The notes under the pieces: model-generated
The model's database searches: none
Told to the model about the DNA's origin: nothing
The model's input: only the letters and a program-made list of their open reading frames with translations
Part shown: in pieces, positions 1 through 64,000 of the stretch
Layout: each line of letters starts with the position of its first letter
How positions within the stretch are numbered: position 1 is the first letter of the stretch
Position numbers and translations under genes: made by a program
Origin: Ramlibacter pinisoli
Lineage (GTDB): Bacteria; Pseudomonadota; Gammaproteobacteria; Burkholderiales; Burkholderiaceae_C
Assembly (NCBI RefSeq): GCF_009758015.1
Contig: NZ_WSEL01000009.1
Location: 682,001 to 746,000 of the forward strand
Direction of reading: 5' to 3'
DNA: 64,000 bases

Positions 1-726
1 GGCGGCACGACCTGGGTCGTGGGCACCTCGGCCGGCGCCGCCCTGACCAAGCCGTGGCGCTCGGTCGACAGCTCGCCCGACGGCCTGAACCTGGTCGCCG
101 TGTCGCAGGCGGTCACCGGCGCCAACGGCCAGGTCTATACCTCGGCGGACGGCGGTGCGACCTGGACCCTGCGGCCGGTGACGGTCACCACCGCCGGCGC
201 GGCCATCACCGAGAGCGGCTGGTACCGCACCCGCATGTCGCGCGTCGGCAATGTGATCGCGATCGCGGCCAACAGCACCTTCGCGGGCGGCAGCGGCGCC
301 AGCACGATGTACATCTCGAGGGACCTCGGCGCGACCTGGACGGCTTCCGGCGCCACGGGTGGCGACTTCACCGGCATCGCGATGGACGAGACGGGCACCG
401 TGATCGGCGCCACCAGTTCCAACGGCACCGCCGGCAGCGTGCAGTTGTCGACGGATGGCGGCACGACCTTCCAGCCGCTGACGGTGCCTGGCGCAACCAA
501 CTTCCGGCAGATCGCCATGGACCGCTTCGGTGCGGCGATGGCGGTGGTGACCGGCACGTTCACGACCACCAGCGGTCAGCTGTTCACGTCGATCGGCAAC
601 CGCACGACGACAGGCACTACCGGCGCGCTCGCAGGCGGTGACACCGGCGAGTCGCTGCAGCTGCGCCACGAGGGCAACGGCGTGTTCAGCGTCACCGGGT
701 CCACGGGCTCGTTCACCCCGCGCTGA
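1..726 (+). CDS. BNR/sialidase-like repeat protein, 5' truncated
   Basis: The open frame runs in from the left edge (first codons GGC GGC ACG ACC TGG), so the true start lies outside the window. The visible 241 residues hold repeated S-x-DGG-x-TW motifs (for example SADGGATWT and STDGGTTF), typical of Asp-box/BNR beta-propeller blades found in secreted or surface proteins. The C-terminal tail from GNRTTTGT onward matches in pattern the tail of the next gene (GNRTAGGT), so the two are tandem paralogues. No catalytic sialidase residues can be claimed. The ligand and role are unknown. A strong intrinsic terminator follows, so this gene ends its own transcript. Confidence 0.8.
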   Translation, partial: GGTTWVVGTSAGAALTKPWRSVDSSPDGLNLVAVSQAVTGANGQVYTSADGGATWTLRPVTVTTAGAAITESGWYRTRMSRVGNVIAIAANSTFAGGSGASTMYISRDLGATWTASGATGGDFTGIAMDETGTVIGATSSNGTAGSVQLSTDGGTTFQPLTVPGATNFRQIAMDRFGAAMAVVTGTFTTTSGQLFTSIGNRTTTGTTGALAGGDTGESLQLRHEGNGVFSVTGSTGSFTPR

Positions 727-775
727 GCGGGAGCCAGCCACACACAAAGCTGTCACCCTTCAGGGAGGGCGACGA

Positions 776-807
776 AAGCCGGGCCGCAAGGCCCGGCTTT
801 TTTCTTT
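776..807 (+). terminator. Rho-independent terminator
   Basis: A perfect 10-bp stem AAGCCGGGCC / GGCCCGGCTT with a GCAA tetraloop is followed directly by TTTTCTTTT. It lies 50 bp after the stop of the first BNR gene and is the clearest intrinsic terminator in the window. Confidence 0.92.
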
Positions 808-1008
808 TGGCTTGGCCGGCCTCGATCCGCCGGTTCCGCTCCATCCCTCTCCGGCCCTGCCCTTCCATGGCCCGTTCGGGCTCGGCGTGCGCCCGACAGC
901 AGCATCCCGGCCGGTCCTACGGGCAATGGCTGAGATGGACCACGCCTGCTGGCTCTGCCGCTGCGGACACTGCGACCCACACACGCAACACAGGGAGTGG
1001 TTCGACAG

Positions 1009-2562
1009 ATGGACGAGAAGAACGAGCAACCGATCGGGCGGCGCTGCGGCGCCCTGGCGCTGTCGGCGCTGGCGGCCCTTTGCCTGGCCGCGTGCGGCGG
1101 CGGAGGCGGTGCCGACGCATCCGCGGCGAACGGCGCCGGACAGCTGGCCGCCAACGGCCCGGTTGCGCCCGCTGCGCCTGCGCCCGAACCCGAGACCATC
1201 CCCGCGCCGGCGCCGGCGCCGAACGCAGGATCTGAACCGGCACCGGCACCGGCACCGTCTCCCGCTCCCGCTCCGAGTCCTGCGCCCGCACCCAGTCCGG
1301 CGCCGGCCTCCCTGCAGGCCGCGCCGAATGGCAGCTACACGGTCACCTCCGACGGCAGCACGGCCGTCGTGGTCACGCTGCCGCGCGCCGAGGACCTGCG
1401 CGCCGGCGATCGGGTCCGCGTCGCGGGCACGGGCACCGCGCCCTGGCGCCTGGCCCAGAACGCGCTGCAGTACGTGGACACCGCCGGCCTGCCGGGCAAC
1501 AGCGTGCCGGGCGCGGCCTGGACCGCACGCGTGCCCGACCCGGCGTCGCCCGACCTGCCGTGGGCCGGCACGGCGATGTCCGCCAGCGGCAACCGCATCG
1601 CCGCAATCGCCAATCCCGGCGGCGTCTACCTGTCGGGCGACGGCGGGGCCAGCTGGACCCGCACGACGCTGCCGTCGACCAGCTGGACCCAGGTGCTCAT
1701 GTCCGCAGACGGCAGCCGCCTGGCTGCGGTGGGCGCCGGCACCCTGCACGTCTCGTCGGACTTCGGCGCCACCTGGTCCGCCCGCAGCGCCACGGTCGCC
1801 TGGGCCGCAGTCCACATGAGCGACGACGGCCAGCGCATCGTGGGCGTGGGCGGCGGCGCCGTGCACGTCTCCACCGATGCCGGCCTCACCTTCACGCCCG
1901 TCGCCGGCACGGCCGGCACCGACTGGCGCGCCATCGCGGGCTCCAGTGACGGCCTGCGGCTGGTGGCCAGCGCCTCGCTCTACACCGGCGACCCGGCACG
2001 TCAGGGCGTGTACGTCTCCAGCGACGGTGGCGCCACCTGGACGCGCCGCCTCGGCAACGGCAACTGGACCCACGCTGCAGCCAGCGCCGACGGCCAGCGC
2101 ATGGCGGTGCTCGACAACGGTGGCAACCCGTGGGTGAGCGACGATGGCGGCGCCAGCTTCACCGCACGGTTCAGCTACAGCGGCTGGAGCGGACTGGCCA
2201 TCTCGCGCGACGGCCAGGTCGTCACGGCCCAGGAGCCACGCAACGATGCCTACGGCCACCGCGGCTACGTCTTCATCAGCACCACCGGCGGCAACGATCC
2301 CTGGGAGTGGCGCGCCGCCGACCTCAACCTGACCTGGCGCGGCATCAGCCTGTCGTCCGACGGCAACCGGTTCGCCGCCGCCGACAACGGCCTGCCCGGC
2401 TCGGCCGGGGGCAGGATCTACACGTCCTCCGGCAACCGCACGGCCGGAGGCACGGTCGGCTCGATCACGGGCGGCCAGGGGCAGATGGTGGAAGTGACCT
2501 ACCAGGGCAACGGCCGGTTCACGGTCACCGACCACGCCGGCGGGCCGTTCACGATCCGCTGA
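1009..2562 (+). CDS. BNR-repeat lipoprotein
   Basis: This is a 517-residue predicted outer-surface lipoprotein. It has a basic N-terminus, a hydrophobic stretch and a lipobox ending LCLAAC (lipidated Cys about residue 29), then a Gly/Ala segment and a Pro-Ala linker of roughly residues 50-100 made of repeated PAPAPAPS-type units. The rest is a beta-propeller-like region with repeated S.DGG.TW blades (DGGASWT, DGGATWT). I chose the ATG at 1009 over a GTG at 997 because AGGGAG at 992-997 sits 11 nt upstream of it. It is a paralogue of the preceding truncated gene, sharing the C-terminal tail pattern, and is separated from it by a terminator, so each is transcribed alone. The function is unknown; surface binding or adhesion is possible. 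Confidence 0.85.
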   Translation: MDEKNEQPIGRRCGALALSALAALCLAACGGGGGADASAANGAGQLAANGPVAPAAPAPEPETIPAPAPAPNAGSEPAPAPAPSPAPAPSPAPAPSPAPASLQAAPNGSYTVTSDGSTAVVVTLPRAEDLRAGDRVRVAGTGTAPWRLAQNALQYVDTAGLPGNSVPGAAWTARVPDPASPDLPWAGTAMSASGNRIAAIANPGGVYLSGDGGASWTRTTLPSTSWTQVLMSADGSRLAAVGAGTLHVSSDFGATWSARSATVAWAAVHMSDDGQRIVGVGGGAVHVSTDAGLTFTPVAGTAGTDWRAIAGSSDGLRLVASASLYTGDPARQGVYVSSDGGATWTRRLGNGNWTHAAASADGQRMAVLDNGGNPWVSDDGGASFTARFSYSGWSGLAISRDGQVVTAQEPRNDAYGHRGYVFISTTGGNDPWEWRAADLNLTWRGISLSSDGNRFAAADNGLPGSAGGRIYTSSGNRTAGGTVGSITGGQGQMVEVTYQGNGRFTVTDHAGGPFTIR

Positions 2563-2589
2563 CGGCCTTGCCCTCCGGGGCGGGTCGAC

Positions 2590-4617
2590 TCACTGGAAGA
2601 TCTTCACCACCGCATCGAGCACGTCGTTCACCATGCGCTCGATCGGGTCGCGCTCCTTCTCCCTGGGCTTGGGCCTGGGCCGCGGGATCGCGAATTCCGC
2701 CTGCGGATCGATCCAGCGGTTGCGCTGCGCCTGCTGGAAGAACTCGCCCACGACGGGCAGCGCGCTGCGCGCGCCCGGCCCCCAGCTGTCCGGCATGGTG
2801 ATGCGCTGGTCGTTGAAGCCGACCCAGGCACCGGCCACCAGTTGCGGGTGCGCCAGCATGAACCAGCCGTCGGCGTTGTCCTGCGAGGTGCCGGTCTTGC
2901 CGGCGACGTCCGCCGTGATGCCGTAGCGCGTGCGGATGGCGGTGCCGGTGCCCTCGTCGACCACGCCGCGCAGGGTGTTCACCAGTGTCAGCGCGGCCGG
3001 ACGAGGCAGTGCCTGTTCGCTGCGCGACGGCACGAACCCGGCCAGCACCTTGCCCGACTTGTCCTCGATGCGCAGCACCAGCATGGGCTCGGTCCAGATG
3101 CCGTTGTTGGCGATCGCGCCGTAGCCCGCCACCATCTCGCGCAGCGTGACCGGGCTGGTGCCCAGCGCCAGCGCCGGCACCTCGTCGAGCCGGCTCTCGC
3201 GCACGCCCATCGCCTGCGCCAGGCGCGCGACGCGCCCAGGCCCGACCTTGTCCATGAGCTGGGCCGTGATGCTGTTGCGCGACTGCACCAGCCCGTCGCG
3301 CAAGGTCATGGGCTTGCCGGTGGGCGGCGTCACGTCCTTGGGGCTCCAGACCTCCCCGGCCTTGCCGCGCAACTGGACCGGCTGGTCGACGAAGGTGTCA
3401 GTGGGCCGATAGCCGTCGGCGAAGGCGGCCCCGTAGACGAAGGGCTTGAAGGTCGAACCCGGCTGGCGCCGGGCCTGGCTCACGTGGTCGAACTGGTCGA
3501 CCTCGAAATCGCTGCTGCCCACCCAGGCCAGCACGTGGCCGTTGCGCGGGTCCATGGCCAGGAAGCCCGCCTGCAGCAGCGCGCGTTCCTGGTCCCTGGA
3601 GCGCCGGCGGTCGGCCAGCGGCTGCAGTTGCGCCAGCTGGTGCGCGACGGCCTGGTTGGCGGCCTTCTGCAGCCGGGTGTTGATGGTGCTGCGCACCACC
3701 AGGCCGTCGCCGTGGATGTCGAAGCCGTTGCGGTCGGCCCAGGCGATCAGCCACTTGCGCAGGTACTGGGCCACGTGCGGGGCCGGCCCCAGCGGCGCGT
3801 CCTGGCGTTCGAAGTCCAGCCGCAGCGGCCGCTGTGCCAGCAGCCGGGCCCGCTCGGGCTCCAGCACGCCGCGGCGCGCCATCTGGGACAGCACGACGTT
3901 GCGGCGGTCTCGCGCGCGCTCGGGGTTGAGCACCGGGTTGTAGTAGCTCGTGCCCTTGAGCATGCCGATCAGGGTGGCCGCCTCGAGCACGTCGAGCTGG
4001 CTGGCCGGCTTGTCGAAGTAGGTGCGCGCGGCCATCTCGATGCCGAACGCGTTGTAGAGGAAGGGCACCGTGTTCAGGTAGGTCTCGAGGATCTCCTGCT
4101 TGCTGTAGACCGCCTCGATCTTCAGCGCGGTGATCGCCTCCTTGACCTTGCGGTGCAGCGTCGGTGCCCGGCCGATCTCGTCGGGGTACAGGTTGCGCGC
4201 GAGCTGCTGCGTGATGGTCGAGCCGCCCTGGCGCTCGCCGCGCAGCGTGTGCCAGGCCGACGACGCCGTGCGATACAGGTCGATGCCGTGGTGCTCCCAG
4301 AACCGGTGGTCCTCGGTGGCGATCAGTGCCTGCACGACCGGCTTCGAGACCTGCGCCAGCGGCACCCACTGCCGGTGGACGCGCTGGTAGGTCGCCAGCA
4401 CGATGTTGTCGGCCGACACGACGACGGCCGGCGCGTCGACCTTGGCCTTGCGCAGGTTCGAGATGCCGGGCGTGAATGGCACCAGGACCAGCACGTACAG
4501 CAGCGCCGCGGCCGGCAGCAGCGCGGCGGTTCGCCAGGGGTGGCGACGCAGCGCGCCCCACCAGCGCGCCGCGCGCGCGCCCACACCGTCGATCACTTCA
4601 CGCACCCTCGTTCGCAT
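2590..4617 (-). CDS. Class A penicillin-binding protein (bifunctional transglycosylase/transpeptidase)
   Basis: This enzyme polymerises and cross-links peptidoglycan at the outer face of the inner membrane. The 675-residue product has one N-terminal membrane anchor (about residues 31-48). A GT51 glycosyltransferase domain follows, with the signature EDHRFWEHHG (catalytic Glu about 102) and GGSTITQQLARN. The C-terminal transpeptidase domain has STFKP (Ser about 388), SRN and KTGT (about 574). It is shorter than typical PBP1a, with little room for an OB insert, and the C-terminus is Pro/Arg/Lys-rich. AGGCAGG precedes the ATG. It is transcribed alone, divergent from the methyltransferase gene. 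PBP1a and PbpC-like subfamilies cannot be separated by eye, so no symbol is given. Confidence 0.93.
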   Translation of the reverse strand: MRTRVREVIDGVGARAARWWGALRRHPWRTAALLPAAALLYVLVLVPFTPGISNLRKAKVDAPAVVVSADNIVLATYQRVHRQWVPLAQVSKPVVQALIATEDHRFWEHHGIDLYRTASSAWHTLRGERQGGSTITQQLARNLYPDEIGRAPTLHRKVKEAITALKIEAVYSKQEILETYLNTVPFLYNAFGIEMAARTYFDKPASQLDVLEAATLIGMLKGTSYYNPVLNPERARDRRNVVLSQMARRGVLEPERARLLAQRPLRLDFERQDAPLGPAPHVAQYLRKWLIAWADRNGFDIHGDGLVVRSTINTRLQKAANQAVAHQLAQLQPLADRRRSRDQERALLQAGFLAMDPRNGHVLAWVGSSDFEVDQFDHVSQARRQPGSTFKPFVYGAAFADGYRPTDTFVDQPVQLRGKAGEVWSPKDVTPPTGKPMTLRDGLVQSRNSITAQLMDKVGPGRVARLAQAMGVRESRLDEVPALALGTSPVTLREMVAGYGAIANNGIWTEPMLVLRIEDKSGKVLAGFVPSRSEQALPRPAALTLVNTLRGVVDEGTGTAIRTRYGITADVAGKTGTSQDNADGWFMLAHPQLVAGAWVGFNDQRITMPDSWGPGARSALPVVGEFFQQAQRNRWIDPQAEFAIPRPRPKPREKERDPIERMVNDVLDAVVKIFQ

Positions 4618-4797
4618 CCTGCCTGCCTTGCCCTCGCTGAGGACGGTCCTGCATCCACTGTAGGGACTGCCTGCGTTTCACTGTGTTTCCTCCCGCCCCT
4701 GAACGCGACGGTGATCGCTGTCGGCCCTGTCCGACAAGGTGATGCGCCACCCACCTCCAGAATCGGGACGCCCGCAGCCAACAAAACCACAACCCTC

Positions 4798-5454
4798 ATG
4801 GCCATTCCATCCCAACGCCCGGTCCGCGATGCCGGGCCGGCCACCTTGTCGGCCGCGCCCGCCACCACGGCTCCGCAGCGCGACAACCTCGAATTCCTGC
4901 GTGGCTTCCTGCGCAACCCCGCCCAGGTCGGTTCCGTGATCCCGAGTTCGCACCGGCTCGAGCAGCGCCTGGTGCGCAGCGCGAAAGTGGCGAGCGCGCG
5001 CACCGTGGTCGAGCTGGGCCCGGGCACCGGCGGGACCACTGCCGCCCTGCTGCAGGCGATGCCGGCGGGCGCACGGCTGCTGGCGATCGAACTCGACCCC
5101 ACGTTCCACCAGCACCTCATGCAGATGCTGCACGACCCGCGCCTGTTCCTCGAGGTCGGGAGCGCCGAGCGGCTGGCCGAGTTCGTCGCGGCCCGGCGGT
5201 TGCCCGCGCCGGACGCCATCGTCTCGGGCATCCCGTTCTCCACCATGCCGGCGGACGTTGCCGATGCCATCGCGCGCTCGGTCGCCGCCACCCTGCGGCC
5301 GGGCGGCCGCTTCGTCGCCTACCAGGTCCGGGCTCACGTGGCTGCGTACACCACGCCGCACCTGGGCGTGCCGGACAGGCAATGGGAGCTGGTGAACATT
5401 CCGCCGGTGCGGGTGTTCACGTGGACGAAGGCGGATTCTTCTTCGGCATCCTGA
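4798..5454 (+). CDS. Phospholipid N-methyltransferase-like SAM-dependent methyltransferase
   Basis: The 218-residue product has the class I SAM-binding motif VELGPGTGGTT (about residues 73-83). It is preceded by a FLRGFLRNPAQVGSVIPSS segment, which is characteristic of the PmtA-type phosphatidylethanolamine N-methyltransferase family. Such enzymes methylate phosphatidylethanolamine towards phosphatidylcholine at the cytoplasmic membrane. The open frame extends far upstream antisense to the penicillin-binding protein gene. The ATG at 4798 is chosen because the homologous part begins just after it and the upstream extension is compositional. Its last 38 bp overlap the convergent DUF2889 gene. 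Confidence 0.78.
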   Translation: MAIPSQRPVRDAGPATLSAAPATTAPQRDNLEFLRGFLRNPAQVGSVIPSSHRLEQRLVRSAKVASARTVVELGPGTGGTTAALLQAMPAGARLLAIELDPTFHQHLMQMLHDPRLFLEVGSAERLAEFVAARRLPAPDAIVSGIPFSTMPADVADAIARSVAATLRPGGRFVAYQVRAHVAAYTTPHLGVPDRQWELVNIPPVRVFTWTKADSSSAS

Positions 5455-6019
5455 CCCGCTGCCAGCCCACGAACTGCGGGTAGTGCCGGGCCACCACCGC
5501 GCCGTCGGTGTCCCAGGCAATGCAGCGCCCCAGGTGGTAGGGCGGCTCCCTGGCCTCGCCCGGCCTGATGCCCGCCAGCCGGCGCTCGCGCTCGCGCCAG
5601 GGAAAGACAGCCTGGTAGGCCGCGGTGGCCATGTTGAACAGCAGTTCACGCAGGTGCGTACAGCCGCGCACGCCGCCCAGCGCCTTCTCGATCGCCTGCC
5701 GCCAGCCCGGGCCCAGGGTGGCGCCCACCATCTGCTGCATCGGGTCGTTGCCCTGCTGGCACTCGCCGAACGGGGCGTGGTCCATCGCGGTGGCGATGGC
5801 ACGGATGGTCATGCTCTCGTCGATGGTGAGCCGGATCAGCATGTGGTGAATGGGCTCGCCCGCCGGCTTCTCGCTGCCGTCGGACCGGGTGAAGCCATAC
5901 GTCTTGGTATCGGCGAGCTCGGCCTCGATGTCCCAGAGGCCGTCCTCGCGCAGGTAACCGCGGTAGGTGACGGCACGCGTGTGAAGGTACCGGCGCGGCG
6001 CCGGCTCGGGCAAGGGCAT
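5417..6019 (-). CDS. DUF2889 domain protein
   Basis: This is a 200-residue protein with the DUF2889 pattern: an N-terminal RRYLHTRAVTYRGYLREDG segment, a central RLTIDESMTIRAIATAMDH block and a conserved GCTHLRELL motif. Its biochemical function is unknown; the family is common in proteobacteria. It starts 10 bp after the stop of the upstream XRE-type regulator gene, so the two form an operon. Its 3' end overlaps the convergent methyltransferase gene by 38 bp. Confidence 0.8.
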   Translation of the reverse strand: MPLPEPAPRRYLHTRAVTYRGYLREDGLWDIEAELADTKTYGFTRSDGSEKPAGEPIHHMLIRLTIDESMTIRAIATAMDHAPFGECQQGNDPMQQMVGATLGPGWRQAIEKALGGVRGCTHLRELLFNMATAAYQAVFPWRERERRLAGIRPGEAREPPYHLGRCIAWDTDGAVVARHYPQFVGWQRVRMPKKNPPSST

Positions 6020-6029
6020 GGCGTGCGCC

Positions 6030-6467
6030 TCAGGCCGCCAGGCGGGCCATGGCCTCGCGCTTGCCCATCTTGCGCAGCTGGGCGATGGCCTCGAGCTGGC
6101 GCGCGCGCGGACGCGTCTTGCCGCTCTCCCACTTGTAGACCGACAGCGCCGACACGCCCAGGATGTGCGCGACCGACGCGGCCGACAGCCCCAGCCGCTT
6201 GCGCTGCGCGGCCAGGCCCTTGGCCGAAAAGCGCAGCGACGGGCCGCTGTCCTCGTCGTCGTCGTCGGCGGGGGCCGCCTGCGCCTTGCCGCTGCTCCTG
6301 GCCAGCCGCTTGACCTGTGCCTCCAGCGCCTGAAGGCGGCGGCGCAACTCCGCGATCTGGCTGCGGTACTGCGTGACGGATTTCTTCAGCTGCTGCGTCT
6401 CGGACCGCAATTCCTTGCGGGCCACTCGTGACATTTCGTTCTTCAGCACGGCGCCGATATTGGGCAT
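6030..6467 (-). CDS. XRE-family helix-turn-helix protein with N-terminal coiled coil
   Basis: This is a 145-residue putative DNA-binding protein. Residues about 10-65 are rich in Lys, Arg, Glu and Leu heptads (LRSETQQLKKSV, IAELRRRLQALEAQV), predicted to form a coiled coil. An acidic DDDDED linker leads to a C-terminal XRE-like HTH (KRLGLSAASVAHILGVSALS then VYKWESGKTRPR). The ATG at 6467 is preferred over the GTG at 6491 because GAGGGA lies about 10 nt upstream of it. It is co-transcribed with the DUF2889 gene downstream. No target operator was identified. Confidence 0.78.
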   Translation of the reverse strand: MPNIGAVLKNEMSRVARKELRSETQQLKKSVTQYRSQIAELRRRLQALEAQVKRLARSSGKAQAAPADDDDEDSGPSLRFSAKGLAAQRKRLGLSAASVAHILGVSALSVYKWESGKTRPRARQLEAIAQLRKMGKREAMARLAA

Positions 6468-6642
6468 GGTGTTTCTATCCCTCGTTGGCACGGCAGCGGC
6501 CCGATTCGGCGGCGGGCATCGTCTGCAAGGTCGGGCTGTCTCCCTTCCCGCATCTTAGCCGCAGCACGGTCGCGCCACTTTGCAACGACCGGCCCGCGCG
6601 GCCACGCGCCTCGATACCGGGCTGCGAACAGTCAGGCCCCGG

Positions 6643-7254
6643 TCAGCGGCGGCGCCGGCGCGCCAGCAGGACCCAGCCGACCGCCACCAGCACGAGCACC
6701 GCCACGGCCGGCAGCAGCACGGACTGCCAGCGCTCCAGGTGCCCGACCACGGCCTGCCACTGCCCGCCCAGGGCCCGCACGGTCCACACCAGCAAGGGGA
6801 TCTCGACGGCACCCGCCAGGCCGTCGTACAGCCACAGGTCGCGATGGCGCAGCTTCAGCGAACCGGCCGCGAACAGCACGGCGCTCCTCAGGCCGGGCAG
6901 GAAGCGCACCAGGGCCAGCGCGGCCGGCCCCCAGCGCCGCACCCGAGCCTGCATCGCTTCCAGGCGGCCGGGCGGCAACGCGCGGGCGGCCAGCCGGTGG
7001 CGAAGCAGGCGCGCGCCGAAGCGATGGCCCCAGTGGAACACCAGCGTGTCGGCCAGCAGGATGCCGGTCCAGGCGACGATGGCCAGCGGGACCGGTTCCA
7101 TGATGCCGTGCAGGGTGAGCGCGGCGGCGGCCAGCAGCAGCAGGTCTTCGTTGATCGGCAGCCCGAACCCGCTGCCGGCCAGCGCCGCGAACACCAGCGC
7201 GTACGCGGGTGCGCCCTGCAGGGCCTGCAAGGACCCGAGCACCGTCTCCAGCAT
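6643..7254 (-). CDS. DedA family membrane protein
   Basis: This is a 203-residue polytopic inner-membrane protein of the DedA/SNARE-associated family, whose members act in lipid carrier flipping and membrane homeostasis. Visible features are a GSGFGLPINEDLLLLAAAAL segment with the family acidic residue, a charged amphipathic middle part, the conserved RFLPGLRSAVLFAAGSL motif (FxPG...R pattern), and a C-terminal hydrophobic helix followed by RRRRR. The open frame continues upstream without a stop. The ATG at 7254 is chosen because it begins the hydrophobic family-like region. It is divergent from the dioxygenase gene. Confidence 0.85.
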   Translation of the reverse strand: MLETVLGSLQALQGAPAYALVFAALAGSGFGLPINEDLLLLAAAALTLHGIMEPVPLAIVAWTGILLADTLVFHWGHRFGARLLRHRLAARALPPGRLEAMQARVRRWGPAALALVRFLPGLRSAVLFAAGSLKLRHRDLWLYDGLAGAVEIPLLVWTVRALGGQWQAVVGHLERWQSVLLPAVAVLVLVAVGWVLLARRRRR

Positions 7255-7386
7255 GCCTGGATTGTCGCGGGGTCCGGCCCGGCGTGGGTCGACTCGCCCG
7301 CGATCCGGAACAATGTGTCCCGATCCGGGGTCTTTCATCCGATGGCTGGCGTCCTTACAGTCATGGTTGCTCCGCCAAGGACCCTC

Positions 7387-8190
7387 ATGCCTCGCCTCCC
7401 TTCGCTCTTCGTTTCGCACGGCTCGCCCATGTTCGCGCTCGAGCCCGCCCAGGCCGGCCCCCAGCTGCGCGCCCTGGGCGCCTCGCTGCCGCGGCCGCGC
7501 GCCGTGCTCGTGCTGTCCCCGCACTGGATGACGCCCGGCGTGCGCGTCACCACCACGGCCGCGCCGGAGACCATCCACGACTTCGGCGGCTTCCCCGCCG
7601 AGCTGTACACGCTGCAGTACCCCGCCCCCGGCGCACCCGACGTGGCTGCGCGCGCACTCGAGCTGCTCAACGCCGACGGCTGGAACGCGACCGCCGACAC
7701 CGAGTGGGGCATGGACCACGGCGCCTGGGTGCCGCTGCGCCACCTGTTCCCCGATGCCGACGTGCCGGTGCTGCAGGTCTCGATGCCACGCAACCTCGAC
7801 CCCGAGGGCGCGGTCCGGCTCGGCCGCACCCTGGCGCCCCTGGCCGACGAGGGCGTGCTGCTGCTCGGCTCGGGCAGCATCACGCACAACCTGTACGAGT
7901 TCCGGCATGACGTCGGCGCGGCCGGCCCCGGCTACGCCTACGAGTTCGTCGACTGGGCGCGCCGCGCGGTGACCGGCCACGACGGCGACGCACTGGTGCA
8001 CTACCTCGAGCGGGCCCCGCACGCGCGGCGTGCCCACCCGACGTCCGAGCATTACCTGCCCCTGCCCTTCGCCTATGGCGCCAGCGCGCCCGGCGCGCCG
8101 GTGCAGGTCATCGACGGCGGCATGACCTACGGCGTCCTCGCGATGGACGCCTACCGGTTCGGCGACCTGGCGCAGGCCTCCCATGCCTGA
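7387..8190 (+). CDS. ygiD: LigB-type extradiol dioxygenase, 4,5-DOPA dioxygenase-like
   Basis: This is a 267-residue non-haem metal enzyme of the class III extradiol (LigB/YgiD) family, which cleaves catechol rings such as DOPA. Diagnostic segments are LFVSHGSPMFAL (metal-binding His), VLSPHWMTPG, EWGMDHGAWVPLRHLFP and GSGSITHNLYEF. The start at 7387 has AAGGA 5 nt upstream. The last 8 bp overlap the esterase gene (ATGCCTGA), so the two are translationally coupled. The true substrate is not evident, since YgiD homologues are often annotated only by similarity. Confidence 0.85.
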   Translation: MPRLPSLFVSHGSPMFALEPAQAGPQLRALGASLPRPRAVLVLSPHWMTPGVRVTTTAAPETIHDFGGFPAELYTLQYPAPGAPDVAARALELLNADGWNATADTEWGMDHGAWVPLRHLFPDADVPVLQVSMPRNLDPEGAVRLGRTLAPLADEGVLLLGSGSITHNLYEFRHDVGAAGPGYAYEFVDWARRAVTGHDGDALVHYLERAPHARRAHPTSEHYLPLPFAYGASAPGAPVQVIDGGMTYGVLAMDAYRFGDLAQASHA

Positions 8191-8827
8191 GGCGCTGGTG
8201 CTCCACCGCCCGCCGGGCGGCAAGGTGAAGCAGCTCGTGCTGCTGTTCCATGGCGTCGGTTCCGCGCCGCCGTCGATGGCGCCGCTGGGCCGCCGGCTCG
8301 CGGCGGCCTTCCCCGATGCGCTCGTCGTCGCCGTGCCGGGCGCGCACGCGTCCGACCTGGGCCAGGGCCTGCAATGGTTCTCGGTGCGCGGTGTCACCGA
8401 AGCCAACCGCGGCGAACGCGTGGTGCAGGCCATGCCGCTGTTCGTGGCGGCCGTGCGCGAGCAGCAGGCGGCCGCGGGCGTCGGTGCCGACGAGACCGTG
8501 CTGGTCGGCTTCTCGCAGGGCGCGATCATGGCGCTGGAGTCCGCGGCGCGCGGACACCGGCTCGCACGCCGCATCGTCTCGATCGCGGGCCGCTTCGCCG
8601 ATCGGCCCGCCGCCGTTCCCGAGAGAGTTGCTTTCCACCTGCTGCATGGCGCCGACGATCCCGTCATTGCGTACCGCGACGGCGAACGGGCGGAGCAGGC
8701 CCTGGTCGAACTCGGCGCCGCCGCCACCATCGACGTGCTGCCCGCCACGGGCCACACGGTCAGCGTGGCCATGGAACACCTGGTCGTGCGGCGCCTGCAG
8801 AGCGACACGCCTTCGGCCGCGCACTAG
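8183..8827 (+). CDS. Phospholipase/carboxylesterase-family alpha/beta hydrolase, YpfH-like
   Basis: This is a 214-residue single-domain cytosolic serine hydrolase. The nucleophile elbow is GFSQG (Ser about 111), the acid is in HGADDPVI (about 157) and the His is in ATGHTVS (about 190). FHGVGS near the N-terminus supplies the oxyanion-hole region. This layout fits the carboxylesterase/YpfH family acting on small esters. It overlaps the dioxygenase gene by 8 bp and shares its transcript. No signal peptide is seen. Confidence 0.85.
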   Translation: MPEALVLHRPPGGKVKQLVLLFHGVGSAPPSMAPLGRRLAAAFPDALVVAVPGAHASDLGQGLQWFSVRGVTEANRGERVVQAMPLFVAAVREQQAAAGVGADETVLVGFSQGAIMALESAARGHRLARRIVSIAGRFADRPAAVPERVAFHLLHGADDPVIAYRDGERAEQALVELGAAATIDVLPATGHTVSVAMEHLVVRRLQSDTPSAAH

Positions 8828-8946
8828 GCCGGAACCGGCTCGCCGCCTGCAACGCCATGGCCCACCCGGGCCATCGGCGCCCCATGGGCCTCGGCGTCCA
8901 GCCTACGCTGTGGGTCCCACCACCGAGCGGCAGCAAGACACAGTCC

Positions 8947-10209
8947 ATGGGCGAAGGTTTCTGGATCGGCCTCCCGGCCGGCATGGCCGTGCTGTTGGCG
9001 ATCGTGCTCTGGTCCGCCCGGCGGCACCGCAGCCCGAAGCTGGAGGTCGACTGCGACGCGTCCATCGAGCGGCTGATGCCGTCGCTGGCGGGACTCACGC
9101 TGGGCCTGGCCGTCGGGGGCAACCGGCTCGACGTGCTGCAGAACGGCCACTATTTCGACGTACTGGTCGAGCGCATCGGGCAGGCCCGGCGCACCGTGCA
9201 CTTCGAGACCTTCCTGTGGAAGGAAGGCGTGCTCGGCGGCCGCATCGCCGCCGCGCTGGCCGAACGGGCGCGCGCCGGCCTGACCGTGCGCGTCATGCTG
9301 GACGCCACCGGCAGCCGCCAGATCGGCAAGGGTGAGCGCCGCCTGCTGGAAGAAGCCGGCTGCAAGCTGAAGTTCTTCCACAAGCGCACGATCTACAACC
9401 TGGGCGTGCTCACCGACCGCGACCACCGCAAGATCGTGGTGCTCGACGGCCGCGAGGCCTTCGTCGGCGGCCACTGCATCACCGACGACTGGCTCGGCGA
9501 TGCCGAGGACCACCTTCACTCGGCCGACGTCAGCGTGCACGTGCACGGCCCCGTCGTCCATGCGATCCAGGCCGCCTTCAGCGAGAACTGGGCCGGCGAG
9601 ACCGGCGAACTGTTCGTGGGCGACGCGGTCTTCCCGCCGCTGGAGCCTGCCGGCGACACGCTCGTGCACGCCGCCTACGTCAAGCCCGAGAATTCGGCGC
9701 CCGCGGTGAAGATCCTGCACCACACGGTGCTGGGCCTGGCACGCGAGCGCATCTGGATCCAGAACCCCTATTTCATCCCCAAGGCCGAGGCGATCGAGGG
9801 GATGGGGGCCGCGGTGCGGCGCGGCGTCGACGTGCGCGTGCTGATGCCATCGATCGGCGGGTCGGACAACCCGCTGGTGCAGCATGCCGGCCACCGCAAC
9901 TTCGAGAAGCTGCTGCGCTGCGGGGTGCGGCTGTTCGAATATCCGCACACGCTGCTGCACCAGAAGGTCATGACCATCGACGGCCGCTGGTGCGCCGTGG
10001 GATCGACCAACTTCGACGATCGCTCGTTCGACACCAACGACGAGATCACGCTGTCGATCCTGGATGCCGCCCTGGCCCGGCAGCTGGACGCCATCTTCGA
10101 GCGCTACGTGGCCCGTGCGCACGAGATCCAGCTCGATGCGTGGCAGCGCCGTGGCGCCTGGCACAAGCTGGTCGACAACGCGAGCTACCTGCTCAACGAC
10201 GTCTTGTAG
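8947..10209 (+). CDS. Cardiolipin synthase-like phospholipase D superfamily protein
   Basis: This is a 420-residue PLD-superfamily enzyme predicted to condense phosphatidylglycerol into cardiolipin at the inner membrane. An N-terminal hydrophobic helix (about residues 7-23) anchors it. Two HxKxxxxD motifs are present: HRKIVVLD (His about 160) and HQKVMTID (His about 338). Each is followed by a conserved Gly/Asn segment (GGHCITDDW; GSTNFDDRSFDTNDE). The length and single anchor resemble ClsB-type more than ClsA-type synthases. The ATG at 8947 is chosen because the anchor follows at once; no strong ribosome site is visible. Confidence 0.87.
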   Translation: MGEGFWIGLPAGMAVLLAIVLWSARRHRSPKLEVDCDASIERLMPSLAGLTLGLAVGGNRLDVLQNGHYFDVLVERIGQARRTVHFETFLWKEGVLGGRIAAALAERARAGLTVRVMLDATGSRQIGKGERRLLEEAGCKLKFFHKRTIYNLGVLTDRDHRKIVVLDGREAFVGGHCITDDWLGDAEDHLHSADVSVHVHGPVVHAIQAAFSENWAGETGELFVGDAVFPPLEPAGDTLVHAAYVKPENSAPAVKILHHTVLGLARERIWIQNPYFIPKAEAIEGMGAAVRRGVDVRVLMPSIGGSDNPLVQHAGHRNFEKLLRCGVRLFEYPHTLLHQKVMTIDGRWCAVGSTNFDDRSFDTNDEITLSILDAALARQLDAIFERYVARAHEIQLDAWQRRGAWHKLVDNASYLLNDVL

Positions 10210-10218
10210 AAGCCGCGC

Positions 10219-10233
10219 TGGGGAGATGCCCCA
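10219..10233 (+). promoter_or_regulatory. Candidate enhancer (UAS) for a sigma-54 activator
   Basis: The palindrome TGGGGAGATGCCCCA lies about 110 bp upstream of a -24/-12 promoter. The bottom-strand sequence at 12215-12230 reads TGGGGCAGATGCCCCA, the same element with one extra base, at the same distance from another -24/-12 promoter. A further GGGGCACATC half-site follows at about 10242. The equal spacing suggests binding of the NtrC-type regulator encoded nearby; this is inference. Confidence 0.5.
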
Positions 10234-10340
10234 CCCGGATAGGGGCACATCGCACGCAGAGCCAGGCGCTTGCGCCCACCGTGCCTGCGACAAGGGGACG
10301 CCTGCTCGCCCCGCGACCGATGGGTCGAATCGCGCGCCGA

Positions 10341-10356
10341 TGGCACGCACCATGCA
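10341..10356 (+). promoter_or_regulatory. Sigma-54 (-24/-12) promoter
   Basis: TGGCACGCACCATGCA matches the RpoN consensus TGGCACG-N4-TTGC with one mismatch and has the invariant GG and GC ten bases apart. It lies 85 bp before the ATG of the secreted-protein gene. Confidence 0.62.
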
Positions 10357-10440
10357 AGGGCATGGCCCCTCCGGCAGGAACCGTCTCCATGCGTGGCGAT
10401 GGACTCCCGTCCCGGCGTAGTCATCCACTGGGAGACCCCC

Positions 10441-11439
10441 ATGAGCATCCACCTGAAGCTTTCCGCGCTGCACCCACTGGCCATGGCCGTGGTGGGCAGC
10501 GCACTCGCGCTGGCCGCACCGCTGGCCCAGGCCGCCTCGTCCAAGTTCTGCGAGGGCGGCGGCTTCTCCGTCGTGCGCGCGGGGCAGCCCGTCGTCAGCG
10601 GCGACCGCGACGTCCGGCTGCCCGCCGGCACCCTGGGGCAGACCTTCACCGTGCGCGGCCGCTACGTGCAGTTCCAGGTGGTCGCCGCCACCTTCGGCAT
10701 CCAGGACTACCGCTTCCTGGCCTCCAATGCGCCGGGCACGCAGACCGTGGGCGGCGACGCGCCGGTGTTCGAGGCCAAGATCCCCGACCACCGTGGCCGG
10801 GTGCTGGCCGGCGACGTGCTGGTGGAAATCAAGGACGACAGCATCGAGCTGTCGCGCACCGGCACCGGCCTGAGCATGAAGATCCAGGCGAAGGACTGCA
10901 CCCAGGGCGGCCTGTTCCAGATGGAGCCCGAGCGCGCCGATGGCACGGCCACCCGCATCCGGCACGTGCTGGCTGCCGGCACCTTCTACTTCGACAACCC
11001 CAACTTCCGCGCGCGCGAGGGTGACGTCGTGCCGTTCAACCCGAGCGACCCGGCCCGCGCCACCACCGTCACGGTCGCGCCCCGCATCAACTGGGCCAAC
11101 GACATCTCGCCGGTCTTCGTGGGCCGCGACAGCGCGCAGGTCGCCACCCGCGTCATCCCGGCCGGCTGCGACAACCAGATCCGCCGCCGCGACAACACCT
11201 TCGCCACGGTGCAGCACTGCGGGCGCGAGTCCATCTGGGACGTGGCCAGCGGCGGGCGCATGGGCATGGTGACGGGCGAGGACGGGACCGAGGTCGCACC
11301 GCCGCCCACCAACTGCGTGCAGAACTGCCAGGCGCAGAACCGGGTTCGGGGCGGTGCGGTGGTGCTGGGATTTCCGTTCCCGGTGCCCGCCGACGTGCGC
11401 CTGCGTCCGGACTTCTCGACCGGCAACCTGACGCCGTGA
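10441..11439 (+). CDS. Secreted protein of unknown function
   Basis: This is a 332-residue exported protein. A signal peptide covers about residues 1-31 (basic start, long Ala/Leu core, cleavage near AQA^AS). The mature part is beta-rich and has six cysteines that could pair as disulfides, including a CVQNC motif close to the C-terminus. I do not recognise a family. GGGAGA lies 5-6 nt before the ATG. Transcription is likely from the -24/-12 promoter at 10341-10356, so control by the neighbouring two-component system is plausible. Confidence 0.75.
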   Translation: MSIHLKLSALHPLAMAVVGSALALAAPLAQAASSKFCEGGGFSVVRAGQPVVSGDRDVRLPAGTLGQTFTVRGRYVQFQVVAATFGIQDYRFLASNAPGTQTVGGDAPVFEAKIPDHRGRVLAGDVLVEIKDDSIELSRTGTGLSMKIQAKDCTQGGLFQMEPERADGTATRIRHVLAAGTFYFDNPNFRAREGDVVPFNPSDPARATTVTVAPRINWANDISPVFVGRDSAQVATRVIPAGCDNQIRRRDNTFATVQHCGRESIWDVASGGRMGMVTGEDGTEVAPPPTNCVQNCQAQNRVRGGAVVLGFPFPVPADVRLRPDFSTGNLTP

Positions 11440-11484
11440 CATCCTGAAGGCCGCCGGGGCGCCAGCCCCGGCCGGACCGCCCCG

Positions 11485-12051
11485 TCAGTGCAACTGGTGC
11501 AGCGGCAGGGGCGGCACCATCGCCTGCCCGGCCTGCGACCGCACGGCGGCGATGCGCTCCCAGACTTCCGGCCGTCCGCACTCCCATGCGCCCTCGAGCA
11601 GGCGGCAGAAGGCGGGATCGGTCCAGGCCTGCCAGACGATGCGGTCCGCGAAGGCCGTGCCGGCCTGCTCGATCAGGTCTTCCAGCGGCCCCGCGGCCAG
11701 CACGCCCAGCACTTCCGGATCGGACGTGACGCACAGCACCGCGAGGATGGCGCGCCAGCAGTCCTCGAGGCGGCCCGCCTCCGAGAACAGCATGAACCGT
11801 TCGACCGCCCACCACAGGGGGTGCGTGTCCAGGGCCAGCAGGTCGGGATCCTGCTGGGCCAGGCAGTAGGCACGGGCCCAGTCGATGATCTCGGCGGGCG
11901 TCAATTCCACGGCAGCGGCAGCATCGTCCACGGTGCGACCGCAGCGCACCTGCAGCTGCATCGGTGGCACAGCGGGAATCGGGCGCGCCAGGCGCGCGAC
12001 GCGGCTGGCGTGGGCCAGCACGAAACGGCGGCGGGGCGGGCAGGTTCGCAT
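11485..12051 (-). CDS. DUF6869-like protein
   Basis: This is a 188-residue protein. The C-terminal two thirds resemble DUF6869: WARAYCLAQQ, then LEDCWRAILAVL, then VLAAGPLEDLIEQAG, then FADRIVWQAWTDPAF and a final VWERIAAVR. The function is unknown. A shorter start at 11961 is possible. I prefer the ATG at 12051 because GGAG lies 8 nt upstream of it and a -24/-12 promoter is positioned just upstream at 12081-12096. The N-terminal extension is Arg/Pro-rich. The gene is convergent with the secreted-protein gene; a GC hairpin (11453-11472) lies between them. Confidence 0.7.
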   Translation of the reverse strand: MRTCPPRRRFVLAHASRVARLARPIPAVPPMQLQVRCGRTVDDAAAAVELTPAEIIDWARAYCLAQQDPDLLALDTHPLWWAVERFMLFSEAGRLEDCWRAILAVLCVTSDPEVLGVLAAGPLEDLIEQAGTAFADRIVWQAWTDPAFCRLLEGAWECGRPEVWERIAAVRSQAGQAMVPPLPLHQLH

Positions 12052-12080
12052 GCAGGAGTCTCCGGCGAGTCTTGCCGTTT

Positions 12081-12096
12081 TGCACGTCCCGTGCCA
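12081..12096 (-). promoter_or_regulatory. Sigma-54 (-24/-12) promoter
   Basis: On the bottom strand the sequence is TGGCACGGGACGTGCA, matching TGGCACG-N4-TTGC with one mismatch and exact GG-N10-GC spacing. Transcription would start about 20 nt before the ATG of the DUF6869-like gene at 12051. Confidence 0.62.
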
Positions 12097-12207
12097 ATCC
12101 TCGCACGTGCACCCCAGCCGGCTGCAGGCCGCGCGGACACAGGCCTCGCGTCGCTTGGGCTCTCGTGGCACAGGCATGGCCAGGAAGGGTGATTGGGTGC
12201 TGCCGCC

Positions 12208-12239
12208 AAGCGCGTGGGGCATCTGCCCCACCCGCGCTT
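12208..12239. promoter_or_regulatory. Hairpin containing a second TGGGGCA-type enhancer palindrome
   Basis: The inner palindrome at 12215-12230 reads TGGGGCAGATGCCCCA on the bottom strand and nearly equals the element at 10219-10233. It lies about 120 bp upstream of the -24/-12 promoter of the DUF6869-like gene. The outer arms AAGCGCG and CGCGCTT extend it into a long hairpin directly after the stop of the NtrC-type regulator gene. The same sequence could therefore also act as a weak terminator, although no U-tract follows. Confidence 0.5.
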
Positions 12240-13642
<1,403 letters not shown>

Positions 13643-13646
<4 letters not shown>

Positions 13647-14965
13647 CGCGCGATCACCAGATCGACGTTGACCGTCGCCCCGCCCGTTGCACGGCCCACC
13701 AACTCGATCGCGCCGCCGAACCTCTCGACGATGCGTTTGGCCAGCGGCAAGCCCACGCCCAGCCCCGTGCTCTTGGTCGAGCGGCGCGGCACGAACACGT
13801 TGGGCAGTTCCTCCGGCGCCACGCCGGCCCCGTTGTCGCTGATGCTGATGCGCAGCTTGCCCTCGTCGGGGGGCTTGCTGATCGCGAGTTCCACCAGTCC
13901 GCCGCTGGGCATGGCGTCCATCGCATTGGTCAGCAGGCAGTTGAAGACCTGGGTGAGCAAGGCTGCGTCACCCCGCACGGCCGGGGCCTCGTGCAGCGAC
14001 GACGTGGCCACGCGGATCGCGCGGCGCTGGAACACCCGCGCGAAACTGCCCAGGCTGTCGTCCAGCACCTGCGCAATCTGCACGTTCTCGGGTTCGCCGG
14101 ATTCGGGCACCGCGTACGCCAGCAGGTCGCGCACCCAACGCTCCAGGCCGTCGACCTCGTCGACGATGTCGCCGCTGGACTCGCGCACCGTGGCCGACGG
14201 GCTGTCGAGATTGAGTTCCGCGCTGGTGCGGATCGACGCGAGCGGGTTGCGGATGCCGTGCGCCACGGCGGAGGCCATGACCCCCAGCGCGGCCAGGGTC
14301 TCGCTCTCGACCAGCCGGGCCTGCTGGGACTGGATGATGCGGTCGGCTCGCCGCACCACCCACAGCAGCAGCCCGTAAAGGAACAGGCCGCCGCCGACGC
14401 CGCTCCACCACACCAGCCTGGTGCCGTCCTCGATGGCCTCGAACAGCGCGCGCGGATTCTTGTAGACCTCGATCACGCCGACGACGTCCTGGCCGCTGCG
14501 CACCGGCAGGTAGTTCTCCACGTAGCGCAGGACCGTGGCAGGCAGCAGCGCGTGCTCGGCCTTCGTCCCGACGGTGTCGACGCCGACGTGCAGCTTGCCG
14601 TGCAGGGCTTCGTCCAGTTCGGGGTTGTCCTCGAACTTCATGCCGATGAGACTGGAGTCGCTCGACCAGATGATGGTGCGGTCGCGCGAGAAGACATTGG
14701 CCCGCACCACGTCCGGCATGGTCGCGATGCGGTCGAAGAACTCGACCAGGTTGTTGTCGGCTTCCCGCTCGCGCGTGAAGTAGCTGCGCGCATGCTGCAC
14801 CTCGACGATGCCCTGCACGAACTCCATGCTCACGTTCGCGTCCTGCCTCAGCAGGTTTCCCACCAGGAAGCGGGACAGCAGCAACGACGATGCAACGCTG
14901 ACCAGGGCCGTGGTCAACAGCCCGAGAATCGCAAACCAGCGCGTCAGCCTGAACGGGTTCTGCAT
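13643..14965 (-). CDS. Membrane sensor histidine kinase
   Basis: This is a 440-residue kinase with two membrane helices (about 11-33 and 184-205) flanking a periplasmic sensor of about 150 residues. The cytoplasmic part has an H-box around His236 (VAHGIRNPLAS), an N-box NCLLTNAMDAMPSGG, G1 DNGAGV and G2 GLGVGLPLAK. It is the cognate partner of the co-transcribed NtrC-type regulator, with which it overlaps by 4 bp. The signal is unknown. The ATG at 14965 is chosen because it begins directly before the first membrane helix; the open frame extends further upstream. Confidence 0.9.
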
Positions 14966-15173
14966 GGACGGGCCCAAGAATGAGCAGAAGTGGTAAGAGG
15001 ACGTTGCAGGCACGAAGCACCTGCCGGTGAATGGCCGACGCGGTACGCCATCGTGCTCCGGATGAACGAACGGCCTGGGGCCATCCATCCAGCGGAAACA
15101 TCTGATGCGTATTTCTTACAGATTTAGAAGGAGTCGCGGCGTTTGCGCAACGGCCGCGCAGCCACGGTCGGGC

Positions 15174-16211
15174 TCAGGGAAGGTTCTCGCGAAAGATCAC
15201 CTGGCTGCGCACCTGCTCCACGCCACTGTTGGGTTCGCGGCCGTCGCGCAGGTTGGCGAAGATGCGCACGCAGTTCATCACGGCACCCTGCGGGTTCTGC
15301 GTGATCACCGCATCCATGGTCCCGTCGATCAGCAGCGCCCGGGTGTCGGGCGTGAGGCCATGGCCGATGAAGACGGGCTTGCGCGCCAGCCTCGCCTCGT
15401 GGATGGCGCGCCCGATCCCCTCGGCGCCGCCGCCGATGTTGTAGATGCCTGACAGGTCACCGTGCTGCTCGAACAACGCGCGCGCCTGGCGGTAGTTCTT
15501 CTCGGCATCGTCGTGGCCTTCGCGCAACCCGACAACGTGGACGTCCGGGCACTGCTCCTCGAAGAGGTGCAGGAACCCGGCCTCGCGTTCCTCGTGCGCG
15601 CGGTAGCTGAGGGAGCCGGCGATCATCGCCACCTTGGCCGTGCGCCCGCGCGCCGCCGCCCCCATGAAGCGCGCGATCAGGTAGGCGGCGGTGCGGCCGG
15701 CGGCGCGGTTGTCGAGGCCGACATACGCGCTGCGGCTCGAGTTGGACAGGTCGGAGATCAGCGTGACCGTGGGCACGCCGCGGGCCGCCAGGTCGGCCAC
15801 CGCCTCGCGCACCAGCGGGTGCTCCAGCGCCATGAAGGCAATGCCGTCGCATTTCCTGCCGTGCCGCAGCAGCTGGCGGGCCAGCGCCTCGGGATTGAAG
15901 GCCTCGATGTACTCGGCCTGGCAGCGCACGTTGAACGGCGCCCAGTGCTCCTGCGAATAGCCGATCAGGTCGCCGAGCATGCGCAGGAAGCGGTTGCTGC
16001 CCTCCGGGATCAGGAACGCGAGGCGCAGCGGCTTGGGCCCCAGCGTCGTGCGGGCCTGCGCCTCGGACACGTAGCCGATGTCCGCGGCCGCGCGCATGAC
16101 CCGCTGCACGGTGGACGCGCGCACGCCGGCCCGGCCATGGAGCACCCGGTCGACCGTCGCCAGCGACACCTGGGCCCGCTCGGCCACCTCTTCCATGCGC
16201 GGCAACGACAC
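15174..16211 (-). CDS. LacI-family transcriptional regulator (first)
   Basis: This is a regulator of about 345 residues. The N-terminal LacI HTH reads MEEVAERAQVSLATVDRVLH with the hinge after RVMRAAADIGYV. It is followed by a periplasmic-binding-protein-like sensor domain (LRLAFLIPEG; AYVGLDNRAAGRTAAYLIA). The GTG at 16211 is preferred because GAGG lies 8 nt upstream and the HTH needs a few residues before MEEV; TTG at 16226 and ATG at 16196 are alternatives. It is divergent from the TRAP transporter operon and probably controls it in response to a sugar acid. An inverted repeat TCAAA-N6-TTTGA lies in the shared intergenic region. Confidence 0.85.
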   Translation of the reverse strand: MSLPRMEEVAERAQVSLATVDRVLHGRAGVRASTVQRVMRAAADIGYVSEAQARTTLGPKPLRLAFLIPEGSNRFLRMLGDLIGYSQEHWAPFNVRCQAEYIEAFNPEALARQLLRHGRKCDGIAFMALEHPLVREAVADLAARGVPTVTLISDLSNSSRSAYVGLDNRAAGRTAAYLIARFMGAAARGRTAKVAMIAGSLSYRAHEEREAGFLHLFEEQCPDVHVVGLREGHDDAEKNYRQARALFEQHGDLSGIYNIGGGAEGIGRAIHEARLARKPVFIGHGLTPDTRALLIDGTMDAVITQNPQGAVMNCVRIFANLRDGREPNSGVEQVRSQVIFRENLP

Positions 16212-16222
16212 CTCAAGACACC

Positions 16223-16263
16223 TCAAATACCGGTTTGACGCACCAGTCCCTTCGGCCTACTCT
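16223..16263 (+). promoter_or_regulatory. Candidate promoter and LacI operator of the TRAP operon
   Basis: A -35 TTGACG (16235-16240) is separated by 17 bp from a weak -10 TACTCT (16258-16263). The inverted repeat TCAAA-N6-TTTGA (16223-16238) overlaps the -35 box and lies 12 bp upstream of the divergent lacI start. That position suits repression of both directions. AAGGAG at 16321 is the ribosome site for dctP. Confidence 0.45.
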
Positions 16264-16332
16264 AGCGCCGCTGGCAGGAGAGGACAACCCGCCTGTCCTC
16301 AGAACCCATCAGAACCCTTCAAGGAGACTTCC

Positions 16333-17364
16333 ATGCCCCGCACTCCCGTGCCCACCTCCCGCCGTGCCGTCCTGCGCCAGCTGGGTGCCCTGCCGGCCGC
16401 GGCCGTGGCCACCGCGCTGCCCCGCTTCGCGCACGCCGCCGAGTTCTCGCTCAAGTACGGCAACAACCTGCCGGTCACGCACCCGCTGAACGTGCGCGCG
16501 CAGGAGGCGGCCGACCGCATCGCCAAGGACAGCAAGGGCCGGGTCGAGATCAAGATCTTCCCGAACAACCAGCTGGGCGGCGACACCGACATGCTGGCCC
16601 AGGTGCGCTCGGGCGGCATCGACTTCTTCACCCCGTCGGCGCTGGTCATCGCCACCCTGGTCCCGGTGGCGGCCATCAACGCGACCGGCTTCGCGTTCAG
16701 CGACTACAGCCAGGTCTGGGGCGCGATGGACGGCAAGGTGGGCGCGCACGTGCGCGCGGCCATCGGCAAGATGCGCCTGCACGCCTTCGAGAAGATGTGG
16801 GACAACGGCTTCCGCCAGATGACCAGCAGCAAGGGGCCGATCAACACCGCCAAGGACATGGACGGGCTGAAGATCCGGGTGCCGGTGAGCCCGCTGTCGG
16901 TGAGCATGTTCAAGGGCCTGGGCGCCTCGCCCGCCAGCCTGCAGTTCAGCGAGGTGTACTCGGCGCTGCAGACCAAGATCGTCGACGCGCAAGAGAACCC
17001 GCTGCCCATCATCCAGGTGGCCAAGCTGTTCGAGGTGCAGAAGAACTGCTCGCTGTCCAACCACATCTGGGACGGCTTCTGGTTCATCGCCAACGGCCGC
17101 ATGTGGGAGAGCCTGCCGGCCGACCTGAAGACGGTGGTCTCGGGCGCCATCAACGACGCCGGCCTGAAGCAGCGCGAGGACATCAAGAAACTCAACGAGA
17201 CGCTGCAGGCCGATCTGGCGGCCAAGGGGCTGGCGTTCAACAAGGCCAACCCGGACAGCTTCCGCGCCAAGCTGCGCGAGGCCGGCTTCTACGCCGAGTG
17301 GAAGGGCCGCTTCGGCGACGAGGCCTGGGGCCTGCTGGAGCAGTCCGTCGGCAAGCTCGCCTGA
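16333..17364 (+). CDS. dctP: TRAP transporter solute-binding protein
   Basis: This is a 343-residue periplasmic receptor of the DctP family that captures an organic-acid ligand for the TRAP permease. The N-terminus has a Tat-type motif SRRAVLRQLG followed by a hydrophobic segment and a cleavage site near AHAAEF. The mature protein shows family blocks such as NNLPVTHPLNVRAQEAADRI, PNNQLGG and GLKIRVP with the carboxylate-binding Arg. AAGGAG lies 6 nt before the ATG. It is the first gene of a run that continues with the fused permease, VOC protein, RuBisCO-like protein and kinase, so the ligand is probably a branched or C5-C6 sugar acid. Confidence 0.9.
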   Translation: MPRTPVPTSRRAVLRQLGALPAAAVATALPRFAHAAEFSLKYGNNLPVTHPLNVRAQEAADRIAKDSKGRVEIKIFPNNQLGGDTDMLAQVRSGGIDFFTPSALVIATLVPVAAINATGFAFSDYSQVWGAMDGKVGAHVRAAIGKMRLHAFEKMWDNGFRQMTSSKGPINTAKDMDGLKIRVPVSPLSVSMFKGLGASPASLQFSEVYSALQTKIVDAQENPLPIIQVAKLFEVQKNCSLSNHIWDGFWFIANGRMWESLPADLKTVVSGAINDAGLKQREDIKKLNETLQADLAAKGLAFNKANPDSFRAKLREAGFYAEWKGRFGDEAWGLLEQSVGKLA

Positions 17365-17380
17365 TCCCGCCGGGGCGACC

Positions 17381-19258
17381 ATGTCGGCTTCCCTCGCACA
17401 GGACGTGACACCGCCGCCGGCGACGGCCCTGGGTGCCTTGGCGCGCCGCGTCGACACCGCCATCGGCGCCACCGTCGAGGCGGTGGCCGGCAGCCTGGTG
17501 CTGGTGGAGATCGTGGTGTTGCTGGCCGGCGTGATCGCCCGCTACGTCTTCCACAAGCCGCTGGTCTGGTCCGACGAGCTGGCCTCGCTGCTGTTCCTGT
17601 GGCTGTCGATGCTGGGCGCCGTCGTGGCGTTGCGGCGCGGCGAGCACATGCGCATGACCGGCGTGGTCAACCGCGTCGGGCCCCAGGCCCGGGCCATGCT
17701 GGAAACCCTGGCCCTCGCGGTCCCGCTTGCCTTCCTGGCCCTGGTGATGTGGCCGGCGTTCGAGTACGCCAGCGAGGAACTGCCGGTGGTCAGCCCGGCG
17801 ATGGAGGTCAGCAACGCCTGGCGCGCCAGTGCCATCCCCACCGGCCTGGCCCTGATGGCCATCGTGGCCCTGCTGCGGCTGTTCGAGCAGCACGCGTTGC
17901 GGCGCATCGCCATCGCGCTGGCGGCCACCGCGGCCGTCACTCTCCTGTTCTGGCTGGCGGGCCCCCTGCTCGCGCCGCTGGGCAAGTTCAACCTGGTGCT
18001 GTTCTTCGTCATCGTGGTCGCCGCCTGCGTATTCGGCGGCGTGCCGATCGCCTTCTCGTTCGGCCTGGCCACTTTCGGCTACCTGGCGCTGACCACCCGC
18101 ACGCCCATGCTGGTCATGGTGGGCCGCCTCGACGAGGGCATGTCGCACCTCATCCTGCTGGCGGTGCCGCTGTTCATCTTCCTGGGCGCCCTGATCGAGA
18201 TGACCGGCATGGCCCGGGCCATGATCCAGTTCCTGGCCAGCCTGCTGGGCCACGTGCGCGGCGGGCTGTCGTACGTGCTGATCGGCGCGATGTACCTGGT
18301 GTCGGGCATCTCCGGCTCCAAGATCGCCGACATGGCGGCCATCGCCCCGGTGCTGTTCCCCGAGATGAAGCAGCGCGGCGCCAAGCCGGGTGACCTGGTG
18401 GCGCTGCTGTCGGCCACCGGCGCGCAGACCGAGACCATCCCGCCGTCCATCGTGCTCATCACGATCGGCTCGGTCACCGGGGTGTCCATCGCCGCGCTGT
18501 TCACCGGCGGCCTGCTGCCGGCGGTCGTGGTCGGCGCCTTCCTGTGTGCCGTGGTCTGGTGGCGTTACCGCGGCGAGGACCTGTCGCGCGTGCGCCGCTA
18601 CGGCAAGGGCGAGATCGGCCGCTTCCTGCTGGTGGCGCTGCCTGCCATCGCCCTGCCCTTCGTCATCCGCGCCGCCGTGGTCGAGGGCGTGGCCACCGCC
18701 ACCGAGGTGTCGACCATCGGCATCGCCTATTCGGTGCTGGTGGGCGTGTTCATCCACCGCCAGTTCGACCTCAGGCGGCTCAAGCCGATGCTGGTGGAGA
18801 CGGCCTCGCTCACCGGCGCCATCATCTTCATCGTCGGCTGCGCGACGGCCATGGCCTGGGGCCTGACGCAATCGGGCTTCTCGCAGGACCTGGCCATGCT
18901 GATGAAGGCGATGCCCGGCGGCGCCATCGGCTTCATGGCCGTGTCCATCGTCGCCTTCGTGGTGCTGGGCAGCGTGCTGGAGGGCATCCCGGCCATCGTG
19001 CTGTTCGGTCCCCTGCTGTTCCCGATCGCCAAGGCGGTGGGCATCCACGAGGTGCACTACGCGATGGTGGTGATCTTCGCCATGGGCATCGGCCTGTTCG
19101 CGCCGCCCTTCGGCGTGGGCTACTACGGCGCCTGCGCCATCTCCAAGATCCATCCGGACGAGGGCCTGCCGCACATCGGCGGCTACATGGCCGCGCTGTT
19201 CGCCGGCCTGGTCGTCGTCGCCGCGATCCCCTGGATCTCGACCGGTTTCCTCAAGTGA
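17381..19258 (+). CDS. Fused TRAP transporter small and large permease (DctQM)
   Basis: This is a 625-residue inner-membrane protein. Residues about 25-190 form the four-helix DctQ domain (SDELASLLFLWLSMLGAVVA and the MRM motif). The remainder is the DctM antiporter domain, with conserved segments FGVPIAF-like GGVPIAFSFGL, GALIEMTG, GISGSKIADMAAIAPVL, TGAQTETIPPS and FAPPFGVGYY. DctQ-DctM fusions are known in the family. Import is driven by a sodium gradient in characterised systems. It starts 16 bp after dctP and functions with that receptor. Confidence 0.92.
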   Translation: MSASLAQDVTPPPATALGALARRVDTAIGATVEAVAGSLVLVEIVVLLAGVIARYVFHKPLVWSDELASLLFLWLSMLGAVVALRRGEHMRMTGVVNRVGPQARAMLETLALAVPLAFLALVMWPAFEYASEELPVVSPAMEVSNAWRASAIPTGLALMAIVALLRLFEQHALRRIAIALAATAAVTLLFWLAGPLLAPLGKFNLVLFFVIVVAACVFGGVPIAFSFGLATFGYLALTTRTPMLVMVGRLDEGMSHLILLAVPLFIFLGALIEMTGMARAMIQFLASLLGHVRGGLSYVLIGAMYLVSGISGSKIADMAAIAPVLFPEMKQRGAKPGDLVALLSATGAQTETIPPSIVLITIGSVTGVSIAALFTGGLLPAVVVGAFLCAVVWWRYRGEDLSRVRRYGKGEIGRFLLVALPAIALPFVIRAAVVEGVATATEVSTIGIAYSVLVGVFIHRQFDLRRLKPMLVETASLTGAIIFIVGCATAMAWGLTQSGFSQDLAMLMKAMPGGAIGFMAVSIVAFVVLGSVLEGIPAIVLFGPLLFPIAKAVGIHEVHYAMVVIFAMGIGLFAPPFGVGYYGACAISKIHPDEGLPHIGGYMAALFAGLVVVAAIPWISTGFLK

Positions 19259-19307
19259 CCCGGGTCGTGCCGACCCGGCCGTCCCCCATTCCACAAAGGC
19301 AGTTGCA

Positions 19308-19859
19308 ATGAGCAGATTCTTCGGCGAGATCCGCCAGGTGGCCTACCTCGTGCCCGACATCGAGGCGGCCATGCACCACTGGGCCAGCGTGCTGGGCGTC
19401 GGCCCCTGGTACTACAACCCGCGCGTGCCGATCCGCAACTACACCTACCGCGGCGAGCGCTACGAGCCGCACAACTCGGTCGCACTGGCCAACGCCGGCG
19501 GCCTGCAGATCGAGCTGCTGCAGACGCGCAACGACGTGCCGTCGATGTACCGCGATTTCCTGCGCGCCGGCCTGCAGGGCGTACAGCACGTGGCCTACTG
19601 GACCGAGGACTTCGACGCCGACCTGCGCCGGGCCGAGGAGGCGGGCTTCAAGGTCTGCATGGGCGGCGAGGTCGGCGAGCGCGGCCGCTTCGTGTATTTC
19701 GAGGAGAAGCCGGCGGGCAACGCCTTTCCCGGAACGGTGGTCGAACTGTCCGAGGTGGCCGGTCCCAAGGGCAAGCTGTTCCGGCTGATCCGCGAGGCGT
19801 CGCAGGGCTGGGACGGCCGCGACCCGGTGCGCCCCTTCCCCGACCTGGACACGCTCTGA
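19308..19859 (+). CDS. VOC-superfamily (glyoxalase-like) protein
   Basis: This is a 183-residue protein with two beta-alpha-beta-beta-beta modules typical of vicinal-oxygen-chelate enzymes: IRQVAYLVPDIEAAMHHWAS at the start and VQHVAYWTEDFDADLRRAEE in the second half. GTVVELSEV carries a likely metal-ligand Glu. The first-module His is replaced (RQVAYLV), so the metal site may be incomplete. It lies between the TRAP permease and the RuBisCO-like gene (stop and start 4 bp apart), suggesting an epimerase, isomerase or lyase step on the same substrate. The specific reaction is unknown. Confidence 0.8.
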   Translation: MSRFFGEIRQVAYLVPDIEAAMHHWASVLGVGPWYYNPRVPIRNYTYRGERYEPHNSVALANAGGLQIELLQTRNDVPSMYRDFLRAGLQGVQHVAYWTEDFDADLRRAEEAGFKVCMGGEVGERGRFVYFEEKPAGNAFPGTVVELSEVAGPKGKLFRLIREASQGWDGRDPVRPFPDLDTL

Positions 19860-19863
19860 CCCG

Positions 19864-21147
19864 ATGGCCGCCGACCGCTTCGAGGCCACCTACCTCATCG
19901 AAACCCCGCTGGATCCCGCGCACGTGGCGGAGGTCCTGGCCGGCGAACAGTCGTGCGGCACCTTCACCCGCGTCGACGGCGAGACCGATGCCCTGCGCGA
20001 GCGGGCGCGTGCCGTCGTCGAGTCGGTCGAGCTGCTGGACGTCGCCGAGCGCCCGTCGCTGCCCAACGGCTGGATGCAGCGGCGCGGCCTGTACGACAAG
20101 CCCCAGCGCTGGCAGCGCGCGCGCCTGCGCGTGAGTTTCCCGGTGGCCAACGTCGGCGCCAACCTGCCGACGCTGGCGGCCACGGTGTCGGGCAACCTGT
20201 ACGACCTGGGCGAGGTCACCGGCCTGCGCCTGGAAGCGCTGAAGCTGCCGGCGGCCTACCGGGCGCGCTTCGACCGCCCGGCCCAGGGCATCGCCGGCAC
20301 CCGGGCACTCACGGGCGTGCACGGCCGGCCCCTCATCGGCACCATCATCAAGCCCAATGTCGGCCTGTCGGCCGAGGAGACCGGCGAGCTGGTCGGGCGC
20401 CTGTGCGCGGCCGGCGTCGACTTCGTCAAGGACGACGAATGCTGCGGCGACCCCGACCATGCGCCGCTGGAGCAGCGCATCCGGGCCGTGATGCGGCGGG
20501 TGCGCGACCACGAGCAGCGCACCGGCAAGAAGGTCATGGTGGCGTTCAACATCAGCGACGAGACCGACGCCATGCGCCGCCACGCCGACCTGGTGCAGCG
20601 CGAGGGCGGCAGCTGCGTCATGGTCAGCCTCAACTGGTGCGGCTACTCGGCGGTCCAGACGCTGCGGCGCCACACGCCACTGGCCATCCACGCGCATCGC
20701 AACGGCTACGGCGCCCTCTCGCGCCACCCGCTGCTCGGCTTCTCGTTCCAGGCCTACCAGGCGCTGTGGCGGCTGGCCGGCGTCGACCACATGCACGTGC
20801 ACGGCCTGCAGGGCAAGTTCTCGCAGACCGACGACGAGGTCATCGAGTCGGCCCACGACTGCCTGGCGCCGCTGGCCGAGGGCCTGGACGACCGCGTGCT
20901 GCCCGCCTTCTCCAACGGCCAGTGGGCCGGCACCGTGCCCGCGACCTGGGACGCGGTGCGCACCGACGACCTGCTGTTCATGGCCGGCGGCGGCATCCTG
21001 GGCCACCCGGACGGCGCGGCCGCCGGCGTCGCCAGCATCCAGCAGGCCTGGGACGCGGTGCAGCACGGCGAGTCGCTGTCCGACCGCGCCGCGCGCTCGC
21101 CCGACCTGCGCCACGCGCTCGACTTCTTCGGCAAGAAGGCCGGATGA
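19864..21147 (+). CDS. RuBisCO-like protein, OiaX-like
   Basis: This 427-residue member of the RuBisCO large-chain superfamily keeps the residues for enolate chemistry: Lys163 in GTIIKPNVGL, the KDDE motif (carbamylated Lys189, Asp191, Glu192), His278-Arg279 in IHAHRNGYG, a loop-6-like Lys in HGLQGKF and a Gly-rich AGGGILGH phosphate site. It overlaps a DUF1537 kinase gene by 4 bp. Established knowledge: in D-apionate catabolism OiaK phosphorylates 3-oxo-isoapionate and the RuBisCO-like OiaX converts the product to 3-phosphoglycerate and glycolate. The same kinase/RLP pairing here supports an analogous transcarboxylase/hydrolase role. The identity of the substrate is inferred, not shown. Confidence 0.8.
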   Translation: MAADRFEATYLIETPLDPAHVAEVLAGEQSCGTFTRVDGETDALRERARAVVESVELLDVAERPSLPNGWMQRRGLYDKPQRWQRARLRVSFPVANVGANLPTLAATVSGNLYDLGEVTGLRLEALKLPAAYRARFDRPAQGIAGTRALTGVHGRPLIGTIIKPNVGLSAEETGELVGRLCAAGVDFVKDDECCGDPDHAPLEQRIRAVMRRVRDHEQRTGKKVMVAFNISDETDAMRRHADLVQREGGSCVMVSLNWCGYSAVQTLRRHTPLAIHAHRNGYGALSRHPLLGFSFQAYQALWRLAGVDHMHVHGLQGKFSQTDDEVIESAHDCLAPLAEGLDDRVLPAFSNGQWAGTVPATWDAVRTDDLLFMAGGGILGHPDGAAAGVASIQQAWDAVQHGESLSDRAARSPDLRHALDFFGKKAG

Positions 21148-22490
21148 ACCCGACGGAGACGGCACTCCGGCTGGGCTGGTACGGCGACGACTTCACCGGC
21201 GCCACCGACACGCTGGCCGTGCTCACGCAGGCCGGCCTGCGTGCGATGCTGTTCCTGGGCGTGCCCGCCGAGCCGCAGCTGGCGCGGGCCGCCGCCGCGC
21301 TCGGCGGCCCGCTCGACGCGGTGGGCATCGCCGGCGCCGCCCGCTCCATGGCGCCCGCGGCGATGGCGCGCGAGCTGGAACCGGTGGGCGCCTTCTTCGC
21401 CCGCCTGGCGCCACCTGTGCTGCACTACAAGGTCTGCTCCACCTTCGACAGCGCGCCGGGCATCGGCAGCATCGGCGGCGCCCTCCGCACACTGCGGCCG
21501 CACGTCGACCAGGCCGTGGTGCCGGTCGTCGGCGGCCAGCCCAGCCTGGGCCGCTACTGCGCCTTCTCCAACCTGTTCGCGGCGGCCGGCCGCGGCGGCG
21601 CGGTCGAGCGGCTCGACCGGCATCCCACGATGCGCCAGCACCCGACCACGCCGATGGACGAGGCCGACCTGCGCCGGCACCTCGCGGCGCAGGGGCTGGA
21701 GCCGATCGCGGCGCTGCACTACCCGGCCTACGCCCTGCCCGACGCCGCGCAGGATGCCGCCTTCGCCGCGCACGTCGCCGCGGGCGCACAGGCCGTCGTG
21801 CTGGACGTTGCCGACCCCGGCCACCTCGCGCCCGTCGGCCGCCTCCTGTGGCAGCAGGCGCAGGCCGGCCGCCTGCTGGCCGTGGGTGCCAGCAGCGTCG
21901 CCCAGGCGCTGGCCGCGCACTGGCAGCAGTGCGGCACGCTGGCCGCCGCGCCGGCCGCCACCGCCCCCCTGGCTGCGGCCAGCGGACCGGTGCTGGTCTT
22001 CGCCGGCAGCCTGTCGCCGGTGACGGCGCGCCAGGTGCGAGCCGCGACGTCCTACGAGCGCATCGCCCTCGCGGCCGCCGATCTCCTCGACGCCGGCGCC
22101 AGCGAAACAGCCGGGGTGCGCATCCGCCAGGCCCTCGCCGCCGGCCGGCACGTCCTGGCCTATACGGCGCCGGCCGACGCCGCCGGCGCCGACACCACGC
22201 AGGCGGCCGCACTGGCCGCGGCCAGCGCGCGCTTCGTGCGCCGCCTGCTCGACCAGCAAGCCGCCGCCGGTGCACCGCTGCGCCGGGTGGGCATCGCCGG
22301 CGGCGACACCTCCAGCCTGGCGACCCAGGCGCTCGGCCTCTGGGGGCTGTCGTACCGCGGCAGCCTGGGTGCCGGCGTCGCCATCAGCCGCACCCACGCC
22401 GACGCACCCGCGCTGGATGGCATCGAGCTGATGCTCAAGGGCGGGCAGATGGGGGGCGACGAGGTGTTCGAGCAGTTGCTGGGCCGGTGA
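21144..22490 (+). CDS. Four-carbon acid sugar kinase family (DUF1537), OiaK-like
   Basis: This is a 448-residue cytosolic ATP-dependent sugar-acid kinase. The N-terminal substrate domain starts with YGDDFTGATDTLAVL, the DUF1537 hallmark, followed by YKVCSTFDSAPGIGSIG. The C-terminal nucleotide domain includes VFAGSLSPVTARQ, GGDTSS and ELMLKGGQMGGDEVFEQLL. The start ATG overlaps the stop of the RuBisCO-like gene (ATGA). No PdxA2-type dehydrogenase accompanies it, which argues against the D-threonate/erythronate pathway and for an OiaK-type 3-oxo-isoapionate-like substrate. The middle part is unusually Ala-rich, reflecting genome composition. Confidence 0.83.
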   Translation: MNPTETALRLGWYGDDFTGATDTLAVLTQAGLRAMLFLGVPAEPQLARAAAALGGPLDAVGIAGAARSMAPAAMARELEPVGAFFARLAPPVLHYKVCSTFDSAPGIGSIGGALRTLRPHVDQAVVPVVGGQPSLGRYCAFSNLFAAAGRGGAVERLDRHPTMRQHPTTPMDEADLRRHLAAQGLEPIAALHYPAYALPDAAQDAAFAAHVAAGAQAVVLDVADPGHLAPVGRLLWQQAQAGRLLAVGASSVAQALAAHWQQCGTLAAAPAATAPLAAASGPVLVFAGSLSPVTARQVRAATSYERIALAAADLLDAGASETAGVRIRQALAAGRHVLAYTAPADAAGADTTQAAALAAASARFVRRLLDQQAAAGAPLRRVGIAGGDTSSLATQALGLWGLSYRGSLGAGVAISRTHADAPALDGIELMLKGGQMGGDEVFEQLLGR

Positions 22491-22531
22491 CGCAGTCGCT
22501 GTGGTAGCGTCCGCGCGACCGCCCGGCGACC

Positions 22532-23596
22532 ATGAAGAAGACCCCACCCGCTCCCGCCGCCGCCCCCCGGCCGCGGCCTCGCGCACGCGCCGAGGGCGGC
22601 GTCACGCTGCAGGACGTCGCCCGGCTGGCCGGCGTGTCGCCGATGAGTGCCTCGCGCGCGCTCAACACGCCGGCCCGGGTGTCGCAGGACATCCTGCAGC
22701 GCGTGCAGGAAGCGGTGGCGCGCACCGGCTACGTCCGCAACAGCCTGGCCGGCGCGCTGGCCTCGCGCCGCAGCCGGCTGGTGGCCGCGCTGGTGCCCAA
22801 CGTCGCCGGACCGGTGTTCCAGGACCTGATCCAGGCCCTGATCGCCGCGCTCGGCAGCGCTGGCTACCAGCTGATCCTCGCCCAGAGCGGCTACGGCGTC
22901 CTGCCCGACGACCTGCTCAACGCGGTGCTGGGCCAGCGGCCGGACGGTCTCGTGCTGGCCGGGGTCGTGCCGTCGGCCCAGGGCCGGCAACGCCTGCAGT
23001 CCGCCGGCCTGCCGGTGGTGGAAACCTGGGACATGGTGGCCGAGCCCGTGGACATGCTGGTGGGGTTCTCGCACGAGCAGATCGCGGGCGCCGTGGCCAC
23101 CCACCTGATCGCCGACGGCCGCCGACAGCTGGCCTTCGTGGGCGGTGAACATGCGCGCGCGCAGCGGCGCGCCCGCAGCTTCGTGTCGGCGGCGCTGGAC
23201 AAGCGCCGGACCGCCCGTGGCCACGCCGACGCCGTGGCCGTCGAATCGGTGCCGGCACCGGCCGACGTCCGCAGCGGACGCGACGCGCTGGCCCGCATCC
23301 TGGCGCGCCAGCCGAAGACCGACGCGGTGTTCTGCAGCTCCGACCTGCTGGCGCTCGGCGTGGTGACCGAGGCCCAGGCACGCGGGATCCGCATCCCCGA
23401 GCAACTCGCCGTGGTGGGCTTCGGCGACCTGTCCTTCGCCGCCGACGTGCTGCCGGCCCTGACCACGGTGCGCATCGACAGCGCCGCGATCGGCGCCACC
23501 GCGGCGCGCTTCATCGTCGAGCGGGCCGAGGGCCGGCCGGTCGCCGCGACCACGGTCGACGTCGGCTTCTCCATCGTCACGCGCGACACGGCCTGA
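22532..23596 (+). CDS. LacI-family transcriptional regulator (second)
   Basis: This is a 354-residue regulator of the GntR/LacI type. A Pro/Arg-rich leader precedes the HTH VTLQDVARLAGVSPMSASRAL and hinge RNSLAGALASRRSRLVA. The effector domain has VFCSSDLLALGVV and GFGDLSFAADVLPALTTVRI. It sits between the kinase gene and the enolase-superfamily gene on the same strand. The perfect palindrome GGTAGCGCTACC after its 3' end is a typical LacI-family operator. A GGTAGCG half-site at 22503-22509, upstream of its own start, suggests autoregulation. Confidence 0.9.
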   Translation: MKKTPPAPAAAPRPRPRARAEGGVTLQDVARLAGVSPMSASRALNTPARVSQDILQRVQEAVARTGYVRNSLAGALASRRSRLVAALVPNVAGPVFQDLIQALIAALGSAGYQLILAQSGYGVLPDDLLNAVLGQRPDGLVLAGVVPSAQGRQRLQSAGLPVVETWDMVAEPVDMLVGFSHEQIAGAVATHLIADGRRQLAFVGGEHARAQRRARSFVSAALDKRRTARGHADAVAVESVPAPADVRSGRDALARILARQPKTDAVFCSSDLLALGVVTEAQARGIRIPEQLAVVGFGDLSFAADVLPALTTVRIDSAAIGATAARFIVERAEGRPVAATTVDVGFSIVTRDTA

Positions 23597-23624
23597 CGCT
23601 GCTGGCCCAGCGTTGGCGACGGGC

Positions 23625-23650
23625 TATGATCGCGGTTTGGTAGCGCTACC
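23625..23650 (+). promoter_or_regulatory. -10 box and perfect LacI-type operator
   Basis: TATGAT at 23625-23630 is a good -10 box. Downstream at 23639-23650 lies the perfect palindrome GGTAGCGCTACC with the central CG expected for LacI-family operators. It ends 4 bp before the ATG of the enolase-superfamily gene, so a bound repressor would cover the start of transcription. No clear -35 box or Shine-Dalgarno is present. Confidence 0.65.
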
Positions 23651-23654
23651 CAAC

Positions 23655-24758
23655 ATGACCACTTCCACCGCAATCGCCTCCGTGGCCTGCCTGCAGGTGC
23701 GCCTGCCCTTCGACCATGGCGGCCCGGCGCCGCTCTTTGCCGGCAAGCCGCGCACCACCCTCGACAGCGCCTGGATCCGGGTCGAACTGGCCAACGGCCT
23801 GGTCGGCTGGGGCGAGTCCTACGGCGCCGACCTGGACGCCATGTCGTCCATCTTCCGCAACCGCGTGGCGCCGCTCGCGGCCGGCCGCGACGCGCTGGAC
23901 CCGGCGCTCACGGCCACGCTGGACCGGACGCTGCACAACATGGGCCGGTCCGGGCCCGTGACCCACGCCCTGAGCGGGCTCGACATCGCCCTGTGGGACC
24001 TGCGCGGCAAGCTGGCCGGCGTGCCGGTGTACCGGCTGCTGGGCGGTGCCCGGCGCACCCGCATCCCGGCCTACGCCTCGCTGCTGCAGTACTACGGCGA
24101 CACCGCGCTCGTGGCGCGCAACGTCGAGCAGTCACTGGCGGCGGGCTACGGCCAGATCAAGCTGCACGAGAAGACGCTGGACAGCGTGCGCGCCGCCCGC
24201 GCGGCCATGGGCCCCGGCGTGCCGCTGATGCTGGACACCAACTGCGCCTGGGATCGCCAGGGAGCGATCGCTGCCGTGACGGCCATGCGCGAGCACGACC
24301 TGCACTGGGTCGAGGAGCCCGTCTGGCCGCCCGAGGACGTGCCCTCGCTGCGGGCCGTGCGCGAGGCCACCGGCGTGCCCACCGCCGTCGGCGAGAACGC
24401 CAGCAGCCTGTTCGAGCTGCTGGACCTGGTGCGCTCCCGTTCGGCCGACCACGTGCAGCCCAGCGCCCTGAAGTCCGGCGGGCTGACCACGCTGAAGGCG
24501 GTGTCCGATGCCTGCGCCGGAACGCCCGTGCGCCACTCGCCGCAATCGGCCTTCTTCGGCCCCGGCTTCCTCGCCACCTTGCACGTGCTCGCCGCCCAGG
24601 AGCAGGAGGTCGCGGTGGAGCGCCTGTTCTGCGGGCTGGGCCACGTGCCCTACGCGCACAGCGTGCCGTTCGAGGGCGGCGCCTTCCATCTCAATGACCA
24701 GCCCGGCCTCGGCGCCGACCCCGAGCCGGACCTGCTGGCCGGCCCCTTCGTATCCTGA
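23655..24758 (+). CDS. Mandelate racemase/enolase superfamily enzyme
   Basis: This 367-residue enzyme probably abstracts the alpha-proton of a hydroxy-acid, acting as a sugar-acid dehydratase or racemase. The capping domain is followed by a TIM barrel with metal ligands Asp194 (LMLDTNCAW), Glu220 (HWVEEP) and Glu247 (VGENAS). The second-strand motif is KLH (Lys169-x-His171) instead of the usual KxK. A candidate catalytic His lies in TPVRHSPQS. The LacI-type operator directly upstream and the linked TctC receptor suggest inducible use of an organic acid. The substrate cannot be deduced from sequence alone. Confidence 0.85.
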   Translation: MTTSTAIASVACLQVRLPFDHGGPAPLFAGKPRTTLDSAWIRVELANGLVGWGESYGADLDAMSSIFRNRVAPLAAGRDALDPALTATLDRTLHNMGRSGPVTHALSGLDIALWDLRGKLAGVPVYRLLGGARRTRIPAYASLLQYYGDTALVARNVEQSLAAGYGQIKLHEKTLDSVRAARAAMGPGVPLMLDTNCAWDRQGAIAAVTAMREHDLHWVEEPVWPPEDVPSLRAVREATGVPTAVGENASSLFELLDLVRSRSADHVQPSALKSGGLTTLKAVSDACAGTPVRHSPQSAFFGPGFLATLHVLAAQEQEVAVERLFCGLGHVPYAHSVPFEGGAFHLNDQPGLGADPEPDLLAGPFVS

Positions 24759-24786
24759 TTCCCCAGCGCCCCCTCCCGGAGACACC

Positions 24787-25779
24787 ATGCATTCCAGATC
24801 CCACGTGCGCTGCTCGCGCCGGTCCCTCCTTCGCCTCGGCGCCGCGGCGTGCGCGGCTGCGGCCTTCCCGCTCACCGCCGGGGCGCAGTCTGGCACCGGC
24901 AAGGTCATCGTCCCCTACGCACCGGGCGCGGCCACCGACACGCTGGGCCGGCTGATGGCCGACCTGCTCGGGACGGCCACCGGCACCAGGTACATCGTCG
25001 ACAACCGCGGCGGCGGCGCGACCCAGATCGGGACCAAGGCGGTGGCCACTGCGGCGCCGGACGGGCTGACGCTCGGCTTCATCGACACCGCCTTCGTCAT
25101 CAATCCCGGCCTGTTCGGCAGCGCCCTGCCCTACGACACGCGGCAGGACTTCGCCCCCGTCTCGCTGATGGCCACCGCGCCGCTGGTGCTGGTGGTGCAC
25201 CCCTCGGTCGCTGCCAAGACCGTGGCCGAGCTCGTCGCACTGGCCAAGGCACAGCCCGGCAAGCTGGTCTACGGATCGGCGGGCGCCGGCAGCGCGCCCC
25301 ACCTGGCCGGCGAGCAGCTGCGCCAGGCCGCCGGCATCGACATCATCCACGCGCCCTACCGCGGCGGCGCCACGGTGCTGAACGACCTGCTGGCCGGGCA
25401 CATCCAGTTCGGCTTCACCACCGTGCCGACGATGCTGCAGCACATCCGCGCCGGGTCGGTCCGTGCCCTCGCGGTGACCAGCGCGACGCGCGCCGGGCAG
25501 CTGCCGCAGGTGCCCACGATGAAGGAAGCAGGCCTGCCGGCCGTCGACGCCTCGCCCCTGTTCGGCCTGGTCGCCCCGGCGAAGACACCCCAGCCGGTGC
25601 TGGAGAAGCTGGCCGCGGCGGCGCAGGCCGCCCGCAGTGGCACGGCCCAGGCCCGCCTGTCCGAGCTCGGCTTCACGCCGGTCGGCAGCTCGCCCGAGGA
25701 GTTCCGTGCCCGCATCGAGGCGGAGATCGCGAAATGGACGGCCGTGATCCGGGCCGGCAACATCAAGCCGGGCGAATGA
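24787..25779 (+). CDS. Tripartite tricarboxylate transporter (Bug/TctC) receptor
   Basis: This is a 330-residue periplasmic binding protein. A Tat-like SRRSLLRLG motif and a hydrophobic segment precede a cleavage site near AGAQS. Bug-family blocks follow: VIVPYAPGAATDTLGRLMA, VDNRGGGATQIG, GTKAVATAAPDG, YGSAGAGSAPHLAGEQ and HAPYRGGA. GGAGA precedes the ATG. No TctA/TctB permease genes are in the window, as is common for Bug receptors in Burkholderiales. It lies between the enolase-superfamily gene and a carboxymuconolactone decarboxylase-like gene, overlapping the latter by 4 bp. Confidence 0.9.
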   Translation: MHSRSHVRCSRRSLLRLGAAACAAAAFPLTAGAQSGTGKVIVPYAPGAATDTLGRLMADLLGTATGTRYIVDNRGGGATQIGTKAVATAAPDGLTLGFIDTAFVINPGLFGSALPYDTRQDFAPVSLMATAPLVLVVHPSVAAKTVAELVALAKAQPGKLVYGSAGAGSAPHLAGEQLRQAAGIDIIHAPYRGGATVLNDLLAGHIQFGFTTVPTMLQHIRAGSVRALAVTSATRAGQLPQVPTMKEAGLPAVDASPLFGLVAPAKTPQPVLEKLAAAAQAARSGTAQARLSELGFTPVGSSPEEFRARIEAEIAKWTAVIRAGNIKPGE

Positions 25780-26315
25780 GCGGCGACGACCGATTCCCGG
25801 CCGGCAAGGACCGGCTGGATGCGCAGCAGCTGGCCGCCTACGAGCGCATCCAGGCGCGCCGCGGCGCCGTCCCGGTGCCCTACCTGTCGCTGCTGGCCCG
25901 TCCCGACCTGGCCGAAGCCTTCGAGCAGTTCTCGGCCCTGGCCTGGCAGGGCCGCCTCACGACCGACGTGCAGGAGGCGATCTACCTGGTCACGGCCCGT
26001 GCCTACCGCTGCGCCCACCAGTGGCGCAACCACGAGAAGAAGGCGCTGGCGGCGGGCGTCGGTGCCGACACCGTCGCGGCCATCCGGGCCGGGCGGTTCG
26101 ACGCGCTCGGCGGTGCCACGCCCGAACTCGCGCGCTGCATCCGCTTCGCCGCCGAACTCCATGCGCACGACTCGGTCCCGGACGAGGTGTTCGACGCAGC
26201 CGCAGTGCAGGCCGACCCGGCCTGGATGTCGGAACTGGTGGGGTTCTGCGCCCTGGCCGCCTCGATCGCGGTGCTGCTGAACGTGCGCGAACGCGCCCCG
26301 GCCAACCTGTCCTGA
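25776..26315 (+). CDS. Carboxymuconolactone decarboxylase/AhpD-like protein
   Basis: This is a 179-residue all-alpha protein. The segment ARAYRCAHQWRNHEKKAL matches the CMD/AhpD core but lacks the peroxidatic CxxC pair; only one Cys and the His remain. It is therefore more like gamma-carboxymuconolactone decarboxylase relatives than AhpD peroxidases. Translation is coupled to the TctC gene by a 4-bp overlap. It is likely an accessory catabolic enzyme of the LacI-controlled operon; the exact reaction is unknown. The gene ends 29 bp from the convergent nicotinate dehydrogenase gene. Confidence 0.78.
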   Translation: MSGDDRFPAGKDRLDAQQLAAYERIQARRGAVPVPYLSLLARPDLAEAFEQFSALAWQGRLTTDVQEAIYLVTARAYRCAHQWRNHEKKALAAGVGADTVAAIRAGRFDALGGATPELARCIRFAAELHAHDSVPDEVFDAAAVQADPAWMSELVGFCALAASIAVLLNVRERAPANLS

Positions 26316-26344
26316 TCGGCACGCCGCGGACCGGCGCCCTCCCG

Positions 26345-29300
26345 CTAGGGCGTCGACGGCGCGGCGCGCAGGCGCGCGATGGCGGCCGGAAGGTCGGCCC
26401 AGGGCGGCTGGCCGGGAGCGAAGCGTCCCCGCATGTAGCCGGCCAGGTCGGCGACCTGCTCGTCGCTGAGCGCGTGGCGGAAGGCCGGCATGAACCCCAG
26501 GTCGCGGCCGGCCGGCTCGCGGATGCCGTCCAGGATGACACGCACCAGGTTGTCGGGGCGCGCGGCGTGCAGGCTGGTGTTCAGGGCCAGCGGCAGGTTG
26601 ACGCCCAGCAGGCGCGGCCCGTCCCCGTCGTGGTGGCAGGCGCTGCACGCGCCCTCGAACAGGCGCTGGCCGGTGCCCAGCAGGGCCGGCTGGCGCGCGG
26701 CGGCGGCGGCCACCACCGACCGCGCGAGGCCCGCCTCGTCGGCCACCGGCGCCTGGAAGCTGGCCAGGTAGGTGGCCATCGCACGGACGTCGTCGTCGGG
26801 CAGCACCGCCAGCTGCTGCACCACGGGCGCCATCGGGCCGGCCGCGATGCCGTGGTGCTGCGTGTGGCCGTGGCGCAGGTAGCGGTACAGCTCGTCGGCG
26901 GACCAGGGGACCGGCGAGCGCGACAGGCCCGTGAGCGCCGGCGCCTCCCAGCCCTCGACCATGGCGCCCCCCAGGTAGGACGCGCCGCCCCGTTCAGCGC
27001 CCAGCGCGTTGCGGGCCGTGTGGCAGGCGCCGCAATGGCCGACACCGTTGACCAGGTAGGCGCCGCGGTTCCACTCGGCCGGCCGTTGCGGCTGCGGCTG
27101 GAACGGCGTGGCGTCGTGGAACAAGCCCTTCCAGCCGGCCAGCAACGGCCGCACGCCGTAGGGGAACGCCAGCTGGTTCGCCGGCGTGGCGGCTTCGACG
27201 GCCGGCTGCGCCATCAGGTACGCATACAGCGCGACGAGGTCGTCGTCGGTCATCCTGGCGAACGCCGTGTACGGAAAGGCCGGGTAGAGATGGCGGCCGT
27301 CGCGCGAGACGCCCTCGCGCATCGCGCGCTGGAACGCGCTGAACGACCAGGCGCCGATGCCGGTGCGCGCGTCGGGCGTGAGGTTGGTGCTGTGGACCAC
27401 GCCGAACGGCGTCTCCAGGGCGCGCCCGCCGGCGTTGGGCACGCCGCCCGGCGCCGTGTGGCAGACCACGCAATCGCCGGCGGCGGCGAGCAGGCGGCCG
27501 CGCTCGATGGTGGCGGCGGTGTAGACCGCCGAGGTCGAGGCCGCCACCGGCGCGATGGCGGGCCGCCAGCCGGCCAGCGCGGCCACGGTGCCGAGGACGC
27601 CGGCGCCCAGCACCAGCGCGTGCGACCAGGCCGGCCGGCGGCGCGGCCAGGGCGCATCGGCCGGTGCGCCCCGCGGGGCGGCGGGCGCTGGCACCGGCTC
27701 CGCGGCGGCCGGCGGCCCGTGCAGCGCAGCCCGCACCACCTCCGGCGTGAACGGCGGCTGCCGCAGGCGCACGCCGGTGGCGTCGAAGATGGCATTGGCG
27801 ATGGCGGCCGTGCCCGGCACCGACGCCGCCTCCCCGGCGCCCAGCGGCGGCTCGCCGGGACGCGGCATGGTGACCACCTCGACCACCGGCACGTCGCGGA
27901 AGCTCAGGATGGGGTAGCTGCCCCATTCCTGGCTGGCGACGACGTTGGTCCCGGGCGCCAACTGCACCTGTTCCTTGAGCGCGCGGCTGGTGGTCTGCAG
28001 CACGTTGCCGTGCAGCTGGTGCTTCACCCCTTCGGGATTGATCATCAGGCCGGCGTCGTGGCCCACCACCACCCGGCTGACGTGCACTTCGCCGGTGGCG
28101 CGATCGACCTCGACGTCGGCCACCCAGGCCGCCCAGGCCGAGCCATGGCCCGGCCACTTGCTGTGCATGTAGCGCGCATAGGCCACGCCCTGCCCCTTCA
28201 CGAGGTCGCCGCCGGCGGACTGCTGCCGCGGCCCGCTGCGCGGCTGCCAGCCGGCGCGGTCGGCGGTGGCGCGCAGCAGCTCGGCGGCCCGTGTGTCCTT
28301 CAGGTGGCGCAGGCGGAAGGCGACCGGATCGGCGCCGGCCGCGGCGGCCAGCTCGTCGATGTAGCTCTCGTGCGCGAACGAGTTCGGCAGCGCCGAGACG
28401 CCGCGCAGCCAGGAAGCGCGCAGCACCGGCGGCATGTCGTTGACGGCCACGCGCAGGTTCTCGTAGTCGTACGGCGGGCGCGCGGTGCGGTCGCCCATCT
28501 CGAAGGCCTGCGCCACCGGCTCGATGGTGCGCGTGAGCAGCAGCGCCAGCGTGGGCGCTCCGTTGGACGGGTAGGAGGTCTGGAAGTCGTAGGCGGCGAC
28601 CGAGCCGTCGGCGGCGAGCCCGCCGTTCACCTGCATCAGCTGGGCCGCGCCCTTGGGCTCCCAGGCGTGCTCCTGCTCGCGCGTGAGCTGCACCCGCACC
28701 GGCGCACCCACCGCGCGCGACAGCAGGGCCGCGTCGGCCGCCACATCGTCGGCGCCGTTGCGGCCGTAGCAGCCGGCCGCCTCCATGCGCACGACGTCGA
28801 TGGCGGTGTCGGCCATGCCCATCAGCCGGGCCAGGTCGGCGCGCAGCACGTGCGGGCTCTGCGAGCCGGCCCAGACCGTCATGCGCTCGCCCTGCCAGTC
28901 GGCCAGCGCACACGAGGGCCCGATGGAGGCATGCATCTGGTAGGGCCAGACGTAGGTGCGCGGCATCGGGTGCGCGGCGCGGGCGATGGCGCCGTCGACG
29001 TCGCCCTGCTCCACCAGGCGGCGCTGGGTGGCCGGGTTGGCACGCAGCATCCCGGCCAGGTCGGCCTGGTCCGGCAGCCCGGGCCAGGCCTTCCAGCGCA
29101 CCCGCAGCTCGCGCAGGGCCTGCTCGGCGTGTTCCTCGCGCTCGGCCACGATGCCGACGAAGTCGCGGATGACGACCACCGCCCGGATCCCCGGGATGTG
29201 GGCGATGGAGGCTTCGTCCACTGCCTCCAGCGTGTTGCCGATGAAGTCGCCGTGGTCGGCGCCCGCATAGGGTGGCCGCACCACCCGCCCGTGCAGCATG

Positions 29301-29965
29301 CCGGGCACCCGCATGTCGTGCACGAAGACCAGCCCGCCGGTGGCCTTGGCCGGGATGTCGATGCGCGGCACGCCGTGGCCGACGATGCGGTAGTCGTCCG
29401 GATGCTTGACGGGCGTGGCGGGGTCCAGCGGCAACTCGACGTGCTGCCCGTGCAGCAGCGCGCCGTAGCCCAGCTTGCGGTCGGGTTCCTCGACCACGCG
29501 CACGCTGCCGTTGCGCAGGCTGAGGGCGGACGGTGCGACGCCCAGTTCCCCGGCGGCGCGCACCAGCAGCCAGACCCGGGCCTGGGCCGCCGCCGCACGC
29601 AGCGGGGCGCCGTGGACCTGCAGGGACGCGCTCGCGATGGTGGGCCCCTGGTTGGGCGCCATGGCGGTGGTGCCCAGCACGGTGGCGACGCAGGCCAGCG
29701 GGACGTCGAGTTCCTCGGCCACGATCTGGGCCAGCGCCGTGGCCAGGCCGGTGCCCAGGTCGACGTGGCCGTGCAGCGCCGTGACGCTGCCGTCGTCCCA
29801 CACGGCCAGCAGGATCTCGGGCCCCTCGGCCGGGTTGCCCGGCACCACGGCCGGCTGGCCCGGCACGGGCGGCAGCGCCGGGGGCGGTTCGCGCGTGACC
29901 AGCAGCACGCCGGTGGCGGCGTGGAAGTCCGCCCGGCTGCGCGGCTGGTCGGCGCGCCGGCTCAT
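26345..29965 (-). CDS. nicB: Nicotinate dehydrogenase large subunit, molybdopterin domain fused to triheme cytochrome c
   Basis: This 1206-residue protein combines an isoquinoline-oxidoreductase-type molybdenum-cofactor domain (about 1-760), a membrane helix (about 779-800, ALVLGAGVLGTVAALAGW) and a cytochrome c region with three CxxCH motifs: CVVCH (831), CGACH (978) and CSACH (1107). The active-site Glu lies in PPLGAGEAASVPG (about 712). Architecture and length match NicB of Pseudomonas putida, which hydroxylates nicotinate to 6-hydroxynicotinate and passes electrons to cytochrome c. The gene follows nicA with a 4-bp overlap. The nicotinamidase, 6-hydroxynicotinate reductase and enamidase genes nearby strongly support nicotinate as substrate. 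Confidence 0.85.
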   Translation of the reverse strand: MSRRADQPRSRADFHAATGVLLVTREPPPALPPVPGQPAVVPGNPAEGPEILLAVWDDGSVTALHGHVDLGTGLATALAQIVAEELDVPLACVATVLGTTAMAPNQGPTIASASLQVHGAPLRAAAAQARVWLLVRAAGELGVAPSALSLRNGSVRVVEEPDRKLGYGALLHGQHVELPLDPATPVKHPDDYRIVGHGVPRIDIPAKATGGLVFVHDMRVPGMLHGRVVRPPYAGADHGDFIGNTLEAVDEASIAHIPGIRAVVVIRDFVGIVAEREEHAEQALRELRVRWKAWPGLPDQADLAGMLRANPATQRRLVEQGDVDGAIARAAHPMPRTYVWPYQMHASIGPSCALADWQGERMTVWAGSQSPHVLRADLARLMGMADTAIDVVRMEAAGCYGRNGADDVAADAALLSRAVGAPVRVQLTREQEHAWEPKGAAQLMQVNGGLAADGSVAAYDFQTSYPSNGAPTLALLLTRTIEPVAQAFEMGDRTARPPYDYENLRVAVNDMPPVLRASWLRGVSALPNSFAHESYIDELAAAAGADPVAFRLRHLKDTRAAELLRATADRAGWQPRSGPRQQSAGGDLVKGQGVAYARYMHSKWPGHGSAWAAWVADVEVDRATGEVHVSRVVVGHDAGLMINPEGVKHQLHGNVLQTTSRALKEQVQLAPGTNVVASQEWGSYPILSFRDVPVVEVVTMPRPGEPPLGAGEAASVPGTAAIANAIFDATGVRLRQPPFTPEVVRAALHGPPAAAEPVPAPAAPRGAPADAPWPRRRPAWSHALVLGAGVLGTVAALAGWRPAIAPVAASTSAVYTAATIERGRLLAAAGDCVVCHTAPGGVPNAGGRALETPFGVVHSTNLTPDARTGIGAWSFSAFQRAMREGVSRDGRHLYPAFPYTAFARMTDDDLVALYAYLMAQPAVEAATPANQLAFPYGVRPLLAGWKGLFHDATPFQPQPQRPAEWNRGAYLVNGVGHCGACHTARNALGAERGGASYLGGAMVEGWEAPALTGLSRSPVPWSADELYRYLRHGHTQHHGIAAGPMAPVVQQLAVLPDDDVRAMATYLASFQAPVADEAGLARSVVAAAAARQPALLGTGQRLFEGACSACHHDGDGPRLLGVNLPLALNTSLHAARPDNLVRVILDGIREPAGRDLGFMPAFRHALSDEQVADLAGYMRGRFAPGQPPWADLPAAIARLRAAPSTP

Positions 29966-30435
29966 GCCCGCAGCCGCCGCGCGGCCAGCCGCACCGCCTC
30001 GAGGATTTCCAGGTGGCAGCCGCAGCGGCACAGGTTGGCGGACAGCTCGCGCCGGATGTCGGCCTCGCTCGGGTCGGGGTTGCGCGCCAGCAGCGCCACC
30101 GTCATCAGGACCATGCCATTGAGGCAATAGCCGCACTGGGCCGCCTGGGCGTCGATGAAGGCCTGCTGCACCGGATGCGGCGCCGCGGCGGTGCCCAGCC
30201 CTTCCAGGGTGGTGATGGCGCGGCCGGCCACGCCGCCGGCCGGGATGGCGCACGCGCGCGCGGCGATGCCGTCGACCAGCACGGTGCAGGAGCCGCACTC
30301 GCCCAGGCCGCAGCCGTACTTGGGGCCGTTGAGCCCCAGGTCGTTGCGCAGCACGGTCAGCAACGAGGCCTGGCCGGACACCGGCAACCGGTGCGCCTGC
30401 CCGTTGACCTGGAGGGTGACCGTGGCCGGGTGCAT
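29962..30435 (-). CDS. nicA: Nicotinate dehydrogenase small [2Fe-2S] subunit
   Basis: This 157-residue iron-sulfur subunit passes electrons from the molybdenum site to the cytochrome domains. A plant-type [2Fe-2S] cluster uses Cys42, 47, 50 and 62 (GCGLGECGSC). The second cluster uses Cys101, 104, 136 and 138 (QCGYC; LCRCGC), as in xanthine-dehydrogenase-family small subunits. The length equals that of P. putida NicA. It overlaps nicB by 4 bp and lies 22 bp after the nicotinamidase gene in the same leftward operon. Confidence 0.9.
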   Translation of the reverse strand: MHPATVTLQVNGQAHRLPVSGQASLLTVLRNDLGLNGPKYGCGLGECGSCTVLVDGIAARACAIPAGGVAGRAITTLEGLGTAAAPHPVQQAFIDAQAAQCGYCLNGMVLMTVALLARNPDPSEADIRRELSANLCRCGCHLEILEAVRLAARRLRA

Positions 30436-30457
30436 CGGTCCGGCGTCGCCTGCTCGC

Positions 30458-31183
30458 TCAGCCCAGGACGTCGGCCGACTGGATGCGCTTGACGCCCTTG
30501 GACGTCATCTGCTTCCAGGCCGCCGCCAGCGACCCGTTCAGGTCGATCGCGCGGGTGGCGTCCTCGATGACATAGGTCTCGAAGCCCAGCTTGCGTGCAT
30601 CCATCGCCGTCCAGGCCACGCAGAAATCGGTGGCCAGCCCGGTGATGTAGACCGTGCGGATGCCGCGCTGCTTGAGGTAGCCGCCCAGGCCGGTGGCGCT
30701 CTTGTGGTCGGCCTCCTCGAAGGCGGAGTAGCTGTCCATGGCCTTGTGGTAGCCCTTGCGCACGATCAGCTGGGCGGTGGGCAGCTTCAGGTCCTTGTGC
30801 AGCGCCGCATCGTCGGTGCCCTGCACGCAATGGTCGGGCCACAGCACCTGCTGCCCGTACGACAGCTTGGTGGTCTCGAACGGCTTCTTGCCCGGATGGC
30901 TGCTGGCGAACGAGGCGTGGCCGGGCGTGTGCCAGTCCTGCGTGACCACGATGTTCTCGAACGACCCGGCCAGCTTGTTGATGATGGGCACGACCTCGTC
31001 GCCCTTGCCCACCGGCAGCGTGCCGCCCGGCACGAAGCAGTTCTGCACGTCGACCACGATGAGGGCCGCCTTGGCTCCGGTGTCGGGCTTGCCCGCCGCG
31101 AACAGCGGGCCGAAGGGGACGGCGGATGCGGCGAGGCCGAGTGCGCCGTGGCGCAGGAAGGTTCTTCGTTCGAGGCTTGGCAT
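30458..31183 (-). CDS. pncA: Exported nicotinamidase (isochorismatase fold)
   Basis: This 241-residue hydrolase converts nicotinamide to nicotinate and ammonia. The catalytic triad is Asp45 (LIVVDVQNCF), Lys143 (VRKGYHK) and Cys188 (LATDFCVAW). Metal ligands lie in TQDWHTPGHASF. Unlike cytosolic PncA, it begins with a twin-arginine signal (RRTFLRHGALGLAASAVPFG), so it should act in the periplasm. AGGAG precedes the ATG. Location between the ABC importer genes and nicAB links nicotinamide cleavage to nicotinate uptake and hydroxylation. Confidence 0.92.
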   Translation of the reverse strand: MPSLERRTFLRHGALGLAASAVPFGPLFAAGKPDTGAKAALIVVDVQNCFVPGGTLPVGKGDEVVPIINKLAGSFENIVVTQDWHTPGHASFASSHPGKKPFETTKLSYGQQVLWPDHCVQGTDDAALHKDLKLPTAQLIVRKGYHKAMDSYSAFEEADHKSATGLGGYLKQRGIRTVYITGLATDFCVAWTAMDARKLGFETYVIEDATRAIDLNGSLAAAWKQMTSKGVKRIQSADVLG

Positions 31184-31233
31184 GGCGTGCTCCTGGTGGG
31201 GAAGGATGGAATGGCGTGGGGTGCCCTGGGCCT

Positions 31234-31992
31234 TCAGACGCTCAGGTGGTTGCGCCGCACTTCGTCGTTGGCCGCCAGGTCCGCCATCGGACCCTGGAAG
31301 CGGATCTGGCCCTTCTCGAGCACGTAGGCCCGGTCGGAGACGAGTTCGGCGAAATGCATGTTCTGCTCGGACAGCAGGATGCTCACGCCCTGCGCCTTGA
31401 GCTCCACGATCATCAGGGCCATCTGCTCGACGATGACGGGCGCCACGCCTTCGGACGGCTCGTCGAGCAGGACCAGGTAGGGGTTGCCCATCAGCGTGCG
31501 CGCCACGGTGAGCATCTGCTGCTCCCCCCCGCTCATGCGCCCGCCCGGCCTCTCGCGCATCTCGCCCAGGTTGGGGAACAGCTGGAACAGCCGCTCCGGC
31601 GTCCAGGCCGGCGCCGGCTGGCCCTCGGGCCAGGTGCGCGCGGGCTGGCGGCCCACGGCCAGGTTCTCCATCACCGTGAGGTCGGTGAAGATGCGCCGGT
31701 CCTCGGGCACGAAGCCCAGGCCCAGGCGCGCCACGTCGTGTGGCTGCGCGCGCGAGATGTCGCGGCCCATGAAGTCGAGCGTGCCGCGCCGCCGGTCCAG
31801 CAGGCCCATCAGCGCCTTCAGGGTGGTGGACTTGCCGGCGCCGTTGCGGCCCATGAGCGCCACGACCTCGCCGCGCCGCACTTCCAGGTCGACGTCGAAC
31901 AGGATCTGCGCCGCGCCGTACCAGGCCGACAGGCCCTGCGCGCGCAGCAGCGGCGCGTTGCCGACGTTCACGTAGGGATGCGAGGCACTCAT
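31234..31992 (-). CDS. Branched-chain-type ABC transporter ATPase (LivF-like), nicotinate cluster
   Basis: This is a 252-residue ATPase with Walker A GRNGAGKST, signature MSGGEQQML, Walker B YLVLLDEPSEG and the H-loop replaced by a SEQN segment, as usual for LivF proteins. It pairs with the LivG-like ATPase whose stop codon overlaps its start (TGATG). Being inside the nicotinate operon, the importer probably brings in nicotinate, nicotinamide or 6-hydroxynicotinate rather than an amino acid; this is inferred from context. Confidence 0.9.
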   Translation of the reverse strand: MSASHPYVNVGNAPLLRAQGLSAWYGAAQILFDVDLEVRRGEVVALMGRNGAGKSTTLKALMGLLDRRRGTLDFMGRDISRAQPHDVARLGLGFVPEDRRIFTDLTVMENLAVGRQPARTWPEGQPAPAWTPERLFQLFPNLGEMRERPGGRMSGGEQQMLTVARTLMGNPYLVLLDEPSEGVAPVIVEQMALMIVELKAQGVSILLSEQNMHFAELVSDRAYVLEKGQIRFQGPMADLAANDEVRRNHLSV

Positions 31993-32774
31993 CACGCCGC
32001 CGCCTTGGTGGCCGCGGCCACCTTCTCGAAGGTCTTGCCGGTGCCGAAGTAGACCTCCTGCACCTTGGGATGGTCGCGGATCTCGGCCGGCCGGCCCTGC
32101 GCGATCAGCCGGCCGCGCGCCAGCACGATCAGGCGGTCGGCATAGGCGAACACCACGTCCATGCTGTGCTCGGTGAACAGCACCGCCAGCCCGCGCTCGA
32201 CCACCAGCCGCTTGGTGAGCGCCATGAGTTCGTTGCGCTCGCGCGGCGCCATGCCGGCCGTAGGCTCGTCCATCAGCAGCAGCTTGGGCTCGTTGGCCAT
32301 GGCGATGGCCAGCTCGACCCGCTTGACGTCGCCGTAGGCCAGCACGCTGCACGGCCTGTCGGCCTGCTCGGCCATGCCGACCTGCGCCAGCAGCCGCAGG
32401 GCGTCGTCGCGGCGGTGCGCGGCGGCCGGGCGCCAGAGCGAATACAGCTTGTGGTCGGCCGACAGCAGCGCCATCTGCACGTTCTCGACCACGGTGAGCG
32501 AGGCGAAGGTCTCGGCGATCTGGAAGGTGCGGCTCACGCCCATGCGCCAGATCGCGCGCGGCCTCAGGCCGACCAGCTCGCGCCCTTCCAGGCGGATGGA
32601 GCCGCTGTCGCAGCGCAGCTGGCCGTTGACCATGTTGAAGGTGGTCGACTTGCCGGCGCCATTGGGCCCGATGAGCGCCAGCAGCTCGCCGGCCGCGAGC
32701 TCGAAATCGATGCCGTCGACGGCGCGCACGCCGCCGAACGACTTGCCCAGCCCCTTGACCTGCAGCAGGCTCAT
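31992..32774 (-). CDS. Branched-chain-type ABC transporter ATPase (LivG-like), nicotinate cluster
   Basis: This is a 260-residue ATPase: Walker A GPNGAGKST, RTFQIAETFASLTVVENV typical of LivG, signature region LAYGDVKRVELA in place of LSGGQ, Walker B LLLMDEPTAGMAP and H-loop FTEHSMDVVF. It is the second nucleotide-binding subunit of the importer. It overlaps the fused permease gene upstream by 4 bp and the LivF-like gene downstream by 1 bp, so the three are translationally coupled. Confidence 0.9.
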   Translation of the reverse strand: MSLLQVKGLGKSFGGVRAVDGIDFELAAGELLALIGPNGAGKSTTFNMVNGQLRCDSGSIRLEGRELVGLRPRAIWRMGVSRTFQIAETFASLTVVENVQMALLSADHKLYSLWRPAAAHRRDDALRLLAQVGMAEQADRPCSVLAYGDVKRVELAIAMANEPKLLLMDEPTAGMAPRERNELMALTKRLVVERGLAVLFTEHSMDVVFAYADRLIVLARGRLIAQGRPAEIRDHPKVQEVYFGTGKTFEKVAAATKAAA

Positions 32775-34663
32775 GGCCGCACCCCGGCGCCGCGGCGCTG
32801 CTGGACCTGGCGCAGGAATCCGGCGATGCCCATCGGGAACAGCAGCACCAGCAGCAGGATGACGGCGCCCAGGGTGGCGCGCCAGTAGTCGGTGTTGCGT
32901 GCCACCGTGTCGTGCAGCCAGGTGAACGTGACCGCGCCCACGAGCGGGCCGGACAGGGTCTGGATGCCGCCCAGCAGCACCATCACCAGCGCGTCGACCG
33001 ACTTGCCCACGTGCAGGCTGTCAGGCGAGATGCTGCCCTTGGAAAAGGCGAACAGCGCGCCGGCCAGGCCGGCGAACAGGCCGACCAGCACGAACGCGAC
33101 CCACTGCATGCGCCGCACGTCGATGCCGATGGCGTCGGCCCGCAGCGCCGAGTCGCGGGCGGCCCGGATGGCGTAGCCGAACGGCGAGAACAGCGCGCGC
33201 CGCAGCCACAGCACGCTGCCGGCGACCAGCAGCAGGGTGAGGTAGTAGTAGCTGCGCCGGTCGGCCAGCCAGGACGAGGGCCAGACGCCGGTGAGCCCGT
33301 TGCTGCCCCCGGTGAAGCCGTCCCACTGGAACACGACGGCCCAGGTGATCTGCGCGAAGGCCAGCGTGAGCATGGCCAGGTAGACGCCCGACAGGCGCAC
33401 GCAGAACCAGCCGAACACCAGCGCGCCCAGCGCCGCCACCGCCGGGGCGACCAGCAGCGCGCCTTCCATCGGCAGGCCGATGCTGCGCACCAGCAACGCG
33501 GCACCGTAGGCGCCGAGCCCGAAGTAGGCGGCGTGGCCGAACGAGTGCATCCCGGCCGGGCCCATGATGAAGTGCAGGCTGGCCGCGAACAGCGCGGCGA
33601 TCAGCAGGTCGATGGCCAGCACCGTGACGTAGGGCGAGCCCGCCGTGGCCAGCGGCAGCAGCACCAGGCCGGCCAGCAGCACCGCGGCCGACACCTGGAA
33701 CGGCCGGCCTCCGGGGCGCAGCGGCGCCTCGGCCTCCCCCACGTGGCGGCTGATCGACTGCGGCCGCCCCATCAGGCCCCAGGGCCGCACGACCAGCACC
33801 ACCGCCATGACGAGGAACTCGACCACCAGCGTGAGCTTGGACATCGAGAGGCTGATGCCGGCCACCTCGACCAGCCCGAGCCAGATGCACAGGGCCTTGA
33901 GTTCGGCGATCAACAGCGCCGAGACGTACGCGCCGGGGATGGACCCCATGCCGCCGACCACGACGACCACGAAGGCCGAGCCGATGGTGAGCAGGTCCAT
34001 CTCGAGGTTGGCCGGCTCGCGCGGCAGCTGCAGTGCGCCGCCCAGGCCGGCCAGCATGGCGCCCAGCGCGAACACGCTGGTGAACAGCCAGGCCTGGTTG
34101 ACGCCCAGGGCGCTGACCATCTCGCGGTCCTGCGTGGCGGCGCGCACCAGCGTGCCCCAGCGGGTGCGCGTGAGCACCAGCCACAGCGCGCCCAGCACCA
34201 GGGGGCCGACCGCGATCATGAACAGGTCGTAGGCCGGGAAGCGCCGCCCGAGGATCTGGATCGAGCCGGCCAGGCCCGGCGCGCGCGGCCCGAGCAGTTC
34301 CTCGGGGCCCCAGGTCCAGAGCGCGGCGTCCTTGATGACCAGCACCAGCGCGAAAGTGGCCAGCAGCTGCAGCAGTTCGGGCGCGCGGTAGATGCGCCGC
34401 AGCAGGGTGATCTCGATGACGGCGCCGAGGGCGCCGACGGCCAGCGACGCCAGCAGCAGCGCCGGCCAGAACCAGGCGCCGCCGCCGCTGGCCTGCACCA
34501 GCGAATAGGCACCGTAGATGCCCAGCATGTAGAAGGAGCCATGCGCGAAATTGACGATGCGCGTGACCCCGAAGATGAGCGACAGGCCCGCCCCCACCAG
34601 GAACAGCGAGGAGGCGCCGGCCAGCCCGTTGAGCAGCTGGACGACGAAACCGGACAGGTCCAT
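32771..34663 (-). CDS. Fused branched-chain-type ABC permease (LivH-LivM)
   Basis: This is a 630-residue inner-membrane protein. The first half is LivH-like (GAGLSLIFGVTRIVNFAHGS; VVVVVGGMGSIPGAYVSALL) and the second half is LivM-like (MGPAGMHSFGHAAYFGLGAY; GGIQTLSGPLVGA). They are joined by a linker near residues 300-325 (PQSISRHVGEAEAPLRPGG). Two-in-one LivHM proteins occur but are less common than separate subunits; the second Liv cluster in this window keeps them separate. It works with the neighbouring ATPases and binding protein. Confidence 0.9.
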   Translation of the reverse strand: MDLSGFVVQLLNGLAGASSLFLVGAGLSLIFGVTRIVNFAHGSFYMLGIYGAYSLVQASGGGAWFWPALLLASLAVGALGAVIEITLLRRIYRAPELLQLLATFALVLVIKDAALWTWGPEELLGPRAPGLAGSIQILGRRFPAYDLFMIAVGPLVLGALWLVLTRTRWGTLVRAATQDREMVSALGVNQAWLFTSVFALGAMLAGLGGALQLPREPANLEMDLLTIGSAFVVVVVGGMGSIPGAYVSALLIAELKALCIWLGLVEVAGISLSMSKLTLVVEFLVMAVVLVVRPWGLMGRPQSISRHVGEAEAPLRPGGRPFQVSAAVLLAGLVLLPLATAGSPYVTVLAIDLLIAALFAASLHFIMGPAGMHSFGHAAYFGLGAYGAALLVRSIGLPMEGALLVAPAVAALGALVFGWFCVRLSGVYLAMLTLAFAQITWAVVFQWDGFTGGSNGLTGVWPSSWLADRRSYYYLTLLLVAGSVLWLRRALFSPFGYAIRAARDSALRADAIGIDVRRMQWVAFVLVGLFAGLAGALFAFSKGSISPDSLHVGKSVDALVMVLLGGIQTLSGPLVGAVTFTWLHDTVARNTDYWRATLGAVILLLVLLFPMGIAGFLRQVQQRRGAGVRP

Positions 34664-34706
34664 GGACGCGGGACGGGCGGGTGCGGCGGGTCGGGTTCGC
34701 GCTCGC

Positions 34707-35927
34707 TCAGGGCGCCGCGCGCATCTTCTTCACTTCCTCGTCGGACGGCAGGTACTTGGCCCCGTCGAGGTACTTGTAGTCGACCATGGTGCCGGCGCCG
34801 TTGCGGTTGGCGGTGCGGCCCACGTAGGCGCCCATGGTGGACTGGTGGTCGAGGGCGCGGTAGGTGACCTTGCCGAACGGGGTCAGGACTTCCAGGCCGG
34901 AGAAGGCTTCGATGAGCTTCTCGGTGTCGGTGCTCCTGGCCTTCTTCATGCCCTCGGCCAGCGACTTGATGGTGCTGTAGCCGACCACCGAACCCAGGCG
35001 CGGGTGATCCTTGTACTTGCCCTGGTAGGCCAGGAAGAACGCCTTGTGCTCCGGCGTCTGGATGCCGTACCACGGATAGCCCGTGACCACCCAGCCGTTG
35101 GGCGTCTCGTCCTTCAGCGGGTCGAGGTACTCGGGCTCGCCGGTCAGCAGGCTGACCACCTCGCGGCCATGGAACAGGCCGCGCGTGTTGCCCTCGCGCA
35201 CGAACTTCGACAGGTCGGCGGCGAACAGCACGTTGAAGATGGCGTCGGGCTTGGCATCGGCCAGGGCCTGCACCACGCTGCCGGCGTCGACCCGGCCCAG
35301 CGGCGGGGCCTGCTCGGCGACGAATTCGACGTCGGGCTGCGCCGCCTTCAGCAGCGCCTTGAAGGTGGCGGCCGCCGACTGGCCGTACTCGTAGTTCGGG
35401 TACACGATGGCCCAGCGCTTCTTCTTCATCTTGGCCGCCTCGGGCACCAGCATGGCGGCCTGCATGTAGGTCGAGGTGCGCAGGCGGAAGGTGTAGCGGT
35501 TGCCGTTCTGCCAGACGATCTTGTCGGTGAGCGGCTCGCCGGCCAGGAAGAACACCTTCTTCTGCTTGGCGAAGTCGGTCAGCGCCAGGCCGATGTTGGA
35601 CAGGAAGGAGCCGGCCAGCACGTCGACCTGCTCGCGCGCCAGCAGCTCCTCGGCGGCGCGCACGGCCTCGCCGGGGTTGCCGTTGTCGTCGCGCACGAAC
35701 AGCTCCACCTTGCGGCCGTTGATGCCACCGGCCGCGTTGATCTCCTCCACGGCCAGGTCCATGCCCTTGCGGTAGGGCTCCAGGAAGGCCGGCTGCGCCT
35801 TGTAGCTGTTGATCTCGCCGATCTTGATCGGCTTCTGCGCCTGGGCGTGGACGGTGGTCGCCGCCAGCGCCCCCGTGGTGGCGAGGACCGCGGCAGCGGT
35901 CTTCAGCAGGTTCCAGGTGAATGTCAT
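34707..35927 (-). CDS. ABC transporter substrate-binding protein (Leu/Ile/Val-like fold)
   Basis: This is a 406-residue periplasmic receptor with a signal peptide ending near VHAQA. The type I fold shows PIKIGEINSYKAQPAFLEPY, AVEEINAAGGINGRKVELFV and VVGYSTIKSLAEGMKKA. TGGAG lies upstream of the ATG. It lies between the DUF1185 genes and the permease gene in the long leftward operon. The ligand is probably a pyridine carboxylate because of the surrounding nicotinate genes; direct sequence proof is lacking. Confidence 0.88.
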   Translation of the reverse strand: MTFTWNLLKTAAAVLATTGALAATTVHAQAQKPIKIGEINSYKAQPAFLEPYRKGMDLAVEEINAAGGINGRKVELFVRDDNGNPGEAVRAAEELLAREQVDVLAGSFLSNIGLALTDFAKQKKVFFLAGEPLTDKIVWQNGNRYTFRLRTSTYMQAAMLVPEAAKMKKKRWAIVYPNYEYGQSAAATFKALLKAAQPDVEFVAEQAPPLGRVDAGSVVQALADAKPDAIFNVLFAADLSKFVREGNTRGLFHGREVVSLLTGEPEYLDPLKDETPNGWVVTGYPWYGIQTPEHKAFFLAYQGKYKDHPRLGSVVGYSTIKSLAEGMKKARSTDTEKLIEAFSGLEVLTPFGKVTYRALDHQSTMGAYVGRTANRNGAGTMVDYKYLDGAKYLPSDEEVKKMRAAP

Positions 35928-35984
35928 CTCGGGCTCCAGGGATGGAAGTGGAAAAAAGTGAAGTGCTCGGTGGCAGGTGGGAGC

Positions 35985-36569
35985 CTAGCGCAGGCCGTCC
36001 TCGCCCTTGATCTCGTGGACCTGCAGGCCGCCCACGCGTGCCGACGGCCGCCCGCTGTCGGTGACGACCACGGCCACCACGATCTCGCCGGCGCGCGGGG
36101 CGTCGGCCACCCGCGCCTCCATGGCGTCGAAATGGCTGCGCACGAAGGCGGCGTCCTTGTGGCCCAGCGGGACATCGATCGCGGTGCCCAGGCCGCCCTG
36201 CTTCTTGGCCGAGGGCACCAGCGCGGCGCCCTTCTCCACCGCCTGGCGCAGCGGTGCGCCCAGCTTGGGATGCAGGATGGCGGCGGCATGCTCCAGCTCG
36301 CCGGCCTCGCCGACGATGGCCGCCTTGCCGTAGCTGTGCGCCTGGCCGGGCTGGATGCCCAGCGCCTGCACGCACCGGCGGCCCAGCAGCGCGCCCAGCT
36401 CCTCGCCGATGGCGACCAGCTCGTCCAGGTTGTCGCTGTAGCGCCCGGCGTACGGGTTGTCGATGACGGCCATGGCCAGCGCCTTGCGCGCAGGCGGGTC
36501 GATGGCACGGCCCATCTCGGAGCGGATCTCGTCGACCTGCACGACGATCTTGCGGATCTTGCTTGGCAT
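35985..36569 (-). CDS. DUF1185 (amino acid synthesis family) protein, copy 1
   Basis: This is a 194-residue protein of family DUF1185/AA_synth, whose biochemical role is unestablished. Recognisable blocks are NPYAGRYSDNLDEL, SYGKAAIVGEAGELEHAA, GTAIDVPLGHKDAAFVRSHF and the C-terminal ARVGGLQVHEI. It is a diverged tandem paralogue of the next gene upstream (shared NPYAGRY, GKGAVIG/GKAAIVG, FDAMEARV/FDAMEVRV). Position beside 6-hydroxynicotinate reductase and UPF0280 suggests an accessory or enzymatic role in nicotinate breakdown. Confidence 0.83.
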   Translation of the reverse strand: MPSKIRKIVVQVDEIRSEMGRAIDPPARKALAMAVIDNPYAGRYSDNLDELVAIGEELGALLGRRCVQALGIQPGQAHSYGKAAIVGEAGELEHAAAILHPKLGAPLRQAVEKGAALVPSAKKQGGLGTAIDVPLGHKDAAFVRSHFDAMEARVADAPRAGEIVVAVVVTDSGRPSARVGGLQVHEIKGEDGLR

Positions 36570-36601
36570 GGCTGTGGTTCCTCTGCTGTGGCCGGCCGCG
36601 C

Positions 36602-37240
36602 TCAGCGCTGCCCGTCCCATTGGCTGATGTCGGCCGCCTTCAGGCCGCCGACGCGTGCATGCACGCGCGGCCCGGTGCTCATGGCCAGGATGAGGACGAT
36701 CTCGTCGGCGTGCGGCGCGCCGGGCACCCGCACCTCCATCGCGTCGAAGTGGCTGCGCACGTAGGCGGCGTTGATGTGGGTGAGCGGGATGTCGAGCGCG
36801 GTGCCGGGGGCGCCGACCTTCTTGGTCGACGGCACGATGGCCAGCGCATTGCCGGGCTGGCCCAGGCCCTTCGCACCGGTCCCGGCGTCGGCCTTCCAGC
36901 CGAGCAGCTCGCGCATGGCGTAGCCCCCCGGCACATGCCAGAGCGCGCCGTGCTCCAGCTCGCCGGCGGCGCCGATGACGGCGCCCTTGCCGTAGCCCTG
37001 GATGGCGGCGGGCGGCACGTCCATCGCCGAGCACAGGCGCTGCGCCATCTCGATGCCCACCGGCTGCAGGGCGTCCATCAGCGGCAGGATGTCGGGCTCG
37101 TAGCGGCCGGCGTACGGATTGGCGAGCACCGCCGCGATGGCGCCCCGGCGCAGCGGCTGGGCAGGGACCGGGCCGAACTCGTGGTGGATGTCCTCCACCT
37201 GCGTCAGCACGCGCCGGATGTCGATGAGGGAACGGGTCAT
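36602..37240 (-). CDS. DUF1185 (amino acid synthesis family) protein, copy 2
   Basis: This is a 212-residue paralogue of the downstream DUF1185 protein, with NPYAGRYEPDILPLMDALQP, GYGKGAVIGAAGELEHGALW, GTALDIPLTHINAAYVRSHF and ARVGGLKAADIS. The two copies keep the same order of motifs but differ widely between them, so they may form a hetero-oligomer or have distinct substrates. It starts 10 bp after the stop of the UPF0280 gene, in the same operon. Confidence 0.83.
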   Translation of the reverse strand: MTRSLIDIRRVLTQVEDIHHEFGPVPAQPLRRGAIAAVLANPYAGRYEPDILPLMDALQPVGIEMAQRLCSAMDVPPAAIQGYGKGAVIGAAGELEHGALWHVPGGYAMRELLGWKADAGTGAKGLGQPGNALAIVPSTKKVGAPGTALDIPLTHINAAYVRSHFDAMEVRVPGAPHADEIVLILAMSTGPRVHARVGGLKAADISQWDGQR

Positions 37241-37250
37241 GGCGGCGCTT

Positions 37251-38153
37251 TCAGGCAGGAAGCCGTTCAGGGGCGGCAGGCGCGCTGGCGGGCGGCTGCA
37301 GGCGGGTGGGTGGATGGTCGGCAGTGGCGAACCAGCCTTGGCAGGCGAGGACGGCGGACTCGATCAGGCCTGCCGCCTGCAACTCGCGTGCCCGCGCCGC
37401 TCCGCGCGCGAGGGCACGCCGCACGGCCGCCTCGCCGAGCGCGGGGACGTCCACCGTGACGGGCAGCTCGCCCAGGTCGGTGTCGTCCTTCAGCTCGCAG
37501 GCGGGCCGGCGCCGGATGCGCGGATCGTCGACGTCGACCGCGTTGGCGACGACGGTGGCCGCCGCGTCGGCCTGGGCGGCGGTGCGCGCCAGCACGGTGA
37601 CGCTGTCGGCAATGCCGAGCGAGAAGCTGCGGCCGCGCCAGCCGCTGGTGGCGATGCCGCGCACCGGCTGGGCCGCGTGGATGCGGAAATCGCCGTCGAG
37701 GTGCAGGGCGCCGCCGCTGCGCTGCAGGCGCCCGAGGTCGGCGAACAGACCGACACGCAGGACCTCGCCCGGCGCCAGGTGCAGCGCGATGTCGCCGCCG
37801 TTGTTGACCCAGGCGCGGGCGATGCCGGGCTGCCGGTAGAAGGCGGCGAGTTCCTGCGCCACGGCGCCGGCCACGGCCGCCATCGGGGTGATGAAGCCAG
37901 CGCGGTACGGCTGGCAGGCCTGCCACATGCGCCGGGCGATGGGACCGGCGAGCGAGCACTCCTCGCCCACCGGCTGGCGCAGCAGCGGCAGCTCGGCCAC
38001 GAGTTCGTCGAGCACGCCGCGGAAACGCTGCCACGCCGCCTCGTGGGCGGCCTGCACCGCACCCGCCTCGCCGTCGGCGCCGATGACGATGTCGATCGGG
38101 CCGTGCTGGAAATGCCAGCGCTGGCCGGACAGGGGTTGGCGCTGCGCGCTCAT
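37251..38153 (-). CDS. UPF0280 family protein, ApbE-like fold
   Basis: This is a 300-residue protein of family UPF0280 (COG2122), unassigned biochemically. Two segments resemble the flavin-transferase ApbE: VNNGGDIALHL (about 116-126), like the ApbE NxGGD loop, and DSVTVLARTAAQADAAAT (183-200), like the ApbE VTVIAPSAxxADALAT segment with its metal-binding Asp/Thr. It lies between the DUF1185 pair and the 6-hydroxynicotinate reductase gene (11-bp gaps). A role in attaching flavin to the reductase is an attractive inference. Confidence 0.82.
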   Translation of the reverse strand: MSAQRQPLSGQRWHFQHGPIDIVIGADGEAGAVQAAHEAAWQRFRGVLDELVAELPLLRQPVGEECSLAGPIARRMWQACQPYRAGFITPMAAVAGAVAQELAAFYRQPGIARAWVNNGGDIALHLAPGEVLRVGLFADLGRLQRSGGALHLDGDFRIHAAQPVRGIATSGWRGRSFSLGIADSVTVLARTAAQADAAATVVANAVDVDDPRIRRRPACELKDDTDLGELPVTVDVPALGEAAVRRALARGAARARELQAAGLIESAVLACQGWFATADHPPTRLQPPASAPAAPERLPA

Positions 38154-38163
38154 GGCCGTTGCC

Positions 38164-39753
38164 TCAGCCCAGCATGGGCGGCATGCCCAGCGGCCAGGCG
38201 TTGGCGGGCAGGAAGGCCTGCGGGCGGCGGCCGGTGGGGGCGCCGTCGTTGTGCCAGGCGCCATGCGCCAGCACGTCTTCGAGCGGGCGGACATAGCCCA
38301 TGTGGCCGCCGAGCGCTTCGTAGTCGGCCAGCCGCATGCTGAACTCGATGGGCGCGACGATGGCCGGCGTGGGCACGGTGCCGAAGCTGTGGTCGGGCAT
38401 GCGCATGACGTCGACCATCACGGTGATGCCGCCGCCCGGCCAGACGTAGGCCGGCGCACCGCCGCAGGTGACGTTGACCAGCGCCTGCTTGATCGCCCGC
38501 GTCAGCTGCACCGGGTTGTCGGTGACGCCGGCGCGCAGGCTGCCCCCCGCCCCGCCGAGGAACAGCACCGTGCACAGCGACGGCTCGCAGTTCTCGCCGA
38601 TGCGCGCCACCGTGCCCGCCACGGCCGGCGGCAGAGGCAGCGGCCGCGGGACCAGGTCGTGGTCGAGCTCGTACCAGGCGGCGTGCTCGCCGGTGGTGGA
38701 CACCATGAGCAGCCGCAGCCCGGGCCAGGCCGCCTGCGGGTCCCAGCCCTCGACGATGGACAGCGGGTCGGCGATGTCGGTGCCGCCCCAGCCGGTGCCC
38801 GGGTTGGCCACCTGGAAGTAGCGCCCCGGGGTGGACTTGCGCCCGCGCACCTGGATGCCCGAGGGCCGCATGCCCAGGCAGCGGCCGGCCTGGTGCTGGG
38901 TGAGCACGCCGGTGATGTGGTCGTCGACCACCACCACCTCGTCGGCGTGGCCGAAGAACTGCTTGGCGAAGATGCCGATGGTGGCCGAGCCGCAGCCCAC
39001 GCGCATGCGCTGCTCCTCGACGCCGTTGACGATGGGCGCCCGGCCGGCCTGCAGGACGACCTGCGCGCCGCCGTCGATGGCGACCTCGACCGCCTGCCGG
39101 TTGCCCAGTGCCTGCATCAGGTCGCAGGTGACGCGGCCTTCCTTCTTGCTGCCGCCCGTGAGGTGGTGCACGCCGCCCAAAGACAGCATCTGCGAGCCGT
39201 ACTCGATGGTGGTGACGTGTCCGACCACCTCGCCCCTGCAGCGCACGTTGGCCTGCTCGGGCCCCAGCCAGCGGTCGGTGTCGATCTTCACCTTCAGGCT
39301 GCAGTAGCTGAAGATGCCCTCGGTGACCACGGTGACCAGGTCGACGCCCTCGGCCTGCGACGCCACGATGAAAGGCGCCGGCTTGTAGTCGGGGTAGGTG
39401 GTGGACGAGCCGATGCCGGTGACGAACACGCCCTCGGCGGGCAGCAGGCCGGCGGCCGGATCGGTGGGGTCGACCTCGCGGGTGGTGAAGGGCACCAGCG
39501 CGGCCTCGCCGGCGGCCAGCGAGCGGTGCAGGAACACCACCGGGTCGACCCGCACCAGGACGCCGGCCTCGTTGGCGTAGCGGTCGCAGGCGCCGGTCTT
39601 GCCGGCGGAGATCTGGCACAGCACCGGGCAGGCGTTGCATTCGATCTTGTCCGTGGCCATGCGCTCGTTGCGCGGCGCCGCCCTCTCCAGGACCTGCACC
39701 ACGGGCACCGACTCCAGCGTCGGCAACCCGTCAGTCTTGGTGTGTTCGGTCAT
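38164..39753 (-). CDS. hnr: 6-hydroxynicotinate reductase
   Basis: This 529-residue enzyme is expected to reduce 6-hydroxynicotinate to 1,4,5,6-tetrahydro-6-oxonicotinate. The N-terminus carries a ferredoxin-like cysteine cluster, Cys39, 42, 46 and 56 (CNACPVLCQ...GACDRY), for an iron-sulfur centre. The rest shows Gly-rich blocks such as TGIGSSTTYPDYKPAPF and NPGTGWGGTDIADPL. The family is known from Eubacterium barkeri nicotinate fermentation, where the enzyme takes electrons from ferredoxin. It is the first gene of the leftward operon; divergent genes for ferredoxin-NADP reductase and enamidase complete the logic. The ribosome site before the ATG at 39753 is weak. Confidence 0.85.
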   Translation of the reverse strand: MTEHTKTDGLPTLESVPVVQVLERAAPRNERMATDKIECNACPVLCQISAGKTGACDRYANEAGVLVRVDPVVFLHRSLAAGEAALVPFTTREVDPTDPAAGLLPAEGVFVTGIGSSTTYPDYKPAPFIVASQAEGVDLVTVVTEGIFSYCSLKVKIDTDRWLGPEQANVRCRGEVVGHVTTIEYGSQMLSLGGVHHLTGGSKKEGRVTCDLMQALGNRQAVEVAIDGGAQVVLQAGRAPIVNGVEEQRMRVGCGSATIGIFAKQFFGHADEVVVVDDHITGVLTQHQAGRCLGMRPSGIQVRGRKSTPGRYFQVANPGTGWGGTDIADPLSIVEGWDPQAAWPGLRLLMVSTTGEHAAWYELDHDLVPRPLPLPPAVAGTVARIGENCEPSLCTVLFLGGAGGSLRAGVTDNPVQLTRAIKQALVNVTCGGAPAYVWPGGGITVMVDVMRMPDHSFGTVPTPAIVAPIEFSMRLADYEALGGHMGYVRPLEDVLAHGAWHNDGAPTGRRPQAFLPANAWPLGMPPMLG

Positions 39754-39778
39754 GGACAATGGAGGGTTTCGGATCGGC

Positions 39779-39830
39779 TTGCCGGGTGGGGGACCATCAT
39801 GTAGGATCCACTGCAGTTTCATGTAGTGGA
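39779..39830 (+). promoter_or_regulatory. Divergent nicotinate control region: promoter and inverted repeat
   Basis: A rightward promoter is visible: -35 TTGCCG (39779-39784), 17-bp spacer and -10 TAGGAT (39802-39807). Immediately downstream is the inverted repeat TCCACTGCA-N6-TGTAGTGGA (39807-39830, 8 of 9 pairs), a size typical of TetR-family operators. CATGTAG occurs twice, 21 bp apart, around it. The site lies between hnr (leftward) and the ferredoxin reductase-tetR genes (rightward), so the TetR protein encoded at 40732 is the natural candidate to bind it. Confidence 0.55.
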
Positions 39831-39961
39831 CGCAACATGAAGCAGCAAATCTAGCCCATCGCCCGGCGGGTTGCAAGATTTTCTTTCGCGCCCCGCAAGA
39901 GGGCGAGGAGCCCCAGGATGAACCACACCATGCACATGCGTGCGCAGCCGGAGGCCCGGCC

Positions 39962-40735
39962 ATGAGCGCCTTCAACGAGGAAACCGTCACCGAGGTCCAC
40001 CACTGGACCGACCGGCTGTTCACCTTCAAGACCACGCGCGACACCTCGCTGCGCTTTTCCAACGGCCACTTCACCATGATCGGCCTGCGCATCAACGGCA
40101 AGCCGCTGCTGCGCGCCTACAGCATCGTGAGCGCGAACTACGAGGACCACCTCGAGTTCCTGAGCATCAAGGTCCCCGAGGGCCCGCTCACCTCGCGCCT
40201 GCAGCACATGAAGGTGGGCGACACCATCATCGTCGGCCGCAAGCCCACCGGCACCCTGCTCATCGACTACCTGCTGCCGGGCAAGCGCCTGTTCCTGCTG
40301 TCCACCGGCACCGGACTGGCGCCGTTCATGAGCATCGTGCGCGACCCCGAGACCTACGAGAAGTTCGAGCAGATCGTGCTGGTGCATGGCGTGCGGCAGA
40401 AGGACGAGCTGGCCTACCACGACCTGCTGGTCGAGCACCTGCCGGCACACGAGGTGCTGGGCGAGCTGGTCACCAGCCAGCTGCGCTACTACCCCACCGT
40501 CACGCGCGAGCAGTACCGCACCATGGGCCGCGTCACGGACCTCATGCGCACCGGCAAGATGTTCGACGACCTGGACATCCCGCCGCTGAACCAGGCCGAG
40601 GACCGCGTGATGATCTGCGGCAGCCCCGGCATGCTCAAGGACCTCAAGCACATGCTGGAGGAGCGCGGCTTCGCCGAGGGCAGCACCTCGCGGCCCGGCG
40701 ACTTCGTCATCGAACGGGCCTTCGCCGAGCAATGA
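39962..40735 (+). CDS. fpr: Ferredoxin-NADP reductase
   Basis: This is a 257-residue FAD enzyme exchanging electrons between NADPH and ferredoxin/flavodoxin. Diagnostic motifs are RAYSIVS (FAD binding), the NADP-binding STGTGLAPFMSIVRDPETYE and CGSPGML, and the C-terminal FVIERAFAEQ of subclass I bacterial Fpr. It is the first gene of the rightward arm, divergent from hnr. Because Hnr-type reductases use ferredoxin, this enzyme probably feeds that reaction from NADPH. No ferredoxin gene is in the window. It overlaps tetR by 4 bp. Confidence 0.92.
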   Translation: MSAFNEETVTEVHHWTDRLFTFKTTRDTSLRFSNGHFTMIGLRINGKPLLRAYSIVSANYEDHLEFLSIKVPEGPLTSRLQHMKVGDTIIVGRKPTGTLLIDYLLPGKRLFLLSTGTGLAPFMSIVRDPETYEKFEQIVLVHGVRQKDELAYHDLLVEHLPAHEVLGELVTSQLRYYPTVTREQYRTMGRVTDLMRTGKMFDDLDIPPLNQAEDRVMICGSPGMLKDLKHMLEERGFAEGSTSRPGDFVIERAFAEQ

Positions 40736-41409
40736 CCGCCACGGCGCCGCGCCGCTCCCCCGCCCGGACCGCCACTGCCGGCAAGCCGGGCGTGCGCGCG
40801 CTGGCCGCCCAGGAGACCCGCGACGCCATCCTCAAGGCGGCGACCCGCGTGTTCGCCAAGCACGGCTACTCGGGCGGGCGCGTCGACGCCATCTCCAAGG
40901 CCGCGCGGTCGTACGACCGCATGATCTACTACTACTACGGCAGCAAGGAAGAGCTGTTCATCGCGGTGCTGGAGGACATGTACCGCCGCTTCAACGAGGC
41001 CGAGTCGACGCTGGAGCTCGACAGCGACAACCCGGTGGAGGCGCTCACCGCGGTGATCACCTTCATGTGGACGTTCTACCAGCGCAACCCCGAGTTCATC
41101 ACGCTGCTGAACGACGAGAACCTGCACCGCGGCAAGCACATCGCCAAGTCGCTGCGCGCGCGCGACTACTCGTCGCCCGCCATCCAGATCCTCGAGCGCG
41201 TGCTGGAGGCCGGCGTCCGCCAGAAGGTGTTCCGGGCCGGCCTGTCGGGCCGCGACGTCTACCTGATGATCGCGGCGCTGAACTACTTCTACCTGTCCAA
41301 CCGCCACACCTTGTCGGCCTTCCTGGGCGAGAAGCTCGAGTCGCCCGAGGCGCTGGCCCACTGGCAGGCCTTCGTCGTCGAATCGGTGCTGCGCACGGTT
41401 CGGCCGTGA
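40732..41409 (+). CDS. TetR-family transcriptional regulator
   Basis: This 225-residue regulator has an N-terminal HTH (AILKAATRVFAKHGYSGGRV, then ISKAARSYDRMIYYYYGSKE) and a C-terminal TetR_C-like ligand domain (FITLLNDENLHRGKHIAKSL). It has a long Ala/Arg/Thr-rich N-terminal arm. It is translationally coupled to fpr and precedes the enamidase gene. It likely represses the divergent nicotinate operons through the inverted repeat at 39807-39830, with nicotinate or a pathway intermediate as inducer; this is inference. Confidence 0.88.
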   Translation: MTATAPRRSPARTATAGKPGVRALAAQETRDAILKAATRVFAKHGYSGGRVDAISKAARSYDRMIYYYYGSKEELFIAVLEDMYRRFNEAESTLELDSDNPVEALTAVITFMWTFYQRNPEFITLLNDENLHRGKHIAKSLRARDYSSPAIQILERVLEAGVRQKVFRAGLSGRDVYLMIAALNYFYLSNRHTLSAFLGEKLESPEALAHWQAFVVESVLRTVRP

Positions 41410-41452
41410 AGCGCCAGGCGGTCCGCTTTCGGTTTCTTTTCAGGAGAACGTC

Positions 41453-42640
41453 ATGGCAGAAGCGGCAGTCAGCGGCAAGTCCGGCAAGGTGGCCATCACC
41501 AACATCGGCCTGCTGCTCTCGGGCGACCTCGACCGGCCCATCCTGGACGCCGACACCATCGTCGTCCACGACGGGCTGATCACCGCGGTCGGTCGCGCCG
41601 CCGACTGCGACACGGAACGGGCCGACGTCACCATCGACTGCCGCCGCACCTGCGTGGCGCCCGGCCTCATCGACAGCCACGTGCACCCGGTGTTCGGCGA
41701 CTGGACGCCGCGCCAGGGCCAGCTGGGCTGGATCGACTCCACGATGAACGGCGGTGTCACGACCATGGTCTCCGCCGGCGAGGTGCACCTGCCCGGCCGG
41801 CCCAAGGACATCGTGGGCCTGAAGGCGCTGGCCATCACGGCGCAGCGCGCGTTCGACAACTTCCGCCCCGGCGGCGTCAAGGTGCTGGCCGGCGCGCCGG
41901 TCATCGAGCACGGCATGGTCGAGCAGGACTTCAAGGACCTGGCCGATGCCGGCGTGGGCCTGCTGGGCGAGGTCGGCCTGGGGTCGGTCAAGGCCGGCCG
42001 GGAGGCGGCGCAGATGGTGGCCTGGGCCCGCAAGTACGGCATCCAGAGCACCATCCACACTGGCGGGCCGTCCATCCCGGGCTCCGGCCTGATCGACAAG
42101 GACGTGGTGCTGGAGGCCGACGCCGACGTCATCGGCCACATCAACGGCGGCCACACCGCGTTGCCCGAGGCCCACGTCTGCGAACTGTGCGAACGCTCGG
42201 CGCGGGCGATCGAGATCGTGCACAACGGCAACGAGAAGGTGGCCATCGCCGCCGCCCAGGCCGCCCTGCAGCTCAAGTGCCCGCACCGCATCATCCTGGG
42301 CACCGACGGGCCGGCCGGCTCGGGCGTGCAGCCGCTGGGCATCCTGCGCATGGTCGCCATGCTGTCCAGCCTGGCCAACATCCCGGCGGAGCTGGTGTTC
42401 TGCTTCGCCACCGGCAACACGGCCCGGATCCGCAAGCTCAACTGCGGCCTCGTCGAGGTCGGCCGGGCCGCCGACTTCGTGTTCATGGACAAGGCGCAGC
42501 ACTCGGCCGGCAAGGGCCTGCTGGAGAGCGTGCAGCTGGGCGACCTGCCGGGCATCGGCATGGTCATGATCGACGGCATCGTGCGCTGCGGCCGCAGCCG
42601 CAACACGCCGCCGGCCACCGAGGTGCCGGTCGTCCTCTAG
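41453..42640 (+). CDS. ena: Enamidase (6-oxo-1,4,5,6-tetrahydronicotinate amidohydrolase)
   Basis: This 395-residue amidohydrolase-superfamily enzyme is predicted to open the ring of tetrahydro-6-oxonicotinate, giving 2-formylglutarate and ammonia. The metal site begins with HVH (His76, His78 in GLIDSHVHPVFGD) and continues with GEVGLGS, IHTGG, HINGGHTA and GTDGPAG. The stretch RPKDIVGLKALAIT and the C-terminal SRNTPPA resemble the E. barkeri enamidase, whose structure has a binuclear Zn/Fe centre. AGGAGA precedes the ATG. It is the natural successor of Hnr in the pathway and supports the assignment of the whole cluster. Confidence 0.88.
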   Translation: MAEAAVSGKSGKVAITNIGLLLSGDLDRPILDADTIVVHDGLITAVGRAADCDTERADVTIDCRRTCVAPGLIDSHVHPVFGDWTPRQGQLGWIDSTMNGGVTTMVSAGEVHLPGRPKDIVGLKALAITAQRAFDNFRPGGVKVLAGAPVIEHGMVEQDFKDLADAGVGLLGEVGLGSVKAGREAAQMVAWARKYGIQSTIHTGGPSIPGSGLIDKDVVLEADADVIGHINGGHTALPEAHVCELCERSARAIEIVHNGNEKVAIAAAQAALQLKCPHRIILGTDGPAGSGVQPLGILRMVAMLSSLANIPAELVFCFATGNTARIRKLNCGLVEVGRAADFVFMDKAQHSAGKGLLESVQLGDLPGIGMVMIDGIVRCGRSRNTPPATEVPVVL

Positions 42641-42986
42641 TTGCGCGGCGGCCCGCAGTCGCCGCTGGGGTCCAGCACTTCGGGGCCGCAGGCCGCGAAG
42701 GCCTCCGGCTTGATCCCGCCGCCCGCGTTCCGGTAAGGCGCGAAGCAGGCCTGGCTGCTGTCGTACGCCTGGCGCCGCTGACGGCAATCCTCGGCGCTGC
42801 CCCGGGCCGGCCGCACGCCGCCGGTCGCAGGCGCCGATGCGCCGACCGCCGGCGGGGGCGCCTGCGCCACCGCGCCCTGGCCGTCGTCGGCGGCCCGCGC
42901 CGCACCGGCCGCGCCGACGGCGAGCAGGCAGGCCAGGGCCCAGGCCCGGCAGGGCCCGGCGGGTCGTCGTGCAAGGAAGTGGCCGT

Positions 42987-42990
<4 letters not shown>
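42637..42990 (-). CDS. Small secreted Cys-containing protein
   Basis: This is a 117-residue protein with a signal peptide (Arg-rich start, core ALACLLAVGAAGAARA, cleavage before ADDGQ). An Ala/Pro-rich spacer is followed by a C-terminal domain of about 55 residues with four Cys (EDCRQRR, SQACFAPY, FAACGPEV, GDCGPPRN), possibly two disulfides. I do not recognise a family. Its ATG overlaps the stop of the upstream livF-like gene (ATGA) and its 3' end overlaps the convergent enamidase gene by 4 bp. The coupling suggests a periplasmic role linked to the transporter. Confidence 0.65.
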
Positions 42991-43759
<769 letters not shown>

Positions 43760-43760
<1 letters not shown>

Positions 43761-44506
43761 CAGTGCCCCAGGTAGGCGTCCAGCACCTGGGTGTTGGCGC
43801 GGATCTCGGCCGGCGTGCCCAGCGCCAGCACCCGGCCTTCCACCATCACCAGGATGCGGTGGCACAGGTCCATCACGAAGTCCATGTTGTGCTCGATCAC
43901 CACGAAGCTGCTGCGGCGCGACCGGTTCAGCTCGCGCAGCAGCGTGCCGATGCCGCCCACCAGGCTCGGATTGACCCCAGCGCAGGGCTCGTCCAGCAGC
44001 ACCAGGTCGGGGTCGGACATGAAGGCCATGGCGATGTCCACCAGCTTCTGCTGGCCGTAGCTCAGCTCGCCGGCCTTGCGGTGCGCCACGTGGCCGAGGC
44101 GGAACTGCGCCAGCAAGGCATCGGCCTTGCCGCCCAGCCCCGAATCGGCCGGCGCCGCCATGCGGCTCCACAGCGAGCCGTGGTGCTCCTGCGCTGCCAC
44201 CAGCAGGTTGTCGCGCACGGTCATGCGGCCGAACACCTGCAGCGTCTGGAAGGTGCGCCCCACCCCGCGCCGGTTGAGCGCCACCGGGTCGAGCCGGGTG
44301 ATGTCCTCGCCCTTGAGCTCGATGCGCCCGGTGTCGGGCCGGATCTGGCCCAGGACGCTGTTGAACAGCGTGGTCTTGCCGGAGCCGTTGGGCCCGATCA
44401 CGCCGAAGATCTCGCCCGGCAGCACCTCGAAGCTGACGTCGTCGACGGCCCGGATGGCGCCGTACGAGCGCGACACGCCGCGGACCTGGAGCACCGGTGC
44501 GGTCAT
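43760..44506 (-). CDS. Branched-chain-type ABC transporter ATPase (LivG-like), second cluster
   Basis: This is a 248-residue ATPase: Walker A GPNGSGKTTLFN, GVGRTFQTLQVFGRMTVRDN, signature LSYGQQKLVDIAMAF, Walker B LVLLDEPCAGVNP and H-loop IEHNMDFVMDLC. Start and stop codons overlap those of neighbours (TGATG with livF, 4 bp with livM), indicating coupled translation. It partners the LivF-like ATPase above. Confidence 0.9.
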
Positions 44507-45483
44507 GCGGCCTCCACGCGCGGCGCGGCGGCGCGGGCGGCGCCGGCCTCGCGCGCCAGCCGCCGTTCGCGCAGCCTGTCGGGGATGCTCAGCAGCCCGT
44601 CGGGCAGCCACAGCATCAGGGCGACGACGGACAGGCCGAACACCAGCAGGTACCAGGCCTGCGCGAACCGCAGCCACTCGGGCAGCAGCACCCCGACGGC
44701 GGCACCGAGCAGCGGGCCGAAGAAGTAGCCGGCACCACCCACCACCACCATCAGGTACATCATGATCGACGCCCCGACGGTGAAGGCGGCCGGCTCGATG
44801 AACTCGACCAGGCTGGCGAACAGCGCCCCGGCCACGCCGGCGTACGCGGCGCCGATGGCGAAACTCAAGAGCGTGTAGTGGCGGGTGTTCACGCCCAGGC
44901 TCTCGGCCCGGATCGGGTTGTCGCGCAGCGCGGTGAAGGCCTTGCCCCAGGGCGAGCGCAGCAGCCGCCACAGCAGCGCGCCCAGCACCAGGGTGACGCC
45001 CAGCACGAAGTAGTAGAAGGCCAGCGGCTTGTCCAGCGGCAGGCCGGCCAGCGACGGCCGGGCGATGTTGTTGATGCCGAAGGTGCCGCCCGTCAGCCAC
45101 TCCTCGTTGCGCATCACCAGCCAGACGGCGGTGTTGAAGCCCAGGGTCGCGAACGCGAGGTAGAGGGTCTGCACCCGCAGCGCCGGGAAGCCCAGCGCCA
45201 GTCCGACCGCGAAGCAGCCGGCCACCGCGACCGGCAGGCCGACCCACCACGAGAAGCCCGCCTTCATCAGGATGGCGACGGTGTAGGCACCGATGCCGAA
45301 GAACGCCGCGTGGCCGAGCGACTTCTGGCCGGCGTAGCCGACGGTGAGGTTCAGGCCCATGGTGGCGATGACGAACACCAGCCAGTAGGTGAACAGGTAG
45401 ACGCCGTAGTTCTTGAGGAAGGGCGGCGCGGCCAGCAGGACGGCCAGGATCGCCAGCAGCACGGACCAGGAAAGCTTGCTCAT
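44503..45483 (-). CDS. Branched-chain-type ABC permease (LivM-like), second cluster
   Basis: This is a 326-residue polytopic inner-membrane permease. LivM-family segments include LNLTVGYAGQKSLGHAAFFG, LRVQTLYLAFATLGFN and VVVGGAGYFFGPLLGAA. The C-terminus is charged and Ala-rich. It is coupled to livG by a 4-bp overlap and lies 2 bp after the livH stop. Confidence 0.9.
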   Translation of the reverse strand: MSKLSWSVLLAILAVLLAAPPFLKNYGVYLFTYWLVFVIATMGLNLTVGYAGQKSLGHAAFFGIGAYTVAILMKAGFSWWVGLPVAVAGCFAVGLALGFPALRVQTLYLAFATLGFNTAVWLVMRNEEWLTGGTFGINNIARPSLAGLPLDKPLAFYYFVLGVTLVLGALLWRLLRSPWGKAFTALRDNPIRAESLGVNTRHYTLLSFAIGAAYAGVAGALFASLVEFIEPAAFTVGASIMMYLMVVVGGAGYFFGPLLGAAVGVLLPEWLRFAQAWYLLVFGLSVVALMLWLPDGLLSIPDRLRERRLAREAGAARAAAPRVEAA

Positions 45484-45485
45484 GG

Positions 45486-46361
45486 TCAGACCTTCCGCTC
45501 CACCTTGCGCCCGAGGAGGCCCTGCGGCTTGAACAGGATGACGGCCATGAACAGCACCAGGGCCACGGCATCCTTGTAGGCCGGCGAGATGTAGGCCGCC
45601 GCCAGGTTCTCGGCCACGCCGACGACGATGCCGCCCAGCAGCGCGCCGCTGCTGTTGTTGAAGCCGCCGATGATGGCCGCGAAGAAGGCCTTGTTGCCCA
45701 GCGACTCGCCCATGTCGAACTTGGCCAGGTAGGTGGGCGTCACCAGCAGCGCCGCCGCGCAGGCCAGCACCGCGTTGATGGCGAAGGTGTAGAACACCAT
45801 GCGCGGCACGTCGATGCCCAGCACGGTGGCGCTGTCGGTGTTCTGCGCCACCGCCTGCATGGCCCGGCCGGTCACGGTGCGCGAGAGGAAGGCCTGGGTG
45901 CCCAGCACCAGCGCCAGCGCGATCGCCAGCGTGCCGACGTCGGCCAGCGAGACCGTCACCCCGGCCACCGTGAACAGCTTGTCGGTGAACAGGCTGGGAA
46001 ACGGGTGCGCCTCGGCGCTGTAGCCGGCGCGCATGCCGCTGCGCGCCGCGATCGCCAGCCCGATGGTGGCCACCACGATGGGCATCAGCCCGAACCGCAG
46101 CAGCGGATCGGCGATGCCGCGCTTGAACGCCCAGCCCAGCACGCCCACCGCCAGCACCGCGGTCAGCACGAAGGCCACCGGCAGCGGCGCGCCGGCCGCC
46201 GCGAACGCCAGCATGGCGAACGCCGGCAGCATCACGAACTCGCCCTGGGCGAAGTTGATGGTGCCCGAGGCCTGCCACAGCAGGGTGAAGCCGAGGGCGG
46301 CCAGGGCATAGATGCTGCCCGTGGCCATGCCGGAGAAGACGAGCTGGAGGAAATCGGTCAT
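45486..46361 (-). CDS. Branched-chain-type ABC permease (LivH-like), second cluster
   Basis: This is a 291-residue polytopic membrane protein with the LivH signatures GFTLLWQASGTINFAQGEF, MQAVAQNTDSATVLGID and AAIIGGFNNSSGALLGGI. It is the first gene of the second Liv-type operon. No periplasmic binding protein gene is adjacent in the window: the upstream neighbour is the 3' end of a hybrid kinase gene. The receptor must be encoded elsewhere or shared with another system. No strong ribosome site is seen before the ATG at 46361. Confidence 0.9.
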   Translation of the reverse strand: MTDFLQLVFSGMATGSIYALAALGFTLLWQASGTINFAQGEFVMLPAFAMLAFAAAGAPLPVAFVLTAVLAVGVLGWAFKRGIADPLLRFGLMPIVVATIGLAIAARSGMRAGYSAEAHPFPSLFTDKLFTVAGVTVSLADVGTLAIALALVLGTQAFLSRTVTGRAMQAVAQNTDSATVLGIDVPRMVFYTFAINAVLACAAALLVTPTYLAKFDMGESLGNKAFFAAIIGGFNNSSGALLGGIVVGVAENLAAAYISPAYKDAVALVLFMAVILFKPQGLLGRKVERKV

Positions 46362-46473
46362 GGGGCGTGCCGCATCGTAGTGACGACCCCGGCCTGGACC
46401 GAGCGGGAAAGCACCGATAGGCCCCGGCCCCGGAGCCACGCGACCCGCGTGCACCCGCGTGTCCGAATGGATC

Positions 46474-46489
46474 GCCGGGCCCGCCCGGC
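46474..46489 (-). terminator. Possible terminator hairpin after the hybrid kinase gene
   Basis: A perfect 7-bp stem GCCGGGC / GCCCGGC with a 2-base loop lies just beyond the kinase stop codon in the direction of transcription. There is no U-run after it, so it may be only a weak or factor-dependent terminator. Confidence 0.3.
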
Positions 46490-46500
46490 GCGGGCTGCGC

Positions 46501-48972
46501 CTAGCCGGCGGTGACCGGCTGCGGGCCGGCGCCGTAGGCGCGCAGCGCCGACACGCTGGTGGAGGCCAGCCGGTCGATGCGGTCGAGCCAGTCCAGGCCC
46601 TGGGGCCAGTCGCCCGTCTCCACGATCGGCACGTAGATGCGCCTCACCTCCTCGTGCAGGGCCGCGGCACCGGCCTCCCCCGCCGCGCCCAGGAGGGCAT
46701 GCAGAACTTCCTCGGCTTCCTGCAGGCGGCGTGAGCGCACCGCCTGGCCGAACGCCCCGGACAGTTCCTCCAGCCGCGGCAGGTAGTCGGCCAGCACCTC
46801 GTCGAGCATGTCGAGGCGGCGGTAGCCTTCCAGGCGCCCCTCGTCCAGCAGCCCGTGCGCGGCCGGCCGGACCTGGACGGCGGGCGCCGGCGTCTGCTTC
46901 AGCAGGGCCTCGAGCGTGCTGCACAGGGCGCCGGCCTCGACCGGCTTGACCAGGAACGCGCTCACACCCGCCTGCTGCGCCTCGCGCCGGATGTCGGCAT
47001 CGGAGCGGCCGGTCAGGGCGACGATGGGCACGCCGGCCCAGGGCATGCCGCTGGCCCGGATGGCGGCTGCGGTCTCGATGCCGCCCATGCCGGGCATGTG
47101 GATGTCGACCACCAGCGCGTCGGCGGGGCGCTCCCGCATCGCCTGGATTGCCAGGCTGCCGCTGCCGGCCTCGACGACGCTGGCGCCGGCCGCGCCGAGG
47201 TAGGCCGACACGAGGCGCCGGTTGCCGGCGCTGTCGTCGGCCACCACCACCGTGCGGCCGCCCAGCGGGCGGGTGGCGGCCATCACGCGCCGGTGGCGCG
47301 GCGCGCGGATCGCCTGGGCCATCGCCTCCAGCATCGACAACTGGCTGCAGGGCTTGGGCAGGAAGCCGTCCATGCCGACCTTCTGCGCCTTGACGCGCGC
47401 CAGGTGTTCCGGCTCGCTGCTGTGCGCCAGCACCCGCACCTCGGGGTTGAGCGACACGCCGTCGCGCCGGATCCTCTCGACCACCGAATAGCCGTCGATG
47501 CCGGCCATGCGGATGTCCATCAGCACCAGCTCGTAGCGCCGGCTGGCCAGCAGGTCGAGCGCGGCCTGGCCGTCGCCGGCCTCGTCGATCGCGACTTCCA
47601 GGCCCTCCAGCTTGCGCACCGCCGCCCGGGCCTGGGCCGGATCGTCGTCGACCACCAGCAGCCGCTTGCCCGCCAGGGCGCCGCGCAGCCAGTCGGACAG
47701 TTCGCGCCGGTGCGCTTCCTGGCGATCGGGCGGCACCACCGGGAACCGCAGCGTGAACTCGGTGTACTGGCCCGGCCGCGAATCGCAGGTGATCATGCCG
47801 CCGATGGAACGCATGGCCCGCATGCAATAGCTCAGCCCCAGCCCGGTGCCGCCGCTCTTGCCGACCGAGCGGAACGGCTCGAACAGCCGGGACAGCTGGG
47901 CCGCCGGGATGCCCGGCCCGTTGTCCAGCACCCGGATGGTCTGGCCGCCCACCGACAGCCGCACCTGCAGCTGCGGCGCGCTGGACACGTAGTACAGCGC
48001 GTTCTTGAGCAGGTTGAACAGCGCGAACAGGCAGCTGGTCTCGTCACCCAGGAAGACGAAGTCCTCCTCCACGCTGACGGTGACGCGCTCGCGCGCGGCG
48101 TCGTCGTCGAACACGAACTCGCGCACCGCCTTGTCGACGACGGCGGCAGCGGACAGCAGCTTCAGCGAGGCCGGATCGGCCGCCTTGCCGTTCACCTCGT
48201 CCAGCGTCATGGCGATCACCTGCAGCCCGCGCTGCACGGCCCGTTCGCCTTCCGACACGTGCCGGTAGAGGGCATCGATCTGGCGCGGGCCCAGCGCCTG
48301 CTCGGTCACGCCGGGCGGCGGCAGCACCTGCTCCAGCTGTTCCAGGCTGTGGCCGATGTGGGCCAGCGGGTTGCGCATCTCGTGCGCGATGGAGCCGGCG
48401 ATGGAGGCATAGGCGCTGCGCACCATCGCGGCGGTGGCGCGCTCCATCGCCAGCTTGAACAGGCTGCCGCCCACCATCACCAGCAGCAGGGTCGGCAGGC
48501 GCCCCACGTACTCGGGCGACACGAAGGGCTCGGGCTCGGTGAGCCAGAAGGCGCCGATCGCGGCCGAGAAGCCGACGCCCACCATGAGCAGCATGTTGCG
48601 CCAGTCGGTCATGAAGATGACGAAGAACACCGCCATCAGCGTGCTGGCCACGCCGGCGGTGTCGCCGCCGTTCTTCAGCGCCGTGAACATGAACATGAAC
48701 GGCAGCAGGAAGATCAGGACCCCGTAGGAGTACTCGTAGAAGTACGGCTGCAGGCGGGCCGGCCACCAGCGCCGCAGGATCAGCAGCAGGCACAGGCCGG
48801 CCGCCGCCAGGCGCAGGTAGAAATCGTCGTAGCCCAGGCCCTGGCGCGAGAACCGCAGCAGGAAGAACAGCGGGAACGCCACGGCGCCCAGCAGGCCGGC
48901 ATACCAGATCATCACCGGCTCGGCGCGGTGGTACGAGCGGTAGCGCTCCAGCAGGTCGCCGAAGAATGTCAT
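46501..48972 (-). CDS. Hybrid sensor kinase with six-helix membrane sensor, HK-REC-REC-HPt
   Basis: This is an 823-residue phosphorelay protein. About six hydrophobic helices (residues about 20-180) form a membrane sensor without a large periplasmic loop. Then come HisKA with His197 (SIAHEMRNPLAHIG), N-box NLLKNALYY, G1 DNGPGI, G2 GTGLGLSYC, REC1 (Asp486), REC2 (Asp623) and a C-terminal HPt-like helix bundle with His758 (VLHALLGAAGEAGA). A compact helical sensor and an AHEMRNPL H-box are also found in CqsS, LqsS and PhcS quorum-sensing kinases, which detect lipophilic signals. The gene starts 10 bp after a FeeM-like acyl-amino-acid synthase gene, so sensing of an acyl-type signal is plausible but unproven. 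Confidence 0.88.
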   Translation of the reverse strand: MTFFGDLLERYRSYHRAEPVMIWYAGLLGAVAFPLFFLLRFSRQGLGYDDFYLRLAAAGLCLLLILRRWWPARLQPYFYEYSYGVLIFLLPFMFMFTALKNGGDTAGVASTLMAVFFVIFMTDWRNMLLMVGVGFSAAIGAFWLTEPEPFVSPEYVGRLPTLLLVMVGGSLFKLAMERATAAMVRSAYASIAGSIAHEMRNPLAHIGHSLEQLEQVLPPPGVTEQALGPRQIDALYRHVSEGERAVQRGLQVIAMTLDEVNGKAADPASLKLLSAAAVVDKAVREFVFDDDAARERVTVSVEEDFVFLGDETSCLFALFNLLKNALYYVSSAPQLQVRLSVGGQTIRVLDNGPGIPAAQLSRLFEPFRSVGKSGGTGLGLSYCMRAMRSIGGMITCDSRPGQYTEFTLRFPVVPPDRQEAHRRELSDWLRGALAGKRLLVVDDDPAQARAAVRKLEGLEVAIDEAGDGQAALDLLASRRYELVLMDIRMAGIDGYSVVERIRRDGVSLNPEVRVLAHSSEPEHLARVKAQKVGMDGFLPKPCSQLSMLEAMAQAIRAPRHRRVMAATRPLGGRTVVVADDSAGNRRLVSAYLGAAGASVVEAGSGSLAIQAMRERPADALVVDIHMPGMGGIETAAAIRASGMPWAGVPIVALTGRSDADIRREAQQAGVSAFLVKPVEAGALCSTLEALLKQTPAPAVQVRPAAHGLLDEGRLEGYRRLDMLDEVLADYLPRLEELSGAFGQAVRSRRLQEAEEVLHALLGAAGEAGAAALHEEVRRIYVPIVETGDWPQGLDWLDRIDRLASTSVSALRAYGAGPQPVTAG

Positions 48973-48982
48973 CCCGCGATTG

Positions 48983-49629
48983 TCACTGCAGCGTGGTGGA
49001 GGCTGCCCGGCCGCGTCCGAGGGCCTGCAGCACGTCGTGCGCGCGGCCGTGGATCAGCGTGTAGGACTTTGCGGTGCCGTGCAGCGGGACGTTGGCGGCG
49101 AAGGGGGAGAACGCGAAGCGCCGGTACAGGCGGCTGAGCACGTGCGAGCAGGACGCGAAGAGGTGGTGCACCTCGGTCTGCCGGCTGGCGTAGTCAAGGG
49201 AGAGGAACAGGCAACGCCGCAGGGCGTCGACGTCGGTCCGGTGGGCCTCCGCCAGGACGAGGCGGCCGACCTCCCAGCGGGTGCCGGGGACCTGGGGCGC
49301 GGCGTCTCCGAGCTGCTCGACCAGCTGGTCGGTGAGCGTCAGGCCGTGGCCCATGGGAACGAGACGGATGGTGCCGATCAGCTCACCGTCGACTTCGAAG
49401 GCACCGACGAACCCCAATTCGTCTCTTTTTTTTCGAGCCGAAAGAATTCATCGCCCATGGCGTGCGCCGACAGGTCGATCTCCTGGCGCAGCGGCAGCAC
49501 CTGCTCGATGTCGGAGGGGGTGCGCAGGTGGTGCAACTGCACCCGGTCGGCGAAGGACAGGGGCTCGGTGGCGCCGAAAGGCATCGGCGCGTGGCGTGCG
49601 GCAACGGCACGGTCTAGGGTCGTCAGCAT
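48983..49629 (-). CDS. FeeM/GNAT-like N-acyl amino acid synthase-like protein, frame broken at an A8 run
   Basis: The gene begins MLTTLDRAVAARHAP in one frame and continues in the -1 frame. The first frame reads GDEFFRLEKK at an A8 run (49426-49433) and then stops about 16 codons later. A -1 shift there gives LEKKRDELGFVGAFEVDGEL, followed by IGTIRLVPMGHGL and WEVGRLVLA, which looks like one continuous acyltransferase of about 215 residues. FeeM-type enzymes join acyl groups from acyl-ACP to amino acids; they share a fold with LuxI-type synthases. The run fits the slippery heptamer A-AAA-AAA in the zero frame. Programmed frameshifting, transcriptional slippage, a real mutation or an assembly error are all possible. 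It is co-directional with the hybrid kinase gene, 10 bp upstream. Confidence 0.62.
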
Positions 49630-50030
49630 GGTGATGGCTCTGGAGTCGATGAAGAAAAAACGGAAACCCGGGCCGGGCGCGAGGCCTCGGCGGAGATCGG
49701 AGGGATGGGTCGGCGGCCGGGTCGGACCGGCATCGCGGCAGCGCGATCCGGGACCGGCGAGACCGACCGGCGCGGCCGGCCGCGCCCCGAGTCATCTGCA
49801 CTGCGCCACGCAAAAACGATGGCATCAGTCACTTGACACTCCCCCTACTGCGTGATCAAGCGCATAGTCTAAGGCGGCATGCCGATTTGGTCGCGCTTGC
49901 CCGGCTTCCGGTTGACCGGCCGGAAACGGCCACCCTGTCAGATCTGACAGGCAGGCATAAGTAGCAATGGACGGGAATGCACCGTCCCCGCGTGGCCCAC
50001 AACAGGCACGCGGGCCGCTAAGGTGCATCC
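49630..50030. other. 401-bp divergent intergenic region, FeeM-like gene to HAD gene
   Basis: No credible gene is seen. The half next to the FeeM-like gene is GC-rich and repetitive (CCGGCC-type motifs). The part from about 49810 is less GC-rich and contains a TTGACA (49833-49838) without a good -10 at 17 bp, an inverted TGCG-N8-CGCA around GTGATCAA (about 49850-49865), a TTGACC at 49913 and the perfect palindrome at 49934-49951. It probably carries promoters in both directions. Confidence 0.5.
49934..49951. promoter_or_regulatory. Perfect 18-bp lux-box-like palindrome
   Basis: CCTGTCAGATCTGACAGG is a perfect inverted repeat. It fits the CT-N12-AG pattern of LuxR-family binding sites, and its centre CAGATCTG equals that of the Agrobacterium tra box. 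It lies about 80 bp before the HAD gene and about 300 bp before the FeeM-like gene. No luxR gene is present in the window. Confidence 0.55.
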
Positions 50031-50789
50031 ATGGCCCTCGACCTCACCCGTGTCCGTGCGCTGTGCTTCGACGTCGACGGCACGATCGCGGACACCGACG
50101 ACCACCTGGTGGCCCGGCTGGCCACCCTGCTGGATGTCCTGCCCGGGGTGAGCGGCCGCCGCGCCGAACGCACCGCCCGGCAGCTGGTGATGGCGGCCGA
50201 GACCCCGGTGCACGCGGCCTATGCCCGGCTCGACGCCCTGGGCCTGGACGTTCCCGTGTCACGGCTGCGGGCGCGCCTGAAGGCGATCCGGCAGCGCGGC
50301 GCCGACCCCGCCCACACGCGCAACCCGGAGGCGATCGACGAATTGCCGCACGACATGGTGCCGGGCGTGCAGGAGATGCTGGTCACGCTGGCGCGCGACT
50401 TCCCCATGTGCACGATCTCGACGGGCGCCGTGCCGCGCATCGAGCGCTTCCTGCAGCACTACGGGGTGCGCGGACATTTCACGGCGGTGGTCGGCGCCGA
50501 GACCACCCGCCGGATGAAGCCGCATCCCGAGCCGCTGCGGTACGCCGCCGCCGCCATGGGCGTGGAGCCGCAGCACTGCCTGATGGTCGGCGACACCACC
50601 ATCGACATCCGCACCGCCGTGGCAGCGGGCGCCCAGAGCGTCGGCGTGCTGTGCGGATTCGGCACCGAGCGCGAACTGCGCGTCACCGGCGCGCAGTTGA
50701 TCCTGCGCACCACCTCCGACCTGCTGGCCGTGCTGCGGCCGGCCGAGGACCCCCTGCAAAAGACCGCCAGCCCGGAGCCGAAGATCTGA
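50031..50789 (+). CDS. HAD-superfamily phosphatase
   Basis: This is a 252-residue cytosolic hydrolase with the four HAD motifs: DVDGT (residues about 14-18), STG in CTISTGAVPRIER, the Lys in RRMKPHPEPL and VGDTTIDI. The helical cap between motifs I and II places it near the phosphoglycolate phosphatase-like group. The substrate is not identifiable. It follows the lux-box-like palindrome by about 80 bp, with TAAGGTG as the ribosome site. Confidence 0.85.
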   Translation: MALDLTRVRALCFDVDGTIADTDDHLVARLATLLDVLPGVSGRRAERTARQLVMAAETPVHAAYARLDALGLDVPVSRLRARLKAIRQRGADPAHTRNPEAIDELPHDMVPGVQEMLVTLARDFPMCTISTGAVPRIERFLQHYGVRGHFTAVVGAETTRRMKPHPEPLRYAAAAMGVEPQHCLMVGDTTIDIRTAVAAGAQSVGVLCGFGTERELRVTGAQLILRTTSDLLAVLRPAEDPLQKTASPEPKI

Positions 50790-50852
50790 CTCGGGTGGGA
50801 CGGGCCGCGGATAGACAGACGAGTACCAAACACCTAATCACGGCGCTCGTTG

Positions 50853-50866
50853 TTGATCCAGGTCAA
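50853..50866. promoter_or_regulatory. FNR/ANR-type binding site
   Basis: TTGATCCAGGTCAA matches the FNR/CRP-family anaerobic box TTGAT-N4-ATCAA with one mismatch. It lies 80 bp upstream of the response regulator ATG, a distance that would allow activation under low oxygen if the promoter starts near 50900. No clear -10 is visible in the GC-rich sequence downstream. Confidence 0.5.
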
Positions 50867-50945
50867 GGGCAGGCGTCGCCGCGCTGGCGCGGGCATCGGT
50901 CGAGCGGCGAGCATCGGGGGCTGTCCAGCAGTACCGTACAGATCC

Positions 50946-51347
50946 ATGCACCTGCCCGCTTCCCACGACCAGCCCCGCCGGGTGCTGATCGTCGACGACG
51001 ACGAGGACTTCCTCACCACCCTGGCGGACCTGCTGCGCCACTACGGCCACGAGGTGCTGGCCGTGGGGACCGGCGAGGCGGCGCTCGCCGCGACGCAGGA
51101 CTGGGTGCCCCACCTGGTGCTGCTGGACCTCGCCATGCCGGGCCTGAACGGCTACGACACCGCCCTCGCCCTGCGCGCCGACGCGCGGCTGCACGACACC
51201 ATGATCGTCGCCGTGTCCGGGTTCGGCAGCCACGAGGAACGTGACCGGGCCGCCGCGGCCGACATCGACCTGCACCTGGTCAAGCCGATCTCCCTCGACG
51301 AGATGGAGCGCGTGCTCGCGCTCACCGGTCGCCGGCCGGCGCGCTGA
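50946..51347 (+). CDS. Single-domain response regulator
   Basis: This 133-residue protein consists only of a receiver domain: acidic pocket VDDDED (about 17-22), phospho-acceptor Asp61 (VLLDLAMPGLNGY) and Lys in HLVKPIS. There is no output domain, so it would act through protein-protein contact or as a phosphate shuttle, perhaps with the nearby hybrid kinase whose HPt domain could serve it. The ATG at 50946 is preferred; the frame stays open upstream. Confidence 0.85.
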   Translation: MHLPASHDQPRRVLIVDDDEDFLTTLADLLRHYGHEVLAVGTGEAALAATQDWVPHLVLLDLAMPGLNGYDTALALRADARLHDTMIVAVSGFGSHEERDRAAAADIDLHLVKPISLDEMERVLALTGRRPAR

Positions 51348-51404
51348 GCCGCCTTCTCAGCGGCACGCCGCTTGGTTCGGGGGCGGTCTGGCGTCCGGGG
51401 ATGG

Positions 51405-51425
51405 ATGCCGGGTCGACCCCGGCAT
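51405..51425. repeat. REP-like hairpin repeat, copy 1
   Basis: The hairpin ATGCCGGG-TCGAC-CCCGGCAT has a perfect 8-bp stem and is followed by GACGCC. It has the same design as the element at 51467-51487, which is in the opposite orientation, so the two form a REPIN-like inverted pair. Confidence 0.6.
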
Positions 51426-51466
51426 GACGCCACTTGGGGGCGGCGCGGCATCCACCCATCCCCGTC

Positions 51467-51487
51467 ATGGCGGGCTTGACCCGCCAT
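51467..51487. repeat. REP-like hairpin repeat, copy 2 (inverted)
   Basis: The hairpin ATGGCGGG-CTTGA-CCCGCCAT has a perfect 8-bp stem and is preceded by CCCGTC. On the bottom strand it reads ATGGCGGGTCAAGCCCGCCAT followed by GACGGG, which is copy 1 with base changes in both arms that keep the stem paired. Confidence 0.6.
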
Positions 51488-51556
51488 CCATCTCCGGGAC
51501 CCGGCACGACCCGGGACGTGAACACGGTCGCGACGGGTAGGCGACCTGGCGTGGGC

Positions 51557-51576
51557 TGCCCGGTCGAGCCCGGCAT
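51557..51576. repeat. REP-like hairpin repeat, copy 3 (degenerate)
   Basis: TGCCCGGTCGAGCCCGGCAT has one mismatch in the stem and is followed by GACGACC. It has the same orientation and 3' flank (CATGACG) as copy 1. The 249-bp gap between the response regulator and the 953-residue protein gene holds these three copies and no gene. Confidence 0.45.
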
Positions 51577-51596
51577 GACGACCCCCCTTCTGCGAC

Positions 51597-54458
51597 CTAG
51601 AACCCCCGCAGGTCGTCCACCGGCAGCCGCAGCGGCGCGCCGGTGATGCGCGCCAGCGTGGCCGCGACGGTGTCGATGTTGTTGTCGAAGCTGCCGTGGC
51701 TGGCGCGCACCAGCGTCTTCGGCCCGCCGCCCGCCAGGGTGGGCACGCGCGGCACGGCCACGATGCCGGTGCGCGTGGCCAGCCCGACCTCGCGCGACAC
51801 ATCGCGCCAGGCCTGCAGGGCCTGCGCCGTCTGCGACGAGCCTTCCCAGCCGGCGTCGGCCGCGTCCAGCACCCGCTCCAGCCCGAGCAGCGGCGTGCGG
51901 CGGTCGGGCTCCAGCGCGTTGGACACCAGGTACAGCAGCGACTTGCGGTACAGGCCCGCCACGTTGTCGTCCTTCTCCTGCTGGTCGGACAGGATGTCCA
52001 GCCACAGGCGCTGCATCAGCCCGGCCTGGGGCGCGTAGTAGCGGTTGGCGAATTCGACCGTGCAGGCCGGCGCGTACAGGTGGCAGGAGGCGACCCGCCC
52101 GGCCAGCCCGCGCGCGGCCAGCAGCTCGAGCAGGTGGCCCAGGATGATGGCGCCGGCCGAGTGCCCAACCAGGTGGATCTCGAGCGCATCGCCCCAGGTG
52201 GCGGCCAGGCCCTGCAGCGCGTCGGCCAGCAGGTCGCCGGCGCGGCGCGGCTGGCAGGCGAAGCGGGCGTTCTCCTTCATCTCGCCCCACACCCGGCGGC
52301 CCGCCCCGCGGCCCAGGGTGCCTTCGATGATGCCGTCGGTCACCTCGGTCACCGCGTCCAGCAGGCCGCCGGCGCGCCGGGTGGCGACGGGCTGGGCGTC
52401 CTCCACCAGGTCGCACAGGGTCTCGGCCAGCCCGGTCTTCCACACCAGGAACAGCGGATAGCAGCCATTGCCGGTGAAGTAGCGGCCCATGGCGCGGGCC
52501 CGCTCGATCGCCTCGGCCTCGCTGTTCAGGCCGCCGTGGGCGTACAGCACCAGGCGCCTGGTGGGCGCCGACGCCGCCACCGGGTCGTCGCGGAACCAGC
52601 GGTCGGGCAGCGCGCAGCCCTGGTGCTGCAGGGTGCGCGTGAGTTCGTCGGGGCCGGCGTAGCGGTCGACCCGGCCGTCGTTGCCGACCACGACGCTGTG
52701 CTCGTAGGCGCGCGACTCCAGCCACCAGCGGCCCTGGTCGACGCCCTCCCCGGCCGCCGCGCCGGCACCCCGGCGAGGCGCGGCCAGGCGGCCCTGCACG
52801 ACGCCCGGCACGCCCAGCGACGCGACCCAAGCATCCATCGCGTTGGCCAGCCAGTCGGCGTATCCCAGTACCGCGAAGCCGCCCAGGCCCCAAGCCGGGC
52901 CCCAGGAGTTCTGCACGATGAAGCCGCGCTCGTTGAAGCCGACGATGGCGAAGGCATGGCCGTCCTGGCGTGACGGCACGCCGTCGAAGGCGATCAGCGG
53001 CAGCGCGGCGTGGCTCGGGACGCGGGTCGAGGGCGCCTTGCCCAGCAGCTCGTCCCAGCCGGCGTGGGTGTACGCGGAGACGTAGATGGCGTGCGTCTGC
53101 AGCACCGCCGCCTGCAGGTCGGTGATCGAGGTGGTGTCGATGCGGTAGTACACGCCCAGCGTGGTCTGCAGCGCGCGCCGGGCGTAGCCGTAGCGCGGGC
53201 GCTGGTGGTCGGGCCAGTCGGACTCCAGGCACACGCCATGGTTGAACCAGCCCTTGAGCGCGCCGCGGCAGCTGGAGCCGCCGTAGTCCTCGCCGGCGTA
53301 CTCGTCGTAGCGGCGCGCGTAGTTGTAGAGCATGCGCGCGCTGACCGACTCCGGCCCCGGTCCGAAGCCGGCCTGGCGCCAGCGCGCGAAGTTGATCACG
53401 CAGGCCAGCCCGTAGCCGGTGCAGGAGGCATCGCGGCCCTGGTTGCGCACCAGCGTCCGGTAGTCGCGGAACAAGGTATTCACGTCGGCCGCCGGCGGAT
53501 GCTGGGCCGGCAATGACAGCGGCGGCGGCTGGTACAGCCGGTCGCGCAGGTCGACCGGGTCCTTGCGGGCGTCGCGCACCACGTCCAGCGCCGGCCGCTG
53601 CGACCGGGTGCGGCGCCGGCCGGCGCCGGTGGGGGCCGGCCACAACGCCAGTCCCTGCACGACCGTGGCGCGGAACTCCTCCAGCCCGTGCGCGCCGCCG
53701 TTCACCAGCCGGCGCGCCTCGGCGTAGCGCCCGGTGGCCAGCGCCGCCCGCATGGCCGGCGCATGGTCGGCCAGGAACAGTGCCAGCAGCAGCGCCGCCA
53801 CCTCCGGCGAGTTGGCCAGCTCGGGCCGGCCGACCAGGTCGACGCCGGCCGCCAGCGTGTAGCGGGCGTAGTTGTCGGCGCCGGTCAGCTGCACGAAGCC
53901 GCGGCCGCGGTAGCGCGCGCCGTCGCCCGGCTGCGAGTTGCCCAGGGCCTTGCCCGCCGGCGTGCCGGGTTCGTAGGCACTGAACGGCGGCTGGCCCGCC
54001 AGCGTGTTGAAGCGCGAGGGGAATTCGGCGATGGGCACGAAGCCGGCCGTCTCGGCGCGGATGGTGCCCAGCGCGGCCAGCACCATTTCCCGGTCGAGCA
54101 GGCCGGCGACCTCGAGCGCATCGGTGACGTACGGCAGGTAGCGCACGATGTTGGCCGGCTTGGTCTGCGGGAACAGCTGCCGCACGGCCTGCAGGTCGGG
54201 CCGGATCTCCAGGGCCGCCGGCTGCCGCAGGCCGAGCACGGTGAACGCGTGCGGGCCGGCCACGCCGTCGGCCACCAGGCCGGTGCCGGCCTGCCAGCGG
54301 CGGCAGGCCGCCTCGGTGTCGGCGTCGTACAGGTCGCCCGGCGCCAGCAGGCCGGGAAAGCTGGCGGCCTCGTCGCCCAGCTGGGCGGCCAGCGCGCGCT
54401 TGAAGGCCGGCACATCGTCGGCACGGCTGCCGCGCGCCAGCAGGTGGGTCTGCGTCAT
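51597..54458 (-). CDS. Four-part fusion: peptidoglycan-binding, GH19-like, papain-like and alpha/beta-hydrolase-like domains
   Basis: This 953-residue protein has four recognisable parts. Residues about 1-80 resemble a peptidoglycan-binding repeat (DADTEAACRRWQAGTGLVAD). About 100-275 is a GH19-chitinase/endolysin-like lytic domain (Glu136 in IRAETAGF; YRGRGFVQLTGADNYARY). About 320-535 is a C1 papain-like peptidase with Cys346 (RNQGRDASCTGYGLA), His501 (DGHAFAIVGF) and Asn517 (VQNSWGPAWG). About 630-950 is an alpha/beta-hydrolase-like domain with HGG (641-643) and nucleophile Ser767 (LVGHSAGA). GGAGGA precedes the ATG. No signal peptide is visible, so export would need a dedicated secretion or lysis route. 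An antibacterial effector or a cell-wall-targeting enzyme is possible; the function is undetermined. Confidence 0.75.
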   Translation of the reverse strand: MTQTHLLARGSRADDVPAFKRALAAQLGDEAASFPGLLAPGDLYDADTEAACRRWQAGTGLVADGVAGPHAFTVLGLRQPAALEIRPDLQAVRQLFPQTKPANIVRYLPYVTDALEVAGLLDREMVLAALGTIRAETAGFVPIAEFPSRFNTLAGQPPFSAYEPGTPAGKALGNSQPGDGARYRGRGFVQLTGADNYARYTLAAGVDLVGRPELANSPEVAALLLALFLADHAPAMRAALATGRYAEARRLVNGGAHGLEEFRATVVQGLALWPAPTGAGRRRTRSQRPALDVVRDARKDPVDLRDRLYQPPPLSLPAQHPPAADVNTLFRDYRTLVRNQGRDASCTGYGLACVINFARWRQAGFGPGPESVSARMLYNYARRYDEYAGEDYGGSSCRGALKGWFNHGVCLESDWPDHQRPRYGYARRALQTTLGVYYRIDTTSITDLQAAVLQTHAIYVSAYTHAGWDELLGKAPSTRVPSHAALPLIAFDGVPSRQDGHAFAIVGFNERGFIVQNSWGPAWGLGGFAVLGYADWLANAMDAWVASLGVPGVVQGRLAAPRRGAGAAAGEGVDQGRWWLESRAYEHSVVVGNDGRVDRYAGPDELTRTLQHQGCALPDRWFRDDPVAASAPTRRLVLYAHGGLNSEAEAIERARAMGRYFTGNGCYPLFLVWKTGLAETLCDLVEDAQPVATRRAGGLLDAVTEVTDGIIEGTLGRGAGRRVWGEMKENARFACQPRRAGDLLADALQGLAATWGDALEIHLVGHSAGAIILGHLLELLAARGLAGRVASCHLYAPACTVEFANRYYAPQAGLMQRLWLDILSDQQEKDDNVAGLYRKSLLYLVSNALEPDRRTPLLGLERVLDAADAGWEGSSQTAQALQAWRDVSREVGLATRTGIVAVPRVPTLAGGGPKTLVRASHGSFDNNIDTVAATLARITGAPLRLPVDDLRGF

Positions 54459-54763
54459 GGAAGTCCTCCGTCGGGCGGCCCTCTGCTGGCGGCCGGATGG
54501 GGCGGCACCGTGCCGGTGCCTGTCGCCCCGCCGCAAGTTACTGCAGAGCCGTCCGCGGGACAAGGCGGCGCGGGCCCTGCCCCTGTGCAGGTTGCCGGGG
54601 GGTCTCCAGGCATGCCCTGGATGCGCGGACGCGGACTCCCGCACGTAGAAGGCGCTGAAGAACGCGAAAGACGGCCGGAGGAAAGGACTTCCGGTCGGAA
54701 GCCCGTCGTCACTTCTTCTTCTGCGTCAGGGAGGCCGCTTCCGGGTGCGCAGCCCACCACGGG
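54459..54763. other. 305-bp intergenic region upstream of the fusion protein gene
   Basis: No credible gene is seen. It contains a nested hairpin (inner stem GGCACCG/CGGTGCC at 54504-54520, outer stem GGGGCG/CGCCCC reaching 54499-54529) about 45-70 nt before the fusion gene start. It also holds a small palindrome CTTCCGGTCGGAAG near 54690. It may hold the promoter and a structured leader of the fusion gene; no convincing -10/-35 pair was found. Confidence 0.4.
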
Positions 54764-55339
54764 TCAGGGCTCGATGGTCCCCAGCACCTGCAGCCCGCCG
54801 TCCGGCCCGGCCCGCACCACCACGCCCTGGGCGGACGCGGCGCCGATGCCGGTGAGCGCGGTGATGTTGAACTGGTGGGTCACGACGACCAGCGCACCGG
54901 GGCCACGCCACCTGGCCAGGAGGTCGCGCGCGGCGGCGGTCTGGGCCTCGCGCCGGGCGGGCGCCTGGCCGAGGAAGGAGTTGAAGGCCGGCTCGTCGCG
55001 CGGCAGCTTCTCGCCGAAGGCCAGCCTGGCCGTTTCGCGGGTGCGGCACCACTGCGAGGTGAGCACCTCGTCGACCGCGATGCGCTTCTCGCGGAACAGC
55101 ACGCCCAGCCGGCGCGCCTCGGCCCGGCCTTCCTCGCTCAGGTTGCGCTGGGTGGCGCAGTCGTCGGCCCGGAACCCCGGGGGATCGCCCGTGCCGGGTG
55201 CCGTGGCGTGGCGCAGCAGGACGACGGCGCCGGGCCGGGCGGCTTCCGGCCAGCCATCGGCCGCCATGGCAGCGGTGCAGGCGGCGACCGCGCAGGCCAC
55301 CAGGAGGCGCAGGGCACGCATGGGCAGGACCGCGTTCAT
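54764..55339 (-). CDS. Exported histidine phosphatase family protein
   Basis: This is a 191-residue phosphoglycerate-mutase-like phosphatase. A signal peptide (ALRLLVACAVAACTAAMAADG) indicates periplasmic location. The catalytic RHA motif lies in VVLLRHATAPG. Further family residues are Arg in SQWCRTRETARLAF and the second catalytic His in VVVTHQFNITALTG. It is shorter than cofactor-dependent phosphoglycerate mutase, consistent with the SixA/periplasmic branch. It is the last gene before the fusion-protein gene on the same strand; the substrate is unknown. Confidence 0.88.
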   Translation of the reverse strand: MNAVLPMRALRLLVACAVAACTAAMAADGWPEAARPGAVVLLRHATAPGTGDPPGFRADDCATQRNLSEEGRAEARRLGVLFREKRIAVDEVLTSQWCRTRETARLAFGEKLPRDEPAFNSFLGQAPARREAQTAAARDLLARWRGPGALVVVTHQFNITALTGIGAASAQGVVVRAGPDGGLQVLGTIEP

Positions 55340-55586
55340 GCCGGCACCCTAGCAAGGATCACGGCGCCGCACGGCCCCAAGCCTCGCAGTGGCGTGTCAA
55401 GCAACTCCTCCTGGCAACTTTCGGCAACGGCCCGGATACGCCGGCTGTCCCCGAGGGATGCCCGGCGCGACCTGCGCAGGCCGGCCGCTGCCTCCGGGCC
55501 TGAGCGCCGGGCTTTGCACGCTGTTGCACGCCGCGGCGGGCCGCTTTGCCAGCATGGCGGCCGGACAACAACCGGAGGACTGCGTC

Positions 55587-56258
55587 ATGCAAGCCAGACC
55601 CATCCACGTGGCGGCCCTCGCCGTCGGCCTGCTGCTGTTGCGCCAGCTGGACCAGCAGCGCCAGGACGACCTCGACGGCGAGATGTTCGACGAGGACATG
55701 CAGCCGCACCATCCGGGCCTCGCGCTGCTCGGCCTGGCCGCCCTGGTCGGCGGCGGCCTCTACCTGTCGCGGCAACTGCGCCACGGCACCGGGACGCCGC
55801 GCCGCTCGAGCGTGGAGGAATCGATCGAGCTGGCCGTGCCGGTGAGCACCGCCTACAACCAGTGGACGCAGTTCGAGGAGTTCCCGCGCTTCATGGCCAG
55901 CGTGGAGCATGTCGAACAGGTCGACGACACGCACCTGCACTGGCGCGCCGTCGTCGCCGGCAGGGCCAAGGAGTGGGACTCCGAGATCACCGAGCAGGTC
56001 CCCGACCAGCGCATCGCCTGGCGCAGCACCAGCGGCACGCCGAACGCCGGCATGGTGACGTTCCACCGCCTGGGCGACAACCGCACCCGCGTACAGCTGC
56101 AGATGGATTACCAGCCCGAGACCCGGGCCGAGAAGGCCGGCGCCGCCGTGGGCGCCGTCAAGCTGGCGGCCAGGGGCAACCTGCGGCGCTTCAAGGAGCT
56201 GGTGGAGGCGCGCGGCATGGCAACGGGCGGCTGGAGGGGGACCGTGCCCGCGCATTGA
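55587..56258 (+). CDS. SRPBCC (polyketide cyclase/dehydrase-like) membrane-anchored protein
   Basis: This is a 223-residue protein. The N-terminus has two short hydrophobic stretches (HVAALAVGLLLL and ALLGLAALVGGGLYL) around an acidic DDLDGEMFDED segment. From about residue 80 an SRPBCC lipid-binding-type domain follows (VEESIELAVPVSTAYNQWTQ; FPRFMASVEHVEQ; WDSEITEQVPDQRIAW). The start at 55587 has GGAGGA 7 nt upstream. Such proteins bind small hydrophobic ligands; the specific role is unknown. Confidence 0.8.
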   Translation: MQARPIHVAALAVGLLLLRQLDQQRQDDLDGEMFDEDMQPHHPGLALLGLAALVGGGLYLSRQLRHGTGTPRRSSVEESIELAVPVSTAYNQWTQFEEFPRFMASVEHVEQVDDTHLHWRAVVAGRAKEWDSEITEQVPDQRIAWRSTSGTPNAGMVTFHRLGDNRTRVQLQMDYQPETRAEKAGAAVGAVKLAARGNLRRFKELVEARGMATGGWRGTVPAH

Positions 56259-56402
56259 CGGGCCGCGTCGCAGCCCATCCACCGCCTTGCGCGGATCGGC
56301 GGCAACCCATCCGCCGCTGGCTCGGCACGAGGCGTTGTCTGACCAGGACCTGACCAAATCGCGGCTAGCCTCGGTGGCTGTTTCAGCCGTGGGGTCCGTC
56401 GC

Positions 56403-57506
56403 ATGTGGGTTCAACCGGGTTCGTCCAGCCAGGCTACCGCGCCGCCCGCGCAGCGGCCGGCGGCCGCGCCTCGCGTGGACCACCCCACCCGGCCGGCGCC
56501 ACCGCACCAGCCCGTGGTGCCTGTCGCACCGCCCGCGACCGCGGCCCGGCCGGTGGCGCCGCTGGCGCCGCTGGCGCCGCCGACGATCTTCCACGAGCCC
56601 TGGTGGCTGGAACGGGCGACCGGCGGCGCCGTCGAGATGGCCGAGGTGCGGTCGGGTGGCCGGCTGGTCGCCTGGATGCCGTACCGGGTGAGCCGCCGGC
56701 GGGGCTTCCGCGTGAGCGTGCAGCCGCACCTGACGCACCTGCTGGGCCCGGTGATCGACCCCGGCACCGGCAGCGGCAACAACCAGTGGCTGCACCGCAT
56801 CGACGCCATGGAGGAGCTCGCGGGGCGCCTGCCCGACCTGGCCCTTTTTTCGCAGACCTGCCACCCCGGCCTGCGCGACGTGCTCGGCTTCCAGGCGCGG
56901 GGCTTCTCCGCCTCGGTGCAGTACTCGGCCGAGATCGCGCCGGCGGCGCAGGACCAGCTGTGGCGCGCCATGCGCGACAAGACGCGCAACGTGATCCGCA
57001 AGGGCGAGAAGTCCTGGCGCACCACCGAGCTCGACGACCCCGGCCAGTTCCACCGCCTGTACGCCGACAACCTGCGGCATGCCGGCCAGCGCAGCTATTT
57101 CGACCTGGGCTGCGTCGAGCCCCTGGTCGAGGCGGCGCAGCGGCGCGGCCAGGCCTGCATCCGCGCGGCCATCGACGAGCGCGGCGTGATCGGGGCGGCA
57201 GTGCTGGTGGTCCGGGATGCCAGCCGCGCCTGGTACCTGATGTCGACCCGGCACCCGGGCATCGCCGACAACGGCGCCGTCAGCCTGCTGGTCTGGCGCA
57301 GCATCCAGGACGCGAGCCGGCGCGGCCTGGTGTTCGACTTCGACGGCATCTCCAGCGAGGGCACCGCCCGCTTCTACGCCGGCTTCGGCGCCACCATGTG
57401 CCCGCGCTTCTCGGTCACCCGCGTCTCGCCCGGCTACCAGCTCGCGACCAGCGCGCTGGCGTGGATGCGCGGCCGCAGCACGCGCAACCCGTTCACGGCG
57501 CATTGA
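56403..57506 (+). CDS. GNAT/FemAB-like acyltransferase with Pro-Ala-rich N-terminus
   Basis: This is a 367-residue protein. Residues about 8-60 are a Pro/Ala-rich, probably disordered leader. The remainder resembles the BioF2/FemAB-like GNAT fold: WWLERATGGAVEMAEVRSGG, a conserved MRDKTRNVIRKGEKSWR helix region and FDFDGISSEGTARFYAGFGA near the C-terminus. In related proteins this FDFxG-F-xxFG pattern supports transfer of an acyl or aminoacyl group in envelope polysaccharide or peptide modification. No signal peptide is present. The gene stands alone; the exact substrate is unknown. Confidence 0.75.
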   Translation: MWVQPGSSSQATAPPAQRPAAAPRVDHPTRPAPPHQPVVPVAPPATAARPVAPLAPLAPPTIFHEPWWLERATGGAVEMAEVRSGGRLVAWMPYRVSRRRGFRVSVQPHLTHLLGPVIDPGTGSGNNQWLHRIDAMEELAGRLPDLALFSQTCHPGLRDVLGFQARGFSASVQYSAEIAPAAQDQLWRAMRDKTRNVIRKGEKSWRTTELDDPGQFHRLYADNLRHAGQRSYFDLGCVEPLVEAAQRRGQACIRAAIDERGVIGAAVLVVRDASRAWYLMSTRHPGIADNGAVSLLVWRSIQDASRRGLVFDFDGISSEGTARFYAGFGATMCPRFSVTRVSPGYQLATSALAWMRGRSTRNPFTAH

Positions 57507-57722
57507 CGGATCGCCTCGACCTGAGGTCACCAAGGGTGTCCCGGGCCTGACAGCGGCCTGTCGGCGCCACCCGGTGGTGCCCTGCGCGGCGCGGATCGTG
57601 CTGCAATGGTTGCAAACCCGGCCGCGTGGTTGTCCCACCGGCCCTTGCGCCCGGCTGCAGCGGACCCAACTGCCTGACGGGGCCGCCTGTCGCGGGTCCC
57701 GCGGCGCGAAAACAAGGATCTC

Positions 57723-58853
57723 ATGCCCGATTTCCAGCAATTGATGCGCGAGGCGACCCGCCTCACGCAAGAGGGCGACCTGCAAGGCGCCACCCACCTC
57801 ATCCAGTCCGCCCTGCGCGGCCAGCAGCGCGCGGCAGAGCCGGCGGCCAACGAGGACGTGGTCATCGACGTCGAGGCGCGCGAGGTGCCGTCGGCGGACC
57901 CTGCCGTCGCCCATCGCCTGCCGGGTCCGGCGCGCGCGCCGCAGGCCCGGGACACTGGCTCCGAGCCGCCCCCCGTCGCCGAGCGCCCGGCGCCACGTCG
58001 CGACACCACCGACGCCCCCGGCGCCTTCGTCACCGGCCGCCACGGCGGCACCGGAGCGGCCGGGCGCGACTACAAGCTCTACATCCCGCCGGGCGCGGGG
58101 ACCGAACCGCTGCCCCTGGTGGTGATGCTGCACGGCTGCACCCAGGACGCCGACGACTTCGCGGCCGGCACCCGCATGAACGAGGCCGCCCGCGCCCAGG
58201 GCTTCTACGTGCTGTACCCGGTGCAGTCCAAGCAGGCCAATCCGCAGAAATGCTGGAACTGGTTCAAGCACAGCCACCAGCAGCGCGAACGTGGCGAGCC
58301 GGCCCTCATCGCCGGCATGGTGCGCTCGCTCATGGCCAGGCACGCGATCGATCCGCGCCGGGTGTACGCGGCGGGCCTGTCGGCCGGTGGCGCCATGGCG
58401 GCCATCCTGGCGCAGACGCATCCGGACCTGTTCGCCGCCGTCGGCGTGCATTCGGGCCTGGCCGCTGGCGCGGCGCGCGACCTGCCTTCGGGCCTGAAGG
58501 CCATGCAGGCCGGCGCGGCCAGCGCGCCGAGGGCCGGCGCCGGCGTGCCGACCATCGTGTTCCACGGCAGCGGCGACCACGCGGTCAGCCCAGTCAACGG
58601 CGAGCAGGTCTTCGGCGCCGTGGCGGCTGGCGATGTCCAGCAGGACACGCCGGCGGTGTCGGGTGGGCGCCGTGTCACGCGGCGGGTGGCACGCTCGGCC
58701 AACGGCCAGGTGCGGGCGGAACACTGGCGCATCGAAGGCGCGCCGCATGCGTGGAGCGGCGGCAGCAGCGCCGGCAGCTACACCGACATGCGCGGGCCCG
58801 ACGCCACCGCCGAATTGCTGCGGTTCTTCCGGGAGCACCCGAAGGCGGCCTGA
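57723..58853 (+). CDS. PHB-depolymerase-family esterase (LpqC-like)
   Basis: This is a 376-residue alpha/beta hydrolase. After an N-terminal region of about 100 residues unrelated to catalysis (helical start MPDFQQLMREATRLTQEG, then a Pro/Ala/Arg linker), the esterase core has oxyanion motif VVMLHGCTQ, nucleophile GLSAGG (Ser220) and catalytic His in GAPHAWSGG. CWNWF is typical of the poly(3-hydroxybutyrate)-depolymerase/feruloyl-esterase-like family. No signal peptide is seen, so it is probably intracellular and could act on short polyhydroxyalkanoate chains or other esters. Confidence 0.85.
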   Translation: MPDFQQLMREATRLTQEGDLQGATHLIQSALRGQQRAAEPAANEDVVIDVEAREVPSADPAVAHRLPGPARAPQARDTGSEPPPVAERPAPRRDTTDAPGAFVTGRHGGTGAAGRDYKLYIPPGAGTEPLPLVVMLHGCTQDADDFAAGTRMNEAARAQGFYVLYPVQSKQANPQKCWNWFKHSHQQRERGEPALIAGMVRSLMARHAIDPRRVYAAGLSAGGAMAAILAQTHPDLFAAVGVHSGLAAGAARDLPSGLKAMQAGAASAPRAGAGVPTIVFHGSGDHAVSPVNGEQVFGAVAAGDVQQDTPAVSGGRRVTRRVARSANGQVRAEHWRIEGAPHAWSGGSSAGSYTDMRGPDATAELLRFFREHPKAA

Positions 58854-58976
58854 GAGGTGACGGAACCGCTGGGGCCGGACAGCACGGGCGACAGCAGCTA
58901 GCCGCCGGCGAGCCGCGGTGCGATCGACGTGGCAGCGCGCGCCGGGCCGTGATGCCGCCGGCCGCGCGTTGGCAGG

Positions 58977-61900
58977 TCAGCGCTGTGCCGCGGGCCGCTG
59001 CAGCAGCGCCAGCCGCCGCACCTGGGCCAGCAGCTCGTGCGGCTCGACCGGCTTGGACAGGTAGGCGTCGAAACCGGAGTCGAGCGCGCGCTGCCGGTCC
59101 TCGGGGCGCGCGAACGCGGTCAGTGCGATCGCCGGCACCCGCACGCCACCGGCCGGCGGCGTGCGCCGCAGCCGCCGGATCAGCTCGTAGCCGTCCATGC
59201 CCGGCATCCCGATGTCCGAGATCAGGAGACCCGGCCGCCCGCTGGCGAAGGCGTCCAGCGCCGCCTCGGCGTCGGCCACCGCGGTCACCTGGGCGCGCGC
59301 CTCGCCCAGCACGCGCGACAGCAGGTCCAGCACGTCGGGCTCGTCGTCGACCACCAGCACCGGCAGGCCCTGCAGGTCGACGTCGACGCCGTTCAGTGGA
59401 ACCTGCGCCTCGCCGCCGCGCAGCACGGCCATGGCGTGCGACGGCAGCGTGAACACGAAGGTCGAACCTTGTCCCAGCCCGCGGCTGCGGGCCTCCACCG
59501 TGCCGCCGTGCAGGTCCACCAGGTGCCGCACGATCGACAGGCCCAGCCCCAGCCCGCCGAAGCGCCGCGTGGTCGAGCCGTCGGCCTGTCGGAAACGGTC
59601 GAACACATGGGGCAGGAACTCCGGCGCGATGCCGATGCCATCGTCGTCGACCTCGATGCGCACGCGCTCCTCGTCGCCCCCCACCCGCACCAGCACCCGG
59701 CCGTCCGCGGGACTGAACTTGATCGCGTTGGTGAGCAGGTTCCCCACCACCTGCTGGAGCCGGGCGGAGTCGCCCATCACGGCCGCCACGGGCTCCTCCA
59801 GCACCAGGCGCACGCTCACGCGCGCGGCTTCGGCGGCCGGACGGACCGCGTCGACGGCAGCCTGCACGAAGGTGACGGGCGCGATCGGCTGCATGTCCAG
59901 CCGCAGCTTGCCCGAGGTGATGCGGCTCATGTCGAGCAGGTCCTCGATCAGCTGGGTCTGCACCCGCGTGCTGCGCTCGATGACGTCGATGCCCCTGGCC
60001 AGCGACGGATCGCCGGCGGTCTTGCGGCGCAGGATGTGCGCCCAGCCGAGGATGGCGCTGAGCGGCGTGCGCAGCTCGTGCGACAGCGTGGCCAGGAATT
60101 CGTCCTTCAGCGTGCTGGCCCGCTCGGCGTCGGCGCGGGCGGCGCGCTCGCTTTCCAGCAGCTGCGTGCGCTCGGCGGCGGCACGCTGGGCCTCGGCGTA
60201 CAGGTGCGCGTTGTCGATCGCCACCGCGGCCTGCGAGGCGATGCCGGTCGCCAGCCGTTCGCTGCGTTCGGTGAACACGCCCGGTTCCGGGTGGCCGAAG
60301 AACAGCCCGCCGATCACCTCGCCGCTGCGCGACACCACCGACACCGCCAGGTAGCTGCGCACCGGCAGGTGGCCCGGCGGCATGCCATGGTGCGGCCCCC
60401 AGCCGCCGTAGCGCGGATCCTTGCGCACGTCGTCCAGCCGGATCGGCGGCCCGCCGCGGAAGGTCGGCTCGAACATCGGCGTCGGCCGCGGCTGCCCGAA
60501 GTGCTCGAATGCCTCGCGCGGGGCGCCCGAGAGCGAGAACAGCATGTAGGTCTCGCCCTGGGCGTCGACGCCGTTGTAGAAGAAGGCGCCGAACTGCGCG
60601 CCGGTGAGCTTGGTGGCGGCATCGGTGACGCTTTGCAGCAGCGCGTCGAGGTCGAGCTCGCCGGACAGCAGCGCGCCGGTCTGGTTCAGCAGGTCCAGCA
60701 TCTCCGTCTCGGTGCGCGCGCGCTCCTGCTCGCGCTTGCGATCGGTGATGTCGATCGACGCGCCCACCAGCCCGACCACCGCGCCCTGGGCGTCGAACAG
60801 CGGTGCCTTGTGCGACAGCCAGTGCACCGCCTGGCCGTCGGGCATGGGGACGATTTCCTCGACCTGCTCGGCGCGGCCGGACTCCATGATGCGGCGGTCG
60901 TTCTCCATCACCACCGCAGCCTGCCGCTTGTCCCCCAGCACCTCCAGGTCGGTGCGGCCGATGAACTGCTCGGGCGGCCGGCCGATCAGCTCGGCGGTGC
61001 CGCGGTTGCCCAGCATCAGGCGGCCGTCCCGGTCCTTGGCGTACACCACGCCCGGCACGGCTTCGATGAAGGTGCGCAGCAGGGCGTTGGCCCGGTCGCG
61101 CTCGGCTTCGGCGCGGCGGCGGTCCTCCACATCCACCAGGATGCCGGGAAAGCGCACCGGCCGCCCCTGTGCGTCGAGCTCGCAGCGCCCGATGGCCTCG
61201 ATCGGGTGGTACAGCCCGTCGTGCCGGATCACGCGGTACTCGCAGCGGTACGGGCCGCCGCGCTGCATCGCCTCGGCGACCATCCGCTGGACGCGCTGGC
61301 GGTCGTCGGGATGGATGGAGGCGAAGGCACCCTGCAGCGGCACGCCGGCGTGGCAGGCGGCAACGTCCAGCCCGAACGTGCGTGCAAAGCGTTCGTCGGC
61401 CACGACGCGGTCGGCCGCGACGTCCCAGACGAAGGTGCCGACGATGGCACCGGCGTCCAGCGCGAGCTGCACACGCTCGGCCGATTCGGCGGCCTGGCGT
61501 TCGAAGCGCCGCCGCTCGGCCACGTCGCGGAAGAACAGCGCCAGGCCGTCGGGTGTGCGGTAGCCGCGCAGCTCGATCCAGGACTTGCGGCCGTCCGGCC
61601 ATTCGTACAGGTGATCGAGCGTGAAGGGCCGCCCCTCGGCCATGGCCCGCAGGTAGGCGCGCCCGACTTCCAGCTCCCGGCTGCCCGGAAACACCTCCCA
61701 GTGGCACCGGCCCACCATCTGCTCGCGGGCGAGCCCGCACAGGCGCAGCGTGTAGTCGTTGACTTCGGCGATGTGGAAGTCCTCGTCCAGCAGCAGGAAG
61801 CCCTCGTCCATGCGCGACAGCACGCCGCGGTGGCGTGCCTCGCTGCGGCGCAGCTCCTCCTGTGCCTGGACCTGCCGGGTGGTCTCGTTGACCGCGCAGA

Positions 61901-62333
61901 AGAAGCCGTCCACCGTCCCGTCGGGGCCGCGGATGGGGGAATAGAAGAAGGAGAAGTGGGCGGTCTCGGGGTAGCCGTGGCGGTTGATCTCCAGCGCCAT
62001 GTCGTCCCTCTGCACCGGCTCGCCGCGATAGGCCTGGTCGACGATGGGTTCGATGTCGGCGCGGATCTCGCTCCAGACCTCCAAGACGTCGCGCCCGAGC
62101 GCCTGCGGATGCTTGCCGCCCAGGATGGGCGTGTAGATGTCGTTGTAGAGGTAGGTGCGCTGCGGCCCCCACACCAGGAACATCGGCTGGTTCGAGGCCA
62201 GCATGATCTGGACCAGCGCCTGCAGCGCCGGTGGCCAGGTTTGCGGCGGACCGAGCGGGGTGTCGGTCCAGGGGTGGTTGCGCAGCTGCGCGCCGACGGC
62301 GCCGCCGCCGGACAGGAAAAGGGGAATGGACAT
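58977..62333 (-). CDS. Large soluble PAS/GAF hybrid histidine kinase
   Basis: This is an 1118-residue cytosolic hybrid kinase without membrane helices. Several PAS domains occupy about residues 20-540 (for example FFRDVAERRRFERQ and ASIDITDRKREQERAR ends). A GAF domain follows (about 545-700, LNQTGALLSGELDLDALLQS). Then come HisKA with His752 (LSHELRTPLSAILGW), an ATPase domain (NLLTNAIKFSPADG; DDDGIGIAPEFLPHVFDRF; GGLGLGLSIVRHL) and a C-terminal receiver with Asp1040 (LLISDIGMPGMDGYE). There is no output domain, so it likely signals through phosphorelay. The ATG at 62333 is chosen where the first PAS-like segment begins; the frame is open further upstream. Confidence 0.88.
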   Translation of the reverse strand: MSIPLFLSGGGAVGAQLRNHPWTDTPLGPPQTWPPALQALVQIMLASNQPMFLVWGPQRTYLYNDIYTPILGGKHPQALGRDVLEVWSEIRADIEPIVDQAYRGEPVQRDDMALEINRHGYPETAHFSFFYSPIRGPDGTVDGFFCAVNETTRQVQAQEELRRSEARHRGVLSRMDEGFLLLDEDFHIAEVNDYTLRLCGLAREQMVGRCHWEVFPGSRELEVGRAYLRAMAEGRPFTLDHLYEWPDGRKSWIELRGYRTPDGLALFFRDVAERRRFERQAAESAERVQLALDAGAIVGTFVWDVAADRVVADERFARTFGLDVAACHAGVPLQGAFASIHPDDRQRVQRMVAEAMQRGGPYRCEYRVIRHDGLYHPIEAIGRCELDAQGRPVRFPGILVDVEDRRRAEAERDRANALLRTFIEAVPGVVYAKDRDGRLMLGNRGTAELIGRPPEQFIGRTDLEVLGDKRQAAVVMENDRRIMESGRAEQVEEIVPMPDGQAVHWLSHKAPLFDAQGAVVGLVGASIDITDRKREQERARTETEMLDLLNQTGALLSGELDLDALLQSVTDAATKLTGAQFGAFFYNGVDAQGETYMLFSLSGAPREAFEHFGQPRPTPMFEPTFRGGPPIRLDDVRKDPRYGGWGPHHGMPPGHLPVRSYLAVSVVSRSGEVIGGLFFGHPEPGVFTERSERLATGIASQAAVAIDNAHLYAEAQRAAAERTQLLESERAARADAERASTLKDEFLATLSHELRTPLSAILGWAHILRRKTAGDPSLARGIDVIERSTRVQTQLIEDLLDMSRITSGKLRLDMQPIAPVTFVQAAVDAVRPAAEAARVSVRLVLEEPVAAVMGDSARLQQVVGNLLTNAIKFSPADGRVLVRVGGDEERVRIEVDDDGIGIAPEFLPHVFDRFRQADGSTTRRFGGLGLGLSIVRHLVDLHGGTVEARSRGLGQGSTFVFTLPSHAMAVLRGGEAQVPLNGVDVDLQGLPVLVVDDEPDVLDLLSRVLGEARAQVTAVADAEAALDAFASGRPGLLISDIGMPGMDGYELIRRLRRTPPAGGVRVPAIALTAFARPEDRQRALDSGFDAYLSKPVEPHELLAQVRRLALLQRPAAQR

Positions 62334-62345
62334 CGGAAAGACGGT

Positions 62346-62366
62346 GCCCGCTCGGGCTGAGCGGGC
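62346..62366. terminator. Possible terminator hairpin between the GH3 and kinase genes
   Basis: The perfect 8-bp stem GCCCGCTC / GAGCGGGC with a 5-base loop lies 13 bp before the kinase start and downstream of the glycoside hydrolase stop in the transcribed direction. No U-tract follows, so it may instead shape the kinase leader RNA. Confidence 0.35.
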
Positions 62367-62443
62367 AACCGTCGAGTGTCGCAGCGCTTCCCATTGTCCG
62401 GCGTAGGAAGCGGCCGACACTGGAGCGCCGGCCGCGTGCCGTG

Positions 62444-64000
62444 TCAGTAGGTCAGCCCGAAGCCGAACGGGAACAGCGTGTCGGCCGCCGGGTAGCCGGG
62501 CGCATCGGGATCCTGGGCCTTGATCGCCTGCGCATTGCGCGCCAGGGCCCACGGCAGCTTGCCTTGCGGCCGGGACTTGCCGGTGAGCACGTCCATCAGG
62601 GCCGTGTCGCTGACCCCGTAGTTCGCCACGATGGCGTTCGCGTTCTTCAGTCCGCTGGCGTCGTCGAGCACGTAGGGCTGGCGGAAGTAGATGCTCAGCA
62701 CCACCTTCGCGCCCACCGCCCGGGCTTCGGCCATGGTCGCCTGGATGTCGGCCAGCGAGGGCGAGATCCGCCACGACTGGGCGGCGGCCATGCCGGTGAA
62801 GTCCAGGATGTCGACTTCCCACGGGTAGGCGCCGCCGAACGTGAGGCGATCGTCGATGCCGGCCGGGTCGTCGGCGCCCCAGGTCTTGCCGGTGCGCGGA
62901 TTGATGTACGCCGGATTGGCGCCGGTGGCCGGGTCGTTGCTGCGATAGGCCCCCGAGTTGTTCGACACCTCGACGCGGACCACGGCGTAGTCCGTTCCGG
63001 CGGGCACGGCCGGGCGGATGTTGCCGTTGGCCGCCGTGCGGTCGCCGGACACGACGGTGTAGCCGCCGTAGATCGGGTCTGCCAGCACGCTGGTGTTCAG
63101 GTTGACCGAGTACAGCTTGACGGGCGCGGCCGGCTGGGGCGCCTTCAGCGGCAGCGCGGTGTCGTTCTTCAGCAGCGTGAGCGAGCGGCGCTGGGCATCG
63201 AGCGCCTTGGCCAGGAACTCCGGCTTGCCGACGATGTCGTTGGCCCTGGCCGCATCGACGTAGGGGTTCTCGAACAGCCCCAGCGCGAACTGCTCGCGCA
63301 ACAGCGCCGTGACGGCTTCGTCCAGGCGGGCTTCCGTGATCAGGCCGGCCGCGACCACGTCGAGGATCTCCTGCTTCGAACTGAAGCCCGACAGGACGTC
63401 GACGCCCGCGTTGACGGCCGCGGCGATGCGCTCCGGGGTCGACTTGCTCTCCAGGCCCCAGGCCCGCTGCGTGATGATGCCGGTGTCGGAATTCACGTAC
63501 CCCTTGAATCCCAGCCTGGTTCGCAGCAGGTCGGTGATGGCCTGCCGGTTGAACGCGAAACCGACCTGGTCGAACGTCACGCCGTCGTGCGTCAGGTTCG
63601 TCGGGACGCTGTAGTACGGCATGATGGCCGACACACCCGCCTCGATTGCCGCCTGGAAAGGCTTCAGGTGCTCGGCGAAGAGGCCGCCCGAATAGCTCGC
63701 GAACTTGCCGAAGGTGTAGTGCGCGTCCAGGCCGCCGGCGGCGGGACCGCCACCGGGGAAGTGCTTGATGGTCATCGCCACCCGGGTGTTCGGATCCACC
63801 GGTCCGCCCTGCCACGAGAGCACCAGGTTCTTCATGATGTCGGCGTTCAGGCCGGCGCTCTCGCTGAACGTCTCGTGCACGCGGAACCAGCGTGGTTCGG
63901 TGGCGGTGTCGGCCATGTACGCGTACGAGCCGCGCAGCCCGATGGCCGCCCATTCCTGGCCGATGGTGTCGCCGAAGTCGCGGATCAGCGCCATGTCGCG
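62444..64000 (-). CDS. Glycoside hydrolase family 3 enzyme, 5' truncated at the window edge
   Basis: The open frame continues past the right edge (codons before the first Met read Arg-Asp), so the N-terminus is missing. The visible part of about 518 residues holds the GH3 barrel end (TIKHFPGGGPAAGG substrate loop; nucleophile Asp in GYVNSDTGI; AAVNAGVDVLSGF) and the C-terminal alpha/beta sandwich (RRSLTLLKNDTALPL; LTGKSRPQGKLPW; final FPFGFGLTY). This layout fits a beta-glucosidase or related exo-glycosidase; substrate and export signal cannot be judged. It is upstream of the hybrid kinase gene on the same strand. Confidence 0.88.
   Translation of the reverse strand, partial: RDMALIRDFGDTIGQEWAAIGLRGSYAYMADTATEPRWFRVHETFSESAGLNADIMKNLVLSWQGGPVDPNTRVAMTIKHFPGGGPAAGGLDAHYTFGKFASYSGGLFAEHLKPFQAAIEAGVSAIMPYYSVPTNLTHDGVTFDQVGFAFNRQAITDLLRTRLGFKGYVNSDTGIITQRAWGLESKSTPERIAAAVNAGVDVLSGFSSKQEILDVVAAGLITEARLDEAVTALLREQFALGLFENPYVDAARANDIVGKPEFLAKALDAQRRSLTLLKNDTALPLKAPQPAAPVKLYSVNLNTSVLADPIYGGYTVVSGDRTAANGNIRPAVPAGTDYAVVRVEVSNNSGAYRSNDPATGANPAYINPRTGKTWGADDPAGIDDRLTFGGAYPWEVDILDFTGMAAAQSWRISPSLADIQATMAEARAVGAKVVLSIYFRQPYVLDDASGLKNANAIVANYGVSDTALMDVLTGKSRPQGKLPWALARNAQAIKAQDPDAPGYPAADTLFPFGFGLTY

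Follow-up and report, generated by a model that had tools for sequence, protein, structure and literature searches.

This locus raises the question of whether a betaproteobacterium would break down nicotinate by the reductive route best studied in Eubacterium barkeri, and whether the particular mix of genes that it carries is new. In the window, by which we mean the whole 64 kb stretch of DNA that was analyzed, every reading frame across positions 26345–42640 is open. Each gene that an earlier note had listed for this block was found open and in its place, but that inventory was incomplete, since one UPF0280 gene and two DUF1185 genes between livK and hnr had been missed. The block comprises the following features:

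26345..29965, minus strand: nicB, nicotinate dehydrogenase subunit with molybdopterin and three-haem cytochrome c parts (MoCoBD_1/2 and cytochrome c domains)
29962..30435, minus strand: nicA, [2Fe-2S] subunit of nicotinate dehydrogenase (PF01799, PF00111)
30458..31183, minus strand: nicotinamidase with a twin-arginine (Tat-like) leader (2wt9 match, NF008623)
31234..31992, minus strand: livF-type ABC ATPase (ORF, position, orthologues; annotated as ABC ATP-binding protein in locus L009)
31992..32774, minus strand: livG-type ABC ATPase (ORF, orthologues, annotation in L009)
32771..34663, minus strand: fused livHM-type permease (ORF, orthologues; annotated as ABC transporter permease in L009)
34707..35927, minus strand: livK-type substrate-binding protein (ORF, orthologues; annotated as substrate-binding protein in L009)
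35985..36569, minus strand: DUF1185 protein b (PF06684; Pfam match)
36602..37240, minus strand: DUF1185 protein a (PF06684; Pfam match; 3byq, E 8.5e-49)
37251..38153, minus strand: UPF0280 protein of ApbE fold, proposed to transfer flavin to Hnr (NCBIfam, fold match)
38164..39753, minus strand: hnr, 6-hydroxynicotinate reductase in a short form that lacks the N-terminal ferredoxin domain (homology to E. barkeri Hnr)
39800..39815, plus strand: first predicted operator site, one mismatch to TGTAG-N6-CTACA (motif scan)
39822..39837, plus strand: second predicted operator site, one mismatch to TGTAG-N6-CTACA (motif scan)
39962..40735, plus strand: fpr, ferredoxin-NADP reductase that probably supplies Hnr with electrons (PF00175, PF00970)
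40732..41409, plus strand: TetR-family regulator (PF00440, PF17938)
41453..42640, plus strand: ena, enamidase (2vun match)

Globally, the homologies of Ena, Hnr, NicAB and the nicotinamidase bore out the proposed upper nicotinate pathway with a reductive Hnr–enamidase branch, and we regard the assignment of the block to the upper nicotinamide/nicotinate pathway, made from sequence, as very probably correct. The nicotinamidase matched the 2wt9 nicotinamidase with an E-value of 5.8e-92 and scored above the NCBIfam cut-off of NF008623. Inspection by eye further revealed an RR leader on this protein in our genome and in two loci of relatives (L025 and L026). Because the leader is of the twin-arginine type, the enzyme is probably exported and would convert nicotinamide to nicotinate in the periplasm. 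Nicotinate would be imported through the Liv-type ABC importer, whose livF-type ATPase has orthologues at 82–84% identity in L009, L025 and L026; we infer that nicotinate or nicotinamide is the ligand of the livK-type protein. NicA contains Fer2 and Fer2_2 domains and is 61% identical to the annotated nicA product of L010, NicB is 53% identical to the annotated nicB product of the same locus, and nicA overlaps the start of nicB by 4 bases. Three CxxCH motifs (residues 832, 978 and 1107) are present in NicB, as well as a weak hydrophobic segment from ∼781, between the molybdenum part and the haem part. This architecture and the identity to annotated nicA/nicB are, at the sequence level, those of a nicotinate 6-hydroxylating dehydrogenase, which would turn nicotinate into 6-hydroxynicotinate and feed the electrons into the respiratory chain through its three-haem part.

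The homology check suggested for the reductive branch gave 40% identity over 474 aa between Hnr and the Hnr of E. barkeri locus L014, and 45% identity between Ena and E. barkeri Ena (L014 was identified as the E. barkeri locus by its Ena, which matches the 2vun query stretch at 100% identity). Hnr matched no Pfam family; it has at least 8000 homologues, and 81 columns were invariant across the 92 sequences of alignment A2. It would reduce 6-hydroxynicotinate to 1,4,5,6-tetrahydro-6-oxonicotinate (THON), with electrons running from NADPH via Fpr to a ferredoxin encoded elsewhere; the block showed no ferredoxin gene of its own. Fpr matched NF008178 with an E-value of 7.7e-46, yet remained below the curated cut-off (156 of 390 bits). 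Alignment A1 revealed that the N-terminal 2[4Fe-4S] ferredoxin domain of anaerobic Hnr is absent from alpha- and betaproteobacterial Hnr, and its absence there is a new observation. Ena matched the 2vun enamidase with an E-value of 2.8e-103, and its residues H76, H78, E173, H202, H229 and D285, which we take to be metal ligands, recur unchanged at the aligned positions of the E. barkeri enzyme. It would open the ring of THON, yielding 2-formylglutarate and ammonia.

The earlier note had called the pairing of a cytochrome-linked dehydrogenase with a reductive branch unusual. Our comparison does not support this, as 17 of the 36 alpha- and betaproteobacterial loci mapped combine hnr with nicA/nicB-type genes in one stretch (L009–L011, L025–L028 and L031–L040, with nicA cut at the edge in L011). 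Moreover, an aerobic Hnr route has been reported in Azorhizobium, this kind of cluster has been in print since 2012, and strain SG-6C, where a cluster of this type serves downstream of 6-chloronicotinate, breaks down nicotinate as its only carbon source, with 6-hydroxynicotinate appearing transiently (PMC3511419). The idea that the cluster stands out by mixing aerobic and anaerobic enzymes was therefore rejected: the route is already known from other bacteria, and the aerobic/reductive combination is not new. Taken as a whole, the block is best explained, with good though not full confidence, as an Azorhizobium-type reductive nicotinate pathway.

The system of Azorhizobium caulinodans and Bradyrhizobiaceae strain SG-6C is represented by L031–L039, all from one genus (g110), which carry nicAB, hnr, UPF0280, DUF1185b and Liv genes. 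Compared with this type, the block here has a host that its named relatives place among the betaproteobacteria, a TetR gene where L031–L039 have MarR, a second DUF1185 copy, a nicotinamidase gene inside the block and an fpr–tetR–ena transcript that diverges from hnr. Its gene set recurs entire in L025 and L026, and without the nicotinamidase in L009. With E. barkeri L014 it shares the adjacency of hnr and UPF0280, the adjacency of ena and DUF1185 being a feature of L014. The E. barkeri locus differs in having separate dehydrogenase subunits in place of NicAB (presumably FAD, Fe–S and two Mo subunits), an Hnr with the N-terminal 2[4Fe-4S] domain that the Hnr here lacks, and a presumed methyleneglutarate mutase gene, of which none was found here. 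Pseudomonas putida uses the NicAB–NicC maleamate route; the NicAB-type dehydrogenase is common to that route and to our block, whereas Hnr and Ena stand here in place of NicC and, as noted before, no NicC/NicX-like gene was noticed among the genes of the block.

Regulation of the two divergent runs, hnr on one side and fpr–tetR–ena on the other, was addressed by a motif scan. Allowing one mismatch, TGTAG-N6-CTACA had two matches in the 64 kb, compared to 0.20 expected, and both fell in the hnr/fpr promoter region. L009, L025 and L026 also have TGTAG/CTACA half-sites in the corresponding intergenic region. We are fairly confident that TetR is paired with this predicted operator, and from the sites between hnr and fpr it would repress both transcripts.

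In the sampled genomes, no gene accompanied hnr more constantly than UPF0280. Hnr and UPF0280 were detected in an identical set of 32 out of 398 Pseudomonadota genomes, and in all 32 the two genes lie ≤600 bases apart on one strand. Among 349 genomes of the order, each protein was found in 26 and both together in 25 (genes apart in 5 of these), and hnr and UPF0280 were adjacent in 9 of 11 loci. The exceptions were G468, where UPF0280 was found without Hnr, and G507, where Hnr lacks UPF0280 but lies at a contig end; in both G386 and G455 the UPF0280 match contains a single in-frame TGA. The Fisher values for this co-occurrence ignore kinship and were not taken as probabilities. Although named 'hypothetical protein' in NCBIfam, UPF0280 has the fold of the ApbE flavin transferases, and a weak profile alignment with 6nxj (E 0.18) placed its GG and ADxxAT stretches, which are Mg/FAD site residues in ApbE, in register with theirs. 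E. barkeri Hnr is said, from the work of Alhapel in 2006, to hold a covalent flavin. Together with the ApbE fold, this suggests that UPF0280 is probably Hnr's flavin transferase; that it acts on the flavin of Hnr is in our view the likelier reading, and it would attach (or supply) this covalent flavin. UPF0280 could also work with Hnr in some other way, for instance by carrying flavin, by assisting with Fe–S clusters or folding, or by acting enzymatically on the product. This less likely but sizeable alternative would fit the departures from the ApbE superfamily: the characteristic ApbE histidine has no counterpart in the profile alignment, no leader peptide was seen in UPF0280 by eye, and the window's Hnr lacks the target motif D-x-x-[ST]-G-A-[ST] that the accessible part of PMC12052999 describes in the flavin-accepting partner protein. 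It would also fit the UPF0280 homologues below the cut-off in two methanogens examined as a control.

Ring opening appears to be less uniform. Of the 32 Hnr genomes, 18 had Ena and 16 a HyuA homologue at ≥60% identity, with both present in two. HyuAB/CapAB lactam hydrolases lie beside hnr in several other loci, HyuA homologues among them, all outside this window, and HyuA had no match at E ≤1e-150 in our genome. The accessible parts of PMC8453981 and PMC11033972 describe this ATP-dependent family as opening lactams, valerolactams included. Ena and the HyuA homologue would be alternative ring openers in Hnr genomes. A broader reading, which we hold to be somewhat more doubtful than likely, is that hnr–UPF0280, usually with DUF1185, forms a portable pyridine-dearomatizing cassette, in which UPF0280 would be a dedicated cytoplasmic flavin transferase that activates Hnr via a non-ApbE target site. 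Ena would then open the reduced ring in some genomes, while an unrelated ATP-dependent HyuAB lactamase would carry out this step in roughly half of the Hnr genomes sampled. In the literature searched, which left subscription journals mostly aside, we found no mention of UPF0280 (papers on DUF1185 included), of nicotinate in connection with flavin transferases, or of hydroxynicotin- together with hydantoinase.

DUF1185 b was present in all 18 Ena genomes. An exclusive tie to Ena was set aside in view of one of the 14 HyuA-only genomes (G386), which also has b, and of the plasmid loci L010 and L011, where DUF1185b occurs beside HyuAB. By identity, b is closer than a to the copies of Bacillota and deltaproteobacteria; the tree does not group those with b. 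DUF1185 a forms a clade of its own (34 rows, support 100/100), and six copies outside clades a and b (L060–L062, L068–L070) were counted as neither. Furthermore, DUF1185 was missing from one Hnr genome (G139) and found in 28 genomes without Hnr. The family may act at or just after ring opening, and its being an enol–aldehyde tautomerase is an unlikely, speculative proposal. The E. barkeri pathway is not known to involve a decarboxylation at 2-formylglutarate and the gene is nonetheless kept beside ena in that organism, so we set aside a role as 2-formylglutarate decarboxylase.

For the lower pathway, which had been left open, we searched our genome for the B12-dependent mutase of E. barkeri, using as query the protein that, by gene order in its locus, is presumably 2-methyleneglutarate mutase. 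No full-length match was detected in this genome, only partial ones of 109 and 76 residues, and the E. barkeri lower route was rejected for this reason. A glutaryl-CoA dehydrogenase is encoded (G000:C3, L087), first located by a sequence motif and then confirmed by its match to 3eom (E 3e-227), although such an enzyme is not specific and serves other substrates too. It was not found beside a CaiB-type CoA transferase in five PF02515/PF02771 neighbourhoods (L081 and L082 by motif scan only). The lack of a full-length mutase match and the presence of glutaryl-CoA dehydrogenase make an Azorhizobium-type glutarate route the better guess.

Could the block serve another purpose? Hnr modules elsewhere occur alongside different molybdenum hydroxylases, or have HyuAB in the place of ena, and such varied partners indicate that the substrate may vary; the position of the SG-6C cluster downstream of 6-chloronicotinate (PMC3511419) points the same way. 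The block might thus be meant primarily for a related substrate (6-chloronicotinate, another hydroxypyridine or N-substituted nicotinates), with nicotinate incidental. We consider this highly unlikely, as the block, like L025 and L026, combines nicotinamidase, NicAB and Ena, which fits nicotinamide/nicotinate. Similarly improbable is that the cluster is silent, or merely provides nitrogen under oxygen limitation, a reading that arises because Hnr needs low-potential electrons and that draws on the lack of any ferredoxin gene noticed in the block and on the missing ferredoxin domain. The open frames, the recurrence of both the gene set and the operator-like sites in relatives, and the degradation of nicotinate by SG-6C as sole carbon source (PMC3511419) all argue against it and leave the Azorhizobium-type nicotinate pathway as the preferred reading.

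The pathway was known before, so a betaproteobacterial occurrence chiefly widens its known range. What is new, besides the short Hnr, is the co-occurrence of Hnr with UPF0280, the presence of Ena, a HyuA homologue or both in each of the 32 Hnr genomes, and the pair of TGTAG-N6-CTACA matches in the hnr/fpr promoter region. Comparing genomes, in turn, gives the orphan UPF0280 and HyuA-type families a concrete, testable job. If our reading is true, UPF0280 as a flavin-fixing partner would matter for expressing active ring reductase, and the reduced pyridine ring would have a second, ATP-dependent opener in the HyuA-type enzymes.

The block is real: its frames are open, it recurs in other genomes, and it is a nicotinate cluster of a type already described. 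We re-read it one gene at a time, correcting starts, within the window (contig C9, 682001-746000, of the 5.5 Mb genome G000). Pfam and NCBIfam comparisons covered ten block proteins and PDB sequence comparisons six, while the four Liv genes of the ABC importer were assigned from position, orthologues and the annotation of L009, a locus with nearly the same gene set. Every gene named in the earlier note was recovered, along with three that it had not reported:

35985-36569, DUF1185b, between livK and hnr
36602-37240, DUF1185a, between livK and hnr
37251-38153, UPF0280, between livK and hnr

The homology check suggested in that note linked both key enzymes to Eubacterium barkeri. The enamidase Ena matched 2vun, the E. 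barkeri enamidase of known structure, along almost the full length (E 2.8e-103, PDB sequence comparison), and H76, H78, E173, H202, H229 and D285, which we take to be the metal-site residues, were identical in the alignment. Through a 100% match, the 2vun sequence also located the contig of the E. barkeri genome (L014) that yielded an Hnr (6-hydroxynicotinate reductase) with 40% identity to the window Hnr over 474 residues. NicB combines molybdopterin and cytochrome domains with three CxxCH motifs. The nicotinamidase (30458-31183; E 5.8e-92 to 2wt9) is probably exported, because a twin-arginine leader can be read by eye at its start and in its orthologues in L025 and L026, two loci of similar gene content; an exported enzyme would feed the importer.

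The earlier view that an aerobic-type dehydrogenase and the reductive branch make an unusual mix did not hold. Reduction of 6-hydroxynicotinate to 1,4,5,6-tetrahydro-6-oxonicotinate is on record for E. barkeri in PMC3511419, and PMC9304392 places E. barkeri and Azorhizobium in one common route. A protein search returned at least 8000 Hnr homologues, the named organisms among the 120 matches listed being betaproteobacterial genera or Burkholderiales bins, and nicA/nicB-type genes share a stretch with hnr in 17 of 36 mapped alpha- and betaproteobacterial loci.

Hnr and UPF0280, a proposed flavin transferase for it, co-occurred closely. Among 398 genomes drawn evenly across the Pseudomonadota, Hnr was found in 32 and UPF0280 (model NF003322) in the identical 32, always on the same strand and <600 bases apart; these represent 16 genera, with 17 genomes from just two, and so fewer than 32 independent events. 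In a second sample of 349 genomes of the order, which shared the positives G000, G207 and G322 with the first, each was found in 26 genomes, 25 in common. One exception, G507 (78% complete), carries Hnr without UPF0280 at a contig end (positions 4-1032). In the other, G468 (97% complete; locus L097), UPF0280 adjoins DUF1185b, different genes occupy the expected hnr place, and a search of the assembly found no Hnr; by eye, that place holds an apparent alpha-hydroxyacid oxidase and other genes. The pair were neighbours in 20 of the 25 genomes; in five they lay on separate contigs or 5-24 kb from each other, both kept nonetheless. Each UPF0280 match of G386 and G455 has one in-frame TGA, the Hnr match of G016 is split in two pieces and that of G537 contains TAG. 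UPF0280 directly followed hnr in nine of 11 loci matched with the E. barkeri enamidase (L014-L017, L019-L023); in L018 the hnr frame, near a contig end, is cut down to 305 aa and the stretch covered shows no UPF0280, and L024, only a 25% Ena match, has neither gene. The association thus extends across Bacillota, one deltaproteobacterium, and alpha- and betaproteobacteria.

Hnr itself comes in two forms, which we compared by motif count in sequences where an anchor motif was found. In the E. barkeri type, a 2[4Fe-4S] domain lies at the N terminus (PF14697, PF00037 and others; most of 120 matches listed). The anchor was present in 57 of these 120, with two ferredoxin motifs in 51, one in three and none in three; four anchored Bacillota and deltaproteobacterial loci had two motifs (three loci) or one (one locus). 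No ferredoxin motif was found in the 37 anchored alpha- and betaproteobacterial loci (39 carry hnr), nor in 115 of 120 listed homologues of the window Hnr, the other five lacking the anchor. The window Hnr retains C39, C42, C46, C56, C254 and C389, invariant across 92 sequences. As window-type Hnr is without the ferredoxin motif, its electrons probably come from the ferredoxin-NADP reductase Fpr via a separate ferredoxin.

The hnr and fpr genes diverge from a shared region:

39754-39961, hnr/fpr divergent promoter region

With at most one mismatch allowed, the 64 kb holds two copies of TGTAG-N6-CTACA, at 39800 and at 39822, both with a single mismatch (0.20 expected, two reached in 1 of 100 shuffles), a count not fully independent of the pattern, which came from an alignment including the window. 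Half-sites (TGTAG/CTACA) also lie in this region of L009, L025 and L026.

Ring openers were searched in the 32 Hnr genomes (Ena, E 1e-40; HyuA, E 1e-150, queried with the copy adjoining hnr in plasmid L011). Ena matched in 18, all at ≥62% identity. HyuA, of the alternative ATP-dependent lactam hydrolases, also matched in 18, with a copy at ≥60% identity in 16 and at 44% only in G379 and G339. With a 60% HyuA line, set after the gap between 60% and 44% was seen and resting on HyuA, not HyuB, 16 genomes (including the window's) had Ena only, 14 HyuA only, two both and none neither. The hnr stretch holds hyuA and hyuB in L010-L013, L040, L041, L045, L052 and L053, and hyuA alone in L030, L054 and L055; PF01968, PF05378 and PF02538 were found in the L011 Hyu proteins. 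The two genomes with both openers, G123 and G194, keep ena apart, in a separate cassette with one DUF1185a and one DUF1185b gene of its own (L058, L059).

DUF1185b was present in 18/18 Ena genomes and 1/14 HyuA-only genomes; the family (PF06684) extends to 28 sampled genomes that have no Hnr. In a 71-row tree, 34 rows make up a clade for a (100/100) and 22 rows a group for b (95/83), drawn open. The nine Bacillota and deltaproteobacterial copies may belong with either, since identity favours b (46-66% versus 34-40%) whereas the midpoint-rooted tree joins them to a (83/75). Trigonelline breakdown includes the opening of a heterocycle. In this pathway TgnF stimulates a dehydrogenase step, according to work cited in PMC7913881, whose authors could show no effect of its homologue HcdD, a DUF1185 protein beside a reductase in 7-hydroxycoumarin breakdown. 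PDB sequence comparison gave 3byq and 2qtp as solved members, with a chorismate-mutase-like fold as described in PMC2954203. Since all of these pathways involve opening a heterocycle, we would hazard, by analogy, that DUF1185 might be a tautomerase.

For the lower pathway, a 614-residue E. barkeri protein encoded after DUF1185, presumably methyleneglutarate mutase from gene order, had only partial matches in G000 (109 and 76 residues). Outside the window, contig C3 (locus L087) encodes glutaryl-CoA dehydrogenase (E 3e-227 to 3eom). These two observations favour the glutarate route reported for Azorhizobium (PMC3511419), although the dehydrogenase is not proof since it serves other pathways too.

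Upstream of the block, a RuBisCO-large-like protein (PF00016; 19864-21147, +), a LacI regulator (22532-23596) and an enolase-superfamily protein (23613-24758), with neighbours to 26315, look like a sugar-acid catabolic cluster; by eye, the genes between include a putative four-carbon acid kinase and a tripartite-type binding protein. A small frame (42637-42990) separates ena from a second Liv-type importer set (42987-46454, −; by eye). The long frames 49967-51244, 51597-54644 and 55359-58838, in which no Pfam family passed the cut-off, may simply reflect GC-rich DNA and code for no protein.

The cluster draws its interest from the comparative findings on UPF0280, the two ring openers and DUF1185, each of which calls for bench work.
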